Shown here: positions 1-44,816 of the stretch, piece by piece
Position numbering within the stretch: the first letter of the stretch is position 1
Layout of the letters: the number at the start of each line of letters is the position of its first letter
Assembly: GCA_023145965.1 (NCBI GenBank)
Contig: JAGLDC010000109.1
Span: 1-44,816 of the forward strand
Reading direction: 5' to 3'
From: a bacterium
GTDB taxonomy: Bacteria > UBP14 > UBA6098
Length of the DNA: 44,816 nucleotides
Translations under genes and position numbers: made by a program
The notes under the pieces: model-generated
Databases searched by the model: none
Told to the model about the DNA's origin: nothing
What the model saw: the letters and a program-made list of their open reading frames with translations, nothing else

Positions 1-1818
1 ACGACGGTTCCGCCGGACTTCGAGGTCACATATCTCAATCCCGAGGATTCAGTATGGGTCGGTTGCGAGGATGAAGAGATACTGTTTACTGTCGAGCCTT
101 ATGTGCCGGAAAGCCTTATTATATATGTTAATTACGGATTTTATATCGTTGGAGTTTCTCCGGAGCTTTCGGTGTCTGGCGATACCATAACCTACACACC
201 CTCAACGCCTTGGAGCGAAGGTCTCGTCAGTATCGAGGTCCTCGGGCAGAGGCTTTTCTTCAACATCGATATTTCCGATCCGATGATGTTCCCGATTTAC
301 CCGGCAGATGGCGCAACCATACCGATTTCAACGAGTGGAATCGAGGTTACATACAATATTCACGATATTCGTTCGGGTATCGATGAATCGGGAATCTCAG
401 TTGTCATTATGGTCAACGCCTTACCCGAAGGATCATTCGGATTGGCTCATGCCGGAGTCGATTATACCGGCCACGAACTCACATTCAATTTCGATGACGC
501 AGGTATCGATGTCGCTTCAGGAGACAGTATCTCGATGATCTTCGCTGCTTCTGATAATGTTCCCGCCATTTATTGCGGGCCGAACACGCGTGTTGAGGAC
601 CTTCATTTCACAGTGTGCGATCCCGATTCTGGGAGGCACTATTTGATGGGGTATCTAGTGGATGCAGGCTCGGGGATTCCAATTGAAGGGGCTATCGTTC
701 GGCTTTTCCATTATCTTGGAGGACCGATACCCGGAATGCTGGACACTACCGATATCGAAGGAACATACTCTTTCGATGTTTATTCGGGACGCTATTCGCT
801 TGGGGCCTTCGATCCGATCAGCTCTCATATACCGGTGTTCTATCTGGATAGACCTGATCTTCTGGTAGCCGATCCTATCGATGTTACCAGCCTCGAATCG
901 GATACGATAACCCTCGATACTCTTCACATGATCTCACATGGAACCGGTTTATTTTCGATATCCGGCACTATTATGGAAGAAGCCGACGGCCCAATCGACG
1001 CAGCCTATGTGGTCGCTATTTCTAGCGAAGACGACGAAATTCAGGATGCTGTAATCACAGGACCAACAGGCGATTATGAACTCACTGTCACGCCAGGCGA
1101 TTATTATATACTTGGCTTCCACAATGATTACTGCCCGTCATTTTACGGCGGTTCGTTCGATTATTCCGGGGCGCTCGAGGTGAACATCACAACATTCGAT
1201 ATCTTCGATATCGATTTCGAGCTAATTCCAATCTACAGTGGAGGTGATCGAATTCTCTGGGGCCATATTTTCGGTGAAGATGATGGCAGAATTACCGAAT
1301 CAATCAGTATCCGCGGTGTGAGAATATACGTGCTCGATGCGCTAAGCGAGCGACCAGTAGGATTCTCGGTCAGTGATTTCAACGGAAATTACAACATAGA
1401 TTACCTCTCTTCCGGAACATATCGCGTGTTTGCCGACAGAAATGGTTACACTCCCATGACATCGACAGCAACGGTTAGTATAGCCGGTTCGGACTATAAT
1501 CTCGATATCGAGATGGTTCCTGTGACGGGAATCGAGGAGAAGCCACCGAGAGCTAATTCATTCGATTTGGGACCAATTTACCCAAATCCTTTCAATTCCT
1601 CGTGTGTGATCGATTTTTCCTTAGACGAAAAATCCGAAGTGCTCATTGAGGTTTTCGACATGTCTGGTAGGGTAGTCGATATTATTGAAAGTGGAAAACT
1701 TTCGCCCGGGAATTATATAACGCTGTGGTCTCCGGAAAAACTCCCTAGTGGAGGGTATCTCATCAAGATGTCCGCAAACGGGGAATTGCTGACAACAAAG
1801 GCAATTTACATTAAATAG
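1..1818 (+). CDS. Secreted multidomain protein with C-terminal sorting domain (5' end missing)
   Basis: The frame is open from base 1, so the gene starts before the window; an internal GTG at 103 is not its start. About 605 residues are visible. Three carboxypeptidase-regulatory-like or Ig-like beta modules can be seen, beginning near visible residues 213 (YLVDAGSGIPIEGAIVRLF), 318 (ISGTIMEEADGPIDAAYV) and 418, each with the 'G.Y...V.pG.Y.l' pattern of such folds. The last 80 residues (from IYPNPFNSS) form the conserved PNPFN-type C-terminal domain that directs export and surface attachment in type IX-like secretion. The product is therefore probably surface-bound or extracellular; its catalytic or binding role lies in the missing N-terminal part or is absent. 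A strong terminator follows the stop codon. Confidence 0.85.
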   Translation, partial: TTVPPDFEVTYLNPEDSVWVGCEDEEILFTVEPYVPESLIIYVNYGFYIVGVSPELSVSGDTITYTPSTPWSEGLVSIEVLGQRLFFNIDISDPMMFPIYPADGATIPISTSGIEVTYNIHDIRSGIDESGISVVIMVNALPEGSFGLAHAGVDYTGHELTFNFDDAGIDVASGDSISMIFAASDNVPAIYCGPNTRVEDLHFTVCDPDSGRHYLMGYLVDAGSGIPIEGAIVRLFHYLGGPIPGMLDTTDIEGTYSFDVYSGRYSLGAFDPISSHIPVFYLDRPDLLVADPIDVTSLESDTITLDTLHMISHGTGLFSISGTIMEEADGPIDAAYVVAISSEDDEIQDAVITGPTGDYELTVTPGDYYILGFHNDYCPSFYGGSFDYSGALEVNITTFDIFDIDFELIPIYSGGDRILWGHIFGEDDGRITESISIRGVRIYVLDALSERPVGFSVSDFNGNYNIDYLSSGTYRVFADRNGYTPMTSTATVSIAGSDYNLDIEMVPVTGIEEKPPRANSFDLGPIYPNPFNSSCVIDFSLDEKSEVLIEVFDMSGRVVDIIESGKLSPGNYITLWSPEKLPSGGYLIKMSANGELLTTKAIYIK

Positions 1819-1868
1819 ACTAGTTCTCTATAAACATTTTTCTTTGATGGATTAAGGCTCCCCAGCCG

Positions 1869-1899
1869 GCCTCGCCCCAATCGGGGGCGGGGCTTTTTT
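1869..1899 (+). terminator. Rho-independent terminator
   Basis: A 10-bp GC-rich stem (1869-1878 with 1884-1893, one G-T pair) has a 5-nt loop and is followed by six Ts. It ends transcription of the secreted-protein gene. Its T-run overlaps the stop codon of the convergent gene at 1898. Confidence 0.9.
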
Positions 1900-2704
1900 A
1901 TATGGAAGATATAGGTTGGTCCGAGTGCTCAGCAACATAAAGGGCGCGTTTGGCCGCATCGATAACATCATCGGCAGATGTTGCCGAGCCCATGTTCGCT
2001 ACTCCTACACGGGCTCTTTGAATTCCCAAGTTTTTTATTTTGGAATAAAGCCTATCGGCAACGCCTAAACTGGAGTCGAGGTCCTCTCCTGGAAGTATCA
2101 CCGCAAAGGTGTCCCTGTCATAACGAAAAGCGAGATCATAAGCGCGAAGATCATTCCCTAGAATTTCGCCGATGCCCCTGAGAATCCTTGTAACAATGGA
2201 GGGAATGCTGTTAACTCCCGGATGAGCTAAATCGCTAATCCTAAGCATAATAAGACCGATATTCGTTCCGAACCGCCGTGCACGGCTCATCTCGCGTTGC
2301 AAATGATCATGAATAAGGCTATTTTTTAGCAAGCCGCTTTTGGAGTCCGAAATCATAGCTTGATCTAGCTCGCTTTGCAGAACCCTATAGGAAGTAATAT
2401 CACGAAGCTGCACTAAGATGCTACCCGAATCGAGTTTAGTCCGGATACATTCGATGACTTCATCCGTATCGGCGGGCTTTATCTCACAAATATCGATTAG
2501 ACCGGTTTCATCCTGTAAATAACAATCGTCGCAGGGACAATTATCACATTTAAGAAATTCGTAACAGAAGGTTTCCTGAGTGTATCCCTTTTTCCCAAGC
2601 AATCGAAGGGCATGCAAATTTGAAAACAATACACGCTTATTCCGATCGATCACCACGATTCCAATTTGGATCTTATCGAGGAATTCCCCGGATAATTCCT
2701 TCAT
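1898..2704 (-). CDS. PAS plus degenerate GGDEF-domain signalling protein
   Basis: 268 residues. Residues 1-115 resemble a PAS sensor domain (GIVVIDRNKRVLFSNLHALRLLG). Inserted in it is a cysteine cluster (C47, C53, C56, C58, C61; CDNCPCDDC) that could bind a metal or an iron-sulfur cluster. Residues 118-262 have the fold signature of a GGDEF domain, including the 'DSKSGLL' counterpart of DxLTGL. The signature loop, however, reads DRDTF (196-200) instead of GGDEF. The residues needed for diguanylate cyclase activity are missing, so the domain more likely binds nucleotide or acts as a protein-interaction module. It lies 2 nt downstream of a paralogue and is surely cotranscribed with it from the promoter at 3538-3566. 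No membrane segment is seen, so the product is cytoplasmic. Confidence 0.8.
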   Translation of the reverse strand: MKELSGEFLDKIQIGIVVIDRNKRVLFSNLHALRLLGKKGYTQETFCYEFLKCDNCPCDDCYLQDETGLIDICEIKPADTDEVIECIRTKLDSGSILVQLRDITSYRVLQSELDQAMISDSKSGLLKNSLIHDHLQREMSRARRFGTNIGLIMLRISDLAHPGVNSIPSIVTRILRGIGEILGNDLRAYDLAFRYDRDTFAVILPGEDLDSSLGVADRLYSKIKNLGIQRARVGVANMGSATSADDVIDAAKRALYVAEHSDQPISSI

Positions 2705-2706
2705 GA

Positions 2707-3504
2707 TTATCCGATAACGCAGGTATTACCGCCCCTGTGTTTGGCGACATAAAGCGCTCTCTCCGCAAGACGAACCATGTCCCTTCCAGTAAATGCGCTC
2801 GCGGATCCGCCAATACCAATGCACGAATTGATCTCCCCAATGGCATTATGGATGCGCCTAAGCAAGCGTTCAGCAGTCTTTTTTGCAGCATCTTCAGTAC
2901 AATGTGGCATCAAAACAGCAAATGTATCGCTGTGAAGACGGAAAATAAGATCGTAGCTTCTAGCTGTATCGATGATGATCTCAGCAATCTTCATAAGATG
3001 GCTTTCATGCGTCTCTTCGGTATCTCCAGGAATCGAATCAATCGAAATGAACATAAGAGTGACATCAGTGTCTGTGCGTTTGGAGCGATCAAGCTCCTTC
3101 TCCAACTCCTCACGAAAACCATCGCTATTGCGAAGGCCAGTTACAGGATCTGTCCCAGACTTCTTAAGCCTATTCTCAAGACTAACATAATCGGAAACAT
3201 CCCAAACTGTTATAACAAGATGATCGTCATCAAGAGGGTAAGAGCGAACAAAAAGACAAGTGCCATCATCAAAAGTGCGCTCGGCGCTGGCAACCTCGTG
3301 GGTCTCAAAAGACATAAAACTCGGCGAACGACCCTCAAGATTAGCTCTCCCCCAAATGGCTTCATAGGAGGTTTTGCCAATAAGCTCCTCGCTCCGTAAA
3401 AGCTTCTTCGCCGGTTCATTGATGAATTCAATAATATAATCCCGATTGACTATGAGAAGTCCATCCTCAATAATATCAAGTGCTTTTACAATATGTTCGT
3501 TCAT
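2707..3504 (-). CDS. PAS plus degenerate GGDEF-domain signalling protein (paralogue)
   Basis: 265 residues with the same layout as its downstream neighbour. A PAS domain occupies about residues 1-110 (GLLIVNRDYIIEFINEPAKKLL), followed by a GGDEF-fold domain at 115-262 (GTDPVTGLRNSDGF is the DxLTGLxNR motif). The active-site loop is HSDTF (191-195) rather than GGDEF, so cyclase activity is not expected. Unlike the neighbour it keeps a good DPVTGLRN motif and lacks the cysteine cluster. The start is fixed by an AAGGAGG ribosome binding site (minus strand, 3512-3518), 7 nt before the ATG. It is the first gene of a two-gene operon. The pair probably arose by tandem duplication. Confidence 0.82.
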   Translation of the reverse strand: MNEHIVKALDIIEDGLLIVNRDYIIEFINEPAKKLLRSEELIGKTSYEAIWGRANLEGRSPSFMSFETHEVASAERTFDDGTCLFVRSYPLDDDHLVITVWDVSDYVSLENRLKKSGTDPVTGLRNSDGFREELEKELDRSKRTDTDVTLMFISIDSIPGDTEETHESHLMKIAEIIIDTARSYDLIFRLHSDTFAVLMPHCTEDAAKKTAERLLRRIHNAIGEINSCIGIGGSASAFTGRDMVRLAERALYVAKHRGGNTCVIG

Positions 3505-3537
3505 CTCTTAGCCTCCTTAGTGATTATTTTAAATATC

Positions 3538-3566
3538 AAAATACATGACATAAACCAACATGTCAA
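3538..3566 (-). promoter_or_regulatory. Promoter of the PAS-GGDEF pair, with overlapping inverted repeat
   Basis: On the minus strand there is TTGACA (3561-3566), a 17-nt gap and TATTTT (3538-3543). A perfect 6-bp inverted repeat, TGACAT / ATGTCA (3546-3551 and 3560-3565), overlaps the -35 and spacer and could be an operator. Confidence 0.6.
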
Positions 3567-3629
3567 CGAAAAGCTGTCAATAACTAAAAAAATCAAACCT
3601 CAAATGTAAATCATAAATGCAAAATAAAA

Positions 3630-3775
3630 GGCGCTGGCGCGGGTGGTAGGGAAACGAAGGCACGAAATTTGCCATTGCAAATTTCATGACAGAGTAGAGG
3701 AATAATGGATTTTTGCGGGTGAAAATAGCTCTATCAAAATTAGATTAGCGAAATAGCAAAAATCGTGACAGCGCC
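3630..3775. repeat. Mosaic multi-hairpin intergenic element A
   Basis: A GC-rich island in AT-rich intergenic DNA. Terminal arms GGCGCTG (3630-3636) and CAGCGCC (3769-3775) pair. Inside are the perfect hairpin 3664-3672 / 3677-3685 (GAAATTTGC, 4-nt loop) and the pair 3708-3716 / 3756-3764 (GATTTTTGC). It shares GCTGGCGCG with element B and GCCGGTCG (3773-3780) with E and F. It lies downstream of the C25 peptidase gene and upstream of the PAS-GGDEF promoter. The rest of the 3505-3860 gap holds only that promoter and the 3' hairpin of the peptidase gene. Confidence 0.5.
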
Positions 3776-3794
3776 GGTCGTAAGGATAAATCTT

Positions 3795-3856
3795 AAAAGC
3801 GCGCGACTTTTTGATAGGGGATAGTTGCTTCTTATTATTTTTAGCCGCGCACTTTT
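3795..3856 (-). terminator. Possible 3' hairpin of the C25 peptidase gene
   Basis: 13-nt arms (3795-3807 and 3844-3856) pair at 11 of 13 positions around a 36-nt loop, 4 nt after the peptidase stop codon. On the minus strand the stem ends in a short TTTT. It may be a terminator or a 3' stabilising structure; the large loop makes this uncertain. Confidence 0.35.
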
Positions 3857-3860
3857 AATT

Positions 3861-6800
3861 TTATTTTATTAAACTAATTTTTCGAGTTTGCATGAAAGCC
3901 TGATCGTTATTTTGTGTTATAACACACATCTTGCAAAAATATGCACCTGATGGTAAATAGTCTCCAATCATACTTCTTCCATTCCAGGTTGTTTTATAAG
4001 TGCCAACTTTCAGGAAGTCCCGGACAATACTTGCTATCCTAATTCCCGCAAGGTTATATATGTCGATGGTTATATACGATTCGAAAGAAACATCAAATTC
4101 TATGTCCACTGTAGTATTGAATGGGTTTGGAACCGGATGCGCCAGAAAAAAGCTATTTGGGCAACATTTCAACCCATTTTCGCAAACTATTACCGATAAT
4201 TCTGAGTCAGCTACACATAACGAATCGCGGAATTCGCTTGTAAGATCGATATAATCCGGCGCTTTTAAAGTATCAAAATAGCAGAAATCTGCCTCGATAA
4301 CAGCATCAACACCATCAAAAGTCCATTCGGATAAGTCGGAGTAAAAACAGTTATGACCCGAACTACCACTACCAAAATCCAAGTGGCCCTCAGCTAAAAC
4401 ACAAGCATGAGTGAAACCTTCGAAAATGCAATTCCGGGCCGAAGTTTGACTCTTTTCTGAAGTAATCATATTATATTTACCTAAATTTGCATTGAATTGA
4501 CAAGCGGAAAAATCGCTCTCCCCACGGTTTATAATAGCGGTTCCCGGACCACCGAATATACAATTATAGAATTCCACGCTTGTAAAAACCTCGATTTGGC
4601 ATCCATAGGAAGAAGGCGTTTGAAAAATACAATTGTCAACAGATATCGAATTATCTTCACTATCAAGCTTTAAACCAGGAGCACCATCAAAGCAAGAACC
4701 ATAGATACATGACAATGATCTCCATCCAGTTAGCTCGACCGGACAATAAAAATTGCAGTCATTAATTGAAACTCTAGCTCCGCTTTTACAAGAATCACCA
4801 TCGATGAACATATTATCGCAGTCGATGAAACTCACAGACAATAATGAGCATGCACCGCAACTCCCAGCAGAACCAACCATTTCAACGACACTAGCATTTC
4901 TAATGTCGGCATGTTCGATAATAAGACTCCCGCCTTTAAGGGCGAAAATACCACCCAAATTATCATCGATGGTTCCTATTGGCAATCCAATAGAAATTGG
5001 ATTTTCGACAGTTCCCTTTATGTAAAGGCACGATGCTTTGCCCTCGCAGATAATTTCAGGACCTGCTAGCCCCGAATCACTTTCAGATCGACAACAAGTA
5101 ACGCTTGTGCCATCCAAAACAAATAGCGTATCCTCAATACCTACAGCAATTTGACCGAATATTTTGACATCGTCCCAAATATGCGTGTTTTCTATAAAAC
5201 ATGTCGCTGTCAAAATTTGAAAATCTTTATATCCAGGTTTTTTAATGAGCAATCGCATTGGAATACTCGGCTCGATATCGAACGGAAGGGCATATTCACC
5301 CGAAGTTTTTAGGCTTTCGCTGAAAATAAACCTTATCGAATCGCCTACTTGAATTAAAATCAATACCTGTTCTATAGGAACGCTACATTCGCTCGATGTA
5401 ATCATTATTACATCTTCTTCCCAGTCGATATCTACGGACATATGAGCTGTATCGAGAATCGATAGACCATCCGAATCCGGGGGATTTGGGAGACTACAGA
5501 GTATGTCAAATAATTCATTGTGAGACGGTGAAGATGAAGGTGCAATTGTGCTTTCAGGGAACGCGAGGGCACCATTACCTCTGATATTATAAAAATAGCC
5601 CTTACCCTCAGCGATTCCTATACTTGGCTTGAAATACCCAAGACAGGCATCGTAATAAAAAACAAAGCTCGACGAAATCTCCGTGCCACTACCAGTAAAA
5701 GTGTGAGATGTCTGCCAGGGTAAGCTATTAGCAGCCATGGAAATCGAGCCAATGGAATTCCATCCATCGATGACATCGATATCCCAGTGAAGAACCCCGG
5801 AGCCGAAAATCGAAAATGTATCGGTCGGGGCAGAAAATCTAGCCCAATATCCCTTCGATGGCTCAGGAATTTCTTCACATACATCGATGAATTCATGTAA
5901 TGCGGGATTCCATTGGAGAACTTGTTCCACTCCTGGAAGTATCTCGCCGAGTGTGCCGTAGCAAACCTCGACTGGAATAGAAATGAAATTCCAGCCTTCG
6001 TTAAGATTATAAGTAATTACCGAATCCTCATATTCAAGTAAGATAACTGGCAATTTTACAGTTTTTGTAATGAAGTCCCTTTTTGTGCAAGAAATATAAA
6101 GCGTGTCTTCATCGGGGTTAAGGTCCAATGCTGCGGCGATTTCATCAGAAGAAAAACTAACTTGATTACAGCCGTAGGGAATGACTTTGTAAAGTGGGGT
6201 TATATCATCGTTGAAATTGGTTGTGACACATATTTTTGTATCGTGAAGCCACCTCGCGGGTCCATCGGCATACACAGTTACATAAAGGCTGTCACCTGTT
6301 AAGTCATCGTGAATGTAATAGCAATCAGGGGAGGTCATTACAACATATTTTGAAGGTTCGTTTGGGCCATAAAAGCGAGTGAGTGGATCTCCTAGCAGCC
6401 TAGGCGACCAAATAAGGTAATTCCGCCATGCATCGCCGACGAGTTTTTGATATGCTCGAATTCTAGAAACAAAATCATGTGAATCGCCGCCATCGGTTAT
6501 GCCACCATAATAAAAAAGCGCACCTCGCCCTGTAAATTCATAACCAAACTCTCGGGCGGTTTGGCATCCGCCGGAGATAACACCGGTGGGATAACCCAGC
6601 TGGTGAAACAGAAGATTATAAGAGGTTAAAGCCCCTTCCCCTGAACCACAACACCCTCCCCCACTTTTATACCATGAGCCGTAATTGCCGTGGCCAAAAT
6701 GCCATACAACACCGTATTTATCGTTTTCGAGCGCCGAAACGATTGAATCATTAAGGGCGCGGACTGTCCCGAGTGGAAGCATGCCCATTGTTGTGTCGTG

Positions 6801-8045
6801 GCAAGTGTAATGCGTAAGATCGAAGCCAACGCTTCGAATAATAGATTCCTGGGCCAGCGCATCGACATAGCCATATATTATATCTGTTGTTTGAGAAACA
6901 AACATGAAGTCATTCCAATGGCCACCGGGTAACCATTCACTCTCATTTTGAATAATTCGGTCGACAAAACCTTCAGTGCCATAAGCGCTATAGTTATTAA
7001 CAGCCCATATCCTTCCAACACCGAGTTGAGGAAGATAAATTGGGAGAGAATATGCAGATTCCGTTATCGGAGGATGTGTAGCATTAAGGAATTTCATTCC
7101 GGGAAGACTATCCATATCGCAGTAGTCGGGACCTATCAGGCCAACATAGCTTAAATCGCCGTAACAATCGAAGGTATCAGCTATGAACATTCGTATCCAT
7201 GTTGTCTCCGACTCTGAGGGATAGATGCTATCGTAGATATCGTATATATCACGAGCGTTGACGGAATGGACTCTCCATCCTTGTTTATAGCGAAATTCGG
7301 CCAATTTTGCAGCACATTCTTCGTAATAGCCATTCGAGTGGTCAGCATAGATATAAAGAACTTGATAGCTCGAAGGTTCTGAAATTAAAGTATATGGAAG
7401 AGAATGGAGATTCAAAAAGTGTGATAGATATACATCCTCGAGCCATGATTCGAGACTGATTTCGCCATAATCACCATCGGCTGAGAGTCTAAGCTTAACC
7501 TTTCTATGAATTCGCAACGAATCACAAGAGGGATTAAACGAGTATAATTGAAAGCGGATAAAGGCTGCGCACAAAGACCTCCAAGGCGATACTCCCCTGA
7601 CAGTCGCGATATCTTTATAAAGCCAATCATTGGAGGAATACATCAAATTATCCAAACACCATTCGGATTCGCAACCGCTATAGTAGGGCGCGATTTTGAT
7701 GTCTCCAATCGTAGTGTCATCGACCTCGATAATGTCTAAATGCACATTCTTTGTCGATGGAATAGCGAGGGCAAAATCTAAGATTAGACTTGCAGGAGCA
7801 TTTGCGGATTCGCCGAAGTTCTTGAACCTTGAATTTGGTGCTTTAATGAAATGGAAACATGAATCTTCGATGAAGAAAGAATCGATTACAATGTCTGGAG
7901 TGGAAATAACTATTGTAATAGAATTCGGATTATCCTGTTCGATTTTGATAAAGTTATTTTGTGCGCTAATTGCAGCGACACAGATCAACGCAGTTATTAT
8001 TGACACATATAATTTAACTTGGTAACGATTAGCTATCTTCATCAT
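3861..8045 (-). CDS. Secreted C25 (gingipain-family) cysteine peptidase with beta-helix region and sorting domain
   Basis: 1394 residues. A signal peptide covers about residues 1-28 (hydrophobic YVSIITALICVAAISA). The caspase-like C25 peptidase domain spans about 225-560, with the catalytic His in FGHGN (about 451) and the catalytic Cys in SGGCQTAREF (about 492), both present. A 'GWNFISIPV' beta module follows near 680. Residues about 1030-1250 contain short repeats typical of a right-handed parallel beta-helix (GGIFALKGGSLIIEHADI). The last 85 residues (from VPNPFNTT) are a PNPFN-type sorting domain. This predicts an active extracellular or surface protease exported by a type IX-like system. 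An AAAGG site precedes the first ATG, and a second ATG follows directly. It is transcribed alone from 8074-8102. No secretion machinery lies in the window. Confidence 0.9.
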   Translation of the reverse strand: MMKIANRYQVKLYVSIITALICVAAISAQNNFIKIEQDNPNSITIVISTPDIVIDSFFIEDSCFHFIKAPNSRFKNFGESANAPASLILDFALAIPSTKNVHLDIIEVDDTTIGDIKIAPYYSGCESEWCLDNLMYSSNDWLYKDIATVRGVSPWRSLCAAFIRFQLYSFNPSCDSLRIHRKVKLRLSADGDYGEISLESWLEDVYLSHFLNLHSLPYTLISEPSSYQVLYIYADHSNGYYEECAAKLAEFRYKQGWRVHSVNARDIYDIYDSIYPSESETTWIRMFIADTFDCYGDLSYVGLIGPDYCDMDSLPGMKFLNATHPPITESAYSLPIYLPQLGVGRIWAVNNYSAYGTEGFVDRIIQNESEWLPGGHWNDFMFVSQTTDIIYGYVDALAQESIIRSVGFDLTHYTCHDTTMGMLPLGTVRALNDSIVSALENDKYGVVWHFGHGNYGSWYKSGGGCCGSGEGALTSYNLLFHQLGYPTGVISGGCQTAREFGYEFTGRGALFYYGGITDGGDSHDFVSRIRAYQKLVGDAWRNYLIWSPRLLGDPLTRFYGPNEPSKYVVMTSPDCYYIHDDLTGDSLYVTVYADGPARWLHDTKICVTTNFNDDITPLYKVIPYGCNQVSFSSDEIAAALDLNPDEDTLYISCTKRDFITKTVKLPVILLEYEDSVITYNLNEGWNFISIPVEVCYGTLGEILPGVEQVLQWNPALHEFIDVCEEIPEPSKGYWARFSAPTDTFSIFGSGVLHWDIDVIDGWNSIGSISMAANSLPWQTSHTFTGSGTEISSSFVFYYDACLGYFKPSIGIAEGKGYFYNIRGNGALAFPESTIAPSSSPSHNELFDILCSLPNPPDSDGLSILDTAHMSVDIDWEEDVIMITSSECSVPIEQVLILIQVGDSIRFIFSESLKTSGEYALPFDIEPSIPMRLLIKKPGYKDFQILTATCFIENTHIWDDVKIFGQIAVGIEDTLFVLDGTSVTCCRSESDSGLAGPEIICEGKASCLYIKGTVENPISIGLPIGTIDDNLGGIFALKGGSLIIEHADIRNASVVEMVGSAGSCGACSLLSVSFIDCDNMFIDGDSCKSGARVSINDCNFYCPVELTGWRSLSCIYGSCFDGAPGLKLDSEDNSISVDNCIFQTPSSYGCQIEVFTSVEFYNCIFGGPGTAIINRGESDFSACQFNANLGKYNMITSEKSQTSARNCIFEGFTHACVLAEGHLDFGSGSSGHNCFYSDLSEWTFDGVDAVIEADFCYFDTLKAPDYIDLTSEFRDSLCVADSELSVIVCENGLKCCPNSFFLAHPVPNPFNTTVDIEFDVSFESYITIDIYNLAGIRIASIVRDFLKVGTYKTTWNGRSMIGDYLPSGAYFCKMCVITQNNDQAFMQTRKISLIK

Positions 8046-8073
8046 TAGCCTTTTGATACATTAATTTAAAGCC

Positions 8074-8102
8074 AATATATAAATATTTATACACTTTTTC
8101 AA
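8074..8102 (-). promoter_or_regulatory. Promoter of the C25 peptidase gene
   Basis: On the minus strand there is TTGAAA (8097-8102), a 17-nt gap and TATATT (8074-8079), about 30 nt before the start codon, in very AT-rich DNA. Confidence 0.6.
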
Positions 8103-8251
8103 GTAATTTATTAATTTTTTGTAAGTCAAAAGAAATTATTTTATTTAAACAAACGATTAGGCAGATAATGAGACGAATTGATGGCGGTATTTAAAGGTAA
8201 TCCACATATTATTAGCGATGCGACTTTGAGCCAAACTTTCATTCATTTTCA

Positions 8252-8278
8252 TTGCTTTCGAGTCGAAATTCGTATATT
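8252..8278 (+). promoter_or_regulatory. Candidate promoter of the YchF-like operon
   Basis: A good -10, TATATT (8273-8278), is preceded by TTGCTT (8252-8257) with only 15 nt between them, so the -35 is weak. It lies just upstream of the AAGGAGG site at 8291-8297. Confidence 0.4.
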
Positions 8279-8303
8279 CTATTGAAATTTAAGGAGGTAT
8301 TTT

Positions 8304-9350
8304 ATGTTATGGGCTATGGTCGGTCTCGCAAGTAGTGGTAAATCGACATTATTTAAATTGATGACAAACAAAGGCTCCTCAGGTAAAAGCGGCAAGGGCC
8401 TCGACATTGCGGTTGCACATGTCCCCGATCCTCGCGTAAGCGTGCTGGTTGATATATTCGATCCCAAGAAGATAAGCCCTGCCGAAATTGAGTTTGCAGA
8501 TACTTTAGGTGCGGTTGGTTCGGGGGGTGCTGTTTTCTCCGAGCTTCAATCTGCGGGTGCAATGATATATTGCCTTCGAGCTTTCGATAGTGTTTTCGGT
8601 GATCCTACGCCTATAAAGGATTTTCGCGATCTTATGGGCGAATTGGTTCTTTTTGACTTGAATATTCTCGAGCACAAGATGGAGAGCATTGAAAAATCTC
8701 TTCGCACTGCCAAACCCGAGGTAAAGATTCGTATCGAGAATGAGATGAAAATTATCGAAGTGCTGAGAGCGCATCTGGAATCGGGTGGCCTCATTCGCGA
8801 CCTCGAGCTTGATCCCATTCGCGCAGAGATAGTTTCTAATTTCGGGCTTCTCACCGCAAAGCCTGCAGTAGCTGTTTTCACATGCGGCGAGGATTATTAT
8901 TGTAATAGAGACCGTTTAATTAATGAGTTAGATTCCGCATTCTCAGGTCTTCCCTCACTTGCCATTATGACACTAACCGAGCTGGAGCTTAACGAGTTAG
9001 ATCATGAATCTGCGGAGATCTTTCGTGAAGAATATAATTTGACTGAGCCTGTTATCGACAGGTTTATCATGAAAGCTTATGATGCAGCGGGGATCATAAC
9101 ATTTTTCACCTGCGGAGAAAAAGAGGTTCATGCATGGCCTATTCGCAAGGGGTCCAATGCTCTCGAAGCTGCGGGGAAGATACACACTGATTTGGCAAAG
9201 GGATTTATTCGTGCCGAGGTGGTTTCTTACGAGGACATACTAAAATATCATGGTTGGGCCCAGGCGCGTAATGCCGGGCATCTTCGAGTCGAGGGCAAGG
9301 AATATATTGTCGAGGATGGCGACACGATTGTAATTAAATTTGCGCTTTAA
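8304..9350 (+). CDS. YchF/OLA1-family P-loop NTPase (divergent)
   Basis: 348 residues, close to the usual 360 of YchF. The P-loop is GLASSGKST (residues 7-15), where YchF normally has GLPNVGKST. The C-terminal third matches the YchF helical and TGS-like end very well (TDLAKGFIRAEVVSYEDIL, then HLRVEGKEYIVEDGDTIVI). The switch motif reads DTLGA where YchF has DIAGL, and TCGED stands near where the NxxE nucleotide-specificity motif is expected, so this looks like a diverged paralogue rather than the standard housekeeping copy. YchF proteins are cytosolic ATPases that bind ribosomes and respond to stress. AAGGAGG (8291-8297) sets the ATG start. It is the first gene of an operon with the DUF401 permease 3 nt downstream. 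Confidence 0.85.
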   Translation: MLWAMVGLASSGKSTLFKLMTNKGSSGKSGKGLDIAVAHVPDPRVSVLVDIFDPKKISPAEIEFADTLGAVGSGGAVFSELQSAGAMIYCLRAFDSVFGDPTPIKDFRDLMGELVLFDLNILEHKMESIEKSLRTAKPEVKIRIENEMKIIEVLRAHLESGGLIRDLELDPIRAEIVSNFGLLTAKPAVAVFTCGEDYYCNRDRLINELDSAFSGLPSLAIMTLTELELNELDHESAEIFREEYNLTEPVIDRFIMKAYDAAGIITFFTCGEKEVHAWPIRKGSNALEAAGKIHTDLAKGFIRAEVVSYEDILKYHGWAQARNAGHLRVEGKEYIVEDGDTIVIKFAL

Positions 9351-9353
9351 AAT

Positions 9354-10559
9354 ATGTCCGCTACTCTTGTTGTTATAATTGCTGCGATAATATTTATTGT
9401 ATCGGTCAGGCTTAAGGTTCCGCTGGGTATAGCTTTCACTGTTAGCGGGATAGTCCTTGGTTTTCTTTCGGGGATGGGTGTTGTCGAGGTTTTATCGACA
9501 TCGGGTAAATGGCTAATTTCTGAAGACACAATCGGGCTAATACTTATTGTTTACTTTTTGGGTCTCATGGGGGTTATTCTCGGCGAACTCGGTTGGCTTT
9601 CGAGAACTGTCAGATCGTTAAAAAGGTTAATACCTAATAGCAAGATAAGCTCTGTTTTACCTGCGAGTTTGATAGGTTTTCTTCCAATGCCAGGCGGCGC
9701 GATGCTTTCCGCGCCACTTGTCGAGGAGGGTGCAAAAACGATGGAACTCTCACGGGAGAGATTGACTTTCCTTAATTTCTGGTTCAGACATCTATGGGAA
9801 TACACATGGCCGCTTTATCCCGGTATTATTCTATCGACTGTTCTTCTCGATGTCCCTGCTAGTAAGCTAATTTCGTCGATGTGGTATCTTTCTGTTTTTT
9901 CGATAATCCCCGGACTGGTGATAGGTTTTCGTGGTGTAAAAAACGCAGGCAAGAATGATATTAAAGAAATCGGTCTTATGTTGGCGATAAAGGATTTCTT
10001 GATAACGACTTGGTATATCTGGGCTGTAGTTTTTTTCGTGTTATTTCTGGGATTCGAGATACTTCCTATTGTGGCGATTGCGTCAATGATTACTCTGCTT
10101 ATTTTAAGGCAAAGCGATAAGAAAAGATTGGAGCATCTTAAAAAGGCTTTTTCGATTAAGGTTATCGGGCTTATCGCCGGAGTAATGATATTCAAGGGAA
10201 TACTTGAATCGAGCGGTACGGTCGAGGTTTTGGCCAAGGAAATAGCAGGTGTTCCCGAGGTAGTATTACTTTTCTTGGTTCCTTTTTCGATTGGGATAAT
10301 AACTGGTGTTAATTCGGCTTTTGTTGGTTTGGGATTTCCTGTGTTGGTTCCGCTTATAATGAAGAATGGTTTCGATGCGGGGAATTTCGCTTTTGCTTAT
10401 ACCGCCGGATTTCTTGGAGTTCTGTCGAGCCCTGTTCATTTATGTCTTCTATTGACTAAGCAGTATTTTTATGCGAGTTGGTCGGGCATATATAAATTCC
10501 TTGCCCCGGCTGTAATTTCCGTTTTTCTTGCATCTATTGTGCTTCTTTTAATTCAATAG
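9354..10559 (+). CDS. DUF401 family integral membrane protein
   Basis: 401 residues with about ten hydrophobic segments across the whole length. The motifs PMPGGAMLSAP (from about residue 111) and NFWFRHLWEY are the hallmarks of the DUF401 family, which resembles anion or citrate-type permeases with two inverted halves. A second conserved reentrant-like stretch (SAFVGLGFPVLVPL) lies in the C-terminal half. The substrate is unknown. The gene follows the YchF-like gene by 3 nt and is translationally coupled to it, without a clear ribosome binding site of its own. Family assignment is firm; transport function is inference. Confidence 0.85.
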   Translation: MSATLVVIIAAIIFIVSVRLKVPLGIAFTVSGIVLGFLSGMGVVEVLSTSGKWLISEDTIGLILIVYFLGLMGVILGELGWLSRTVRSLKRLIPNSKISSVLPASLIGFLPMPGGAMLSAPLVEEGAKTMELSRERLTFLNFWFRHLWEYTWPLYPGIILSTVLLDVPASKLISSMWYLSVFSIIPGLVIGFRGVKNAGKNDIKEIGLMLAIKDFLITTWYIWAVVFFVLFLGFEILPIVAIASMITLLILRQSDKKRLEHLKKAFSIKVIGLIAGVMIFKGILESSGTVEVLAKEIAGVPEVVLLFLVPFSIGIITGVNSAFVGLGFPVLVPLIMKNGFDAGNFAFAYTAGFLGVLSSPVHLCLLLTKQYFYASWSGIYKFLAPAVISVFLASIVLLLIQ

Positions 10560-10594
10560 ATAGTATTTGGCACCAAAAGTGCAATATCGTATAT

Positions 10595-10661
10595 GGCTCT
10601 CGGCACCTGCGGTGTGCATTTCCCCTCCTTTCCTTTCCCAACCGCATGCCGGGGGCTTTTT
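10595..10661 (+). terminator. Long hairpin plus T-run: terminator or attenuator
   Basis: A 17-bp stem (10595-10613 with 10641-10657, three G-T pairs and a 2-nt bulge) encloses a 27-nt pyrimidine-rich loop and is followed by TTTTT. It separates the DUF401 gene from the next gene. The loop contains CTCCT (10625-10629), complementary to the AGGAG ribosome binding site at 10676-10680 of the downstream gene, so it may also control translation. Confidence 0.6.
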
Positions 10662-10684
10662 AGATATAAATAACGAGGAGTAAT

Positions 10685-11161
10685 ATGGAAAAAACAATAT
10701 ACGGCTTCATTATGGTGATAGTGGGCTTGGCTTTTATCTTGTTTCTTTACCAATTCATGTTAACTGCCAAGATACGTCGTGGTGTCAAGCTCATGCTTAA
10801 GTGGTTTGATTATATTATCGATAATCCAACAGATTTCGATTTCAAGACCACCCGCGAATTGGGTGAGGATGTCGATAGATATTTTCAAAGCAAGGATATT
10901 GGGAAAAGGGTGATGTATTTCGCGCCTAAGCTCAAAGACTACATTGTTGACAGATACGGTAAATTGCCGGGCGAAACCAATGAGGACGCATTCTGGCGGC
11001 TTGCTCATTGGGAGGGTGACCATGTGCGTTTTGATGTCTATTGGACAATGATTCAGGGTGGTTTTGCCGAGTATGCAGAGGCACTTAGTAAGGGCAAACG
11101 GCCAACATTCGCGGGTGTTTCAGCACCGATGGCGATAATAAGAAAATACTGGAAGATGTAG
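10685..11161 (+). CDS. Small membrane-anchored protein of unknown function
   Basis: 158 residues. One N-terminal membrane segment (about residues 5-27, IYGFIMVIVGLAFILFLYQF) is followed by a soluble, mixed-charge domain of about 130 residues rich in aromatic residues near its end (FDVYWTMIQGGFAEYAEAL). I recognise no family. GAGGAG (10675-10680) directly precedes the ATG and supports the start. The gene stands behind a long hairpin whose loop can pair with this ribosome binding site, so it may be regulated separately from the DUF401 operon. A weak hairpin with a T-run follows. Confidence 0.75.
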   Translation: MEKTIYGFIMVIVGLAFILFLYQFMLTAKIRRGVKLMLKWFDYIIDNPTDFDFKTTRELGEDVDRYFQSKDIGKRVMYFAPKLKDYIVDRYGKLPGETNEDAFWRLAHWEGDHVRFDVYWTMIQGGFAEYAEALSKGKRPTFAGVSAPMAIIRKYWKM

Positions 11162-11174
11162 AATTAGTTGACAA

Positions 11175-11197
11175 CCCTCGATATTGCTCGGGTTTTT
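11175..11197 (+). terminator. Weak terminator after the small membrane protein gene
   Basis: A short stem (CC.CGA with TCGGG, one bulged T, 6-nt loop) is followed by five Ts, 14 nt after the stop codon at 11161. The stem is only about 5 bp, so confidence is low. Confidence 0.35.
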
Positions 11198-11268
11198 GAT
11201 ATATTAGCGTTGTTTACGCTTTTCGGGATTGCTTACCTTTAAGAAAAAACAGGAGATATCCTATAGTC

Positions 11269-11558
11269 ATTCACAAGCGGACTCGATTAACGCCGATGCA
11301 ACGGCAAGAGATTTATGATGCCCATTTCAAAAAGAAGAGAAGAGTGTGTGACCTCGCGCGCGAGTATCATGTTTCGAGGCCGACAATATACAAGAGCACA
11401 AACGCGCGTTTTCGATGCCTTCACTATGGTATCAAACGACTTGAAAAGGTCGAGGCAATCGAAGAGCGGCTTAAACAGCGTAGCGTTATAACAAGGACTA
11501 TCCGGGTCAAATGATACACGGCAACACCAAACGGCTTCCGCTTCTCGAAGGCCAGTGA
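11269..11558 (+). pseudogene. Relic of an IS481-like DDE transposase
   Basis: The first frame reads KRTRLTPMQRQEIYDAHF then CDLAREYHVSRPTIYK, a helix-turn-helix typical of the N-terminus of IS481-like transposases. It runs on to a stop at 11514. From 11484 a different frame gives RYNKDYPGQMIHGNTKRLP, which resembles the start of the DDE catalytic core (family pattern PGELIHIDTKKL). It contains Asn where the first catalytic Asp is expected and stops at 11556. A segment also appears to be missing between the helix-turn-helix and the following STNARF stretch. There is no good start codon; the first ATG is 11296, and an AGGAG lies at 11251. Frameshift, deletion, premature stop and truncation together mark it as dead. 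No terminal inverted repeats were found. Confidence 0.6.
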
Positions 11559-11628
11559 AGAGTCACCGAACTCGGTTTCGTGCAGATAAGATAAGACAAT
11601 ACTTAAATATAAACAATTACAAGCTCGG

Positions 11629-11645
11629 AAGCCCTGGGCTTTTTT
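11629..11645 (+). terminator. Short hairpin with T-run
   Basis: AAGCC, a 3-nt loop and GGCTT lead into a run of Ts. It could be a terminator left from the transposase relic. Confidence 0.35.
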
Positions 11646-11727
11646 TATAAACAAACTTTAAAATATATGAGGGATTTTCTTGTCGAGTAATAATTGAGGT
11701 TAAAATATCTTAACCGGCGAATGTGAT

Positions 11728-11801
11728 TGGCTGGGGAGCAGGGATTCGAACCCCAATTGGCGGATCCAGAGACCGCTGTCCTGCCATTGGACGACTCCCC
11801 A
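11728..11801 (-). tRNA. tRNA-Gln (anticodon CTG), CCA encoded
   Basis: On the minus strand a full cloverleaf folds. The acceptor stem TGGGGAG / CTCCCCA has 7 perfect pairs. The D stem is GTCC / GGAC. The anticodon stem is GCGGT / TCCGC, with a T-T mismatch at 31-39, and the loop CTCTGGA gives anticodon CTG. The T arm is TGGGG, TTCGAAT, CCCTG. Discriminator G and CCA are encoded (11728-11731). The TGGGG...CCCCAGCCA frame matches glutamine tRNAs. It decodes CAG. A near-consensus promoter lies just upstream (11816-11844). Confidence 0.95.
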
Positions 11802-11815
11802 TCAATACTTTGTTG

Positions 11816-11844
11816 AATATATTTAGCCGGAATTAACATGTCAA
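11816..11844 (-). promoter_or_regulatory. tRNA-Gln promoter
   Basis: On the minus strand there is TTGACA (11839-11844), exactly 17 nt, then TATATT (11816-11821). The expected start is about 8 nt before the mature tRNA 5' end. Confidence 0.8.
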
Positions 11845-11873
11845 GGTTTTTTTCTTCTGGTGTTCACGCGGTA

Positions 11874-11901
11874 TTGACTTGTTAATAAGAGTTATTATAT
11901 T
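11874..11901 (+). promoter_or_regulatory. Promoter of the 11949-23119 operon
   Basis: TTGACT (11874-11879), a 16-nt gap and TATATT (11896-11901), giving a leader of about 40 nt before the ATG at 11949. It is divergent from the tRNA promoter. Confidence 0.7.
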
Positions 11902-11948
11902 GGAATAAATATTCGAGAAGGATTTAGAGGGATTTTATCAGATTTAGT

Positions 11949-13514
11949 ATGACTACAATTGTCTTAATGATATTGCTTCTCTTCGCTGGATGTTCGAGAA
12001 GCGAGGGCAACGCGGATGTAAGTGGTTTATCCTCGAAGGAGGAGATTATGGTCAAGCAGGCCGAACTGGCCGGAAGCTGGTATCCTGGCACGAAAAGCGA
12101 GTTGCAGCAAATGATAAGTGGTTTCATGGAGAACGCAAATTCACCTGAGATCGAAGGCCGAGCCATCGGGATCATATCGCCTCATGCTGGTTTGGTTTAT
12201 TCGGGGCAGACTGCAGCTTATGGTTATAAGCTATTTGCTCGTGAGCGGGAGAAATATGCTAATTCGACCGTTATTATTATAGGTTTAAATCATCGTAATG
12301 CCGGTTTCAGTGGTATAAGCGTTTGGGCGGAGGGTGCTTGGGCCTCGCCCTTGGGGCAAACTTCCATAGATGAGGCCTTGGCTGATAGCATCCTTAAGGC
12401 CTTAGGCGACTCGGGTAGTTTTAGAAAAGATGTATATCGCGGTGAAAACTCTTTAGAAACCCAACTTCCTTTTATTCAATACGCTTTTGGGCCTAGCGTA
12501 AAGATTGTTCCGATTATTTTCGGGACACAATCTGTGCAGGCAAGCATTTTACTGGCCGAGGTTTTGTCACATCATGCCTCGCGCGAGGATATAGTCATAG
12601 TGGCGAGCACCGATCTTTCTCATTATCACAGTAGCGATTCAGCAAAAACACTCGATCAGAGCTTTATTGACGCAGTTACTTCGTGGGAGCCAGAAAGCCT
12701 GATTTCGCGTTTGCAATCGGGCAGGTGTGAGGCTTGTGGTTTTGGCACTGTTCTCACTCTTATGTTTTGCGCAAGAGGTTTCGGCGCAGACAAAGTATTC
12801 GAGCTCAATTCCTCGAATTCTGGCGAAAGCCCTCAAGGAGACGAAACTAGCGTTGTGGGATACCTTTCCGCAGCTTTTATGGATAGTAAACACAACGTGA
12901 ATAAGCAGATAGATGAGACAAACAACGCGGAAAACATTAACAGTGAATACTCATTATCCGAGAAACAGAAAAAGTATCTTTTACAACTAGCACGCAGAAC
13001 TATCGAGGACTATATAAACAAGGAAGAAATTTATAGCCCAAAACTTCCAGGGGACGAACAGTTGAAGGCTGATGGTGCGGTTTTCGTGACGCTTCATCAA
13101 GATGGCCAACTTCGAGGTTGCATCGGTCAGATGATCGCGCAGGGGCCGCTTTATCTGGCTGTTCGTGACATGGCTATTTCGGCGGCTGTGAACGATCACC
13201 GTTTCAGGCCGGTAGGGCAAGATGAGCTAGACAAGATAGACATCGAAATATCTGTTCTATCCCCGATGCAAGAGATCGATGATTGGCATAAGATTGAAAT
13301 AGGCAAGCATGGTGTTTGGCTCAGGAAGGGTTTTAACAGTGGGGTTTTTCTTCCACAAGTTGGAAGGGATACGGGTTGGTCTCGCGAGCAGTTCCTTGAA
13401 GAGCTATCTTCGCAAAAGGCCGGCCTTTCTCGGAATGCATATAGAGATTCCTCGACTCAACTTTACATCTTCACCGTTGTTGAATTCGACGAAGGTGAAT
13501 TCGGATTGCGATAG
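11949..13514 (+). CDS. Lipoprotein fusing Memo-like (AmmeMemoRadiSam B) and AMMECR1 (A) domains
   Basis: 521 residues. A lipoprotein signal ends in the lipobox LFAGC (Cys15), so the protein should be lipid-anchored outside the cytoplasm. Residues about 35-315 are a Memo / MEMO1-family domain (AELAGSWYPG, ISPHAGLVYSG, GLNHRNAGF, STDLSHYH), with the His residues of its metal site visible. Residues about 345-515 are an AMMECR1 domain (QLRGCIGQM near 387, NDHRFRPV, SGVFLPQVGRDTGW). In many prokaryotes these two occur with a radical-SAM protein as the 'AmmeMemoRadiSam' system of unknown chemistry; no radical-SAM gene is in this window. There is no strong ribosome binding site close to the ATG. It is the first gene of the operon. 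Confidence 0.9.
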   Translation: MTTIVLMILLLFAGCSRSEGNADVSGLSSKEEIMVKQAELAGSWYPGTKSELQQMISGFMENANSPEIEGRAIGIISPHAGLVYSGQTAAYGYKLFAREREKYANSTVIIIGLNHRNAGFSGISVWAEGAWASPLGQTSIDEALADSILKALGDSGSFRKDVYRGENSLETQLPFIQYAFGPSVKIVPIIFGTQSVQASILLAEVLSHHASREDIVIVASTDLSHYHSSDSAKTLDQSFIDAVTSWEPESLISRLQSGRCEACGFGTVLTLMFCARGFGADKVFELNSSNSGESPQGDETSVVGYLSAAFMDSKHNVNKQIDETNNAENINSEYSLSEKQKKYLLQLARRTIEDYINKEEIYSPKLPGDEQLKADGAVFVTLHQDGQLRGCIGQMIAQGPLYLAVRDMAISAAVNDHRFRPVGQDELDKIDIEISVLSPMQEIDDWHKIEIGKHGVWLRKGFNSGVFLPQVGRDTGWSREQFLEELSSQKAGLSRNAYRDSSTQLYIFTVVEFDEGEFGLR

Positions 13515-13521
13515 GTAACGA

Positions 13522-14445
13522 GTGCTCGAAACTAATACAGGCTGTCGAAGGCCGCTAATTCATAGAGTTTTAGACCACCTCTTTTTCTTTCGCCCGCTTT
13601 TAATCCTTCCGATATGGGCACCGCTCCTACTAGGATATTGGGCTTCGGGCGGTAGGGAATCAGAGTGTGGTTATCCATTTCTTTTAGTTCTCGGGTTTTT
13701 TCTCGGTGGCTGGATTTACGGTCTCAATCAGATATATGACATAGAGGGTGACAGGATAAACCGTAAGAACCTTCCTCTTGCGCTTGGTTTAATGGGTGTT
13801 AATAGCGCATGGATAATGACTATAGCCTCGGCTTTATTAGCTCTTGCTACTGGTTTTTTTATTAGCATATGGACGGGCTTATTCACATTGGTTGGCCTTT
13901 TTATGGGCTATTTATATTCTCATCCGAGGTTTGGATATAAGGACAAGCCATGGCCTGCGCTTATTCTAAATGGTGCTGGACATGGGGCACTTGTTTATAT
14001 TATTGGTTGGTGTTCCGGTGGTCGGTTAGATTGGATGCTGCTGCTGCGTATGTTGCCTTATGCGTTGGCTTTCTCGGGAGTCTATATTGCAACTGCTATC
14101 CCGGATATTGCCGGGGATCGGATCACAAAGAAGAACACAGTCGCGGTTATTTGGGGTGAGAAGAAATCTGCTATTATTTCGCTCGTTTTGATAATTTTGG
14201 CTTCAGTTTCCGGTGTCTTCCTTTGGGAACCAGCGCTTTTTTTGACAGGCCTAGTCGCCTTGCCTTTTTACATATATGCTCTTTCAAAAGGTGGCACGGC
14301 TTTCGTTAGAGCTAACAAAGTAGCGGTTTTGTTTTTAAATTTATGGATTTGTTTCTATGTTTTCTCTTATTTTTTATTTTTGCTTGTAGTTATAATAGGT
14401 TCGAGATTTTATTATTCCAAGAGATTGGGAGTCAAATACCCCTGA
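13522..14445 (+). CDS. UbiA-family prenyltransferase
   Basis: 307 residues with seven to nine membrane helices. Both aspartate-rich motifs of the UbiA superfamily are present: NQIYDIEGDRINRKN (about residues 69-83) and IPDIAGDRITKKN (about 192-204). These bind Mg-prenyl diphosphate, so catalytic activity is likely, although the prenyl acceptor (quinone, heme, chlorin or lipid headgroup) cannot be told from sequence. The start is GTG, 7 nt after the preceding stop codon, with only a weak ribosome binding site. It acts in the cytoplasmic membrane. Its place after the Memo-AMMECR1 lipoprotein suggests coordinated expression but not a shared pathway. Confidence 0.85.
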   Translation: MLETNTGCRRPLIHRVLDHLFFFRPLLILPIWAPLLLGYWASGGRESECGYPFLLVLGFFLGGWIYGLNQIYDIEGDRINRKNLPLALGLMGVNSAWIMTIASALLALATGFFISIWTGLFTLVGLFMGYLYSHPRFGYKDKPWPALILNGAGHGALVYIIGWCSGGRLDWMLLLRMLPYALAFSGVYIATAIPDIAGDRITKKNTVAVIWGEKKSAIISLVLIILASVSGVFLWEPALFLTGLVALPFYIYALSKGGTAFVRANKVAVLFLNLWICFYVFSYFLFLLVVIIGSRFYYSKRLGVKYP

Positions 14446-14455
14446 TGGAGGAAGA

Positions 14456-15199
14456 ATGCATTTTTTAAAGAAAGCGATGTTATTGACATTGATATTTTCC
14501 TCGATCTTCGCCGAGTCGAACTCGCTGAGAATGGGCGACCATTTAATGAAGCGAGGCGATTTCATGGAGGCACATAAGGAATACAGCAAGGCCCTCGAAG
14601 CGGATCGTGAAAATCCTAATATTCTCTGGCGTGTTGGTTCGGCGCTCACTCAAATGGCTCAATCGGAGACCAGTAATCTTCGCCACGACTATCTGGAGCA
14701 AGCGACGAATTATATCAATCGAGCTATAGTAGAAAATTCGGAGATTATCGAGGCTCATCTCGAATACGCTCGCGCTCTGGGTTATCTTGCTCTTTTCAAG
14801 CCGGATTGGGATGATTTTCGGGTTGCAAGGCGGGTTCGCGAAGAGCTAGCCATTGTTCTCGAAAAAGAGCCGGACAATTCAGAAGCTAATTTCCTTTTAG
14901 GAACGTGGCACAGGTGGGTTGGGCCGGTTCCACCGTTAAAGCGCAATCCCAACGATCTGGGGAGTGCATGTGTGGATAGCTCTCTTTATTATTTTCGTAA
15001 GGCCTCCAAGTTAGATCCCGATAACCTTTTATACAAACTCGAAATCAGCAGAACCTATGTTTATATTGACTCAGAAGATAAGGCTCGCGCAGGCTTTAAC
15101 GAGATAATCCACATTAAAGATATTAACCAAAAGTATTTAAATATTGTCGATCAGGCAAAAAGGGAACTTGAAAAACTCGATAATTTGGAGGGTAAATAA
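14456..15199 (+). CDS. Secreted or periplasmic TPR-repeat protein
   Basis: 247 residues. An N-terminal signal sequence (KKAMLLTLIFSSIFA, cleavage near residue 19) is followed by tetratricopeptide repeats. One reads RMGDHLMKRGDFMEAHKEYS; others lie at about residues 76-105 and 165-200 (YYFRKASKLDPDNLLYKLEI). The predicted location is the periplasm or membrane surface, with a scaffolding role. GGAGG lies just before the ATG. Its TAA stop overlaps the next ATG by one base, showing translational coupling. The partner is unknown; the adjacent DUF3857 protein is the obvious candidate. Confidence 0.8.
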   Translation: MHFLKKAMLLTLIFSSIFAESNSLRMGDHLMKRGDFMEAHKEYSKALEADRENPNILWRVGSALTQMAQSETSNLRHDYLEQATNYINRAIVENSEIIEAHLEYARALGYLALFKPDWDDFRVARRVREELAIVLEKEPDNSEANFLLGTWHRWVGPVPPLKRNPNDLGSACVDSSLYYFRKASKLDPDNLLYKLEISRTYVYIDSEDKARAGFNEIIHIKDINQKYLNIVDQAKRELEKLDNLEGK

Positions 15200-17292
15200 T
15201 GAGAATTTATACAACGGCTATATTGTTTTGCTTTTTAATTTTCTCGGCTTTCGCGCAGCATGTTTCCAAGCGGGATGTTATCTATACTACAGACGGCGAG
15301 GAATTTCGTGGAGAGCTTGGCGCTATCGATTCTGATAGTATAGTATTCAAGACTATCTCTGGAGAAAAAACCTTTGCGCGTTCAGAGGTTATTCGAGTGG
15401 AGCTTGCCAAGGAACGTCCGGGCGATTGGTGGCTTACCGCAGAAGAGATAGATGATCCAATTCTTAATGATGTTCTTGCAAACCTCCCGAATCCAGAGGA
15501 TTATCTTGGAGCAAGCTACCTTGTTCTTCATCAATCCGATGAATACACAATAAGCCTCGATGGCACTGTCGAACATGTTTCTCGACTTATCACTCAGGCC
15601 CTCACCGAGCGCAGCAAGGATGAGATTTCGCTTTCGCACATGATTTATTTTGGTGATCTTGGTAGCGGCGAGTTCATTCACGGTAGAAGTATCGCCCCAG
15701 ATGGTCGTGTGCTTCATTTGGATGAATCGGCAATCGAATCCGGTCCCGTATTCGCATATATCCCCGAATATAACCGCTTGATGCTTACTAAATGTGCATT
15801 GGGTGAGGTTGCTCCGGGAAGTATCGTCGATATTTCCCAAAAAACTGTTCAGCGGTATTCAAACTCGCTTGATGCTTTTTATTCGACTGAGTTTTTCAGT
15901 GGAGAAGAGCCAATTATATCGAGAGAGCTTGTCCTAAGAGTGGAAGCCGGTGCACAAATACATTGGGCAGATATAAACTGGCCTTCGGCTTGGCCAAAAT
16001 TCGATCTTTCTGACGAGGGGCAATTCACTATATTTCGCTGGTCATTGAAAGATATTCCGCCAATAATTGCTGAATCGAATATGCCACCGGACATTAAATT
16101 CACTCCGTCTATCCTTTTATCGATAAGTAATGGTTGGGAAAAGATTGCTGCAGATTTTGCTCTCGCGCTCGATGAAGCCCTCGACAATCCCGATGAGATA
16201 AACCGAATAGCAGGTGAGCTTACGAAGAAGAAAAAAAAGCCTGCAGATAAAGCTCGATCTATTTACAACTGGGTAGTCAGTGAAATGCGTTTTATCCCCG
16301 CGCCATCGCAGCTTTATAGTTTTGCACCTAAGATGTTAAGTATTGTTCTCGAGAAGCGATATGCTAATGATCTCGATAAGACAGTGCTATTCTATTATCT
16401 CTGCAAACAGGCTGGTGTAAAAGCTGATATTGGTTTTGTTTCTAAGCACGAATCCGCTTTCGATAGAGAGGTTCCTTCACTGGGTTTTGTTCCTACACCT
16501 GTTGTGCGGCTCGATTTGGAGGGGGATGAGATTTGGGCCGAGCTTTCGAGCGAAAACATGCCCCTCGGCGTGCTGCCTAACTCGATTATGGGTGAACCGG
16601 CGATTATCTTCAGGGAAAAGGGTGTCGAGTTTATACGAGTCAATCCACCCAAAACGATCGATGAAGGCGAGAACGAATATCTTGTGGGCAAAATAGATAT
16701 TAACGGCGATCTCACGGCTGAACTGGAAGTCGTATATAATGGAAGCCGGCAGGAGGAGATCAGAGAGTTAAAACAATCTACATCGGAGGAAATTCGGCGA
16801 GAGATGGAAAAGCGCGCTTCGCAGGTTCATCCAAATGCTATCCTCACGGAATGGGAAATCGAGGGTATAGACGATTTGAGTAAGCCTATTTCTGTGGAAA
16901 TCGAGTTTACCGTTCCAAATTATGCCATCACGGCCGGAGACAAATTCCTTGCATTCACTATTCCTAACTTGAGATATTCTGCATGGGGAACCGGGAAGCC
17001 ATCGAGAGATTGGCCAATTTGGTTCGATTCGCCATACAGGGGAACTCATGATGTTACAATCGGACTTCCCAAGGGATACGAGGTTTATTATATTCCAAAT
17101 GATACTTCGAGTGTAGCAGATTCATTGCTTTATAGCGCTAAATTCAAAACTAAAAAGGGTAAGTTCCATTTCTTCGACGATTATGACCGTGGTCGCTTTG
17201 CTTTCCCTCCGGACATGTATCCAGCCTATCAGGATTATCGCAGAGTGCAGGCCTCCGTGGCTTCGGCATGGATTGTTCTAACGAAGAATTGA
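15199..17292 (+). CDS. DUF3857 / transglutaminase-like exported protein, catalytic Cys absent
   Basis: 697 residues with a signal peptide (AILFCFLIFSAFAQ). Residues 25-75 form a small beta module (IYTTDGEEFRGELGAID). A DUF3857 domain follows at about 95-270 (YTISLDGTVEHVSRLITQAL), then a transglutaminase-like fold at about 340-450. In that fold the segment that normally holds the catalytic Cys (xGDCKDKA) reads YANDLDKTVLFYY near residue 388, so the Cys is missing and enzymatic activity is unlikely. The C-terminal part is a beta-rich DUF-type tail. Such proteins are exported and common in Bacteroidetes-like bacteria. It overlaps the preceding stop by one base. Confidence 0.82.
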   Translation: MRIYTTAILFCFLIFSAFAQHVSKRDVIYTTDGEEFRGELGAIDSDSIVFKTISGEKTFARSEVIRVELAKERPGDWWLTAEEIDDPILNDVLANLPNPEDYLGASYLVLHQSDEYTISLDGTVEHVSRLITQALTERSKDEISLSHMIYFGDLGSGEFIHGRSIAPDGRVLHLDESAIESGPVFAYIPEYNRLMLTKCALGEVAPGSIVDISQKTVQRYSNSLDAFYSTEFFSGEEPIISRELVLRVEAGAQIHWADINWPSAWPKFDLSDEGQFTIFRWSLKDIPPIIAESNMPPDIKFTPSILLSISNGWEKIAADFALALDEALDNPDEINRIAGELTKKKKKPADKARSIYNWVVSEMRFIPAPSQLYSFAPKMLSIVLEKRYANDLDKTVLFYYLCKQAGVKADIGFVSKHESAFDREVPSLGFVPTPVVRLDLEGDEIWAELSSENMPLGVLPNSIMGEPAIIFREKGVEFIRVNPPKTIDEGENEYLVGKIDINGDLTAELEVVYNGSRQEEIRELKQSTSEEIRREMEKRASQVHPNAILTEWEIEGIDDLSKPISVEIEFTVPNYAITAGDKFLAFTIPNLRYSAWGTGKPSRDWPIWFDSPYRGTHDVTIGLPKGYEVYYIPNDTSSVADSLLYSAKFKTKKGKFHFFDDYDRGRFAFPPDMYPAYQDYRRVQASVASAWIVLTKN

Positions 17293-17293
17293 G

Positions 17294-18388
17294 ATGGGAT
17301 TTCGGCACGGCATATTTTTTCTTTTATTAATTCTGCCCTGTTTAGGTCAGCCCGAGGTAGAAATCAAGACCCAGTTGAGTCAGCAGAGAGCGGAACTTCA
17401 CAGATTAAACAGGGAAAAAACCTCTTTAACTGATTTCCTCGATGGATTATACCGTGAAAAAAGCCTAATTGGCGATCTGCTCGATGGTTTGAACAAGAAA
17501 GAGAGTTTAATCACAGGCGAATTAGGTGCGCTTTCGGATTCTCTTGCAAAGGTTCGAATTCGTTTGGATTCTGCTGTGGTACTACAGGAGAATGTTGTTC
17601 GCACACTTTATATGAATGGTGGTAGCGAGGATGTTGCTTTCATTCTCGGAGGGAAGAACTTCGGGGATTTTCTTCGTAGAATAAATCTTTTTAGCTTTCT
17701 GGCAATCGAGAGAAGCAGATATTCTAAAGAGATAGAGCAAAATAGACAGTTGGTGGGAACTCTCGTCGATTCGACGAAAGCTCTTCTGGATTCTGTTAAG
17801 ATTATTAGGGATTTGCGTCAGGCCGAGCTCGATTCACTGACTCATCTCGAAAAACGCAAGAAACAGACTCTCGACAATATAATAAACGATGAGGCTGAAT
17901 ATAGGAATGCTATTGCGCGGATGGAGGAATCGCTGAAAGAGCTGGCCAGGAGGCTCCCAAAACCGGTTCTTAAGGGTGATTTCGCCAAATCTAGAGGCGG
18001 TATTCCATGGCCATCTTCATCCAGAAAAATAATCCATCCCTTTGGTATAATTAAGGAAAAGCGTTTTGGGACAACCTTTAAGAACGCGGGCATCGATATT
18101 GCTACCGAACCCGAGGAGGAGGTTTTCGTTGTCGCCGATGGATCTGTGGCTCAGATATATTGGCTTAGGGCTTACGGGCAAATAGTTATTATCGAGCACG
18201 GAGGTGGTTATTTTACGGTTTATGGCAATCTTGGCCATGTCGATGTTGCGCAAAATCAGAAGATCACTTCGGGATCGAGAATTGGTAAAACGGCGTCCGA
18301 TGGCTGGCTCGAAGGCGCGAAGCTTCATTTCGAGATTCGCAACGGAAGACAGGAGGTGAATCCGCTTGACTGGCTCGTATCGGCCTGA
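17294..18388 (+). CDS. EnvC-like factor: coiled coil plus degenerate M23 (LytM) domain
   Basis: 364 residues. A signal peptide (GIFFLLLILPCLGQ) is followed by long coiled-coil segments (about 22-110 and 140-235) and a C-terminal M23/LytM domain (about 240-362, IPWPSSSRKIIHPFG... then AYGQIVIIEHGGGYFTVYGNL). The zinc-binding HxGIDIA motif reads KNAGIDIA (His to Asn, about 262), and the final HLHFE motif reads KLHFEIR (about 343), so the metal site is incomplete. This is the arrangement of EnvC-type proteins, which activate amidases instead of cutting peptidoglycan, so a role in cell separation is likely. It starts 1 nt after the upstream stop codon and overlaps the following holB by 23 nt. Confidence 0.85.
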   Translation: MGFRHGIFFLLLILPCLGQPEVEIKTQLSQQRAELHRLNREKTSLTDFLDGLYREKSLIGDLLDGLNKKESLITGELGALSDSLAKVRIRLDSAVVLQENVVRTLYMNGGSEDVAFILGGKNFGDFLRRINLFSFLAIERSRYSKEIEQNRQLVGTLVDSTKALLDSVKIIRDLRQAELDSLTHLEKRKKQTLDNIINDEAEYRNAIARMEESLKELARRLPKPVLKGDFAKSRGGIPWPSSSRKIIHPFGIIKEKRFGTTFKNAGIDIATEPEEEVFVVADGSVAQIYWLRAYGQIVIIEHGGGYFTVYGNLGHVDVAQNQKITSGSRIGKTASDGWLEGAKLHFEIRNGRQEVNPLDWLVSA

Positions 18389-19475
18389 GTTTCTGAAGGA
18401 AATACCCGGACAGGACAGGCTAAAAAAAATGCTTTTCAGGACCATCGAAAATGGGAGGTTGCCTTCGACTATGCTGTTTCGCGGAGCAAACTTTCTAGGG
18501 AAGTTTGCCTCAGCGTTGCAGCTTGTTCGTTGGATCAAATGTCAAAATCCGGTAGAATGTGATGGCTTGTGTCATTCATGCAGATTAATCACTAATCTTG
18601 ACCATCCGGATGTCGAGATAATCATTCCACTTCCGACGGAACTAGACAACAAACCAGAGAAGATAGCCACAGTCTTATCGAATATGGGAAGGAATCCACT
18701 TGCGCCATATAGATTCGATAAGCCGCCTAAGATCGGCATCAATGCTATTCGCAAGCTAAACGAAAGCATCTCGCTCACGCCAAATTATGATGGTGGGAAA
18801 TGGGCTATAGTCCGCGATGCCGACATGATGACCCTCGAAGCATCGAACGCCTTTTTAAAGACACTCGAAGAGCCGCCCGAGGACTCTTATATAATTCTCA
18901 CAAGCTCCAAACCTGATTTTTTGCTTCCAACTATTCTCAGCCGCGCCCAGTCTATACAATTCCGGCGGCTTACAAGAAAACAGATATCCGATTTCGCCAT
19001 ATCGACTGGGATACCTCAACCCGAAGCTCAGAAGCTGGCTTCGCAAGCCGATGGCAATCTCGAACCAATATTTGCCGCTGGTGATGAAGTAGTGATAAGA
19101 ACTCGCGAGCTTGGTGAGGATTTGTGGGCTGTCATGTTCTCCGAATCGGACCTTTTGGCTTTCGATTTGACAGATAAAATCGTGAAAGAAACATCGCTTG
19201 TGAAATCGATTCTGGAAAATGCAATCTCGTTCTTCAGGGATCATCTTTTAATGCTGACAGGTAACGATTTCCTTATCGCGAATACACCTCAAAAGGCAAG
19301 ATTGAAAACCGCAGCGGAAAAATTTCAATATACCGACAGACTGATAGATACAATGAATCTACTCGAAAATAAGGCCAGAAGCCTTAGGTTTTATCCTCAA
19401 TATGACCTTTTTATTTTAGGAACAATCACCGAAGGAAGAAGAATTTTGAAAGGGAAGAGTATTTATGGGTTTTAG
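18366..19475 (+). CDS. holB: DNA polymerase III delta' subunit
   Basis: 369 residues. It is a clamp-loader AAA+ fold: PGQDRLKKML at the start, a P-loop region GANFLGKFA (40-48) without the usual GKS/T, as expected for delta', and a zinc-binding set C59, C65, C69, C72. The conserved NAFLKTLEEPPEDSYIILT and SRAQ stretches are typical. I chose the TTG start at 18366 because AGGAGG (18351-18356) lies 9 nt upstream and the family N-terminus begins there. The gene thus overlaps the 3' end of the EnvC-like gene. The product works with DnaX (gene at 23122-24684) to load the sliding clamp. Its embedding among envelope genes is unusual. Confidence 0.88.
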   Translation: MTGSYRPEFLKEIPGQDRLKKMLFRTIENGRLPSTMLFRGANFLGKFASALQLVRWIKCQNPVECDGLCHSCRLITNLDHPDVEIIIPLPTELDNKPEKIATVLSNMGRNPLAPYRFDKPPKIGINAIRKLNESISLTPNYDGGKWAIVRDADMMTLEASNAFLKTLEEPPEDSYIILTSSKPDFLLPTILSRAQSIQFRRLTRKQISDFAISTGIPQPEAQKLASQADGNLEPIFAAGDEVVIRTRELGEDLWAVMFSESDLLAFDLTDKIVKETSLVKSILENAISFFRDHLLMLTGNDFLIANTPQKARLKTAAEKFQYTDRLIDTMNLLENKARSLRFYPQYDLFILGTITEGRRILKGKSIYGF

Positions 19476-20649
19476 GTTCTTTTTAACGCGAATCATAGTT
19501 TTCTTATCGATAGGGATTTCACTCGCGCAGGAGCTTCCTCCACAAGTGGGTGAAGCGAAAAAGCTTTTTTCCTTCGCCCAAGATAAATCGATTATCGATT
19601 TTGCAGTGGACAATTCACTGAGATTATATGTCTTAAGTGAAAACGAGGACAGCATCGAAGTTTCGGTATATGATACAACCGGTAAGCTACTGAGCAAAAT
19701 TCCGAAATATAAGGGTGCTATATCTGGTTCTGATGCGCTCCATTTACAGGTTTCGAATGATGGTGATATAATTGTTGTTTGGGGTATCAATCTCGAGTTC
19801 GATATGCCTGTTAACTGGATTTTTACTGCGGAAGGAAACGAGGTTTTATCCGAGGACAACCTCCTGAAATATGCGGAATGGCTGCAGGTTTCTCCAAGTG
19901 GGAAGTTCTTTACGTGTCAGGGTTATAAAGGAACTTCTGGTATATCGGCTATTTACGATATCGATTGGATTCCACTTGAGTGGGAGAGTAAATCGGTTAA
20001 ACATGGTTATTTTGTAGGAAAAAGAGATGACGAAGACCTATTGCTATTTACAGAATCTGATTCGCTAGAAACCTCACTCGCTTTGATTAAACTCCAATCC
20101 AGAGAGGTCCTTTTCTCTGAACAATTGTCGAGAAAAGAGTCTTCAATTATGCCTTATCGATCGAGAATAGCTTTCTCCGAACGGCTTTTTGTTATGAATT
20201 ATTCCGTAGAATTAGGTGAAGACATCTTGGGCTTCGATGCCTTAACCGGCCAATTATCCTGGATTGCCGATTGTCCAATCAAGGCCTATGATTTTGCCTT
20301 TTCCGATAGAGAAGGTTTTTTGGTGGCGTATGGAGGTTCGAGTATCGTAATCTATGATGATAAAGGCAAAGAGTTGGTTTTTTCACAAGTGGGAAAGGAT
20401 GGATTTGCGGTCTTTGGCCATGGCATTCCGGATTTTTGTTTCTTTGAAGATCAAAGACTTGCTGTTGCCAATTTCTCGCAACCGGGTGGTCGGACTCATT
20501 CGGTTATTTTGTCTTTCGATGAAGACTGGAATTCGCGAGGTGCTGATATAATCAACGCCAATTTTGAGGGATTCTCCAACCCATTGGGCGAATTTATTGC
20601 TTTCAATATTAATGGTGAAGTCGGGCTTTATAGGTTGATGTCGAAATAG
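19465..20649 (+). CDS. Exported protein with predicted beta-propeller fold
   Basis: 394 residues. A signal peptide (FFLTRIIVFLSIGISLAQ) is followed by about six beta-rich repeats in the style of WD or PQQ-like propellers (LRLYVLSENEDSIEVSVYD, IVVWGINLEF, VIYDDKGKELVFS). No catalytic motif is seen and no specific family is recognised. It overlaps the end of holB by 11 nt. An AGGGAAGAG stretch before the ATG can serve as ribosome binding site. A binding or sensing role in the periplasm is only an inference from the fold. Confidence 0.7.
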   Translation: MGFRFFLTRIIVFLSIGISLAQELPPQVGEAKKLFSFAQDKSIIDFAVDNSLRLYVLSENEDSIEVSVYDTTGKLLSKIPKYKGAISGSDALHLQVSNDGDIIVVWGINLEFDMPVNWIFTAEGNEVLSEDNLLKYAEWLQVSPSGKFFTCQGYKGTSGISAIYDIDWIPLEWESKSVKHGYFVGKRDDEDLLLFTESDSLETSLALIKLQSREVLFSEQLSRKESSIMPYRSRIAFSERLFVMNYSVELGEDILGFDALTGQLSWIADCPIKAYDFAFSDREGFLVAYGGSSIVIYDDKGKELVFSQVGKDGFAVFGHGIPDFCFFEDQRLAVANFSQPGGRTHSVILSFDEDWNSRGADIINANFEGFSNPLGEFIAFNINGEVGLYRLMSK

Positions 20650-22824
20650 GTGGCAGCAGATATTAAAAGACTATTTCAACCCTCAGCATTTTGGGTTGGT
20701 TGCTCTGGTATTCTCACTCAGACTCTTCTTTTTCGAGAGCTTTCGCTTATATTGCGTTCCAATGAATTAATACTCGGTTTATTGCTGAGTGCATGGCTAC
20801 TTTCAGCGGGTTTAGGTGCGATTTTAAGGCCTCAGAAGATTAAGCCCTTCAGTCTAATTCTTATAGTTCTGCTATCGAGTTCTTTTTCTATACCCTGGCT
20901 ATATTTTGTAGCGAATTTATTATCTCCGGGGATTGGTCAGTTATGGCCTTTTTCTCGGGTGATATTTATAATCGTGCTTGTCGTTTTTCCTCAGTCATAT
21001 TGGGTTGGTTCGGCATTCAGAGCTCTTTCAGAGAAAAGGGCTTTAGGTTCGGATTCTTCACACACATACATTTTCGAGGGGATAGGCTCTTTTTTTGGGG
21101 GGCTTATAAGTCTTTTTATCGCTGGATTGGTTAGACCAGATATAGCATTGCCTGTTTTTTCCGCAATCGCAATTTTATCTATGAACCCTCATGATATCGA
21201 TCTACCGCTCAGGCGTTTTAGACTCATTATCTCTTTGCTTCTGGTCGCCGTGATTCCCTCGCTGGTTTGGGTGAATTCGACCCATGCACGCAAACTCAAA
21301 GGGGCAGAAAGCGTAGAGAGGTTTGAATCTATACACGGAGCTATCGAACTTATTGAAAATATGGGCGAAAGCTCACTTTTTCACGGAGGTATATATTTAG
21401 GAAACAGCGGCGATTCTATTCGAGCGGGTGAAATTATCCATCCACTTATGGTCACTTCGCCGAAAAACCCAAAGGTAGCAGTTGTCGGAGGGATTCTTCA
21501 GGGAACTGTGAGGATAATTGGACAATATGAGCCGAAAGAAATACACGTTCTTTTTGAAGATAAAAGGCTTTTCGATGTCTGTGTGGCGAGTTTTCGAAAT
21601 TTCAGGTTACTCGCAGATGAGGATATTAGTGTTCTATTTGGTGACCAAAAACGAATGATCAAACAGCTCCCGGAGAAATTGGATCTTGTTTTTATATACA
21701 GCGGCTTGCCTTCATCATTAATGGAAAGCAGGAACATGGGAGTGGAGGCATTCGAGTGTATAGCTGAGAAGTTAGATAAAAATGGTCGCCTTGCCGTGGG
21801 CTTACCAGTTAGTCCTAACTATTTAAATCCAGAGGAACTGGCATTAATAAGCAGCCTGCTTGGGGCCTCGCGGGTGGCTTTCGGAAGTGCGTCGGTTTAC
21901 ATTGTTGATGGAAGTGCGATAATTATTGCTCCGGATAAAGGCGAGTTTGGTGATTTGATAATCGAGGGACAATTTCTGCCGCCAAAAGGGGAGAACATCA
22001 ACTCGCAGATGATACGTGAATCCTTAGAGTCTTTCAGGCAAGCCGAACTCGAGGTTCGCCTTTCTGAAATTTGTGTTTCTCCCAATTCTGACAAAAAACC
22101 AATTGCTCTTTCACTAGGGATAAAGTTATGGGAGAGATTAGCTGGAGGTTCGTTACTTCGCTCGATCGCGCAAATTCGATATAATTTAATACTAATATTT
22201 TTACTTTTGATATTTTCATTTCTTTTGATGCTGAAAATTGCTTTTAAAAAAGAGCGGCTATTTTCCCTAGGAGCTATCGGAGCAATGGGTTTTTTTGGCA
22301 TGGGTGCAAGCATGGTTCTTATGTATAGTTTTCAGCTTGCTGTTGGCCGCCTTTATTCGGCGTTAGGGCTTCTTTCATCGATGTTCATTTTGGGAAGCGT
22401 AGTAGGTGCGCATCTTTTTTCTAAGCACAAGGGAAAACCAATTATTTGGCATTTGTCAGCACTCTTAGCAATTCCCATCGGGATATTTGCGCTTAATCTC
22501 GGTTCGTTGATACCTTCGTTAATAGGGGCTGTCGCGTTTTTCTGTTTTTCAATGCTCTTCGTTGGATTTCTTTGTGGGGGATATTATTCTATGAGTCTGA
22601 GATGGGCATTCGCAAATGGTTTTTGGGGCAAGAAAGCCGCATCTAAAGCTTATACACTCGATCTTTTAGGTGCCTCTCTTGCATCTCCTCTAGTGGGTGT
22701 TGCAATTATTCCTCATTACGGACTTGAAAGAACACTTTTAATAATTTTAATTTTCATTATATTTGCGGGGATGAGAATTTCAAAAAAAGCTATCAATTGG
22801 AGGAAAAATGGCCAATATGAATAA
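20650..22824 (+). CDS. Membrane-embedded spermidine-synthase-like protein (degenerate)
   Basis: 724 residues. An N-terminal block of about six membrane helices (GILTQTLLFRELSLILRSNE is the typical opening of membrane spermidine-synthase-like proteins) precedes a Rossmann domain at about 215-425, then a second helical block of six or more segments to the end. In the Rossmann domain the glycine motif reads VVGGILQGT, and the usual catalytic DLPDP region reads YSGLPSS, so the catalytic Asp is gone and aminopropyl transfer is unlikely. The start is GTG, directly abutting the preceding stop codon. It overlaps ybaB by 17 nt. The function is unknown. Confidence 0.78.
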   Translation: MAADIKRLFQPSAFWVGCSGILTQTLLFRELSLILRSNELILGLLLSAWLLSAGLGAILRPQKIKPFSLILIVLLSSSFSIPWLYFVANLLSPGIGQLWPFSRVIFIIVLVVFPQSYWVGSAFRALSEKRALGSDSSHTYIFEGIGSFFGGLISLFIAGLVRPDIALPVFSAIAILSMNPHDIDLPLRRFRLIISLLLVAVIPSLVWVNSTHARKLKGAESVERFESIHGAIELIENMGESSLFHGGIYLGNSGDSIRAGEIIHPLMVTSPKNPKVAVVGGILQGTVRIIGQYEPKEIHVLFEDKRLFDVCVASFRNFRLLADEDISVLFGDQKRMIKQLPEKLDLVFIYSGLPSSLMESRNMGVEAFECIAEKLDKNGRLAVGLPVSPNYLNPEELALISSLLGASRVAFGSASVYIVDGSAIIIAPDKGEFGDLIIEGQFLPPKGENINSQMIRESLESFRQAELEVRLSEICVSPNSDKKPIALSLGIKLWERLAGGSLLRSIAQIRYNLILIFLLLIFSFLLMLKIAFKKERLFSLGAIGAMGFFGMGASMVLMYSFQLAVGRLYSALGLLSSMFILGSVVGAHLFSKHKGKPIIWHLSALLAIPIGIFALNLGSLIPSLIGAVAFFCFSMLFVGFLCGGYYSMSLRWAFANGFWGKKAASKAYTLDLLGASLASPLVGVAIIPHYGLERTLLIILIFIIFAGMRISKKAINWRKNGQYE

Positions 22825-23119
22825 AATGCTCAAGCAAATGCAGAAGCTTCAAGAGGAGATGGCTCGTGTTCAAGAGGAACTTGCCGGCCGTGAGATAACT
22901 CATTCCTCTGGTGGTGGAGTAGTTACCGCCACTGTCAATGGCAAACAGGAGCTTATTGACATAAAGATTGCGCCGGAAAGCGTGGATACGAAAGACATAG
23001 AGATGTTGGAGGATATGATAATTGCCGCAGTTAATGGTGCAATTTCCGAATCGCTAAAAATGGCACAGGAAGAGATGGCTAAAGTTGCCGGATTGGGCGG
23101 AATTCCTGGCATGATGTAG
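22808..23119 (+). CDS. ybaB: YbaB/EbfC nucleoid-associated protein
   Basis: 103 residues, the normal family length. An N-terminal helix (MNKMLKQMQKLQEEMARVQEEL) is followed by the beta core (VTATVNGKQELIDIKIAPE) and a C-terminal helix. The dimer binds DNA. GGAGG precedes the ATG, which lies inside the end of the previous gene. In most bacteria ybaB follows dnaX in the same operon; here it is the last gene of the plus-strand operon and meets dnaX tail to tail with 2 nt between the stop codons. Confidence 0.93.
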   Translation: MANMNKMLKQMQKLQEEMARVQEELAGREITHSSGGGVVTATVNGKQELIDIKIAPESVDTKDIEMLEDMIIAAVNGAISESLKMAQEEMAKVAGLGGIPGMM

Positions 23120-23121
23120 AA

Positions 23122-24684
23122 TTAATTTTCTATTTTCGCATCGAAAGCGGAAAGTAAAGAAATTACTCCTTCAGGTATTTCCTTTTTTGTGGATTTGGCA
23201 TGCCCCTCGGTCGAGGGCGCTGGGCTTTCTTCTGTCGATAATTTGATTCTTGTTCCTTCGCCCAAAACCGTGGTTACAGCTTTAGAAAGCTCATCGAGAT
23301 TTTCTTTTTTCTTGAGTATATTATCCACCTGAAATTTGAAGCTATGTGGGAATTTAAAGATAACGCGTCCTTCGTCGAGTATAAATCGAGCTTGCCGGAG
23401 CATCTCGGCTTTTCCTTCTCCCCTCGAAGATTCAAATAGTTTAATTATCCTATTAAATTGGGGATCTATGGTCGTTTCGGGAACCTCGCTGTCATTGACC
23501 AAAACCTCAGCCTCGGGACGAAGTCTTGGAGAAGATTGAGATAAAGTTATCGGGGCTTCATTTTTGGATTCGACAATGACTTTTCGAATGTCGGCGGTGC
23601 TATCGATAGTTGCAATATATATTAAGGTTTGCTCGAGTAAAAACCTCGGCGTGCCGGAGGATTTCAATTTAGCTTGAAGTCCGGAGGCTAATTTGGCCAT
23701 CCTTAGTATATCTGCAGTGTCGATTTTCTCGGCAAATCGCGCATATTCCTTGAGTGCTTTTTCGGAAACGCCCTCCTGATCAACGCCAATAGCCGCCATA
23801 AGCGCGCCGTGAAAATGCATCGAAAGCCCCGATGCAACTTGGGTTATGTCGATTCCTGATTCAAGAAGAACATCTAGTTCTTTTATTGCACATGCAGGAT
23901 TTTCATCGGCAATGCATTTTGATATTTTTGCGAAGGCATCCAGTGGCAGCACGCCCAAGATTGCGGCGACTTCGTCTGAGCTAAGCTCGCCCTTTGGCGA
24001 ATATGCTAAAATCTGGTCGAGAAGCGAAAGGGAGTCTCTCAGACCACCATCGGCGCGTTGGGCGATTATGAAAGCAGCATCATCGGAAAGTAATAAGCCC
24101 TCCGCTTTAGCTATAGTCTTAATTCTCTCGGCGATAACATCGGTAGGGATCCTTCTAAAATCATATCTCTGGCAGCGGCTGATAATTGTCGATGGCAACT
24201 TGTGGGGTTCAGTTGTTGCGAAAATAAAAACTACCCGCTCCGGAGGTTCTTCGAGTGTTTTTAAAAGCGCGTTAAAGGCCTCCTTCGTGAGCATGTGAAC
24301 TTCATCTATAATGAAAACTTTGAATCTCCCTCGAGGGGCATATTGCACACGCTCTCTGAGAGCCTGTATCTCCTGAACTCCCCTATTAGAAGCACCATCT
24401 ATCTCCAAAACATCGGCATTGCGTGAAGCAGCTACCGAAACGCAGCTCTCACACTCTCCGCAAGGTGTAGGAGTAGGTGCGGAAAAACTCTGGCAATTTA
24501 ATGCCTTAGCAAGTATCCTCGCCATTGTCGTTTTTCCAGTTCCGCGCGGGCCGCAAAACAGATACGAATGCGAAATGCGATCTTTGGTTATCGCCTTCTT
24601 CAGCGTCTCAGTGATATGTTCCTGCGCTGCAACCTCATCAAAATTTTGTGGTCTACACTTTCTCGCTAATACTAAATAAGACAT
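23122..24684 (-). CDS. dnaX: DNA polymerase III gamma/tau subunit
   Basis: 520 residues from the ATG at 24684. The frame stays open upstream for 17 more codons, but the family N-terminus is MSYLVLARKCRPQNFDEV and a GGAGG (24688-24692) lies just before it. AAA+ clamp-loader motifs are complete: Walker A GPRGTGKTT (about 45-53), zinc cysteines 64, 75, 78, 81 (CGECESC), Walker B FIIDEVHM (about 127) and SRCQRY. The C-terminal part (about 370-520) is the less conserved tau extension and includes a domain III-like LEQTLIYIA helix. It forms the clamp loader with HolB. The promoter is at 24707-24735. Confidence 0.95.
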   Translation of the reverse strand: MSYLVLARKCRPQNFDEVAAQEHITETLKKAITKDRISHSYLFCGPRGTGKTTMARILAKALNCQSFSAPTPTPCGECESCVSVAASRNADVLEIDGASNRGVQEIQALRERVQYAPRGRFKVFIIDEVHMLTKEAFNALLKTLEEPPERVVFIFATTEPHKLPSTIISRCQRYDFRRIPTDVIAERIKTIAKAEGLLLSDDAAFIIAQRADGGLRDSLSLLDQILAYSPKGELSSDEVAAILGVLPLDAFAKISKCIADENPACAIKELDVLLESGIDITQVASGLSMHFHGALMAAIGVDQEGVSEKALKEYARFAEKIDTADILRMAKLASGLQAKLKSSGTPRFLLEQTLIYIATIDSTADIRKVIVESKNEAPITLSQSSPRLRPEAEVLVNDSEVPETTIDPQFNRIIKLFESSRGEGKAEMLRQARFILDEGRVIFKFPHSFKFQVDNILKKKENLDELSKAVTTVLGEGTRIKLSTEESPAPSTEGHAKSTKKEIPEGVISLLSAFDAKIEN

Positions 24685-24706
24685 AATCCTCCAATAATAA
24701 GGAATT

Positions 24707-24735
24707 AATATAATCAGAAGAATAAGGTTTCGCAA
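24707..24735 (-). promoter_or_regulatory. dnaX promoter
   Basis: On the minus strand there is TTGCGA (24730-24735), 17 nt, and TATATT (24707-24712). Element B begins 2 nt upstream of the -35. Confidence 0.65.
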
Positions 24736-24737
24736 TG

Positions 24738-24855
24738 CCTAAGGGGAGCTGGCGCGAAATTTACCTCGGAGCAAAATGGTAATCTAAAAGCAGAATGCTA
24801 GACCGACCGGACGCAAGCGTCGAGCCAAAGGCTCGACAACCGACGTCCCTCAAGG
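24738..24855. repeat. Mosaic multi-hairpin intergenic element B
   Basis: A GC-rich island between the divergent dnaX and 25075 promoters. It contains a perfect 8-bp hairpin GTCGAGCC / GGCTCGAC (24819-24826, 24830-24837) and a GACG / CGTC hairpin (24810-24821), with an imperfect outer pairing of 24738-24747 to 24846-24855. It shares GCTGGCGCG with A, GGAGCAAAAT (24768-24777) with D, and CCGACCGGAC (24803-24812) with F. The rest of the gap up to 24982 is AT-rich, with one inverted repeat ATTTAGT / ACTAAAT (24928-24945). Confidence 0.5.
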
Positions 24856-24982
24856 AGGATTTAGGATTTCAAAAACACCAACCATTTAATCTGTCTTAAT
24901 TGCATTAATAAGTTTACTCTAAAAAAGATTTAGTATCAACTAAATGTAAATCCATTAGAATAGCGACAATATTAAACATCCC

Positions 24983-25010
24983 TTGACCTTACAATTTCTT
25001 TCGGTATATT
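24983..25010 (+). promoter_or_regulatory. Promoter of the 25075-30775 operon
   Basis: TTGACC (24983-24988), 16 nt, and TATATT (25005-25010). The predicted start is near 25017. Confidence 0.7.
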
Positions 25011-25074
25011 TTAAGTAGATAGAATTATGGATAAAAATATTTGCTTCACAAAAGAAAGAGTTGATAGGGGTGTC

Positions 25075-25992
25075 ATGTCCGATTGGACATCAGTACTCAA
25101 AGTAAATCCTATCCCGGAATTACTCGAGTTTAACGAAATTGGATTGATTAACCGTGTAAAGCGTGACCTTCTTTCGACACAGCAAGATTGTCCATCTGAA
25201 CCTGTTTGTGAGGCTATCACCTATAAAGCGATAGCCCGCCGTCAAAAACCAGATGGAAGCTGGCGCGAATCCGGAAGTAAAAAAAATGAAGAGGTTTGGA
25301 CTTTTATAACTACACTTCGTTCACTCTATCTTCTTCTAGACCTCGGGTCGAGTATAAACGATGAGATTTTCGAGCACGGCGTCCAATACCTCATTGGCAC
25401 ACAGACAAAAGAAGGCGATTTTCGTGGTGCTTACGGTGCTACTATCCCCGCCCCTGATTATACAGGTATGGTTCTGGATGTTTTTCTCAGAGGCGGCTTC
25501 GATGACGACCATATCATAAATAATGCCTTCGATTGGCTTTTATCCATTCGTAGAAACAAAGGCGGTTGGGCGATACCCGTTTTGCGCAGCAATTCTAAAA
25601 AAGATCCCTCGAGTCATAATGTAACAGGCATGACCCTTCGAGGTTTTGCCTCCGATCCGAAAAAGCAGCATGAAGATGTCGCCAAAATAGCTGCCACTTT
25701 TCTCGCTGAATCCTTTTTTAAACCGGATGATTATCCCGATAGGCGCCGTGCAGAGTATTGGGGCAAATTAGCATATCCATTCTGGTTCACCGATATTCTC
25801 TCCGCGATGGATGTCCTTTCTCGGCTTGGATTCGGTCTAGAATTTGGGCGCATTGAGCGCGCTTATCAATGGCTTTTAAAACAACAACAACAAAACGGTT
25901 TTTGGATTAATGAACTCCATAAGAGGGAGAAAACTCCTGACCCATGGCTCACTTACGCCGCCCTTAAAACTATAAAATCTTTCAACGAGTAA
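25075..25992 (+). CDS. Alpha/alpha-toroid protein (prenyltransferase / squalene-cyclase-like fold)
   Basis: 305 residues from the ATG at 25075, which has AGGGGTG 4 nt upstream. An in-frame ATG at 25027 would give 321 residues but lies only about 10 nt from the predicted transcription start and lacks a binding site. The sequence opens with the conserved LKVNPIPELLEF helix. Repeats with Q-W or G-W signatures follow (RRQKPDGSWRES, YLIGTQTKEGDFRGAYG, WLLSIRRNKGGWAIPV, WLLKQQQQNGFWI), as in the toroids of terpene cyclases and prenyltransferases. The DxDD or DCTAE acid motif of squalene cyclases is not visible, so enzymatic activity is unproven. The protein has no signal peptide. It leads a four-gene operon. 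Confidence 0.75.
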   Translation: MSDWTSVLKVNPIPELLEFNEIGLINRVKRDLLSTQQDCPSEPVCEAITYKAIARRQKPDGSWRESGSKKNEEVWTFITTLRSLYLLLDLGSSINDEIFEHGVQYLIGTQTKEGDFRGAYGATIPAPDYTGMVLDVFLRGGFDDDHIINNAFDWLLSIRRNKGGWAIPVLRSNSKKDPSSHNVTGMTLRGFASDPKKQHEDVAKIAATFLAESFFKPDDYPDRRRAEYWGKLAYPFWFTDILSAMDVLSRLGFGLEFGRIERAYQWLLKQQQQNGFWINELHKREKTPDPWLTYAALKTIKSFNE

Positions 25993-25999
25993 TTCCCCG

Positions 26000-26641
26000 A
26001 TGAAAGAATCAATTACGACAGTCTATCTTGTGAGACATGGAGAAACTGTTTCTAATGTCGAAGGTAGATTCCGGGGAAGAGTTGAGATTCCTTTGAACAG
26101 CGATGGAATTCATCAGGCCCATGAACTAGCCGATTCTCTATGCAATATTCCTTTTTCTGCGATATATTCTAGCCCGCTTCCGAGGGCAATGCAAACCGCT
26201 GAACCAATAGCTCTGAGTAGATGCACAGATATTATTCCACATCCAAAATTCAATAATATCGACCTAGGAGATTGGACGAATAGACTAAAATCGGATATAA
26301 TGGCAGAATACTCCGAGCTTTGGGAAACATGGATAACGACCCCGGAACACATGCAGATCCCAAATGCTGAGACTATCGAACAGGTGAGAATGCGTTCATT
26401 TGATGCTATAAAGCGGCTTGTTGACACTCATTCAGGCGAGCGCTTCGCGGTAGTAACCCACCGAGCTGTCTTAAAACCACTCATCGCCGCGCTTTTAAAT
26501 ATTCCTGAACCATATTTCTGGAAACTCCATCTGGATACGGCAAGTTATTCTATTTTTAGATATTCAAGAATTAGGGGCTGGACGTTAATCAACTTTAACC
26601 TTACACATCACCTTTCAAACTGTAGCGAAGAGGTTTTTTAG
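26000..26641 (+). CDS. Histidine phosphatase superfamily protein (phosphoglycerate-mutase-like)
   Basis: 213 residues. The catalytic motif LVRHGET (residues 10-16) gives the phospho-accepting His13. The conserved R and E positions (SSPLPRAMQTAEPIA) and the second His in VTHRAVLKPLIAALL complete the active site. This family includes cofactor-dependent phosphoglycerate mutases, CobC-like alpha-ribazole phosphatases and broad phosphatases; the size and the YLVRHGETVSN opening fit the CobC/PhoE group. The substrate is not evident. The ATG is 8 nt after the preceding stop codon, with no strong binding site. It is cytoplasmic and cotranscribed with the toroid gene. Confidence 0.85.
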   Translation: MKESITTVYLVRHGETVSNVEGRFRGRVEIPLNSDGIHQAHELADSLCNIPFSAIYSSPLPRAMQTAEPIALSRCTDIIPHPKFNNIDLGDWTNRLKSDIMAEYSELWETWITTPEHMQIPNAETIEQVRMRSFDAIKRLVDTHSGERFAVVTHRAVLKPLIAALLNIPEPYFWKLHLDTASYSIFRYSRIRGWTLINFNLTHHLSNCSEEVF

Positions 26642-26665
26642 GTTATTAAAGGCAAGCGAGCGAAT

Positions 26666-27703
26666 ATGCGTATTATATTAATGGCTTTCGCTATATTAAT
26701 CTTATCCTGCTCACCTAAGCCTTCATTTGAGGTGGCAAAAACGCTATTCGAAGAAATAGTCGAGGCAGATTCCACCCATGCTGAAAAGGTTATTTGCAAT
26801 AATTGGGTAGCATTCGATGTTCTCGGGAAAGCCTTCGAGAAAGATTCGAGACCTTCCGAATACTACGGTTTATTTACAACTTTCTTTATGGCTTCGACCA
26901 ACCGTTCTCTCTCCGAGGCCAATAATATTAACATTTCTGTTGCTCTGGAATACATGGGCAATTTAATCGCCTCGACTCGACCGGGGGGTATTGTTGTAGT
27001 CTCGGGCGATGAAAACTACTACCTTGCTCGTTTCATTCAGGAAATCGATAAGAGGGGAACAGATATAGCTGTCATAAATCTGGATTATCTTGGCAACCGG
27101 GAATATCAAAAGTATATCAAGAAACATCATGGAATAATTCTTTCTCGGGAGTTAATTGAGAGGATATCGAAGACACACCATAAAAAGCTGCTGCACGAAA
27201 TTGCGGTAAAATGGCTAATAGAAGAAAGTGGACGCAGTGTTTTTTTGGGGATGGAATTCCCTATTTTACCTTTTAGTGAAAGTTATCTTGTTGGACCGGG
27301 CAGGCTTTATTCGAGTGAATTAACTCCGAAAACCCATAAGGAGTTTTTATTATCTCTTTTCGCGGAAGGTTATTCTTTTAAGCAAGCCAACAAGAATTGG
27401 GATAAGCTCTCATCCTGGACGCAAAGCATGATTCGGACATATAGCGATGGATTAAACCATACAGCTATTAGTTGGTTTGAGATGGGTGATACGGTTTCCG
27501 CCGAATCCCTTTCTGTAATTGCATTTGAGCGCCTCGAATATGATTGGCAACCTGTAAAATTATATTTTGTATTACATGGGAATTTAGGCATGGAAGAACT
27601 GAATATGCTTATCATGAGGGTAGAGCGGTATTTATCGGTTTATCCGGATGATCGAAGAGCTGTTTCTGTTCTGGCGGATTTAAAAACACAAACGAAACGG
27701 TAG
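26666..27703 (+). CDS. Lipoprotein with a segment resembling the soluble end of DUF2723 proteins
   Basis: 345 residues. A lipoprotein signal ends in ILILSC (Cys15). Around residues 110-150 the sequence (VVVSGDENYYLARFIQEID, then GTDIAVINLDYL) follows the pattern [25 protein letters not shown] known from the C-terminal soluble region of DUF2723 membrane proteins, but without the membrane half. The remainder is helical and may include TPR-like repeats at the end (ERYLSVYPDDRRAVSVLADL). It should be anchored to a membrane on the extracytoplasmic side. The start lies 24 nt after the phosphatase stop; the next gene begins 3 nt after its own stop. The function is unknown. Confidence 0.7.
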   Translation: MRIILMAFAILILSCSPKPSFEVAKTLFEEIVEADSTHAEKVICNNWVAFDVLGKAFEKDSRPSEYYGLFTTFFMASTNRSLSEANNINISVALEYMGNLIASTRPGGIVVVSGDENYYLARFIQEIDKRGTDIAVINLDYLGNREYQKYIKKHHGIILSRELIERISKTHHKKLLHEIAVKWLIEESGRSVFLGMEFPILPFSESYLVGPGRLYSSELTPKTHKEFLLSLFAEGYSFKQANKNWDKLSSWTQSMIRTYSDGLNHTAISWFEMGDTVSAESLSVIAFERLEYDWQPVKLYFVLHGNLGMEELNMLIMRVERYLSVYPDDRRAVSVLADLKTQTKR

Positions 27704-27706
27704 AAT

Positions 27707-30700
27707 ATGGGAGATGAAAAAATAGGGGTTTCCGGCAACGAATTTATGCAGGCCTATTCTGCGGTTTTAAATTCGCGTTTTGTTGGAAGAGAGAGAATCA
27801 CATCGCGCTTCAATGAAATACTCGATTATCCCCGCACAGGTAAACCGATGCCTACCGTTATCCTCCGTGGACAAAGCGGTTCGGGAAAAAGCTGGCTATC
27901 CTGCCGTTTTGCACAGGAGATAGCAGAACGCAGAATTCCATTGGTTGTGCTCGATGGTCGCTATCAGGTTGCACGACTTCCCGGGGGTTTCGAGTTCATT
28001 TCGCGGGAGTTAGATAATCGCTATGAAATAAAGACCCCGAGATTCAAGAAAATTTATGGGATTTATGCTCGACGCTTCCTGGGTATAGATTCTCCAGATA
28101 AACCTAAAGAGGTTAGTTTATTTAAGGACATTTTAAGGTCTTTTATAAAGGACCACGACGAGGATTCGCCAATACCAAAAGCTATCCGCAAGCTTCATGG
28201 AGAGGATTGGGAGAGGGTTTTGCCATCAAAACCTGTTTATGAGCATCTTAATTGTCTTGCATTGGCTCTTTCTGAGGATATTGAATCCTCTACACAAAGG
28301 AAAAAATATCCTTTTGTGGCTTTGCTTATAGATAATTGGAATGATAAATGGAATCGATTTGCGCCGCACTGGTTTAGTCTTCTCAACTCATCGAGTCGTC
28401 TTTTAACGGTTGTTTGCACTTCGAGTAATTTTGTTTTTAAAGATTCGGTCGAGTTGCCAGTTCCTTTTTTCGATGAAGCCGAAGCGAGGTCTTCGCTGAG
28501 GAGAAGGGGAATTGAAGCAAATCACGCAGTCGCGTCGATTATTTCTGAAAGCGGCGGAAATCCTGCTATCATCTCTCTAGCAGCCTCTTTAGCCGAATTG
28601 ATTTCGCGTTCTGGTGATATAATCAGAGGCGACACTTTTGCATGCCAAGAAAAGGTAGCCTATTCCGACCAATTAATCACAAGCATTCTAGAGAAACTTC
28701 GGGAAAGCGAAAAAGAGGCTCTTTATTCTGCTATAAATGCCTCCGGTCTCGATATTTACAAGCTTGGAGAGTTATTCCCGGAGTATCCCGATTTGCAAGA
28801 AGGTTTGATATCGACTTTCGGAATTTTCCCTTTTGAGCCGATATTCTATGAGAATTCCCCGATTTACATTCATGAAAATTTCAATAATAAAATCAGCTTT
28901 CAGAGGGATTTACAGCATATGCCGGGGAAACAGGGGATCAAGCTTAGGTGCGAGAATCTCGTTTTAACGCCCGACAATGAGGCCTTCGAGGCGCTCGCAA
29001 CCCATATCGAAACCGACATCGAACCTTATGCGGCTTTATCGAATGCTATCGAGAAAATAATTCATTATTCTCAGACCGGCCAGATTGGTCTTGCGGAGGA
29101 TATATGGCGTTCAGTGGAGCCTAAAGAACATGAGCGCTCATTAATGGCTATTCATCGAGGTGTCGGCGATTCTCTTCTTGAAAAAATCCTCTCGCCATCA
29201 GCGCGGGCGACTTATTATGATAGGATCGAATGCAAATTACCGGAAGAGGAGGGTAGGCGTCGGCTTGGTTATGCCCGTGCTCTTTTCGATAAGGGTAAAA
29301 TAGACTCGGCCTTGGATGAACTTCATGACACAGTAACGCTACTTTCTTCTGCTATAACCGAGAGTTCGGGATTGGAGCCATCTTTGTGGTTTGTTCGTGG
29401 GGAGATATTAGCATTTGCCTCGAAGCTTCTTTTTCCTGCAGGTGGATACAGAGATTCGCTTTCCGCTGCGACAAAAGCTGCCGAATCATTAAAGCGCGCG
29501 CGTGATGGGGGCCTCGATTGCGCTGGTCTCGTGTCATTGAAGATTTCCGATGCTTTGATCTCGGCATCGCAGGCCTGTAAGGCATTGAATGAAACGAAAA
29601 CCGCATTAACTTGGTTAGAAAGAGCGCGAGAAAATATTTCTCACGCTGCAGAAACCAGAAACCTTCAATTACCAGATGTAACCATTCTTTCAGCACGGAC
29701 TCTAGAGATGAAAGGCCAAATTTTTGTTCAGCGCGAGAGTTACGATTCTGCCGAGGAGTTTTTTGAGGCGTCAATTTCCGAAGTTGAAAACCTTGCTGGA
29801 AGATTCGATATTACCAATCCCAGCATTATTCTTTTTATTGCCGGAATATATTCTTCTCTTGCCGATTTGATGTATCGCTCTGGTTCAGAAGAATCGGCAT
29901 TTGAATTTATAAATAAAGCTATAGCGAATTATGATAAATATGAAGATGCCATTGGAGGGCATGATTGCGACAGTCTTTTTGGCCTTGGCAAGATTATGCT
30001 CTTGAAAAGCGGGATACTCTCGACAGATAAATCGAGTGCAGCAATCTCTGCAGCTAGAGAGGCTGAGAGTTTTTTCAAACGCGCATGGATTGCTAATCCC
30101 AATAATACTTCGGCATTCGGGAGGATAGATTCTCTTTTAACTATCGCGGAGCTTTTATCGGAAGAGGATCGCCCGGATGATGTTTTGTATGAAGAAATAC
30201 AGAGGATTCTCGATGAGAAAACCTCTCTAGATGGCATTTCCGTTCCCATTTTAGAACGCAAGATAAGGCTTTTTCGTGCTAAGGGGACATCGCTTTTCCG
30301 CAAATACAAATATTCTCAAGGGGCAAGATATTTTTCAGGGGCTATAAATCTTTATGGCGAACTCAATCATTTGGCACCAGACATCCCATTTGCTGGCGAG
30401 GTTGCGGAAATGCAGATGGCGCTTTCCGTGGCACTCCGCAAAAGCGGAGAGCCTTCAGAGGCATTTGTTTGTCTTCAGCGAGCTGAAGAGGCCTTCGAGT
30501 TTGCCGCCAACCGCCAAACTCAGGAAGGTCTTAAACGAATACTCCATTCCTCTATAGGTATTTATAATGAGCTAGCTTCTATCGGCAAAGATGAAGAGGC
30601 TTTTGAGATAGCTCTGTTTATTCTCGAACTCTCATCACGCGTTGGTGGCCCAGAGGTTCTCGAGGTTGGGCACGAGCTTCTAATATATTGGGAATCACAA

Positions 30701-30775
30701 GAGTTAACCTCCCGCGAAAAAAGACGGCTCGAAGAATCAGCGACAACTCTCCGAGAACTTTGGGGGGAATCCTAA
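27707..30775 (+). CDS. Large P-loop ATPase with C-terminal TPR repeats (STAND-like)
   Basis: 1022 residues. The N-terminal 'FVGRERITSRFNEIL' (25-39) and Walker A GQSGSGKSW (55-63) are typical of AAA_16/ORC-like and STAND ATPases. A Walker B-like hydrophobic strand FVALLIDNW lies near residue 205. Residues about 430-1010 are helical and rich in TPR-type repeats (ARALFDKGKIDSALDELHD, ESYDSAEEFFEASISE, ALRKSGEPSEAFVCLQRAEE). The design suggests a cytoplasmic signal-sensing scaffold that changes state on ATP binding; the ligand and output are unknown. There is no effector domain at either end, which argues against a classical defence STAND. It is the last gene of the operon; no strong terminator follows. 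Confidence 0.8.
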   Translation: MGDEKIGVSGNEFMQAYSAVLNSRFVGRERITSRFNEILDYPRTGKPMPTVILRGQSGSGKSWLSCRFAQEIAERRIPLVVLDGRYQVARLPGGFEFISRELDNRYEIKTPRFKKIYGIYARRFLGIDSPDKPKEVSLFKDILRSFIKDHDEDSPIPKAIRKLHGEDWERVLPSKPVYEHLNCLALALSEDIESSTQRKKYPFVALLIDNWNDKWNRFAPHWFSLLNSSSRLLTVVCTSSNFVFKDSVELPVPFFDEAEARSSLRRRGIEANHAVASIISESGGNPAIISLAASLAELISRSGDIIRGDTFACQEKVAYSDQLITSILEKLRESEKEALYSAINASGLDIYKLGELFPEYPDLQEGLISTFGIFPFEPIFYENSPIYIHENFNNKISFQRDLQHMPGKQGIKLRCENLVLTPDNEAFEALATHIETDIEPYAALSNAIEKIIHYSQTGQIGLAEDIWRSVEPKEHERSLMAIHRGVGDSLLEKILSPSARATYYDRIECKLPEEEGRRRLGYARALFDKGKIDSALDELHDTVTLLSSAITESSGLEPSLWFVRGEILAFASKLLFPAGGYRDSLSAATKAAESLKRARDGGLDCAGLVSLKISDALISASQACKALNETKTALTWLERARENISHAAETRNLQLPDVTILSARTLEMKGQIFVQRESYDSAEEFFEASISEVENLAGRFDITNPSIILFIAGIYSSLADLMYRSGSEESAFEFINKAIANYDKYEDAIGGHDCDSLFGLGKIMLLKSGILSTDKSSAAISAAREAESFFKRAWIANPNNTSAFGRIDSLLTIAELLSEEDRPDDVLYEEIQRILDEKTSLDGISVPILERKIRLFRAKGTSLFRKYKYSQGARYFSGAINLYGELNHLAPDIPFAGEVAEMQMALSVALRKSGEPSEAFVCLQRAEEAFEFAANRQTQEGLKRILHSSIGIYNELASIGKDEEAFEIALFILELSSRVGGPEVLEVGHELLIYWESQELTSREKRRLEESATTLRELWGES

Positions 30776-30886
30776 CCACAATATTGACCCCTTGGCTTGT
30801 CTCAAAATAACTGAGCCTAAAGCTAAAATGCTAATCCTATAATTTATCCGAATACCAAGCACAATTCAAATTAAATGCAGGCTAAT

Positions 30887-30900
30887 GGGGGGCGCCCCCC
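30887..30900. repeat. 14-bp GC palindrome (element G)
   Basis: GGGGGGC followed by GCCCCCC is a perfect palindrome in the convergent gap 30776-30918. Its inner GGGGGCGCC is identical to the left arm of element C. It could be a collapsed copy, with arms but no interior, or a bidirectional transcription block. Confidence 0.45.
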
Positions 30901-30918
30901 TGAGAGAAACCAAAAATA

Positions 30919-31989
30919 TTATATCATGCGATATTTGAAATAAGCGGCGCAAGCACCTTCAGAAGAAACCATACACGGGCCAAGAGGCTTTGTCGGGGTG
31001 CATTTCAAGCCAAATTGTGGACATTCGGGGGGGATAATTTTTCCGAGAATAACCTCTCCACATCGACATCGTGGATCGGGTTTAATATCGAAATGTGGAA
31101 TAGTAAATCTGTTTGACGCATTGAATTCAGAGAATTTATCCTTAAATGCTAATCCGCTATCAGGAAGAGAGCCTATCCCTCGCCATTCTGCGTCGGCGGT
31201 TCTAAAGACTTTGTTTACTATAGCTTTGGCTTTTGGGTTACCTTCAGCCTTGACCGCCCTCGAATATGAATTTTCCAAATTAGCCGAACCGGAAATAGCC
31301 ATCTTCGTGAGGCGAAGGATAGTATCGGCCACATCTTCGGGTTCAAATCCAGCAATTACGCAGGGCAAATTATAATCATCTGAAATAAATATATAAGGTT
31401 CTTCTCCAATTATTGCTGAAACATGTCCCGGAAGAATAAAACCGTCAATCGCTATATCTGGTTGTTCACACAAGAATTTCAATGCCGGTGTAACTGTCTT
31501 CATCATTGGAAGTATCGAGAAGTTGTGGATATTTTGTTCGCGCGCAAGAATAGCTGAAGCAGCGATAGTCGGCGATGTAGTTTCGAAACCTACTCCGAGG
31601 AAAACTATTTGGGAATCCTCGTTTTGCTTTGCAATTTCTAAGGCATCGACCGGTGAAAAGACAACTTCCGTGCGTCCACCCTCAGAGTTTATATCCTGAA
31701 GACTAACGCCATTAGATGGGACGCGCAACATATCGCCAAATGTTGTTATAATCACATTATTTAGACCTGCGAGATAGAGCGCTCGTGCGATATCTGATTC
31801 TGAAGTCACACATACAGGACAACCGGGGCCTGAAATCAACCTGATTTTATTCCCAAGAAGTGAGCGAATCCCCATCCGAGCGATTGCCATAGTGTGTGTT
31901 CCGCAAACCTCCATAAAACTGAGCCGCCGCTCCTTTGGAATTGATTCGAGGCATTGTTTCAGAGAGGTATGTATGGTATCCTTGTTCAA
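30919..31989 (-). CDS. hypD: Hydrogenase maturation protein HypD
   Basis: 356 residues, family length. HypD with HypC builds the Fe(CN)2CO centre of [NiFe]-hydrogenases in the cytoplasm. Conserved motifs are present: FMEVCGTHTMAI (Cys29) and GPGCPVCVT (Cys57, Cys60), plus the C-terminal [4Fe-4S] cysteines (CRCGEVILGKI, ECPQFGLKC, PLGPCMVSSEGACAAY). The start is TTG, directly after the TAA of the upstream methyltransferase gene, with GGAG about 6 nt before it. No hypC, hypE or hydrogenase gene lies in the window, so the rest of the pathway must be elsewhere. Confidence 0.95.
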   Translation of the reverse strand: MNKDTIHTSLKQCLESIPKERRLSFMEVCGTHTMAIARMGIRSLLGNKIRLISGPGCPVCVTSESDIARALYLAGLNNVIITTFGDMLRVPSNGVSLQDINSEGGRTEVVFSPVDALEIAKQNEDSQIVFLGVGFETTSPTIAASAILAREQNIHNFSILPMMKTVTPALKFLCEQPDIAIDGFILPGHVSAIIGEEPYIFISDDYNLPCVIAGFEPEDVADTILRLTKMAISGSANLENSYSRAVKAEGNPKAKAIVNKVFRTADAEWRGIGSLPDSGLAFKDKFSEFNASNRFTIPHFDIKPDPRCRCGEVILGKIIPPECPQFGLKCTPTKPLGPCMVSSEGACAAYFKYRMI

Positions 31990-32772
31990 TTAGACTCCGG
32001 CCTTTTTCCCGATAACTCCCACGGAGAGTCCTGTATAAGCAAAAGGTCGAACATACTTGAGCTTGTTACGGATGCCCTTACGAATTTGATAGAGTCCAGG
32101 GATTTTTAAAGGTATCAGCGGAAGATGTATGCCTATCTTCCAGAGCGCTTCGCGCGTTGTGCGGTAGAATAAGCTGGGATACATCCATTCAGCGTAAAAA
32201 TCTACAGGCTTGTAACCATATTTTATAAGTTTCTTCTCAACCTGTATCAAGGAAAACTCTTTCTCCCAACCCGCAAACCATTTTCCCAAAGCTATTAAAA
32301 TGTGTTTTATTACAGTATATACATGCCACCTCTGGGGAACATCCACTATAACATAACCATCTGTTTTGGTGACACGGGCGTTCTCGGCTATGATTCCCTC
32401 TTCCTCTCGAAAATGCTCGATAAGGCCCTGATGAAAAACCAGGTCGAATGTGCTATCAGCGAAAGGAAGGGCAAAGGCATCACCGCCAATTGGTATAGTC
32501 TTGTGTTCGAGAGCAGCATTTTGCTTATCGATAAGTTTGAGCGATGCAGAAGAATAATCGAGTGTATAGACCTCTGCTCCCAGTGCGGCGAGATCGAAAC
32601 TGTCGCGCGCAGAACCTGCGCCGACCTCGAGTATTCTCTTTCCAGATAGATCGTCGCCCCATATCCTTTTAACGGCAACGAGTATTCTACCGGAATTATC
32701 GTAAAGTTTTTTTATATCGCGCTTTTTCCACAGTTTATCCCAATGTTCTCTGTCTGATGTTCTTTGCATCAT
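31990..32772 (-). CDS. Class I SAM-dependent methyltransferase
   Basis: 260 residues. The SAM-binding motif I is RILEVGAGSARDSF (about 46-59), followed by the acidic end of strand 2 (VYTLDYSS), GGDAFALPF and the DLVFHQGLIEHF post-motif typical of methyltransferase type 11 proteins. The C-terminal third (about 165-255) is hydrophobic and basic and may lie on the membrane (IKHILIALGKWFAGWEKEF). The substrate is unknown. Two ATGs stand at the start. Its stop codon touches the TTG start of hypD, so the two are coupled. A direct link to hydrogenase maturation is not established. Confidence 0.8.
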   Translation of the reverse strand: MMQRTSDREHWDKLWKKRDIKKLYDNSGRILVAVKRIWGDDLSGKRILEVGAGSARDSFDLAALGAEVYTLDYSSASLKLIDKQNAALEHKTIPIGGDAFALPFADSTFDLVFHQGLIEHFREEEGIIAENARVTKTDGYVIVDVPQRWHVYTVIKHILIALGKWFAGWEKEFSLIQVEKKLIKYGYKPVDFYAEWMYPSLFYRTTREALWKIGIHLPLIPLKIPGLYQIRKGIRNKLKYVRPFAYTGLSVGVIGKKAGV

Positions 32773-32854
32773 TCGTCTTTCTATTAGAATTTTTTTTATA
32801 ATTTATTGATAACGCCAATAGTAGCAAGTCCATTTTTTATGAAACTCCGTAAAG

Positions 32855-33709
32855 TTACATTTTAGAGAGTTTTTTTACAATGGCATTTGTGTGTTCTGGA
32901 GTGCTTCCGCAGCACGAACCAATTATATTTGCTCCAACTCGCTCGAGTTCAACCGCTATATCGGCCATTTCTTCTGGTTCGAGATGCCATATAGGTTTGC
33001 CATCCACTATCGAGGGTAATCCCGCGCTCGGTTCAGCACAGATAACACCACCCCATTCAGCCCGCATAGCGGCGATTATATCTATCATATCTGATGGAGC
33101 ACGACCGCAGTTACTACCGATTCCAAAGGGCTTTATTAGCCCGAGTTTAATCGCTGCTTCACGAGAGATAATATCTTTCGATCCTCCGCTATCATTGGCA
33201 ATTGATACCTGCACTATTATCGGCAGTTTGGTTATTTCTTTCGCTGCTATCAGTGCTATCTTCGCCTCTTCAATATCGGTCATAGTCTCGATTATTATTA
33301 GGTCGGCACCACCTTCTTCGAGAGCCTGTGCCTGTTCAGCAAAAACGGAATGTAGCTCTTTCGATTCTAAATCGCGTTTTGAAAGAACCGGACCGATAGA
33401 ACCCGCGACAAGGCCATCGCCAGCAGATTTAGCAAGACTAATCGCTATTTTGCATAATTCGTAAACTCTATTTTCCAGACCAAATGTAGCGAGATTTACT
33501 CGCGATGCACCGAATGTATTTGCTGTTAGAATATCTGCCCCAGCAAGGCGATAATCTCGATGTATTCTCGCGAGAGCTTCCGGCTTCTCGAGCATGAAAG
33601 CCTCAGGGGACTGGCCGTTTCCTAAACCATATTCCATAAGCATGGTCGCTATGGCACCATCGGCGATAATAGTTCTTTCAAAGGCTATTGATTGAATTTC
33701 CCCCATCAT
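32855..33709 (-). CDS. Homocysteine S-methyltransferase domain protein
   Basis: 284 residues, matching the zinc-dependent homocysteine-binding domain of BHMT and of MetH. The zinc cysteines are present: GSNCG (Cys201) and GSCCGS (Cys266, Cys267). ILTANTFGASR (60-70) and GPVLSKRDL are family stretches. It moves a methyl group to homocysteine or a related thiol; the donor (methylcobalamin, betaine or S-methylmethionine) cannot be told. No cobalamin-binding domain is attached. The gene lacks a ribosome binding site, and its -10 box lies 6 nt before the first ATG, so a leaderless mRNA is predicted. A second ATG follows at once. Confidence 0.9.
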   Translation of the reverse strand: MMGEIQSIAFERTIIADGAIATMLMEYGLGNGQSPEAFMLEKPEALARIHRDYRLAGADILTANTFGASRVNLATFGLENRVYELCKIAISLAKSAGDGLVAGSIGPVLSKRDLESKELHSVFAEQAQALEEGGADLIIIETMTDIEEAKIALIAAKEITKLPIIVQVSIANDSGGSKDIISREAAIKLGLIKPFGIGSNCGRAPSDMIDIIAAMRAEWGGVICAEPSAGLPSIVDGKPIWHLEPEEMADIAVELERVGANIIGSCCGSTPEHTNAIVKKLSKM

Positions 33710-33715
33710 TTATAT

Positions 33716-33744
33716 AGTATAAGCAGCTTATTTAATTCAGTCAA
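33716..33744 (-). promoter_or_regulatory. Promoter giving a leaderless homocysteine methyltransferase mRNA
   Basis: On the minus strand there is TTGACT (33739-33744), 17 nt, and TATACT (33716-33721). Six bases separate the -10 from the ATG at 33709, which puts the expected start on the A of ATG. Confidence 0.7.
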
Positions 33745-33777
33745 GATTTCAAACATATATCCAGCTGAAAGTGTTCA

Positions 33778-33932
33778 GGGGGCGCCAAATTTCTTAGCCC
33801 CAAGAAAAGTTAGCTTTCCTTGGGGCTGAGAAATCAGCGTAAGGCCGAAGTTAAATATATAGCAAAAAACCTCGATTATCTACCGCCCTTCCGCTCACCT
33901 TCGCGCTGACCATCGCGAAGGCCGGTGCCCCC
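33778..33932. repeat. Mosaic multi-hairpin intergenic element C
   Basis: Terminal arms GGGGGCGCC (33778-33786) and GGTGCCCCC (33924-33932) pair over 9 bp with one G-T. Inside, 33789-33834 forms a hairpin with 16 continuous pairs (one G-T), extended after one mismatch by four more. CCTTCGCG / CGCGAAGG (33898-33905, 33914-33921) forms a second. It shares CCAAATTTCT (33785-33794) with E and the arm GGGGGCGCC with G. It lies between two divergent promoters and fills most of the gap 33745-33983. Confidence 0.55.
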
Positions 33933-33983
33933 GTGATATTATTTTTCTGATTGCCATACGTTTATGGTTTGGATAAATATAGA

Positions 33984-34012
33984 TTGACTATTTTATTAAA
34001 TTACACTAATTT
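33984..34012 (+). promoter_or_regulatory. Promoter of the pilB-like / smpB operon
   Basis: TTGACT (33984-33989), 17 nt, and TAATTT (34007-34012), leaving a leader of about 32 nt that has no clear ribosome binding site. Confidence 0.5.
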
Positions 34013-34050
34013 ATTTAGATATTAGAAAGCAACCTTTAGAAACCACAACT

Positions 34051-35736
34051 ATGGCTACACAAAAAAAACAAGTCGGTGAAATACTCATTGAAAAGGGCAT
34101 TATCAGCCTCGAACAACTCCAACTCGCTCTTAAAAGACAACAACAAAAGGGCGGTAAACTCGGGAGATTACTAGTTCGTATGGGTTTCGTTTCGGAGGAT
34201 GATATTAGTCAGGCTATATCTGAACAAATTAATATTCCGCATATTTCCCTTAAGCCAGCAGATATTGATTCAGCTGCAACAAATTATATCCCCGAGGACA
34301 TAGCCCGGAAATATGGTATTATTCCGGTCAACATAGAGGGTTCTCAGTTGATTGTTGCGATGGACGATCCTCTTAACTCAATCGCACTTGATGTATTGAA
34401 ATTTACCTCTGGAATGTATGTTGTCCCTGTGCTTGCGGCTAGATCTCGTATAATGGAATCAATCGAGAGTCTTTATACTCGGAAGAAAATGACCGAAGAT
34501 AGTATCCTTCGCTATGCTGACGACGGCTTGGTTATTCAGGAGGAGAAGGATTTATCTGACCAGAAACTTCGTTATGAGTCTAAGCTCGCAGTGGCGGTCA
34601 AGGCTGTCAATATGATCTTGATTGAGGGAATAAAGAGCAATGCAACCGATGTTCATATTGAAATCGATGGCGATTATTTGCGTGTTCGATATCGTATCGA
34701 CGGATATTTACGCGAAAAATATATATTCCCAGTGGAATATCACAGCGGTATTGTCACACGCATTAAGGTTATGTCTGACCTGGAAATCAGTGAGCGTCTC
34801 GCGCCCCAAGAGGGAAGTTGCCGCATTGAATATGATAAGCACGATGTGGATTTACTGCTTTCAACAATCCCTACAGTCCAAGGGGAGAATGTTGCGATAA
34901 GCATTTTAGTTCAAGAGGTTGAAAAATACGATTTAGCCAAACTTGGTATGACTAAGGACACTTTAGCTGTTGTTCAAAAACACGCCGAAAAGGCTTCGGG
35001 GCTTATTATCGCTACCGGTCCGACCGGAAGCGGTAAAACAACCACAATTTATTCTATCATTCGCTCACTCAATACCATGGGGCGCAAAATAATAACAATC
35101 GAGGATCCGGTGCGATACCGCTTTCCTTTGGTTAATCAAATATCTATCAAACCATCTTCGGGTTTGACGTTCAAAACTGCCCTAAGTTCGGTTTTAAGGC
35201 ATGACCCTGAAATAATATTTATTGAAGAACTCCAGGATTATGACACAACAGAACTTGCTGTGCGTGCAAGCCTTACTGGTAGGCTAATGATGACTACTCT
35301 TCATGTAGCCGATGCCGCAAGTGCTCCGTTTCGTCTGATAAAAATGGGTCTCGACCCATTCCTGCTGGCCGATACTATCGATCTTATTATCGCACAAAGA
35401 TTGGTTAGGAAGCTTTGCCCATTCTGCAAACAAGAAAAGGTTGTTACAATAGGTGGCCGTAATATAAGATCATTCGAAGCCATTGGTTGCCCTCGATGCA
35501 CAGGAGGTTATAAAGGTCAGACTGGCATTTATGAGATTATCCCGGGTGACGTTCTATCGAATGAGTTATTAAAGAAGGAGATCAACGCCGGAATTATTCG
35601 CGAAGCCGCCCGCGAGAAAGGATACAGGACAATGTGGGAAAGTGGCATATATCTTATTGCACAAGGCATCACAAGCCTGGATGAAATACGACGCGCGTTA
35701 CCTACTGATTTTTCAAGATACATTCTAACCGAGTAG
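34051..35736 (+). CDS. PilB/GspE-family secretion or pilus assembly ATPase
   Basis: 561 residues, the family length. An N-terminal MshEN domain (about 5-150, GEILIEKGIISLEQLQLAL, where c-di-GMP can bind in relatives) precedes the N2 and ATPase domains. Walker A GPTGSGKTTT is near 323, the Asp box is ITIEDPVRY, Walker B is EIIFIEELQD, and the His box TLHVADA is present. The usual VGEIRD is changed to IEELQD, keeping the Glu and losing the Arg. A tetracysteine zinc site follows (CPFC, CPRC near 456-475). It powers type IV pili or type II secretion at the inner membrane. No pilC, pilT or pilin gene lies nearby. There is no ribosome binding site before the ATG. Confidence 0.88.
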   Translation: MATQKKQVGEILIEKGIISLEQLQLALKRQQQKGGKLGRLLVRMGFVSEDDISQAISEQINIPHISLKPADIDSAATNYIPEDIARKYGIIPVNIEGSQLIVAMDDPLNSIALDVLKFTSGMYVVPVLAARSRIMESIESLYTRKKMTEDSILRYADDGLVIQEEKDLSDQKLRYESKLAVAVKAVNMILIEGIKSNATDVHIEIDGDYLRVRYRIDGYLREKYIFPVEYHSGIVTRIKVMSDLEISERLAPQEGSCRIEYDKHDVDLLLSTIPTVQGENVAISILVQEVEKYDLAKLGMTKDTLAVVQKHAEKASGLIIATGPTGSGKTTTIYSIIRSLNTMGRKIITIEDPVRYRFPLVNQISIKPSSGLTFKTALSSVLRHDPEIIFIEELQDYDTTELAVRASLTGRLMMTTLHVADAASAPFRLIKMGLDPFLLADTIDLIIAQRLVRKLCPFCKQEKVVTIGGRNIRSFEAIGCPRCTGGYKGQTGIYEIIPGDVLSNELLKKEINAGIIREAAREKGYRTMWESGIYLIAQGITSLDEIRRALPTDFSRYILTE

Positions 35737-35743
35737 TGTCATT

Positions 35744-36196
35744 ATGTCTGTTAAGATTACCAATCGAAAGGCTTATTCGGATTTCGAGTTTGAAGATAAA
35801 TACGAGTCTGGAATAGAGCTTTTAGGACCCGAGGTTAAATCTATACGCTCAGGAAGAATTAGCTTGAAAGAGGCCTATGCTCGCATAATTAAAAACGAGG
35901 TTTGGATTATCGGGATGCATATAACTCCATATGATCACGTTGGTTATATCGAGATAAATTCGCGCCGAAGACGGAAGTTACTCCTTCATAAATATGAAAT
36001 CCGCAGAATAACAAAAAAAGTCGAGCAGGCCGGTTATACTCTCGTTCCACTCGAGCTATATTTCGATGAGAAAAACAGGGTAAAGATTCTTCTAGGGCTG
36101 GGAAAGGGACGGACAAAATACGACAAGAAGCAACATCTTATCGAAAAGCAAAAAATTCGAGAGATCGAGCGAGCGCTTAAAGAGAGAAACAGATAA
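35744..36196 (+). CDS. smpB: SsrA-binding protein SmpB
   Basis: 150 residues, normal length. The family opening (ITNRKAYSDFEFEDKYESGI), the ELLGPEVKSIRSGRISLKEA motif and the basic C-terminal tail (KGRTKYDKKQHLIEKQKI) are clear. SmpB binds tmRNA and takes part in trans-translation rescue of stalled ribosomes. It starts 7 nt after the pilB-like stop and is cotranscribed with it. No tmRNA gene was recognised in the window. A strong bidirectional terminator follows. Confidence 0.97.
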   Translation: MSVKITNRKAYSDFEFEDKYESGIELLGPEVKSIRSGRISLKEAYARIIKNEVWIIGMHITPYDHVGYIEINSRRRRKLLLHKYEIRRITKKVEQAGYTLVPLELYFDEKNRVKILLGLGKGRTKYDKKQHLIEKQKIREIERALKERNR

Positions 36197-36197
36197 A

Positions 36198-36225
36198 AAA
36201 AGGCCGAGTAAAAACTCGGCCTTTT
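36198..36225. terminator. Bidirectional terminator between smpB and the 36232 gene
   Basis: A perfect stem AAGGCCGAGT / ACTCGGCCTT (36200-36209, 36214-36223) has a 4-nt A loop, flanked by an A run on the left and Ts on the right. It serves both converging genes. Confidence 0.93.
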
Positions 36226-36231
36226 AATTAA

Positions 36232-36462
36232 TTATGTTTTTTTCCGAAGCAAATTATTTTCCTCAGATATCTCATCCAATTGTTTCTCAAGTATCTTCTG
36301 TCTATCTGTAGGTTTAGTAATTATATACTTATACATCATTAGCAGAGAGACCATCAGAATCGCACCGGCAATAGTCACATGATAGAATGCCTCGAGATTT
36401 AAGGCGCTCGAAAGTATCATCGCTATTGATAAAATTATTATTGCGAGAGCCCAGAAAAACAT
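36232..36462 (-). CDS. Small membrane protein with C-terminal coiled coil
   Basis: 76 residues. Two membrane helices (about 3-22, FWALAIIILSIAMILSSAL, and 29-49) are followed by a charged helix with heptad character (DRQKILEKQLDEISEENNLL). No family is recognised. Its ATG directly follows the stop codon of the foldase gene upstream (stop and start adjacent), so it is translationally coupled. It may be a small partner of the envelope, but nothing more can be said. Confidence 0.72.
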   Translation of the reverse strand: MFFWALAIIILSIAMILSSALNLEAFYHVTIAGAILMVSLLMMYKYIITKPTDRQKILEKQLDEISEENNLLRKKT

Positions 36463-37374
36463 CTATTCGAATACTTTATCCAAGTTTTCGTAATAAATAG
36501 TAACAATGGCTTTTTTGCGGAGTTCCTTCTTTTTTTGCTCATAAACTTCGTTGAATTTGCGCTGAATAAGTTCCCGTTTTATATCTTCTTTGACCTTTTC
36601 AAAGGCTGTTTTTCCTTCGGGCGTTTTCTCGATGACTTTTGCAGTAATATAGTTATCGCCATGCTGCTTAATAGGGCCGACGATATCACCGACTTCGGCG
36701 TCGTTTAAGACAAGCATCATTTGCATATATGGATCTAAGTTTTCGTCGGAACTGTTTGTCCCATCATTCATTTCACCATTTTCTTCGTTTCTATTTTTAT
36801 ACAGATGCATGTCCTCGATTTGAAATCGAGTGTTTTCGATGTCGTCTTCTTTTATGTTTTTTAACTCCAAAACATCCTCTTTGGCCTTTTCTTCGTTCTC
36901 AGACCAGATCTTTATTACCTTAGCCATTGCAGGTTGACGGAATCGCCCCTCCATATCATATTCTGCGCGAATTTCGTCTTCACTGGGTTGAATAGAAGCC
37001 TTAATTACTTTTTCCTGATAAAAATTAATCAATAAATTCTCTTCAAAATTGGAAACCATTGCCTGAAACTCTGGATCATTATTCAAGTCAGAAGCCTTTG
37101 CTTCTTTGATAATTAGCTTATTATCTATTACTTCATTCAGTATTCTCTCTTTGTCATCATCCATAAGGCCGCCTCGAGAATTACCCTCGTTGGACATCGA
37201 ATTAAACTCCTTGAATCGATAATACATCTCAGGCTGGTAAGATTCAATATCCTTGATAGTTACACTCTGATCGCCAACTTCCGCTACTATATCAGCCGGT
37301 GCATTGCCTTGAGCAAGAATTGTAGCCGAAATAAACGCAATGAAAAGCGCTAAATAGAAATTTCTTTTGTTCAT
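36463..37374 (-). CDS. Exported parvulin-type peptidyl-prolyl isomerase / SurA-like chaperone
   Basis: 303 residues from the ATG at 37374, chosen because AGGAG (37380-37384) lies 5 nt upstream and a signal peptide begins there (NFYLALFIAFISATILAQ). The frame is open 15 codons further upstream without support. Residues about 25-140 form a SurA/PrsA-like helical domain (ADIVAEVGDQSVTIKDIE). The C-terminal part has a parvulin-like end (GDIVGPIKQHGDNYITAKVIE). An acidic insertion (NEENGEMNDGTNSSDEN) interrupts the isomerase domain, so its activity is doubtful. It probably helps fold exported proteins. Promoter at 37404-37432. Confidence 0.8.
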   Translation of the reverse strand: MNKRNFYLALFIAFISATILAQGNAPADIVAEVGDQSVTIKDIESYQPEMYYRFKEFNSMSNEGNSRGGLMDDDKERILNEVIDNKLIIKEAKASDLNNDPEFQAMVSNFEENLLINFYQEKVIKASIQPSEDEIRAEYDMEGRFRQPAMAKVIKIWSENEEKAKEDVLELKNIKEDDIENTRFQIEDMHLYKNRNEENGEMNDGTNSSDENLDPYMQMMLVLNDAEVGDIVGPIKQHGDNYITAKVIEKTPEGKTAFEKVKEDIKRELIQRKFNEVYEQKKKELRKKAIVTIYYENLDKVFE

Positions 37375-37403
37375 TTTGTCTCCTGTTTTTGTGTTTATCT
37401 TTA

Positions 37404-37432
37404 TTAATATGTTATTCAAAACTAAATATCAA
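37404..37432 (-). promoter_or_regulatory. Promoter of the SurA-like gene
   Basis: On the minus strand there is TTGATA (37427-37432), 17 nt, and TATTAA (37404-37409), about 30 nt before the ATG. Confidence 0.55.
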
Positions 37433-37540
37433 TTCCATCTTTTATTATAAACGCGCACTTAGATATATGAAAGTTATTTTTTCTGAAATATAGTTTTCTC
37501 ACAATCGAGATTAAGAACAAACAAAATGACGAAGCATCTA

Positions 37541-37682
37541 GGGGCGTCGAGATCTTTTTTTATTTGAAAGCTCGCTTTCAAATAAAAAAAGATCAGGCGA
37601 GCGGCCAAAACAAAAAAATACTAATATAATATTGGGCTGGCCGCACGCCATTTTGCTCTGTAGGAGCAAAATCCGACGCCCC
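37541..37682. repeat. Mosaic element D: perfect four-way-junction structure
   Basis: The outer stem GGGGCGTCG / CGACGCCCC (37541-37549, 37674-37682) is perfect. It encloses three hairpins: 37551-37570 / 37575-37594 (20 perfect bp, loop CTCG); 37596-37607 / 37638-37649 (11 of 12 bp, AT-rich loop); and 37650-37658 / 37664-37672 (9 perfect bp, 5-nt loop). Only 3 nt in the junction are unpaired. It shares GGGGCGTCG and AAAGCTCGCTTT with F and GGAGCAAAAT with B. It lies downstream of ligA, in the gap 37433-37708. Confidence 0.65.
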
Positions 37683-37708
37683 GAAAATCAGGTTAAAGCG
37701 GAATCGAG

Positions 37709-39941
<2,233 letters not shown>

Positions 39942-40064
39942 AAGCATATTTTTGAAGCAATGTTCTTTAAACAATTAGGTCTATTTATTGAGTTTGTATA
40001 ATACCGATTTCAATCTATTATGATTGAATAATTGCAATGCAGAAAAAATGTTAAAAAATTCTAC

Positions 40065-40093
40065 TTGCAATGAACCTACTTGCGATATATTAT
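40065..40093 (+). promoter_or_regulatory. Promoter of the PpiD-like gene
   Basis: TTGCAA (40065-40070), 17 nt, and TATTAT (40088-40093). The leader is about 43 nt and contains GGAGG (40129-40133). Confidence 0.6.
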
Positions 40094-40142
40094 TACCGTT
40101 TAATGTCAATATCCATCGTTTTGAGGTTGGAGGTTTAGTAAT

Positions 40143-42011
40143 ATGGCTCAATCGGCAGTTCTGAGATTCCTAAGAAAGAGAATGAAAGTGATATTCTGGT
40201 TTACTGCTATCGTTTTCATTGGGCTTGTTATTTTTGGATGGGGCGCAGATATCACAGGAAGGTCTCGCAGAGACCTCGATGCTAACATCGCGGGGAAAGT
40301 GGAAGATTATGAAATTACATACCCGATGTATCGTAACGCCATTCAATCCGAATATGAACAAGCATACCGCGAAGAAAGACCAATCACCGAAGCTGAATCG
40401 GAAATAATCGCCGATAGGACATGGTACACATTGGTTAATAGGTATATTGCTGAAAAGCAGTTCAAGGCTAAGGGCTTTGGAGAACTCACTCCGTCCGAGA
40501 TTTTTGAATCGCTTAGAAGAAATCCTCCCGAAGCCGTTAAAAGGCTCCCTTCTTTTCAACAGGATGGGGTTTTTAGCAAGGAGCTTTTTCAACAGTATTT
40601 GGGAAATCCTCAAGTCGATTGGCTTCCGGTGGAAATGCTTGTTCGCAATAAATTACCATATGACAAACTTCGCCAAATAATCAGCGCAACCTCGTTTGTC
40701 AGCAATGGTGAAGCTATATCCGAATTCGAGTATAAAAACACTCAAGCTGATGTCAGTTTCATCTCTATGGATCCATTCTCAATCGAAGATGTATCCATTG
40801 ACACAAGTTCTGCATCGCTGGAAGCTTATTATACCAAGAATAAGGAAAAATATCGCAGGCAAGAAACGGCTATAGTAAATTATGCCAAACTACCCGTTTA
40901 CCCCTCTCCTAGCGATACAATGGAAGCTAACGCTTTTGCAGAAAGCCTACTTGTTCGAATTCAGGATGGCGAAGATTTCGCATATGTTGCGGAATACTTT
41001 TCCGATGATCCCGGAAGCAAAGAAAATGGTGGCTATTTAGGATGGATTACTCGAGGCCAGATGATACCCGAATTCGAAGAAGCGGTTTTTTCCGCCGATT
41101 CAGGCGAATTAGTTGGTCCGGTTCTCACACAATTCGGCTATCATTTGATCCGTGTCGAAAACAAAGAAGGCGAAGAGGATTCTCTCAGAGTCGACGTGTC
41201 TCACATCCTGCTTACAATCGAACCTTCCCTAGATACTGAAGACTCTGTCACTACGCTCGCAAGAAATATTGTGATTGCAGTTGGAGATAGTGACAATTTT
41301 GCTGAATACGCCGAGGCTCATGGAGTCGATTCCATGGGCATATCAATACCGACTATAGAAAATGGTCCTGTGCCGGGTATAGGCTATTTAGAACGAGCAA
41401 AGACTATGTTGTTCAAGAGCAAAGAGGGTAGCATTGAGAGCTTTGCTGTTCGTTTCAACGAGAGACCAACTGTTGAAGGCTTGACAGTTCTTCAACTGGT
41501 TAAAAGATATTCCGCCGGTATTCCAACATTTGCTGAAATTCACGACGAAATCGCAGCCGATATAGTTAAAGAAACTCGTGAACAAGCCGCTCTCGAATTA
41601 CTTGAAATGGCCAAGGGTTTGATAGATGCTGGCAAAGATATGCCAACCGCCTCCAAAGAAGTCGGAGCTATCTATAATACCACCGGTCTTTTTAGCATGA
41701 ATATGTGGGTGGAGAGTGTCGGTAACGACCCGATTTTTAAGGGACGAGTGTTTGGTCTAGGTCAACAAGGCCGTATCAGCAAAACCTTCCTTGGCCAGGA
41801 CGGAAAGGCCTATATCGTTAAAATCGAACAATTCATACCGGCCAATCCACAAGATTTTGCAAATCTTGCTGTATCAATTAAAAATGAACTTCTCTGGGGA
41901 TACAGACAGGATATTTATGATCGCTGGTTCACAGATCAAAGAGATAAAGCGGAAATTGTCGATAATAGGTTCGCGGAAGAATTCGCTATGCCTTCCGAGG
42001 AAACAGAATAA
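40143..42011 (+). CDS. PpiD-like membrane-anchored peptidyl-prolyl isomerase / chaperone
   Basis: 622 residues, PpiD length. The N-terminus has the basic stretch RFLRKRMKVIFW and one membrane anchor (about 15-33, FTAIVFIGLVIFGWGAD). A SurA_N-like helical chaperone domain follows (about 40-230), then a parvulin domain at about 245-345 (FAYVAEYFSDDPGSKENGGYLGW then VLTQFGYHLIRVEN), well conserved. A second, weaker isomerase-like segment begins near 350 (VDVSHILLTIEPS). It faces the periplasm and assists folding of exported proteins. GGAGG supports the ATG. It is transcribed alone; a terminator follows within the end of rlmB. Confidence 0.88.
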   Translation: MAQSAVLRFLRKRMKVIFWFTAIVFIGLVIFGWGADITGRSRRDLDANIAGKVEDYEITYPMYRNAIQSEYEQAYREERPITEAESEIIADRTWYTLVNRYIAEKQFKAKGFGELTPSEIFESLRRNPPEAVKRLPSFQQDGVFSKELFQQYLGNPQVDWLPVEMLVRNKLPYDKLRQIISATSFVSNGEAISEFEYKNTQADVSFISMDPFSIEDVSIDTSSASLEAYYTKNKEKYRRQETAIVNYAKLPVYPSPSDTMEANAFAESLLVRIQDGEDFAYVAEYFSDDPGSKENGGYLGWITRGQMIPEFEEAVFSADSGELVGPVLTQFGYHLIRVENKEGEEDSLRVDVSHILLTIEPSLDTEDSVTTLARNIVIAVGDSDNFAEYAEAHGVDSMGISIPTIENGPVPGIGYLERAKTMLFKSKEGSIESFAVRFNERPTVEGLTVLQLVKRYSAGIPTFAEIHDEIAADIVKETREQAALELLEMAKGLIDAGKDMPTASKEVGAIYNTTGLFSMNMWVESVGNDPIFKGRVFGLGQQGRISKTFLGQDGKAYIVKIEQFIPANPQDFANLAVSIKNELLWGYRQDIYDRWFTDQRDKAEIVDNRFAEEFAMPSEETE

Positions 42012-42036
42012 TCAAACATAACTCTTTATCACAGAA

Positions 42037-42765
42037 TTATAAGGCCAGCTTAAAGCTGGCCTTTTTTTGTGTTAATTCCCAAAGTATAATCGATGCCGCC
42101 ACAGATACATTAAAACTATCGAAATCCGAGCTCTGCGGAATAGAAACAACTATATCGGAATAGGTTCTTACCTTCTTTCGCAGTCCATCTTCCGATCCCA
42201 TAACAACAAGAAGCTTATTGGAAGGAAGAAAGGAAGCTATCGAAGCCGAATCTTCAGATGGCATATCCGCACAAATGATTTGAAAGCTGCGCTCTCTAAA
42301 AAGATTCAATGTATGCATTAGGGATTCAACCCTCGCTATAGCGATATGCTCGGTGCCTCCAGCACTTGCCTTACAAACAACCGGCGTAATATCCGAGGAA
42401 TTCTTCCTTGGAATAATTATGCCATCTACACCAAAAAGCACAGAGCTGCGAATAATCGCGCCTAAATTTCTAGGATCGGTAATTCCATCCAAAGCGAGAA
42501 TGATACCACTGGAAAGATAGAACAAGGAATCTATACCGACAAATGAATATTTGTCGGCACTAGCAACTATGCCTTGATGGTCGGTTCTTCCAGAAATATC
42601 ATTTATTTCTGCCTTTGATACTATCGATAGAGAGGTTCTATCTATCGATAGATAATTGCGAATTTTTTTATAGGTGGCTTTTGTAGCCCAAACACGATGG
42701 ATACGCCTGAAATTGGCAACCTCGATCACAGCGTTTTTTCCATAAATAAGCTCGGTTTCATTCAT
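42037..42765 (-). CDS. rlmB: TrmH/RlmB-family rRNA (guanosine-2'-O-)-methyltransferase
   Basis: 242 residues, family length. An N-terminal substrate-binding domain (ELIYGKNAVIEVANF opening, DHQGIVAS) precedes the SPOUT knot. All three motifs are present: DPRNLGAIIRSSVLFG, LLVVMGSEDGLRKKV and SFNVSVAASIILWEL. It methylates a ribose in 23S rRNA using SAM; RlmB is the best fit, but a tRNA-acting TrmH relative is possible. The last ten codons encode the terminator hairpin of the convergent PpiD-like gene. It begins 1 nt after the stop of the upstream outer-membrane gene and is cotranscribed with it. Confidence 0.88.
   Translation of the reverse strand: MNETELIYGKNAVIEVANFRRIHRVWATKATYKKIRNYLSIDRTSLSIVSKAEINDISGRTDHQGIVASADKYSFVGIDSLFYLSSGIILALDGITDPRNLGAIIRSSVLFGVDGIIIPRKNSSDITPVVCKASAGGTEHIAIARVESLMHTLNLFRERSFQIICADMPSEDSASIASFLPSNKLLVVMGSEDGLRKKVRTYSDIVVSIPQSSDFDSFNVSVAASIILWELTQKKASFKLAL
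42041..42068 (+). terminator. Terminator of the PpiD-like gene, embedded in rlmB
   Basis: AAGGCCAGCT / AGCTGGCCTT (42041-42050, 42054-42063) with a 3-nt loop leads into seven Ts (42062-42068). On the other strand the same bases encode the end of rlmB (residues KKASFKLAL). Confidence 0.92.
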
Positions 42766-42766
42766 A

Positions 42767-44431
42767 CTATCTCCAATAATATGAGCAAGTTAATCTGAAT
42801 TCAGACAAAGCGTCCTTATCTATTTTATCATATACTGCAAGTCGGTATTCTGCAAGCCATATTATAGGGCCGGAGTTGAAATTACTTCTTAACCTCAATG
42901 CCCAATAACCACTGTTATCGGAATTTATATCTGTTTTAGTGCGTTTCAAAAGGAACCTTATTTCGAACGGTTCAAAACCATTTGAGAATATCTCGACATT
43001 TGTGGATATACCATCGTTAGTCTTCTCGTTCAAGTTTGAACGGCGAAATCTGAAATATCCCGAGGCATTTAAACCAGGAACAAGTGGCCAATACCCAAAA
43101 AACCTCACTGTTTTCTGAAGTCTCTCCCCTGTCGAAAGCGTCCTCTTTTCCCAAGCCAATTCACCTCTTAACCTTTTACCATTATCAGAGCGAAACTGGA
43201 GGGCTGCCTTACTCGCAACACCCCAATCTTCAGTCATAACAGTGCGCCATGCGCTTTGATCAAAATCAAGCGAAATTTTATTCTCTATCTTAGCAGTGAG
43301 CTTAAGTTTCGCTCCCTCCTCCCCCGCTTGCTTGGAATCCATAATTACATCGGATTCGCCCAATTCGATATTTGTTTTGCGGTAATCGGATTCGCCATTA
43401 CCGTGTAGTGGATAGAACTCATCGGAATATTTCCAAGCAGCCACGAGCGAACGAACATTCTCGAATTTCGTAACAACGCTGATATCGGCGCCTATGTTAC
43501 CCGACTCCGAAAAGCCAATTTCATAATCTAAACTGGTTACATCGAAAACAGAATTCCCGAAAACGGAAGCACAGCCTTGTGTAAATACAGGCGCTGTTTC
43601 CAAAGTATTTTGCACTCTTCCAAAAGAATAAATAGCACCGATTTTATGTAATTTCGTCGGCGAAAGACATAGCTTCGAGCCTAAAGCATCTACAATAACC
43701 GAATTATAAACCACTCGACTTAAGACAAAACCGGTCTCAATATTCCCGAATAAACCTTCATATCGCAGGCCATTAAATAGATTATCCACCGGTGTTGATA
43801 GAGAACTCCAGTTTGTATTGTCGCGCCGAGCACCCGGAACATGAAATGCCTTACCCAAAATAAGCCCATTACCAAAACCCTTGCTGAAGCTCCCAAGTGT
43901 TAAAGCACTATTCTTGTATTTTACATCTAAGGTTCGTCTTCTGAAACTGAAACTCTCTTCATCGATAAAACGACACTCCGCTTTAATAATCTCTGTTCCG
44001 ATGTCGATTGTTCCATTTGTAGTCGGTATGTCATTCTCGATAAGCTTCCCATGAGTGTAAATCTTGGCGTTCCCATGGACAGATCGCTTTTCCTCTTCCT
44101 CGAAATATATAAAAGCCTCTATTCGCTCAAAATCAAAGGGAAACCAACGAATAAAAACATCCCGATTTGCATAATATCCAGCATTGCCGCGTGCCTCCTC
44201 AATAGCCTTTACCCATCGTTCATCAACCCCCGGAACAACTAAAAGCGGCGTGAGGTCACTACATACAAGGTTAACTTTGTCTCGCATAAGCTCAAGTAAC
44301 TCATAATATTGTGTGTAGCTTATTTCCTCACGCGAAAGCGCTTCCAAAATATCATCCTCGGAGGTTAAATAATCCCCCGGATCGAAAGCGAAAACCGAAA
44401 ATATAATAAGTAAAAAAACGCTTTTCTTCAT
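42767..44431 (-). CDS. Predicted outer-membrane beta-barrel with N-terminal helix-hairpin-helix-like region
   Basis: 554 residues from the ATG at 44431, where a signal peptide starts (KKSVFLLIIFSVFA); 12 codons of upstream open frame lack support. Residues about 18-85 resemble a helix-hairpin-helix (LTPLLVVPGVDERWVKAIEEA), a feature seen fused to barrels in some FCB proteins. The rest (about 110-554) alternates hydrophobic and polar residues in strand pairs, with many aromatic residues at strand ends (SGYFRFRR, GYWALRLRSNF), and ends with an aromatic residue close to the terminus (SYYWR), as in outer-membrane barrels. The substrate is unknown. It is the first gene of an operon with rlmB. Confidence 0.68.
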   Translation of the reverse strand: MKKSVFLLIIFSVFAFDPGDYLTSEDDILEALSREEISYTQYYELLELMRDKVNLVCSDLTPLLVVPGVDERWVKAIEEARGNAGYYANRDVFIRWFPFDFERIEAFIYFEEEEKRSVHGNAKIYTHGKLIENDIPTTNGTIDIGTEIIKAECRFIDEESFSFRRRTLDVKYKNSALTLGSFSKGFGNGLILGKAFHVPGARRDNTNWSSLSTPVDNLFNGLRYEGLFGNIETGFVLSRVVYNSVIVDALGSKLCLSPTKLHKIGAIYSFGRVQNTLETAPVFTQGCASVFGNSVFDVTSLDYEIGFSESGNIGADISVVTKFENVRSLVAAWKYSDEFYPLHGNGESDYRKTNIELGESDVIMDSKQAGEEGAKLKLTAKIENKISLDFDQSAWRTVMTEDWGVASKAALQFRSDNGKRLRGELAWEKRTLSTGERLQKTVRFFGYWPLVPGLNASGYFRFRRSNLNEKTNDGISTNVEIFSNGFEPFEIRFLLKRTKTDINSDNSGYWALRLRSNFNSGPIIWLAEYRLAVYDKIDKDALSEFRLTCSYYWR

Positions 44432-44511
44432 ATCCGATTGTGTAGCAAACTGAGAATCACAAATCAAGATTATCAGTTATAGACTTGAAAAAAAGGGTAT
44501 TTAATCGTCTT

Positions 44512-44548
44512 AAATTGGGGATATGAAGTGTCAGAAATTGGGGATATG
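44512..44548. repeat. 14-bp direct repeat, period 23
   Basis: AAATTGGGGATATG occurs at 44512-44525 and again at 44535-44548, separated by 9 nt including TGTCA. It could be a pair of regulator-binding sites upstream of the outer-membrane gene or the remnant of a mobile-element end. Confidence 0.5.
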
Positions 44549-44636
44549 GCTGCTTATGTCATGATATAATGATTTTTACACCTTAAGATATCTGAAAAAT
44601 ATCCAGTTTTATAAAATAAAATATATTCCAATCATC

Positions 44637-44784
44637 GGGGCGTCGGGCGTTGCGCATTCAGCCGCAACGCAGATGGCCGGTCGGCCAATAATGTCAGTCC
44701 GGAAACTATATTCCTCTCCGACCGGACAGCAATTTCGATGAACGAGAAAAGCTCGCTTTTCGAGAAGCCAGAAATCCCGACGTC
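44637..44784. repeat. Mosaic multi-hairpin intergenic element F
   Basis: The outer stem CGTCGGG / CCCGACG (44641-44647, 44776-44782) is preceded by GGGG, so the left end GGGGCGTCG matches element D exactly. Inside are GCGTTGCG / CGCAACGC (44647-44670), TGGCC / GGCCA (44674-44687), GTCCGG / CCGGAC (44697-44727) and GAAAAG / CTTTTC with loop CTCG (44746-44761), the last sharing AAAGCTCGCTTT with D. It also shares words with A, B and E. I see no gene from 44432 to the window end. Confidence 0.55.
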
Positions 44785-44816
44785 ACAGCAGCGGAGCAGC
44801 AATATGAGAGTTAATG

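Follow-up and report, generated by a model that had tools for sequence, protein, structure and literature searches.

REPIN and REP sequences with their RAYT transposases are dispersed, non-autonomous, extragenic palindromes near gene ends, with conserved outer arms, a variable interior and one Y1-type gene per genome. Compensatory interior changes are described for REPINs, and a 'clover' fold has been proposed as their active form (PMC3116915, PMC8266576). CGTC-tagged REPs are single stems of 8-9 bp with an unpaired CGTC tag (PMC3733652). The MITE-like repeats NEMIS/Correia, RUP, CIR, ERIC, YPAL and RPE are intergenic, species-restricted and bounded by terminal inverted arms (PMC2229807). Hairpins maintained by template switching, described for RNA genes in which many changes can pass via G-U, keep perfect stems by simultaneous double changes (PMC8794818).

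We analysed a window of 44,816 nucleotides (contig C109 of the 2.52 Mb genome G000), together with the congeners G001 and G002 and, among five genomes of the bacterial family, G003 and G004. The window contains copies of an element that we call the cloverleaf. It shares with REPIN/RAYT systems all the features named above (with two Y1 genes in G002) and is, as a set of dispersed extragenic palindromes with a compensated interior, REPIN-like in an analogous architecture. However, a REPIN consists of two inverted REPs, whereas the cloverleaf has three separate hairpins in a four-way fold, in which we identified no GTAG foot to a REP hairpin and the stems are nearly free in sequence. Against the RAYT profile (REP_Tyr_transpos, cut-off 80) the Y1 protein reaches 16.7 bits, and its gene lies distant from the elements, unlike the transposase-flanking palindromes of REPIN/RAYT systems. 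The nearest known kind is the REPIN/REP palindromes, of which the cloverleaf is not a member, the defining RAYT association being absent. CGTC-tagged REPs share the preference for gene 3' ends and the letters CGTC, but here these letters are paired within the long closing arm rather than unpaired. The MITE-like repeats also match in size, yet the copies described here differ in nearly all stem letters and have no target duplication. Template-switched hairpins share the double changes, whereas wobble steps are nearly absent here. Integron attC sites are recognised by shape as a folded single strand of variable sequence. The cloverleaf resembles them in its shape-based fold with variable sequence, but we noticed neither cassette arrays nor a GTTRRRY core. 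In the open-licence literature we found no described bacterial cloverleaf repeat.

Islands of the window

The original prediction placed six islands (A to F) and one palindrome (G) of the window in a single class. Sequence check and folding found the islands and their arms in place. The fold z scores below compare single-stranded DNA with dinucleotide shuffles; that of island B alone is not significant.

3629-3776, plus strand: island A, of a second (A-type) family with about 50 matches in G000, 25 full or near-full copies aligned; closing arm CGCTGGCGCG/CGTGACAGCG, hairpin GCGCGAAATTTGC/GCAAATTTCGTGACA, arm GATTTTTGC/GCAAAAATC with an A-rich loop; fold z -3.2
24738-24855, plus strand: island B, probably a decayed or hybrid copy (tentative); covariance model 17 bits, E 0.28; fold z -1.3
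30887-30900, no strand: palindrome G (GGGGGGCGCCCCCC), two closing arms fused; candidate cloverleaf deletion scar
33778-33932, plus strand: island C, cloverleaf; covariance model 111.9 bits, E 2.6e-25; fold z -5.5
37541-37682, plus strand: island D, cloverleaf, 24 bp past the ligA stop; covariance model 117.5 bits, E 1e-26; fold z -13.0; its parts, read from the sequence, are the next five lines
37541-37549, plus strand: left closing arm GGGGCGTCG
37551-37594, plus strand: long hairpin, 20 bp stem, family-specific tip GAAAGCTCGCTTTC
37596-37649, plus strand: middle arm GGCGAGCGGCC/GGCCGCACGCC with a 32-nt A-rich loop
37650-37672, plus strand: short hairpin
37674-37682, plus strand: right closing arm CGACGCCCC
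39798-39941, no strand: island E, 13-bp GC closing arm, words in common with C (CCAAATTTCT) and F (GGCCGGTCGGC); fold z -4.3
44637-44784, minus strand: island F, cloverleaf in reverse orientation; covariance model 106.5 bits, E 6e-24; fold z -3.0

The single class stood in part: C, D and F form one cloverleaf family, A belongs to a separate family, and B and E are decayed or unplaced. One family for all six islands was rejected, A having neither a BLAST nor a profile link to C, D and F. These three connect only via other genomic copies, at about 63-66% identity (with eight other places). Island B carries on its left an A-like word (GCTGGCGCGAAATTT), and on its right it has the middle arm, the short hairpin and the right closing arm (CGACGTCCC) of a cloverleaf; it is tentatively taken as probably a decayed or hybrid copy. 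Island E gave no covariance model match at E<=1 and is possibly, again tentatively, a decayed cloverleaf copy. The words shared between islands are explained by the families, GGGGCGTCG being the closing arm, AAAGCTCGCTTT the long-hairpin tip and CCGACCGG the middle arm. The islands had been said to lie only between genes, and this holds: E overlaps the called ligA start, and because LigA homologues align only from about residue 46, we place it 5' of the true start.

Elsewhere in the window, positions 3861-8045 of the minus strand encode a large, 1394-aa protein in which a Peptidase C25 (gingipain-like) domain is matched weakly but significantly.

Cloverleaf and A-type copies across genomes

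About 1.09 Mb of G000 was compared with the islands, a structural scan added copies, and ten aligned copies (including C, D and F) gave the covariance model. A cloverleaf copy consists of a closing arm (GGGGCGTCG/CGACGCCCC) enclosing three hairpins, in about 125-170 bases. In the ten-copy consensus the closing arm is GGGGGGCGTCG/CGACGCCCCCC, the long hairpin has the tip GGAAAGCTCGCTTTCC, and the middle arm GGCCGG carries an A-rich loop starting GGAGCAAAAT, besides the short hairpin. Across species the letters are retained only in the closing arm and in the middle-arm loop motif GGRGCRRRAT, and the stems vary between copies; the closing arm is near invariant and forms a terminal inverted repeat of about 10-12 bp.

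Searching 25 genomes with the model, which scored part of the first-look candidates and so gives lower bounds, we detected at least about 28 places in G000, at least 4 in G001, at least 2 in G003 and at least about 41 in G002, a genome of the same genus whose LigA is 65% identical to that of G000; among the candidates scored there were no copies in the other 21 genomes. Homologous copies reach E-values down to 1e-34. The pattern GGCGTCG-N100-130-CGACGCC matched 55-56 places in G001 and 47 in G002; its reversed control matched 0. Since G001 scores only 4 places by the model yet 56 by the pattern, it holds the element at the same copy level with other hairpin sequences, and at least 49 copies were read from the fetched G001 DNA. 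There the middle arm is GCGAAGTAGTCGG/CCGACTACTTCGC, the short hairpin is GGCCGTNNACGGCC or GCGCGTNNACGCGC, and the long hairpin NNNNNTGCGATTTnnnAAATCGCANNNNN has a variable five-base block matched on both sides. The copies bear out a dispersed family of intergenic elements, here 118-170 bp long, with closing arms around internal hairpins and dozens per genome.

Outside the family there are no convincing copies. Many GC-rich genomes beyond the lineage (for example G195, G142 and G100) match the short pattern, as expected from GC-rich coding DNA, and were set aside; pattern matches in G004 and the listed places in G003 also resemble coding DNA. A virus- or plasmid-borne element was rejected: no IMG/VR contig has the exact arm pattern, in a scan that is specific rather than sensitive (the exact GGGGCGTCGG pattern misses the window's own copies), and the plasmid search gave no match.

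Several unusual copies were noted. At L142:7979-8148 both side hairpins of a cloverleaf copy are long (about 18-21 bp), and the model fits both strands equally. L199:3759-3890 and L189:3613-3737 in G001 are variant copies, one with an expanded short hairpin (GGCCACGCGGGGACGCGGGGCC), the other with all three hairpins unlike those of other G001 copies and the same closing arm. A third repeated perfect palindrome, (G)CRTAGGGGCAATTCATGAATTGCCCCTAYG(C), of about 30 bp, occurs at two places in G000 (L010:14459 and L032:1944).

Island A represents a second, sequence-conserved family as judged by its alignments, with about 45-50 matches in the G000 genome. An iterated profile search of 1.09 Mb gave 54, of which about 27 are nearly full length (about 145 bp) and many are half copies. 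The A-type is also present in G001, G002 and G003, and is absent from G004 and beyond, apart from one marginal short match in G017. Its closing arm has an invariant G.A mispair (25 of 25 copies) and a G.T mispair in 23 of 25, and both closing arm and hairpin carry TGGCGCG/CGTGACA, with the mispairs repeated in the hairpin. This suggests an asymmetric recognition site, and because of the invariant G.A and frequent G.T mispairs the A-type is presumably recognised differently from the cloverleaf. Between its 3' word AGCAAAAATCG and the loop motif of the cloverleaf (GGRGCRRRAT) there is a likeness that may be due to chance. A 24-mer from the A-type 3' end (AATAGCAAAAATCGTGACAGCG-like, 96% identical) was found at no fewer than 11 listed places in G002, separate from full A-type copies.

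Paired changes in the stems

Pairing in the cloverleaf is far beyond chance. In an alignment of 46 G001 copies the paired fraction of stem cells is 98.3%, compared with 91.5 +/- 0.3% for shuffled partners and 36-48% when the arms are slid. In the same copies 22 pairs changed on both sides (9.2 with shuffled partners), in 138 cells (36.7 shuffled), and the ten G000 copies have 34 double-changed pairs against 15.6 shuffled. One G001 pair is T-A in 22 copies and C-G in 24, with no intermediates; the adjacent pair is T-A in 19, C-G in 13, A-T in 9 and G-C in 4, with one mismatch. By parsimony on the G001 copy tree, both partners were replaced to give a new Watson-Crick pair at least 40 times, a count that rises to 103 when the tree is built from unpaired columns alone; single changes number 7-8, of which two produce G-U. 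The support that had been asked of the original prediction, dozens of copies with compensated stems, was thus found. Two short-hairpin types and two long-hairpin blocks occur in G001 in all four combinations; hairpins have therefore been exchanged or rewritten as units, in agreement with the proposal that stem modules are exchanged.

RNA would favour G-U on one strand. Isolated stem mismatches in the three species comprise 26 G.T and 21 A.C, with no strand polarity; the 8 G.T and 2 A.C of G001 alone are too few to decide. Relative to tandem genes, 28 copies have the same and 29 the opposite orientation. The covariance model matches both strands of most copies, and Rfam at the gathering threshold identified only a tRNA in the window. 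The absence of mismatch polarity and the random orientation to genes argue, at the level of sequence, for a DNA-level structure and not an RNA. On mismatch polarity, gene orientation and wobble counts we rejected the structured RNA that had been among the proposed roles. Terminator or mRNA-end function was likewise rejected, there being no orientation preference and the tracts flanking G001 copies (T left, A right) being the reverse of an intrinsic terminator.

Placement, candidate movers and competing explanations

Cloverleaf copies are intergenic, single and dispersed, without arrays, typically 10-50 bp past a stop codon, with starts usually over 60-80 bp away; placement after stop codons is what tolerated insertion predicts. 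Direct repeats in the flanks at element ends were no better than with shuffled partners, giving no sign of target duplication. Outside the arm, a copy's own two flanks pair with each other better than flanks taken from other copies (z 3.8 in G001 and 3.0 in G002, within 20 bp). In most G001 copies the left flank carries a T-tract at 19-22 bp and the right flank an A-tract at 18-22 bp, placed symmetrically about the element (L186-L225).

Among 54 gene gaps conserved between G000 and G002, 3 are occupied in both, 2 in G000 only, 3 in G002 only and 46 in neither, and clean occupied gaps facing short, empty orthologous ones exist between species. Two of the three doubly occupied places hold decayed copies in G000. 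Elements lie at the same end of orthologous genes in 6 cases between G000 and G002, 4 between G000 and G001 and about 8 between G001 and G002, against a chance expectation of about one per comparison that is a rough estimate and not a computed control. The gene end is the same in all but 2 orthologue matches, and island D has counterparts behind ligA in G001 and G002. The copies at orthologous places resemble each other no more than cross-species pairs drawn at random. This could mean that old places persist while each genome homogenises its copies, or that the same places have been hit more than once; the shared gene ends agree at least as well with old sites that have been maintained as with free movement. 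Palindrome G is the sole such palindrome in 1.19 Mb of G000. A complete cloverleaf follows the G001 orthologue of its upstream gene, while close behind the G002 orthologue there is other sequence and no cloverleaf, which makes G a candidate deletion or excision scar in a single case compared on the upstream gene side.

For a mover, we inspected recombinase genes and detected two tyrosine recombinase genes in G000 and the following transposase gene.

L154:1444-1845, minus strand: Y1 (HUH) transposase gene, IS200-like, 133 aa, single copy in G000

The Y1 gene occurs once per genome (twice in G002), at 49-72% identity across the five family genomes including G004, and is apparently inherited vertically. 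Its protein has IS200/IS605 as best NCBIfam match (46.9 bits, cut-off 55). The surroundings of the gene contain no cloverleaf or A-type end words, save one CGCTGGCGCG word about 340 bp off in G003, and G004 has the gene but no convincing element, so that the Y1 transposase is a candidate mover only. In the fetched DNA, which covers part of each genome, no transposase gene with the same closing arms is visible, and closing-arm words outside elements are few and single and flank no visible transposase.

On balance, we think that islands C, D and F (and, probably as degraded copies, B and E) belong to a dispersed, non-autonomous DNA element that is confined to one bacterial family. We infer that the element would act from an extruded or single-stranded state of one strand (replication fork, cruciform) and would be mobilised in trans: an enzyme encoded elsewhere would recognise closing arm, loop motif and shape, and would copy the element into or between gaps just past stop codons. 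Stem complementarity would be kept by one arm templating correction of the other (quasi-palindrome template switching), and copies would exchange hairpins with each other, which would also keep stems complementary. Template switching is our reading of the change pattern, and selection for perfect pairing could give the same pattern. Transposition is a candidate reading, weakened by the lack of target duplication and by the finding, among the loci fetched, of no autonomous relative that shares the arms. It is conceivable, though we are doubtful, that the element's identity lies mainly in how it folds: it would be recognised, as DNA, by its four-way cloverleaf, its stems would be rewritten pairwise within and between copies, and its sites would persist at fixed gene ends across species while the letters turn over fully.

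The element may have a mobile or a chromosome-organising role, as first proposed; the data favour a dispersed DNA element. A fixed chromosome-organising or protein-binding site (for example of a junction- or bend-binding protein), kept by selection and spread only in the distant past, would account for the recurrence at the same orthologous gene end, including the ligA 3' end in all three species, for the nearly invariant closing arm and for the equal use of both orientations. We nevertheless regard it as unlikely, as certain orthologous gaps contain an element in one species but are short and lack it in the other, the congeners differ in copy number, two of the three doubly conserved places are decayed in G000 and palindrome G has the appearance of a loss. 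An ordinary MITE, for which the closing arm would be the terminal inverted repeat recognised by a DDE transposase, would have just such an arm of about 10-12 bp, a length of 125-170 bp, an intergenic position, no internal gene and differences in presence and absence; but target duplication does not exceed shuffled pairing, the internal stems pair perfectly although each copy has its own, a property for which the ends of an ordinary MITE have no need, and no transposase gene with such ends was seen in the fetched DNA, leaving this explanation quite improbable. Strong conserved secondary structure with compensatory changes is also what a multicopy regulatory or small RNA would present, an explanation made very improbable by mismatches without G-U polarity (26 G.T, 21 A.C), by 2 wobble intermediates against at least 40 double changes, and by the lack of orientation to genes, the model fit on both strands and the lack of an Rfam match. 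Chance GC-rich palindromes linked by short words may perhaps explain island E and some words, such as GGAGCAAAAT in different parts of B and D; as a general account it is negligible, being refuted for A, C, D and F by dozens of homologous copies, their E-values and the structure controls.

A three-hairpin fold whose letters vary from copy to copy suggests that the cell recognises or maintains a DNA shape and not exact letters. Conserved position without conserved sequence across species is unusual for a dispersed repeat. The three species provide about 120 natural copies of one DNA fold with stems nearly free in sequence. These copies allow two questions to be tested: how perfect palindromes are kept without RNA selection (template switching or shape selection), and whether any bacterial protein uses structure to recognise four-way junctions in DNA.

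Follow-up and report, generated by a model that had tools for sequence, protein, structure and literature searches.

The window analysed here is a stretch of 44,816 nucleotides from a genome designated G000. Downstream of ligA it carries a compact element (element D), on whose other side lies a gene for a SurA/PpiC-like peptidyl-prolyl isomerase (PF13145, 36463-37377). The first-pass annotation described this site as a near-perfect four-way junction that is very unlikely by chance, and both points are borne out by folding. With RNA parameters, the element reaches a minimum free energy of −74.1 kcal/mol, whereas 200 dinucleotide-shuffled sequences average −31.7 ± 3.7 and none of them folds as stably (z = −11.4). 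DNA parameters give −50.8 (z = −13.0). For its GC content it is the strongest fold within the window. The closing stem P1 has 9 bp and P2 has 20 bp with a loop of 4, while P3 has 11 bp, arranged as 4+7 around one mismatch, with a large AU-rich loop. P4 has 10 bp and a loop of 3 (9-10 bp according to the folding parameters), and 1, 1, 0 and 1 bases are free at the junction, exactly as claimed (Table 1).

Table 1 Features of element D and related copies in the window
Feature	Position	Strand	Evidence
Element D, complete copy, four-way junction	37541..37682	+	Folds; covariance model 118.9 bits, E 4.3e-31 (copy in training set)
P1 5' arm, closing stem GGGGCGTCG (terminal inverted repeat, CGTC tag)	37541..37549	+	Fold; family-conserved
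P2, 20-bp hairpin, family tip GAAAGCTCGCTTTC	37551..37594	+	Fold
P3, 4+7 bp hairpin, large AT-rich variable loop	37596..37649	+	Fold; homologous in position to P3 of other copies
P4, 10-bp hairpin	37650..37672	+	Fold
P1 3' arm CGACGCCCC	37674..37682	+	Fold
Second family copy, between divergently transcribed genes	33779..33931	+	Covariance model R1 97.8 bits, E 2.9e-25; outside training set; fold
Third copy, partly decayed	44637..44786	-	Covariance model R1 71.8 bits, E 4.2e-18; outside training set
Probable decayed copy, right half (part of P3, P4 and P1 left)	24743..24849	+	R1 12.8 bits, E 0.08

The idea that the structure could be only the ligA terminator is not supported: no stem with a T-run was found at element D, and the same element adjoins many other genes. 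An Rfam scan of the window returned tRNA only, with no match for element D. A separate hairpin (AAAAGGCCGAGT...ACTCGGCCTTTT, 36198-36225), right after the gene at 35744-36196, is likely an ordinary terminator. The tip of P2 (37566-37579), GAAAGCTCGCTTTC, which reads GAAAAGCTTGCTTTTC in copy L072, resembles the Pseudomonas GIII REP core GGGAGCTTGCTCCC (PMC3116915), as do the P2 tips of other G000 and G002 copies, and coincidence is possible in each case. The window holds four copies in total, three strong matches and the remnant at 24743. The structure was described correctly, but it was taken for a single site, whereas element D belongs to a repeat family.

A four-armed repeat family in one UBP14 genus

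To describe the family we compared G000 with two other species of the same genus, G001 and G002, the latter assigned to UBA6098 (candidate phylum UBP14) when GTDB r220 contigs were scanned; genome-wide statements rest on pattern and model searches. The 8-base end GGGGCGTC occurs in G000 as inverted pairs ~140-170 bp apart at many places, and the sequences between the pairs share the four-stem shape while differing in sequence. A covariance model built from 13 copies finds ~27 loci in G000 at E < 1e-2. G001 has at least 52 perfect-ended copies, counted with a pattern requiring both ends, and G002 has ~50. Searches for the 9-base end gave 49+52 matches in G002 and 63+59 in G001, and its reversed control gave 0.

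Across 60 relatives, the covariance model matched only in the two other species of the genus, and a near-identical pattern run over 193 genomes gave only two single matches outside it. Three Prauserella matches in the GTDB r220 scan are probably due to chance in GC-rich sequence (the one that was folded gave z = −2.25). Three pattern scans of viral contigs were empty, and a viral origin was rejected on that basis. Look-alike long hairpins occur in other genera at 0-4.5 per 100 kb, with no repeated family of such shape in these small samples. The four-armed repeat family is previously uncatalogued and so far known from one UBP14 genus only.

Its members are non-coding, ~125-175 bp long and dispersed over the three related genomes. 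All copies have the inverted ends GGGGCGTCGG...CCGACGCCCC, with extra pairing that reaches 1-2 bp beyond them, and three internal hairpins; a poly-T tail is absent. Copies in G000 and most of those in G002 have a long P2 with the tip GGAAAGCnnGCTTTCC, a P3 with a GGCCGG...CCGGCC stem and an AT-rich variable loop, and a short P4 (CGCGCATGCGCG in G002). G001 copies measure 125-136 bp and have the arms CCTGCGATTTnnnAAATCGCAGG, CGAAGTAGTCGG...CCGACTACTTCG, and GGCCGTTTACGGCC or GCGCGTTTACGCGC. Subfamilies with longer arms are represented by L104, L114, L115 and L089. Perfect, degenerate and truncated copies stand side by side. The closest pair is 93% identical (G001) and near-identical copies are absent, which indicates that there was no very recent burst. 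L044 (G000:C42, near 4750-4790) is a miniature derivative consisting of the two ends alone, GGAGGGCGTCGGCCATCTTGGCAAAAAAACCGACGCCCCCC, and resembles an element that has lost its three hairpins by deletion.

Pairing is maintained while sequence drifts

Of the 42 pairs in the alignment of 13 copies, 28 have changed on both sides. Covariation amounts to 0.418, against 0.163 in shuffled alignments and at most 0.12 with partners slid, a control that favours the structure because this was derived from the alignment on which it was scored. The P2 stem of 50 G001 copies has 2 non-Watson-Crick cells among the 684 counted. One pair of this stem occurs as all four Watson-Crick types (TA 17, CG 13, AT 12, GC 5), and its neighbour as CG in 28 and TA in 21 copies, with zero G.T and A.C. 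The P3 loop is highly variable while the stems stay paired. The maintenance that the first-pass annotation suspected from perfect stems is thus upheld, in that double-sided changes preserve pairing across copies and species. Founder subfamilies may explain part of the covariation pattern.

Genomic placement and shared sites

Neighbouring genes were taken as open reading frames of at least 100 aa, called mechanically, with frames overlapping the element excluded. The copies with resolved flanks are intergenic, at a median distance of 35 bp from a stop codon and 100 bp from a start. Gaps between divergent genes hold 25 of 88 copies (28%), and orientation relative to the neighbouring genes is unbiased (28 versus 21 in tandem contexts). 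Inspection of 90 copies revealed no consistent target duplication, only isolated direct repeats such as one of 9 bp near one copy.

Several genes adjoin an element in two or three species, and ligA has one downstream in all three. Such shared sites are several-fold above chance, by a rough estimate from gene counts and not by a formal test. The elements at shared sites are no more alike than random pairs, the pair L083/L102 (rank 1 of 45) excepted, and often lie in reverse orientation. Vertical inheritance of shared sites was rejected on these similarities, L083/L102 apart, and simple inheritance fits less well than insertion hot spots or a turnover in which new copies replace old ones. For the G000 site L073, the G002 counterpart has both flanking genes adjacent with no element between them, which is compatible with insertion and cannot prove it at such divergence.

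A probable structure at the level of DNA

When RNA pairing is under selection, G.U pairs are expected to exceed A.C on one strand. Counted over helices obtained from both strands together, G.U and A.C numbered 75 and 93, and with the stricter requirement that helices be present in both folds, 54 and 78. The RNase P control gave 107 versus 116 and 46 versus 37, respectively, a weak contrast that implies low power of the test, and weight was therefore placed on the G001 stem counts instead. We favour a DNA-level structure over the compact structured RNA that had also been suggested for element D, because there is no G.U excess and no orientation bias, copies lie between divergent genes, and element D has neither a terminator nor an Rfam match.

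Relation to known repeats

The nearest known systems are REPINs/BIMEs and CGTC-tagged REP dimers, which the family resembles in layout, covariation and placement. REPINs are inverted doublets of REPs with compensatory changes, on which a RAYT acts in trans (PMC3116915, PMC8049555). As in the REPINs/BIMEs of Pseudomonas and E. coli, the UBP14 elements are short and intergenic, and comprise two inverted palindromic units around a diverse spacer, with GGGGCGTCGG and a hairpin at both ends and end hairpins that usually differ. They also share single-strand hairpins with compensatory changes, tens of copies (within the tens to hundreds of REPINs/BIMEs) and a candidate single-copy Y1 enzyme in trans. 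In contrast to the one long hairpin of REPINs/BIMEs, the UBP14 ends pair directly and, with two unlike end hairpins and a structured spacer, give a closed junction of 125-175 bp that lacks the GTAG foot (PMC3116915, PMC8049555). No GTAG-type tag stands 5' of the palindrome, where the constant end is GGGGCGTC, and within the family GTAG is confined to the P3 stem of G001. In a sister genus, GGTAG-tagged 22-bp palindromes form a close array in L228 (G003:C60, ~4276-4420, 6926-7075 and 9076-9140; e.g. GGTAGGACAGACATTCTTGTCTGTCC) and look like classic GTAG-type REPs.

CGTC-tagged REPs form mainly HH dimers and have no known dedicated transposase; each has a stem of 8-9 bp whose first two positions are AT, a loop of 4-5 nt and a CCA tail (Di Nocera et al. 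2013, PMC3733652). The two systems have in common CGTC beside a palindrome, an inverted dimeric arrangement, heterodimers whose stems differ, spacers that are sometimes structured and the failure to find a dedicated transposase. The UBP14 stems, however, range over ~5-20 bp, and CGTC is paired within the closing stem P1. The combination of unpaired CGTC, 8-9 bp stem, 4-5 nt loop and CCA tail was not found in the family, which lacks a constant CCA tail, and UBP14 is not among the hosts named in the accessible part of that paper. We keep the family apart from REPINs and CGTC REPs because it differs in the absence of repeats flanking a RAYT, in the GTAG tag, and in stem, loop and tail.

A candidate enzyme

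All three genomes contain a Y1_Tnp gene (PF01797) whose product is 133-140 aa long and in which the HxH and YxxxQ motifs are both intact. In G002 there are two identical matches, possibly an assembly duplicate, with identical neighbourhoods (L205, G002:C5; L206, G002:C31). Against NCBIfam, the protein scores 42-47 bits with IS200 TnpA (cut-off 55) and 16-18 bits with RAYT (cut-off 80), being nearer to the former, and it weakly matches solved transposases. Y1 enzymes are expected to leave no target duplication. No family element lies within ~1.5 kb of the gene, unlike a RAYT flanked by repeats, and the gene is also found in relatives that lack the family. Like the IS200/IS605 TnpA of subclass 1.2, the Y1 of this genus is a low-copy, IS200-like HUH protein, and its Y---Q--RH is near the published Y---Q--HH (PMC6006769); it differs in being placed there by one inexact motif and in a link to elements by class only. 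The protein is thus a candidate mover, connected to the family by enzyme class only.

Discussion

Element D probably belongs to a family of non-coding miniature mobile DNA elements that is specific to the genus, resembles REPINs/BIMEs and would be moved by a Y1/HUH enzyme. Beyond the observed family, with its copy number, structure, covariation and intergenic placement, we infer mobility, a single-strand route and the enzyme. Mobility is suggested by the dispersal of copies with shared ends and topology, their covariation, their intergenic positions, the degenerate copies and the empty counterpart of L073. It is further suggested by the lack of target duplication, the Y1_Tnp gene in all three genomes and the literature on REPINs and CGTC REPs.

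Each element would consist of two inverted CGTC-tagged palindromes (P1+P2 and P1+P4) around a third, P3. On an exposed DNA strand, for example the lagging strand, it would close into a four-way junction, and the folded single strand would probably be recognised, and excised or copied, by an enzyme supplied in trans, most likely of the Y1/HUH class, leading to intergenic insertion. Selection at each round of mobilisation would keep the stems Watson-Crick perfect while stem sequence and P3 loop drift, and template switching from arm to arm may contribute to this perfection. The earlier comparison with recombination junctions holds in spirit if the junction is understood as one strand of a mobile DNA element folding on itself.

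Some points count against this reading. No movement was observed, the best pair of copies reaches the identity given above and no more, and bordering genes are shared above expectation, which requires hot spots or replacement. Against Y1 as the mover count its unflanked gene, its presence in family-free relatives and its scores below the NCBIfam cut-offs.

It is possible, if doubtful, that the family represents a new class of mobile or host element that would work as a closed DNA four-way junction, a single-strand mimic of a Holliday junction, with both arms of each stem rewritten together and species-specific sequences in one common shape, partly at the same sites. A host function without present mobility (protection of mRNA 3' ends, chromosome organisation or binding of a nucleoid protein), maintained by purifying selection site by site, appears unlikely. 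It would agree with the short distance to stop codons and with genes such as ligA, upstream of an element in all three species, but elements at shared sites resemble each other no more than randomly paired copies do and are often reversed, the copies between divergent genes lie where neither gene ends, and the species-specific subfamilies point to turnover.

Palindromic MITEs such as ERIC and the Correia type have terminal inverted repeats, ~100-170 bp, intergenic positions and no autonomy, as does the UBP14 family. An ordinary MITE family, in which a DDE transposase would recognise 10-bp terminal inverted repeats and the internal hairpins would be passengers, nevertheless seems rather improbable to us, even though the terminal repeats are perfect and the elements short, non-coding and dispersed. 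Target-site duplication is lacking overall, the single 9-bp repeat aside, and a passenger role leaves unexplained why the three internal hairpins are maintained as strictly as the ends. Among 16 loci with unpaired GGGGCGTC, which look like chance occurrences, none is a plausible autonomous partner, that is, a longer transposase-bearing copy with the same ends.

A mutation bias, by which template switching during replication repairs imperfect palindromes and changes both arms jointly without selection, is very unlikely as the main explanation. Homogenisation of inverted-repeat arms by template switching has been described (PMC8604942, PMC7202029), and the G001 pair that is CG or TA with no intermediate is what it would produce, but a few founder subfamilies could yield the same pattern. 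It explains neither the dispersal nor the conserved ends and P3 stem sequence, and the clearly decayed copies L085, L087 and L088 were left unrepaired. A multi-copy structured non-coding RNA is scarcely credible, as the compensatory changes and the high stability of the RNA fold are offset by the low-powered G.U counts, the unbiased orientation and the empty Rfam scan of the window.

Read as REPIN-like, the elements add such a family for a phylum without cultured members, and its architecture, the closed four-way junction, is unusually strict. The syntenic, sequence-unrelated copies, such as those after ligA in three species, make the choice between hot spots and rewriting in place directly testable. 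With more than 100 copies in three species, the family is a natural data set on how palindromic repeats stay perfect, and it bears on which enzyme mobilises CGTC-tagged repeats, a group with no dedicated transposase named in the literature (PMC3733652).
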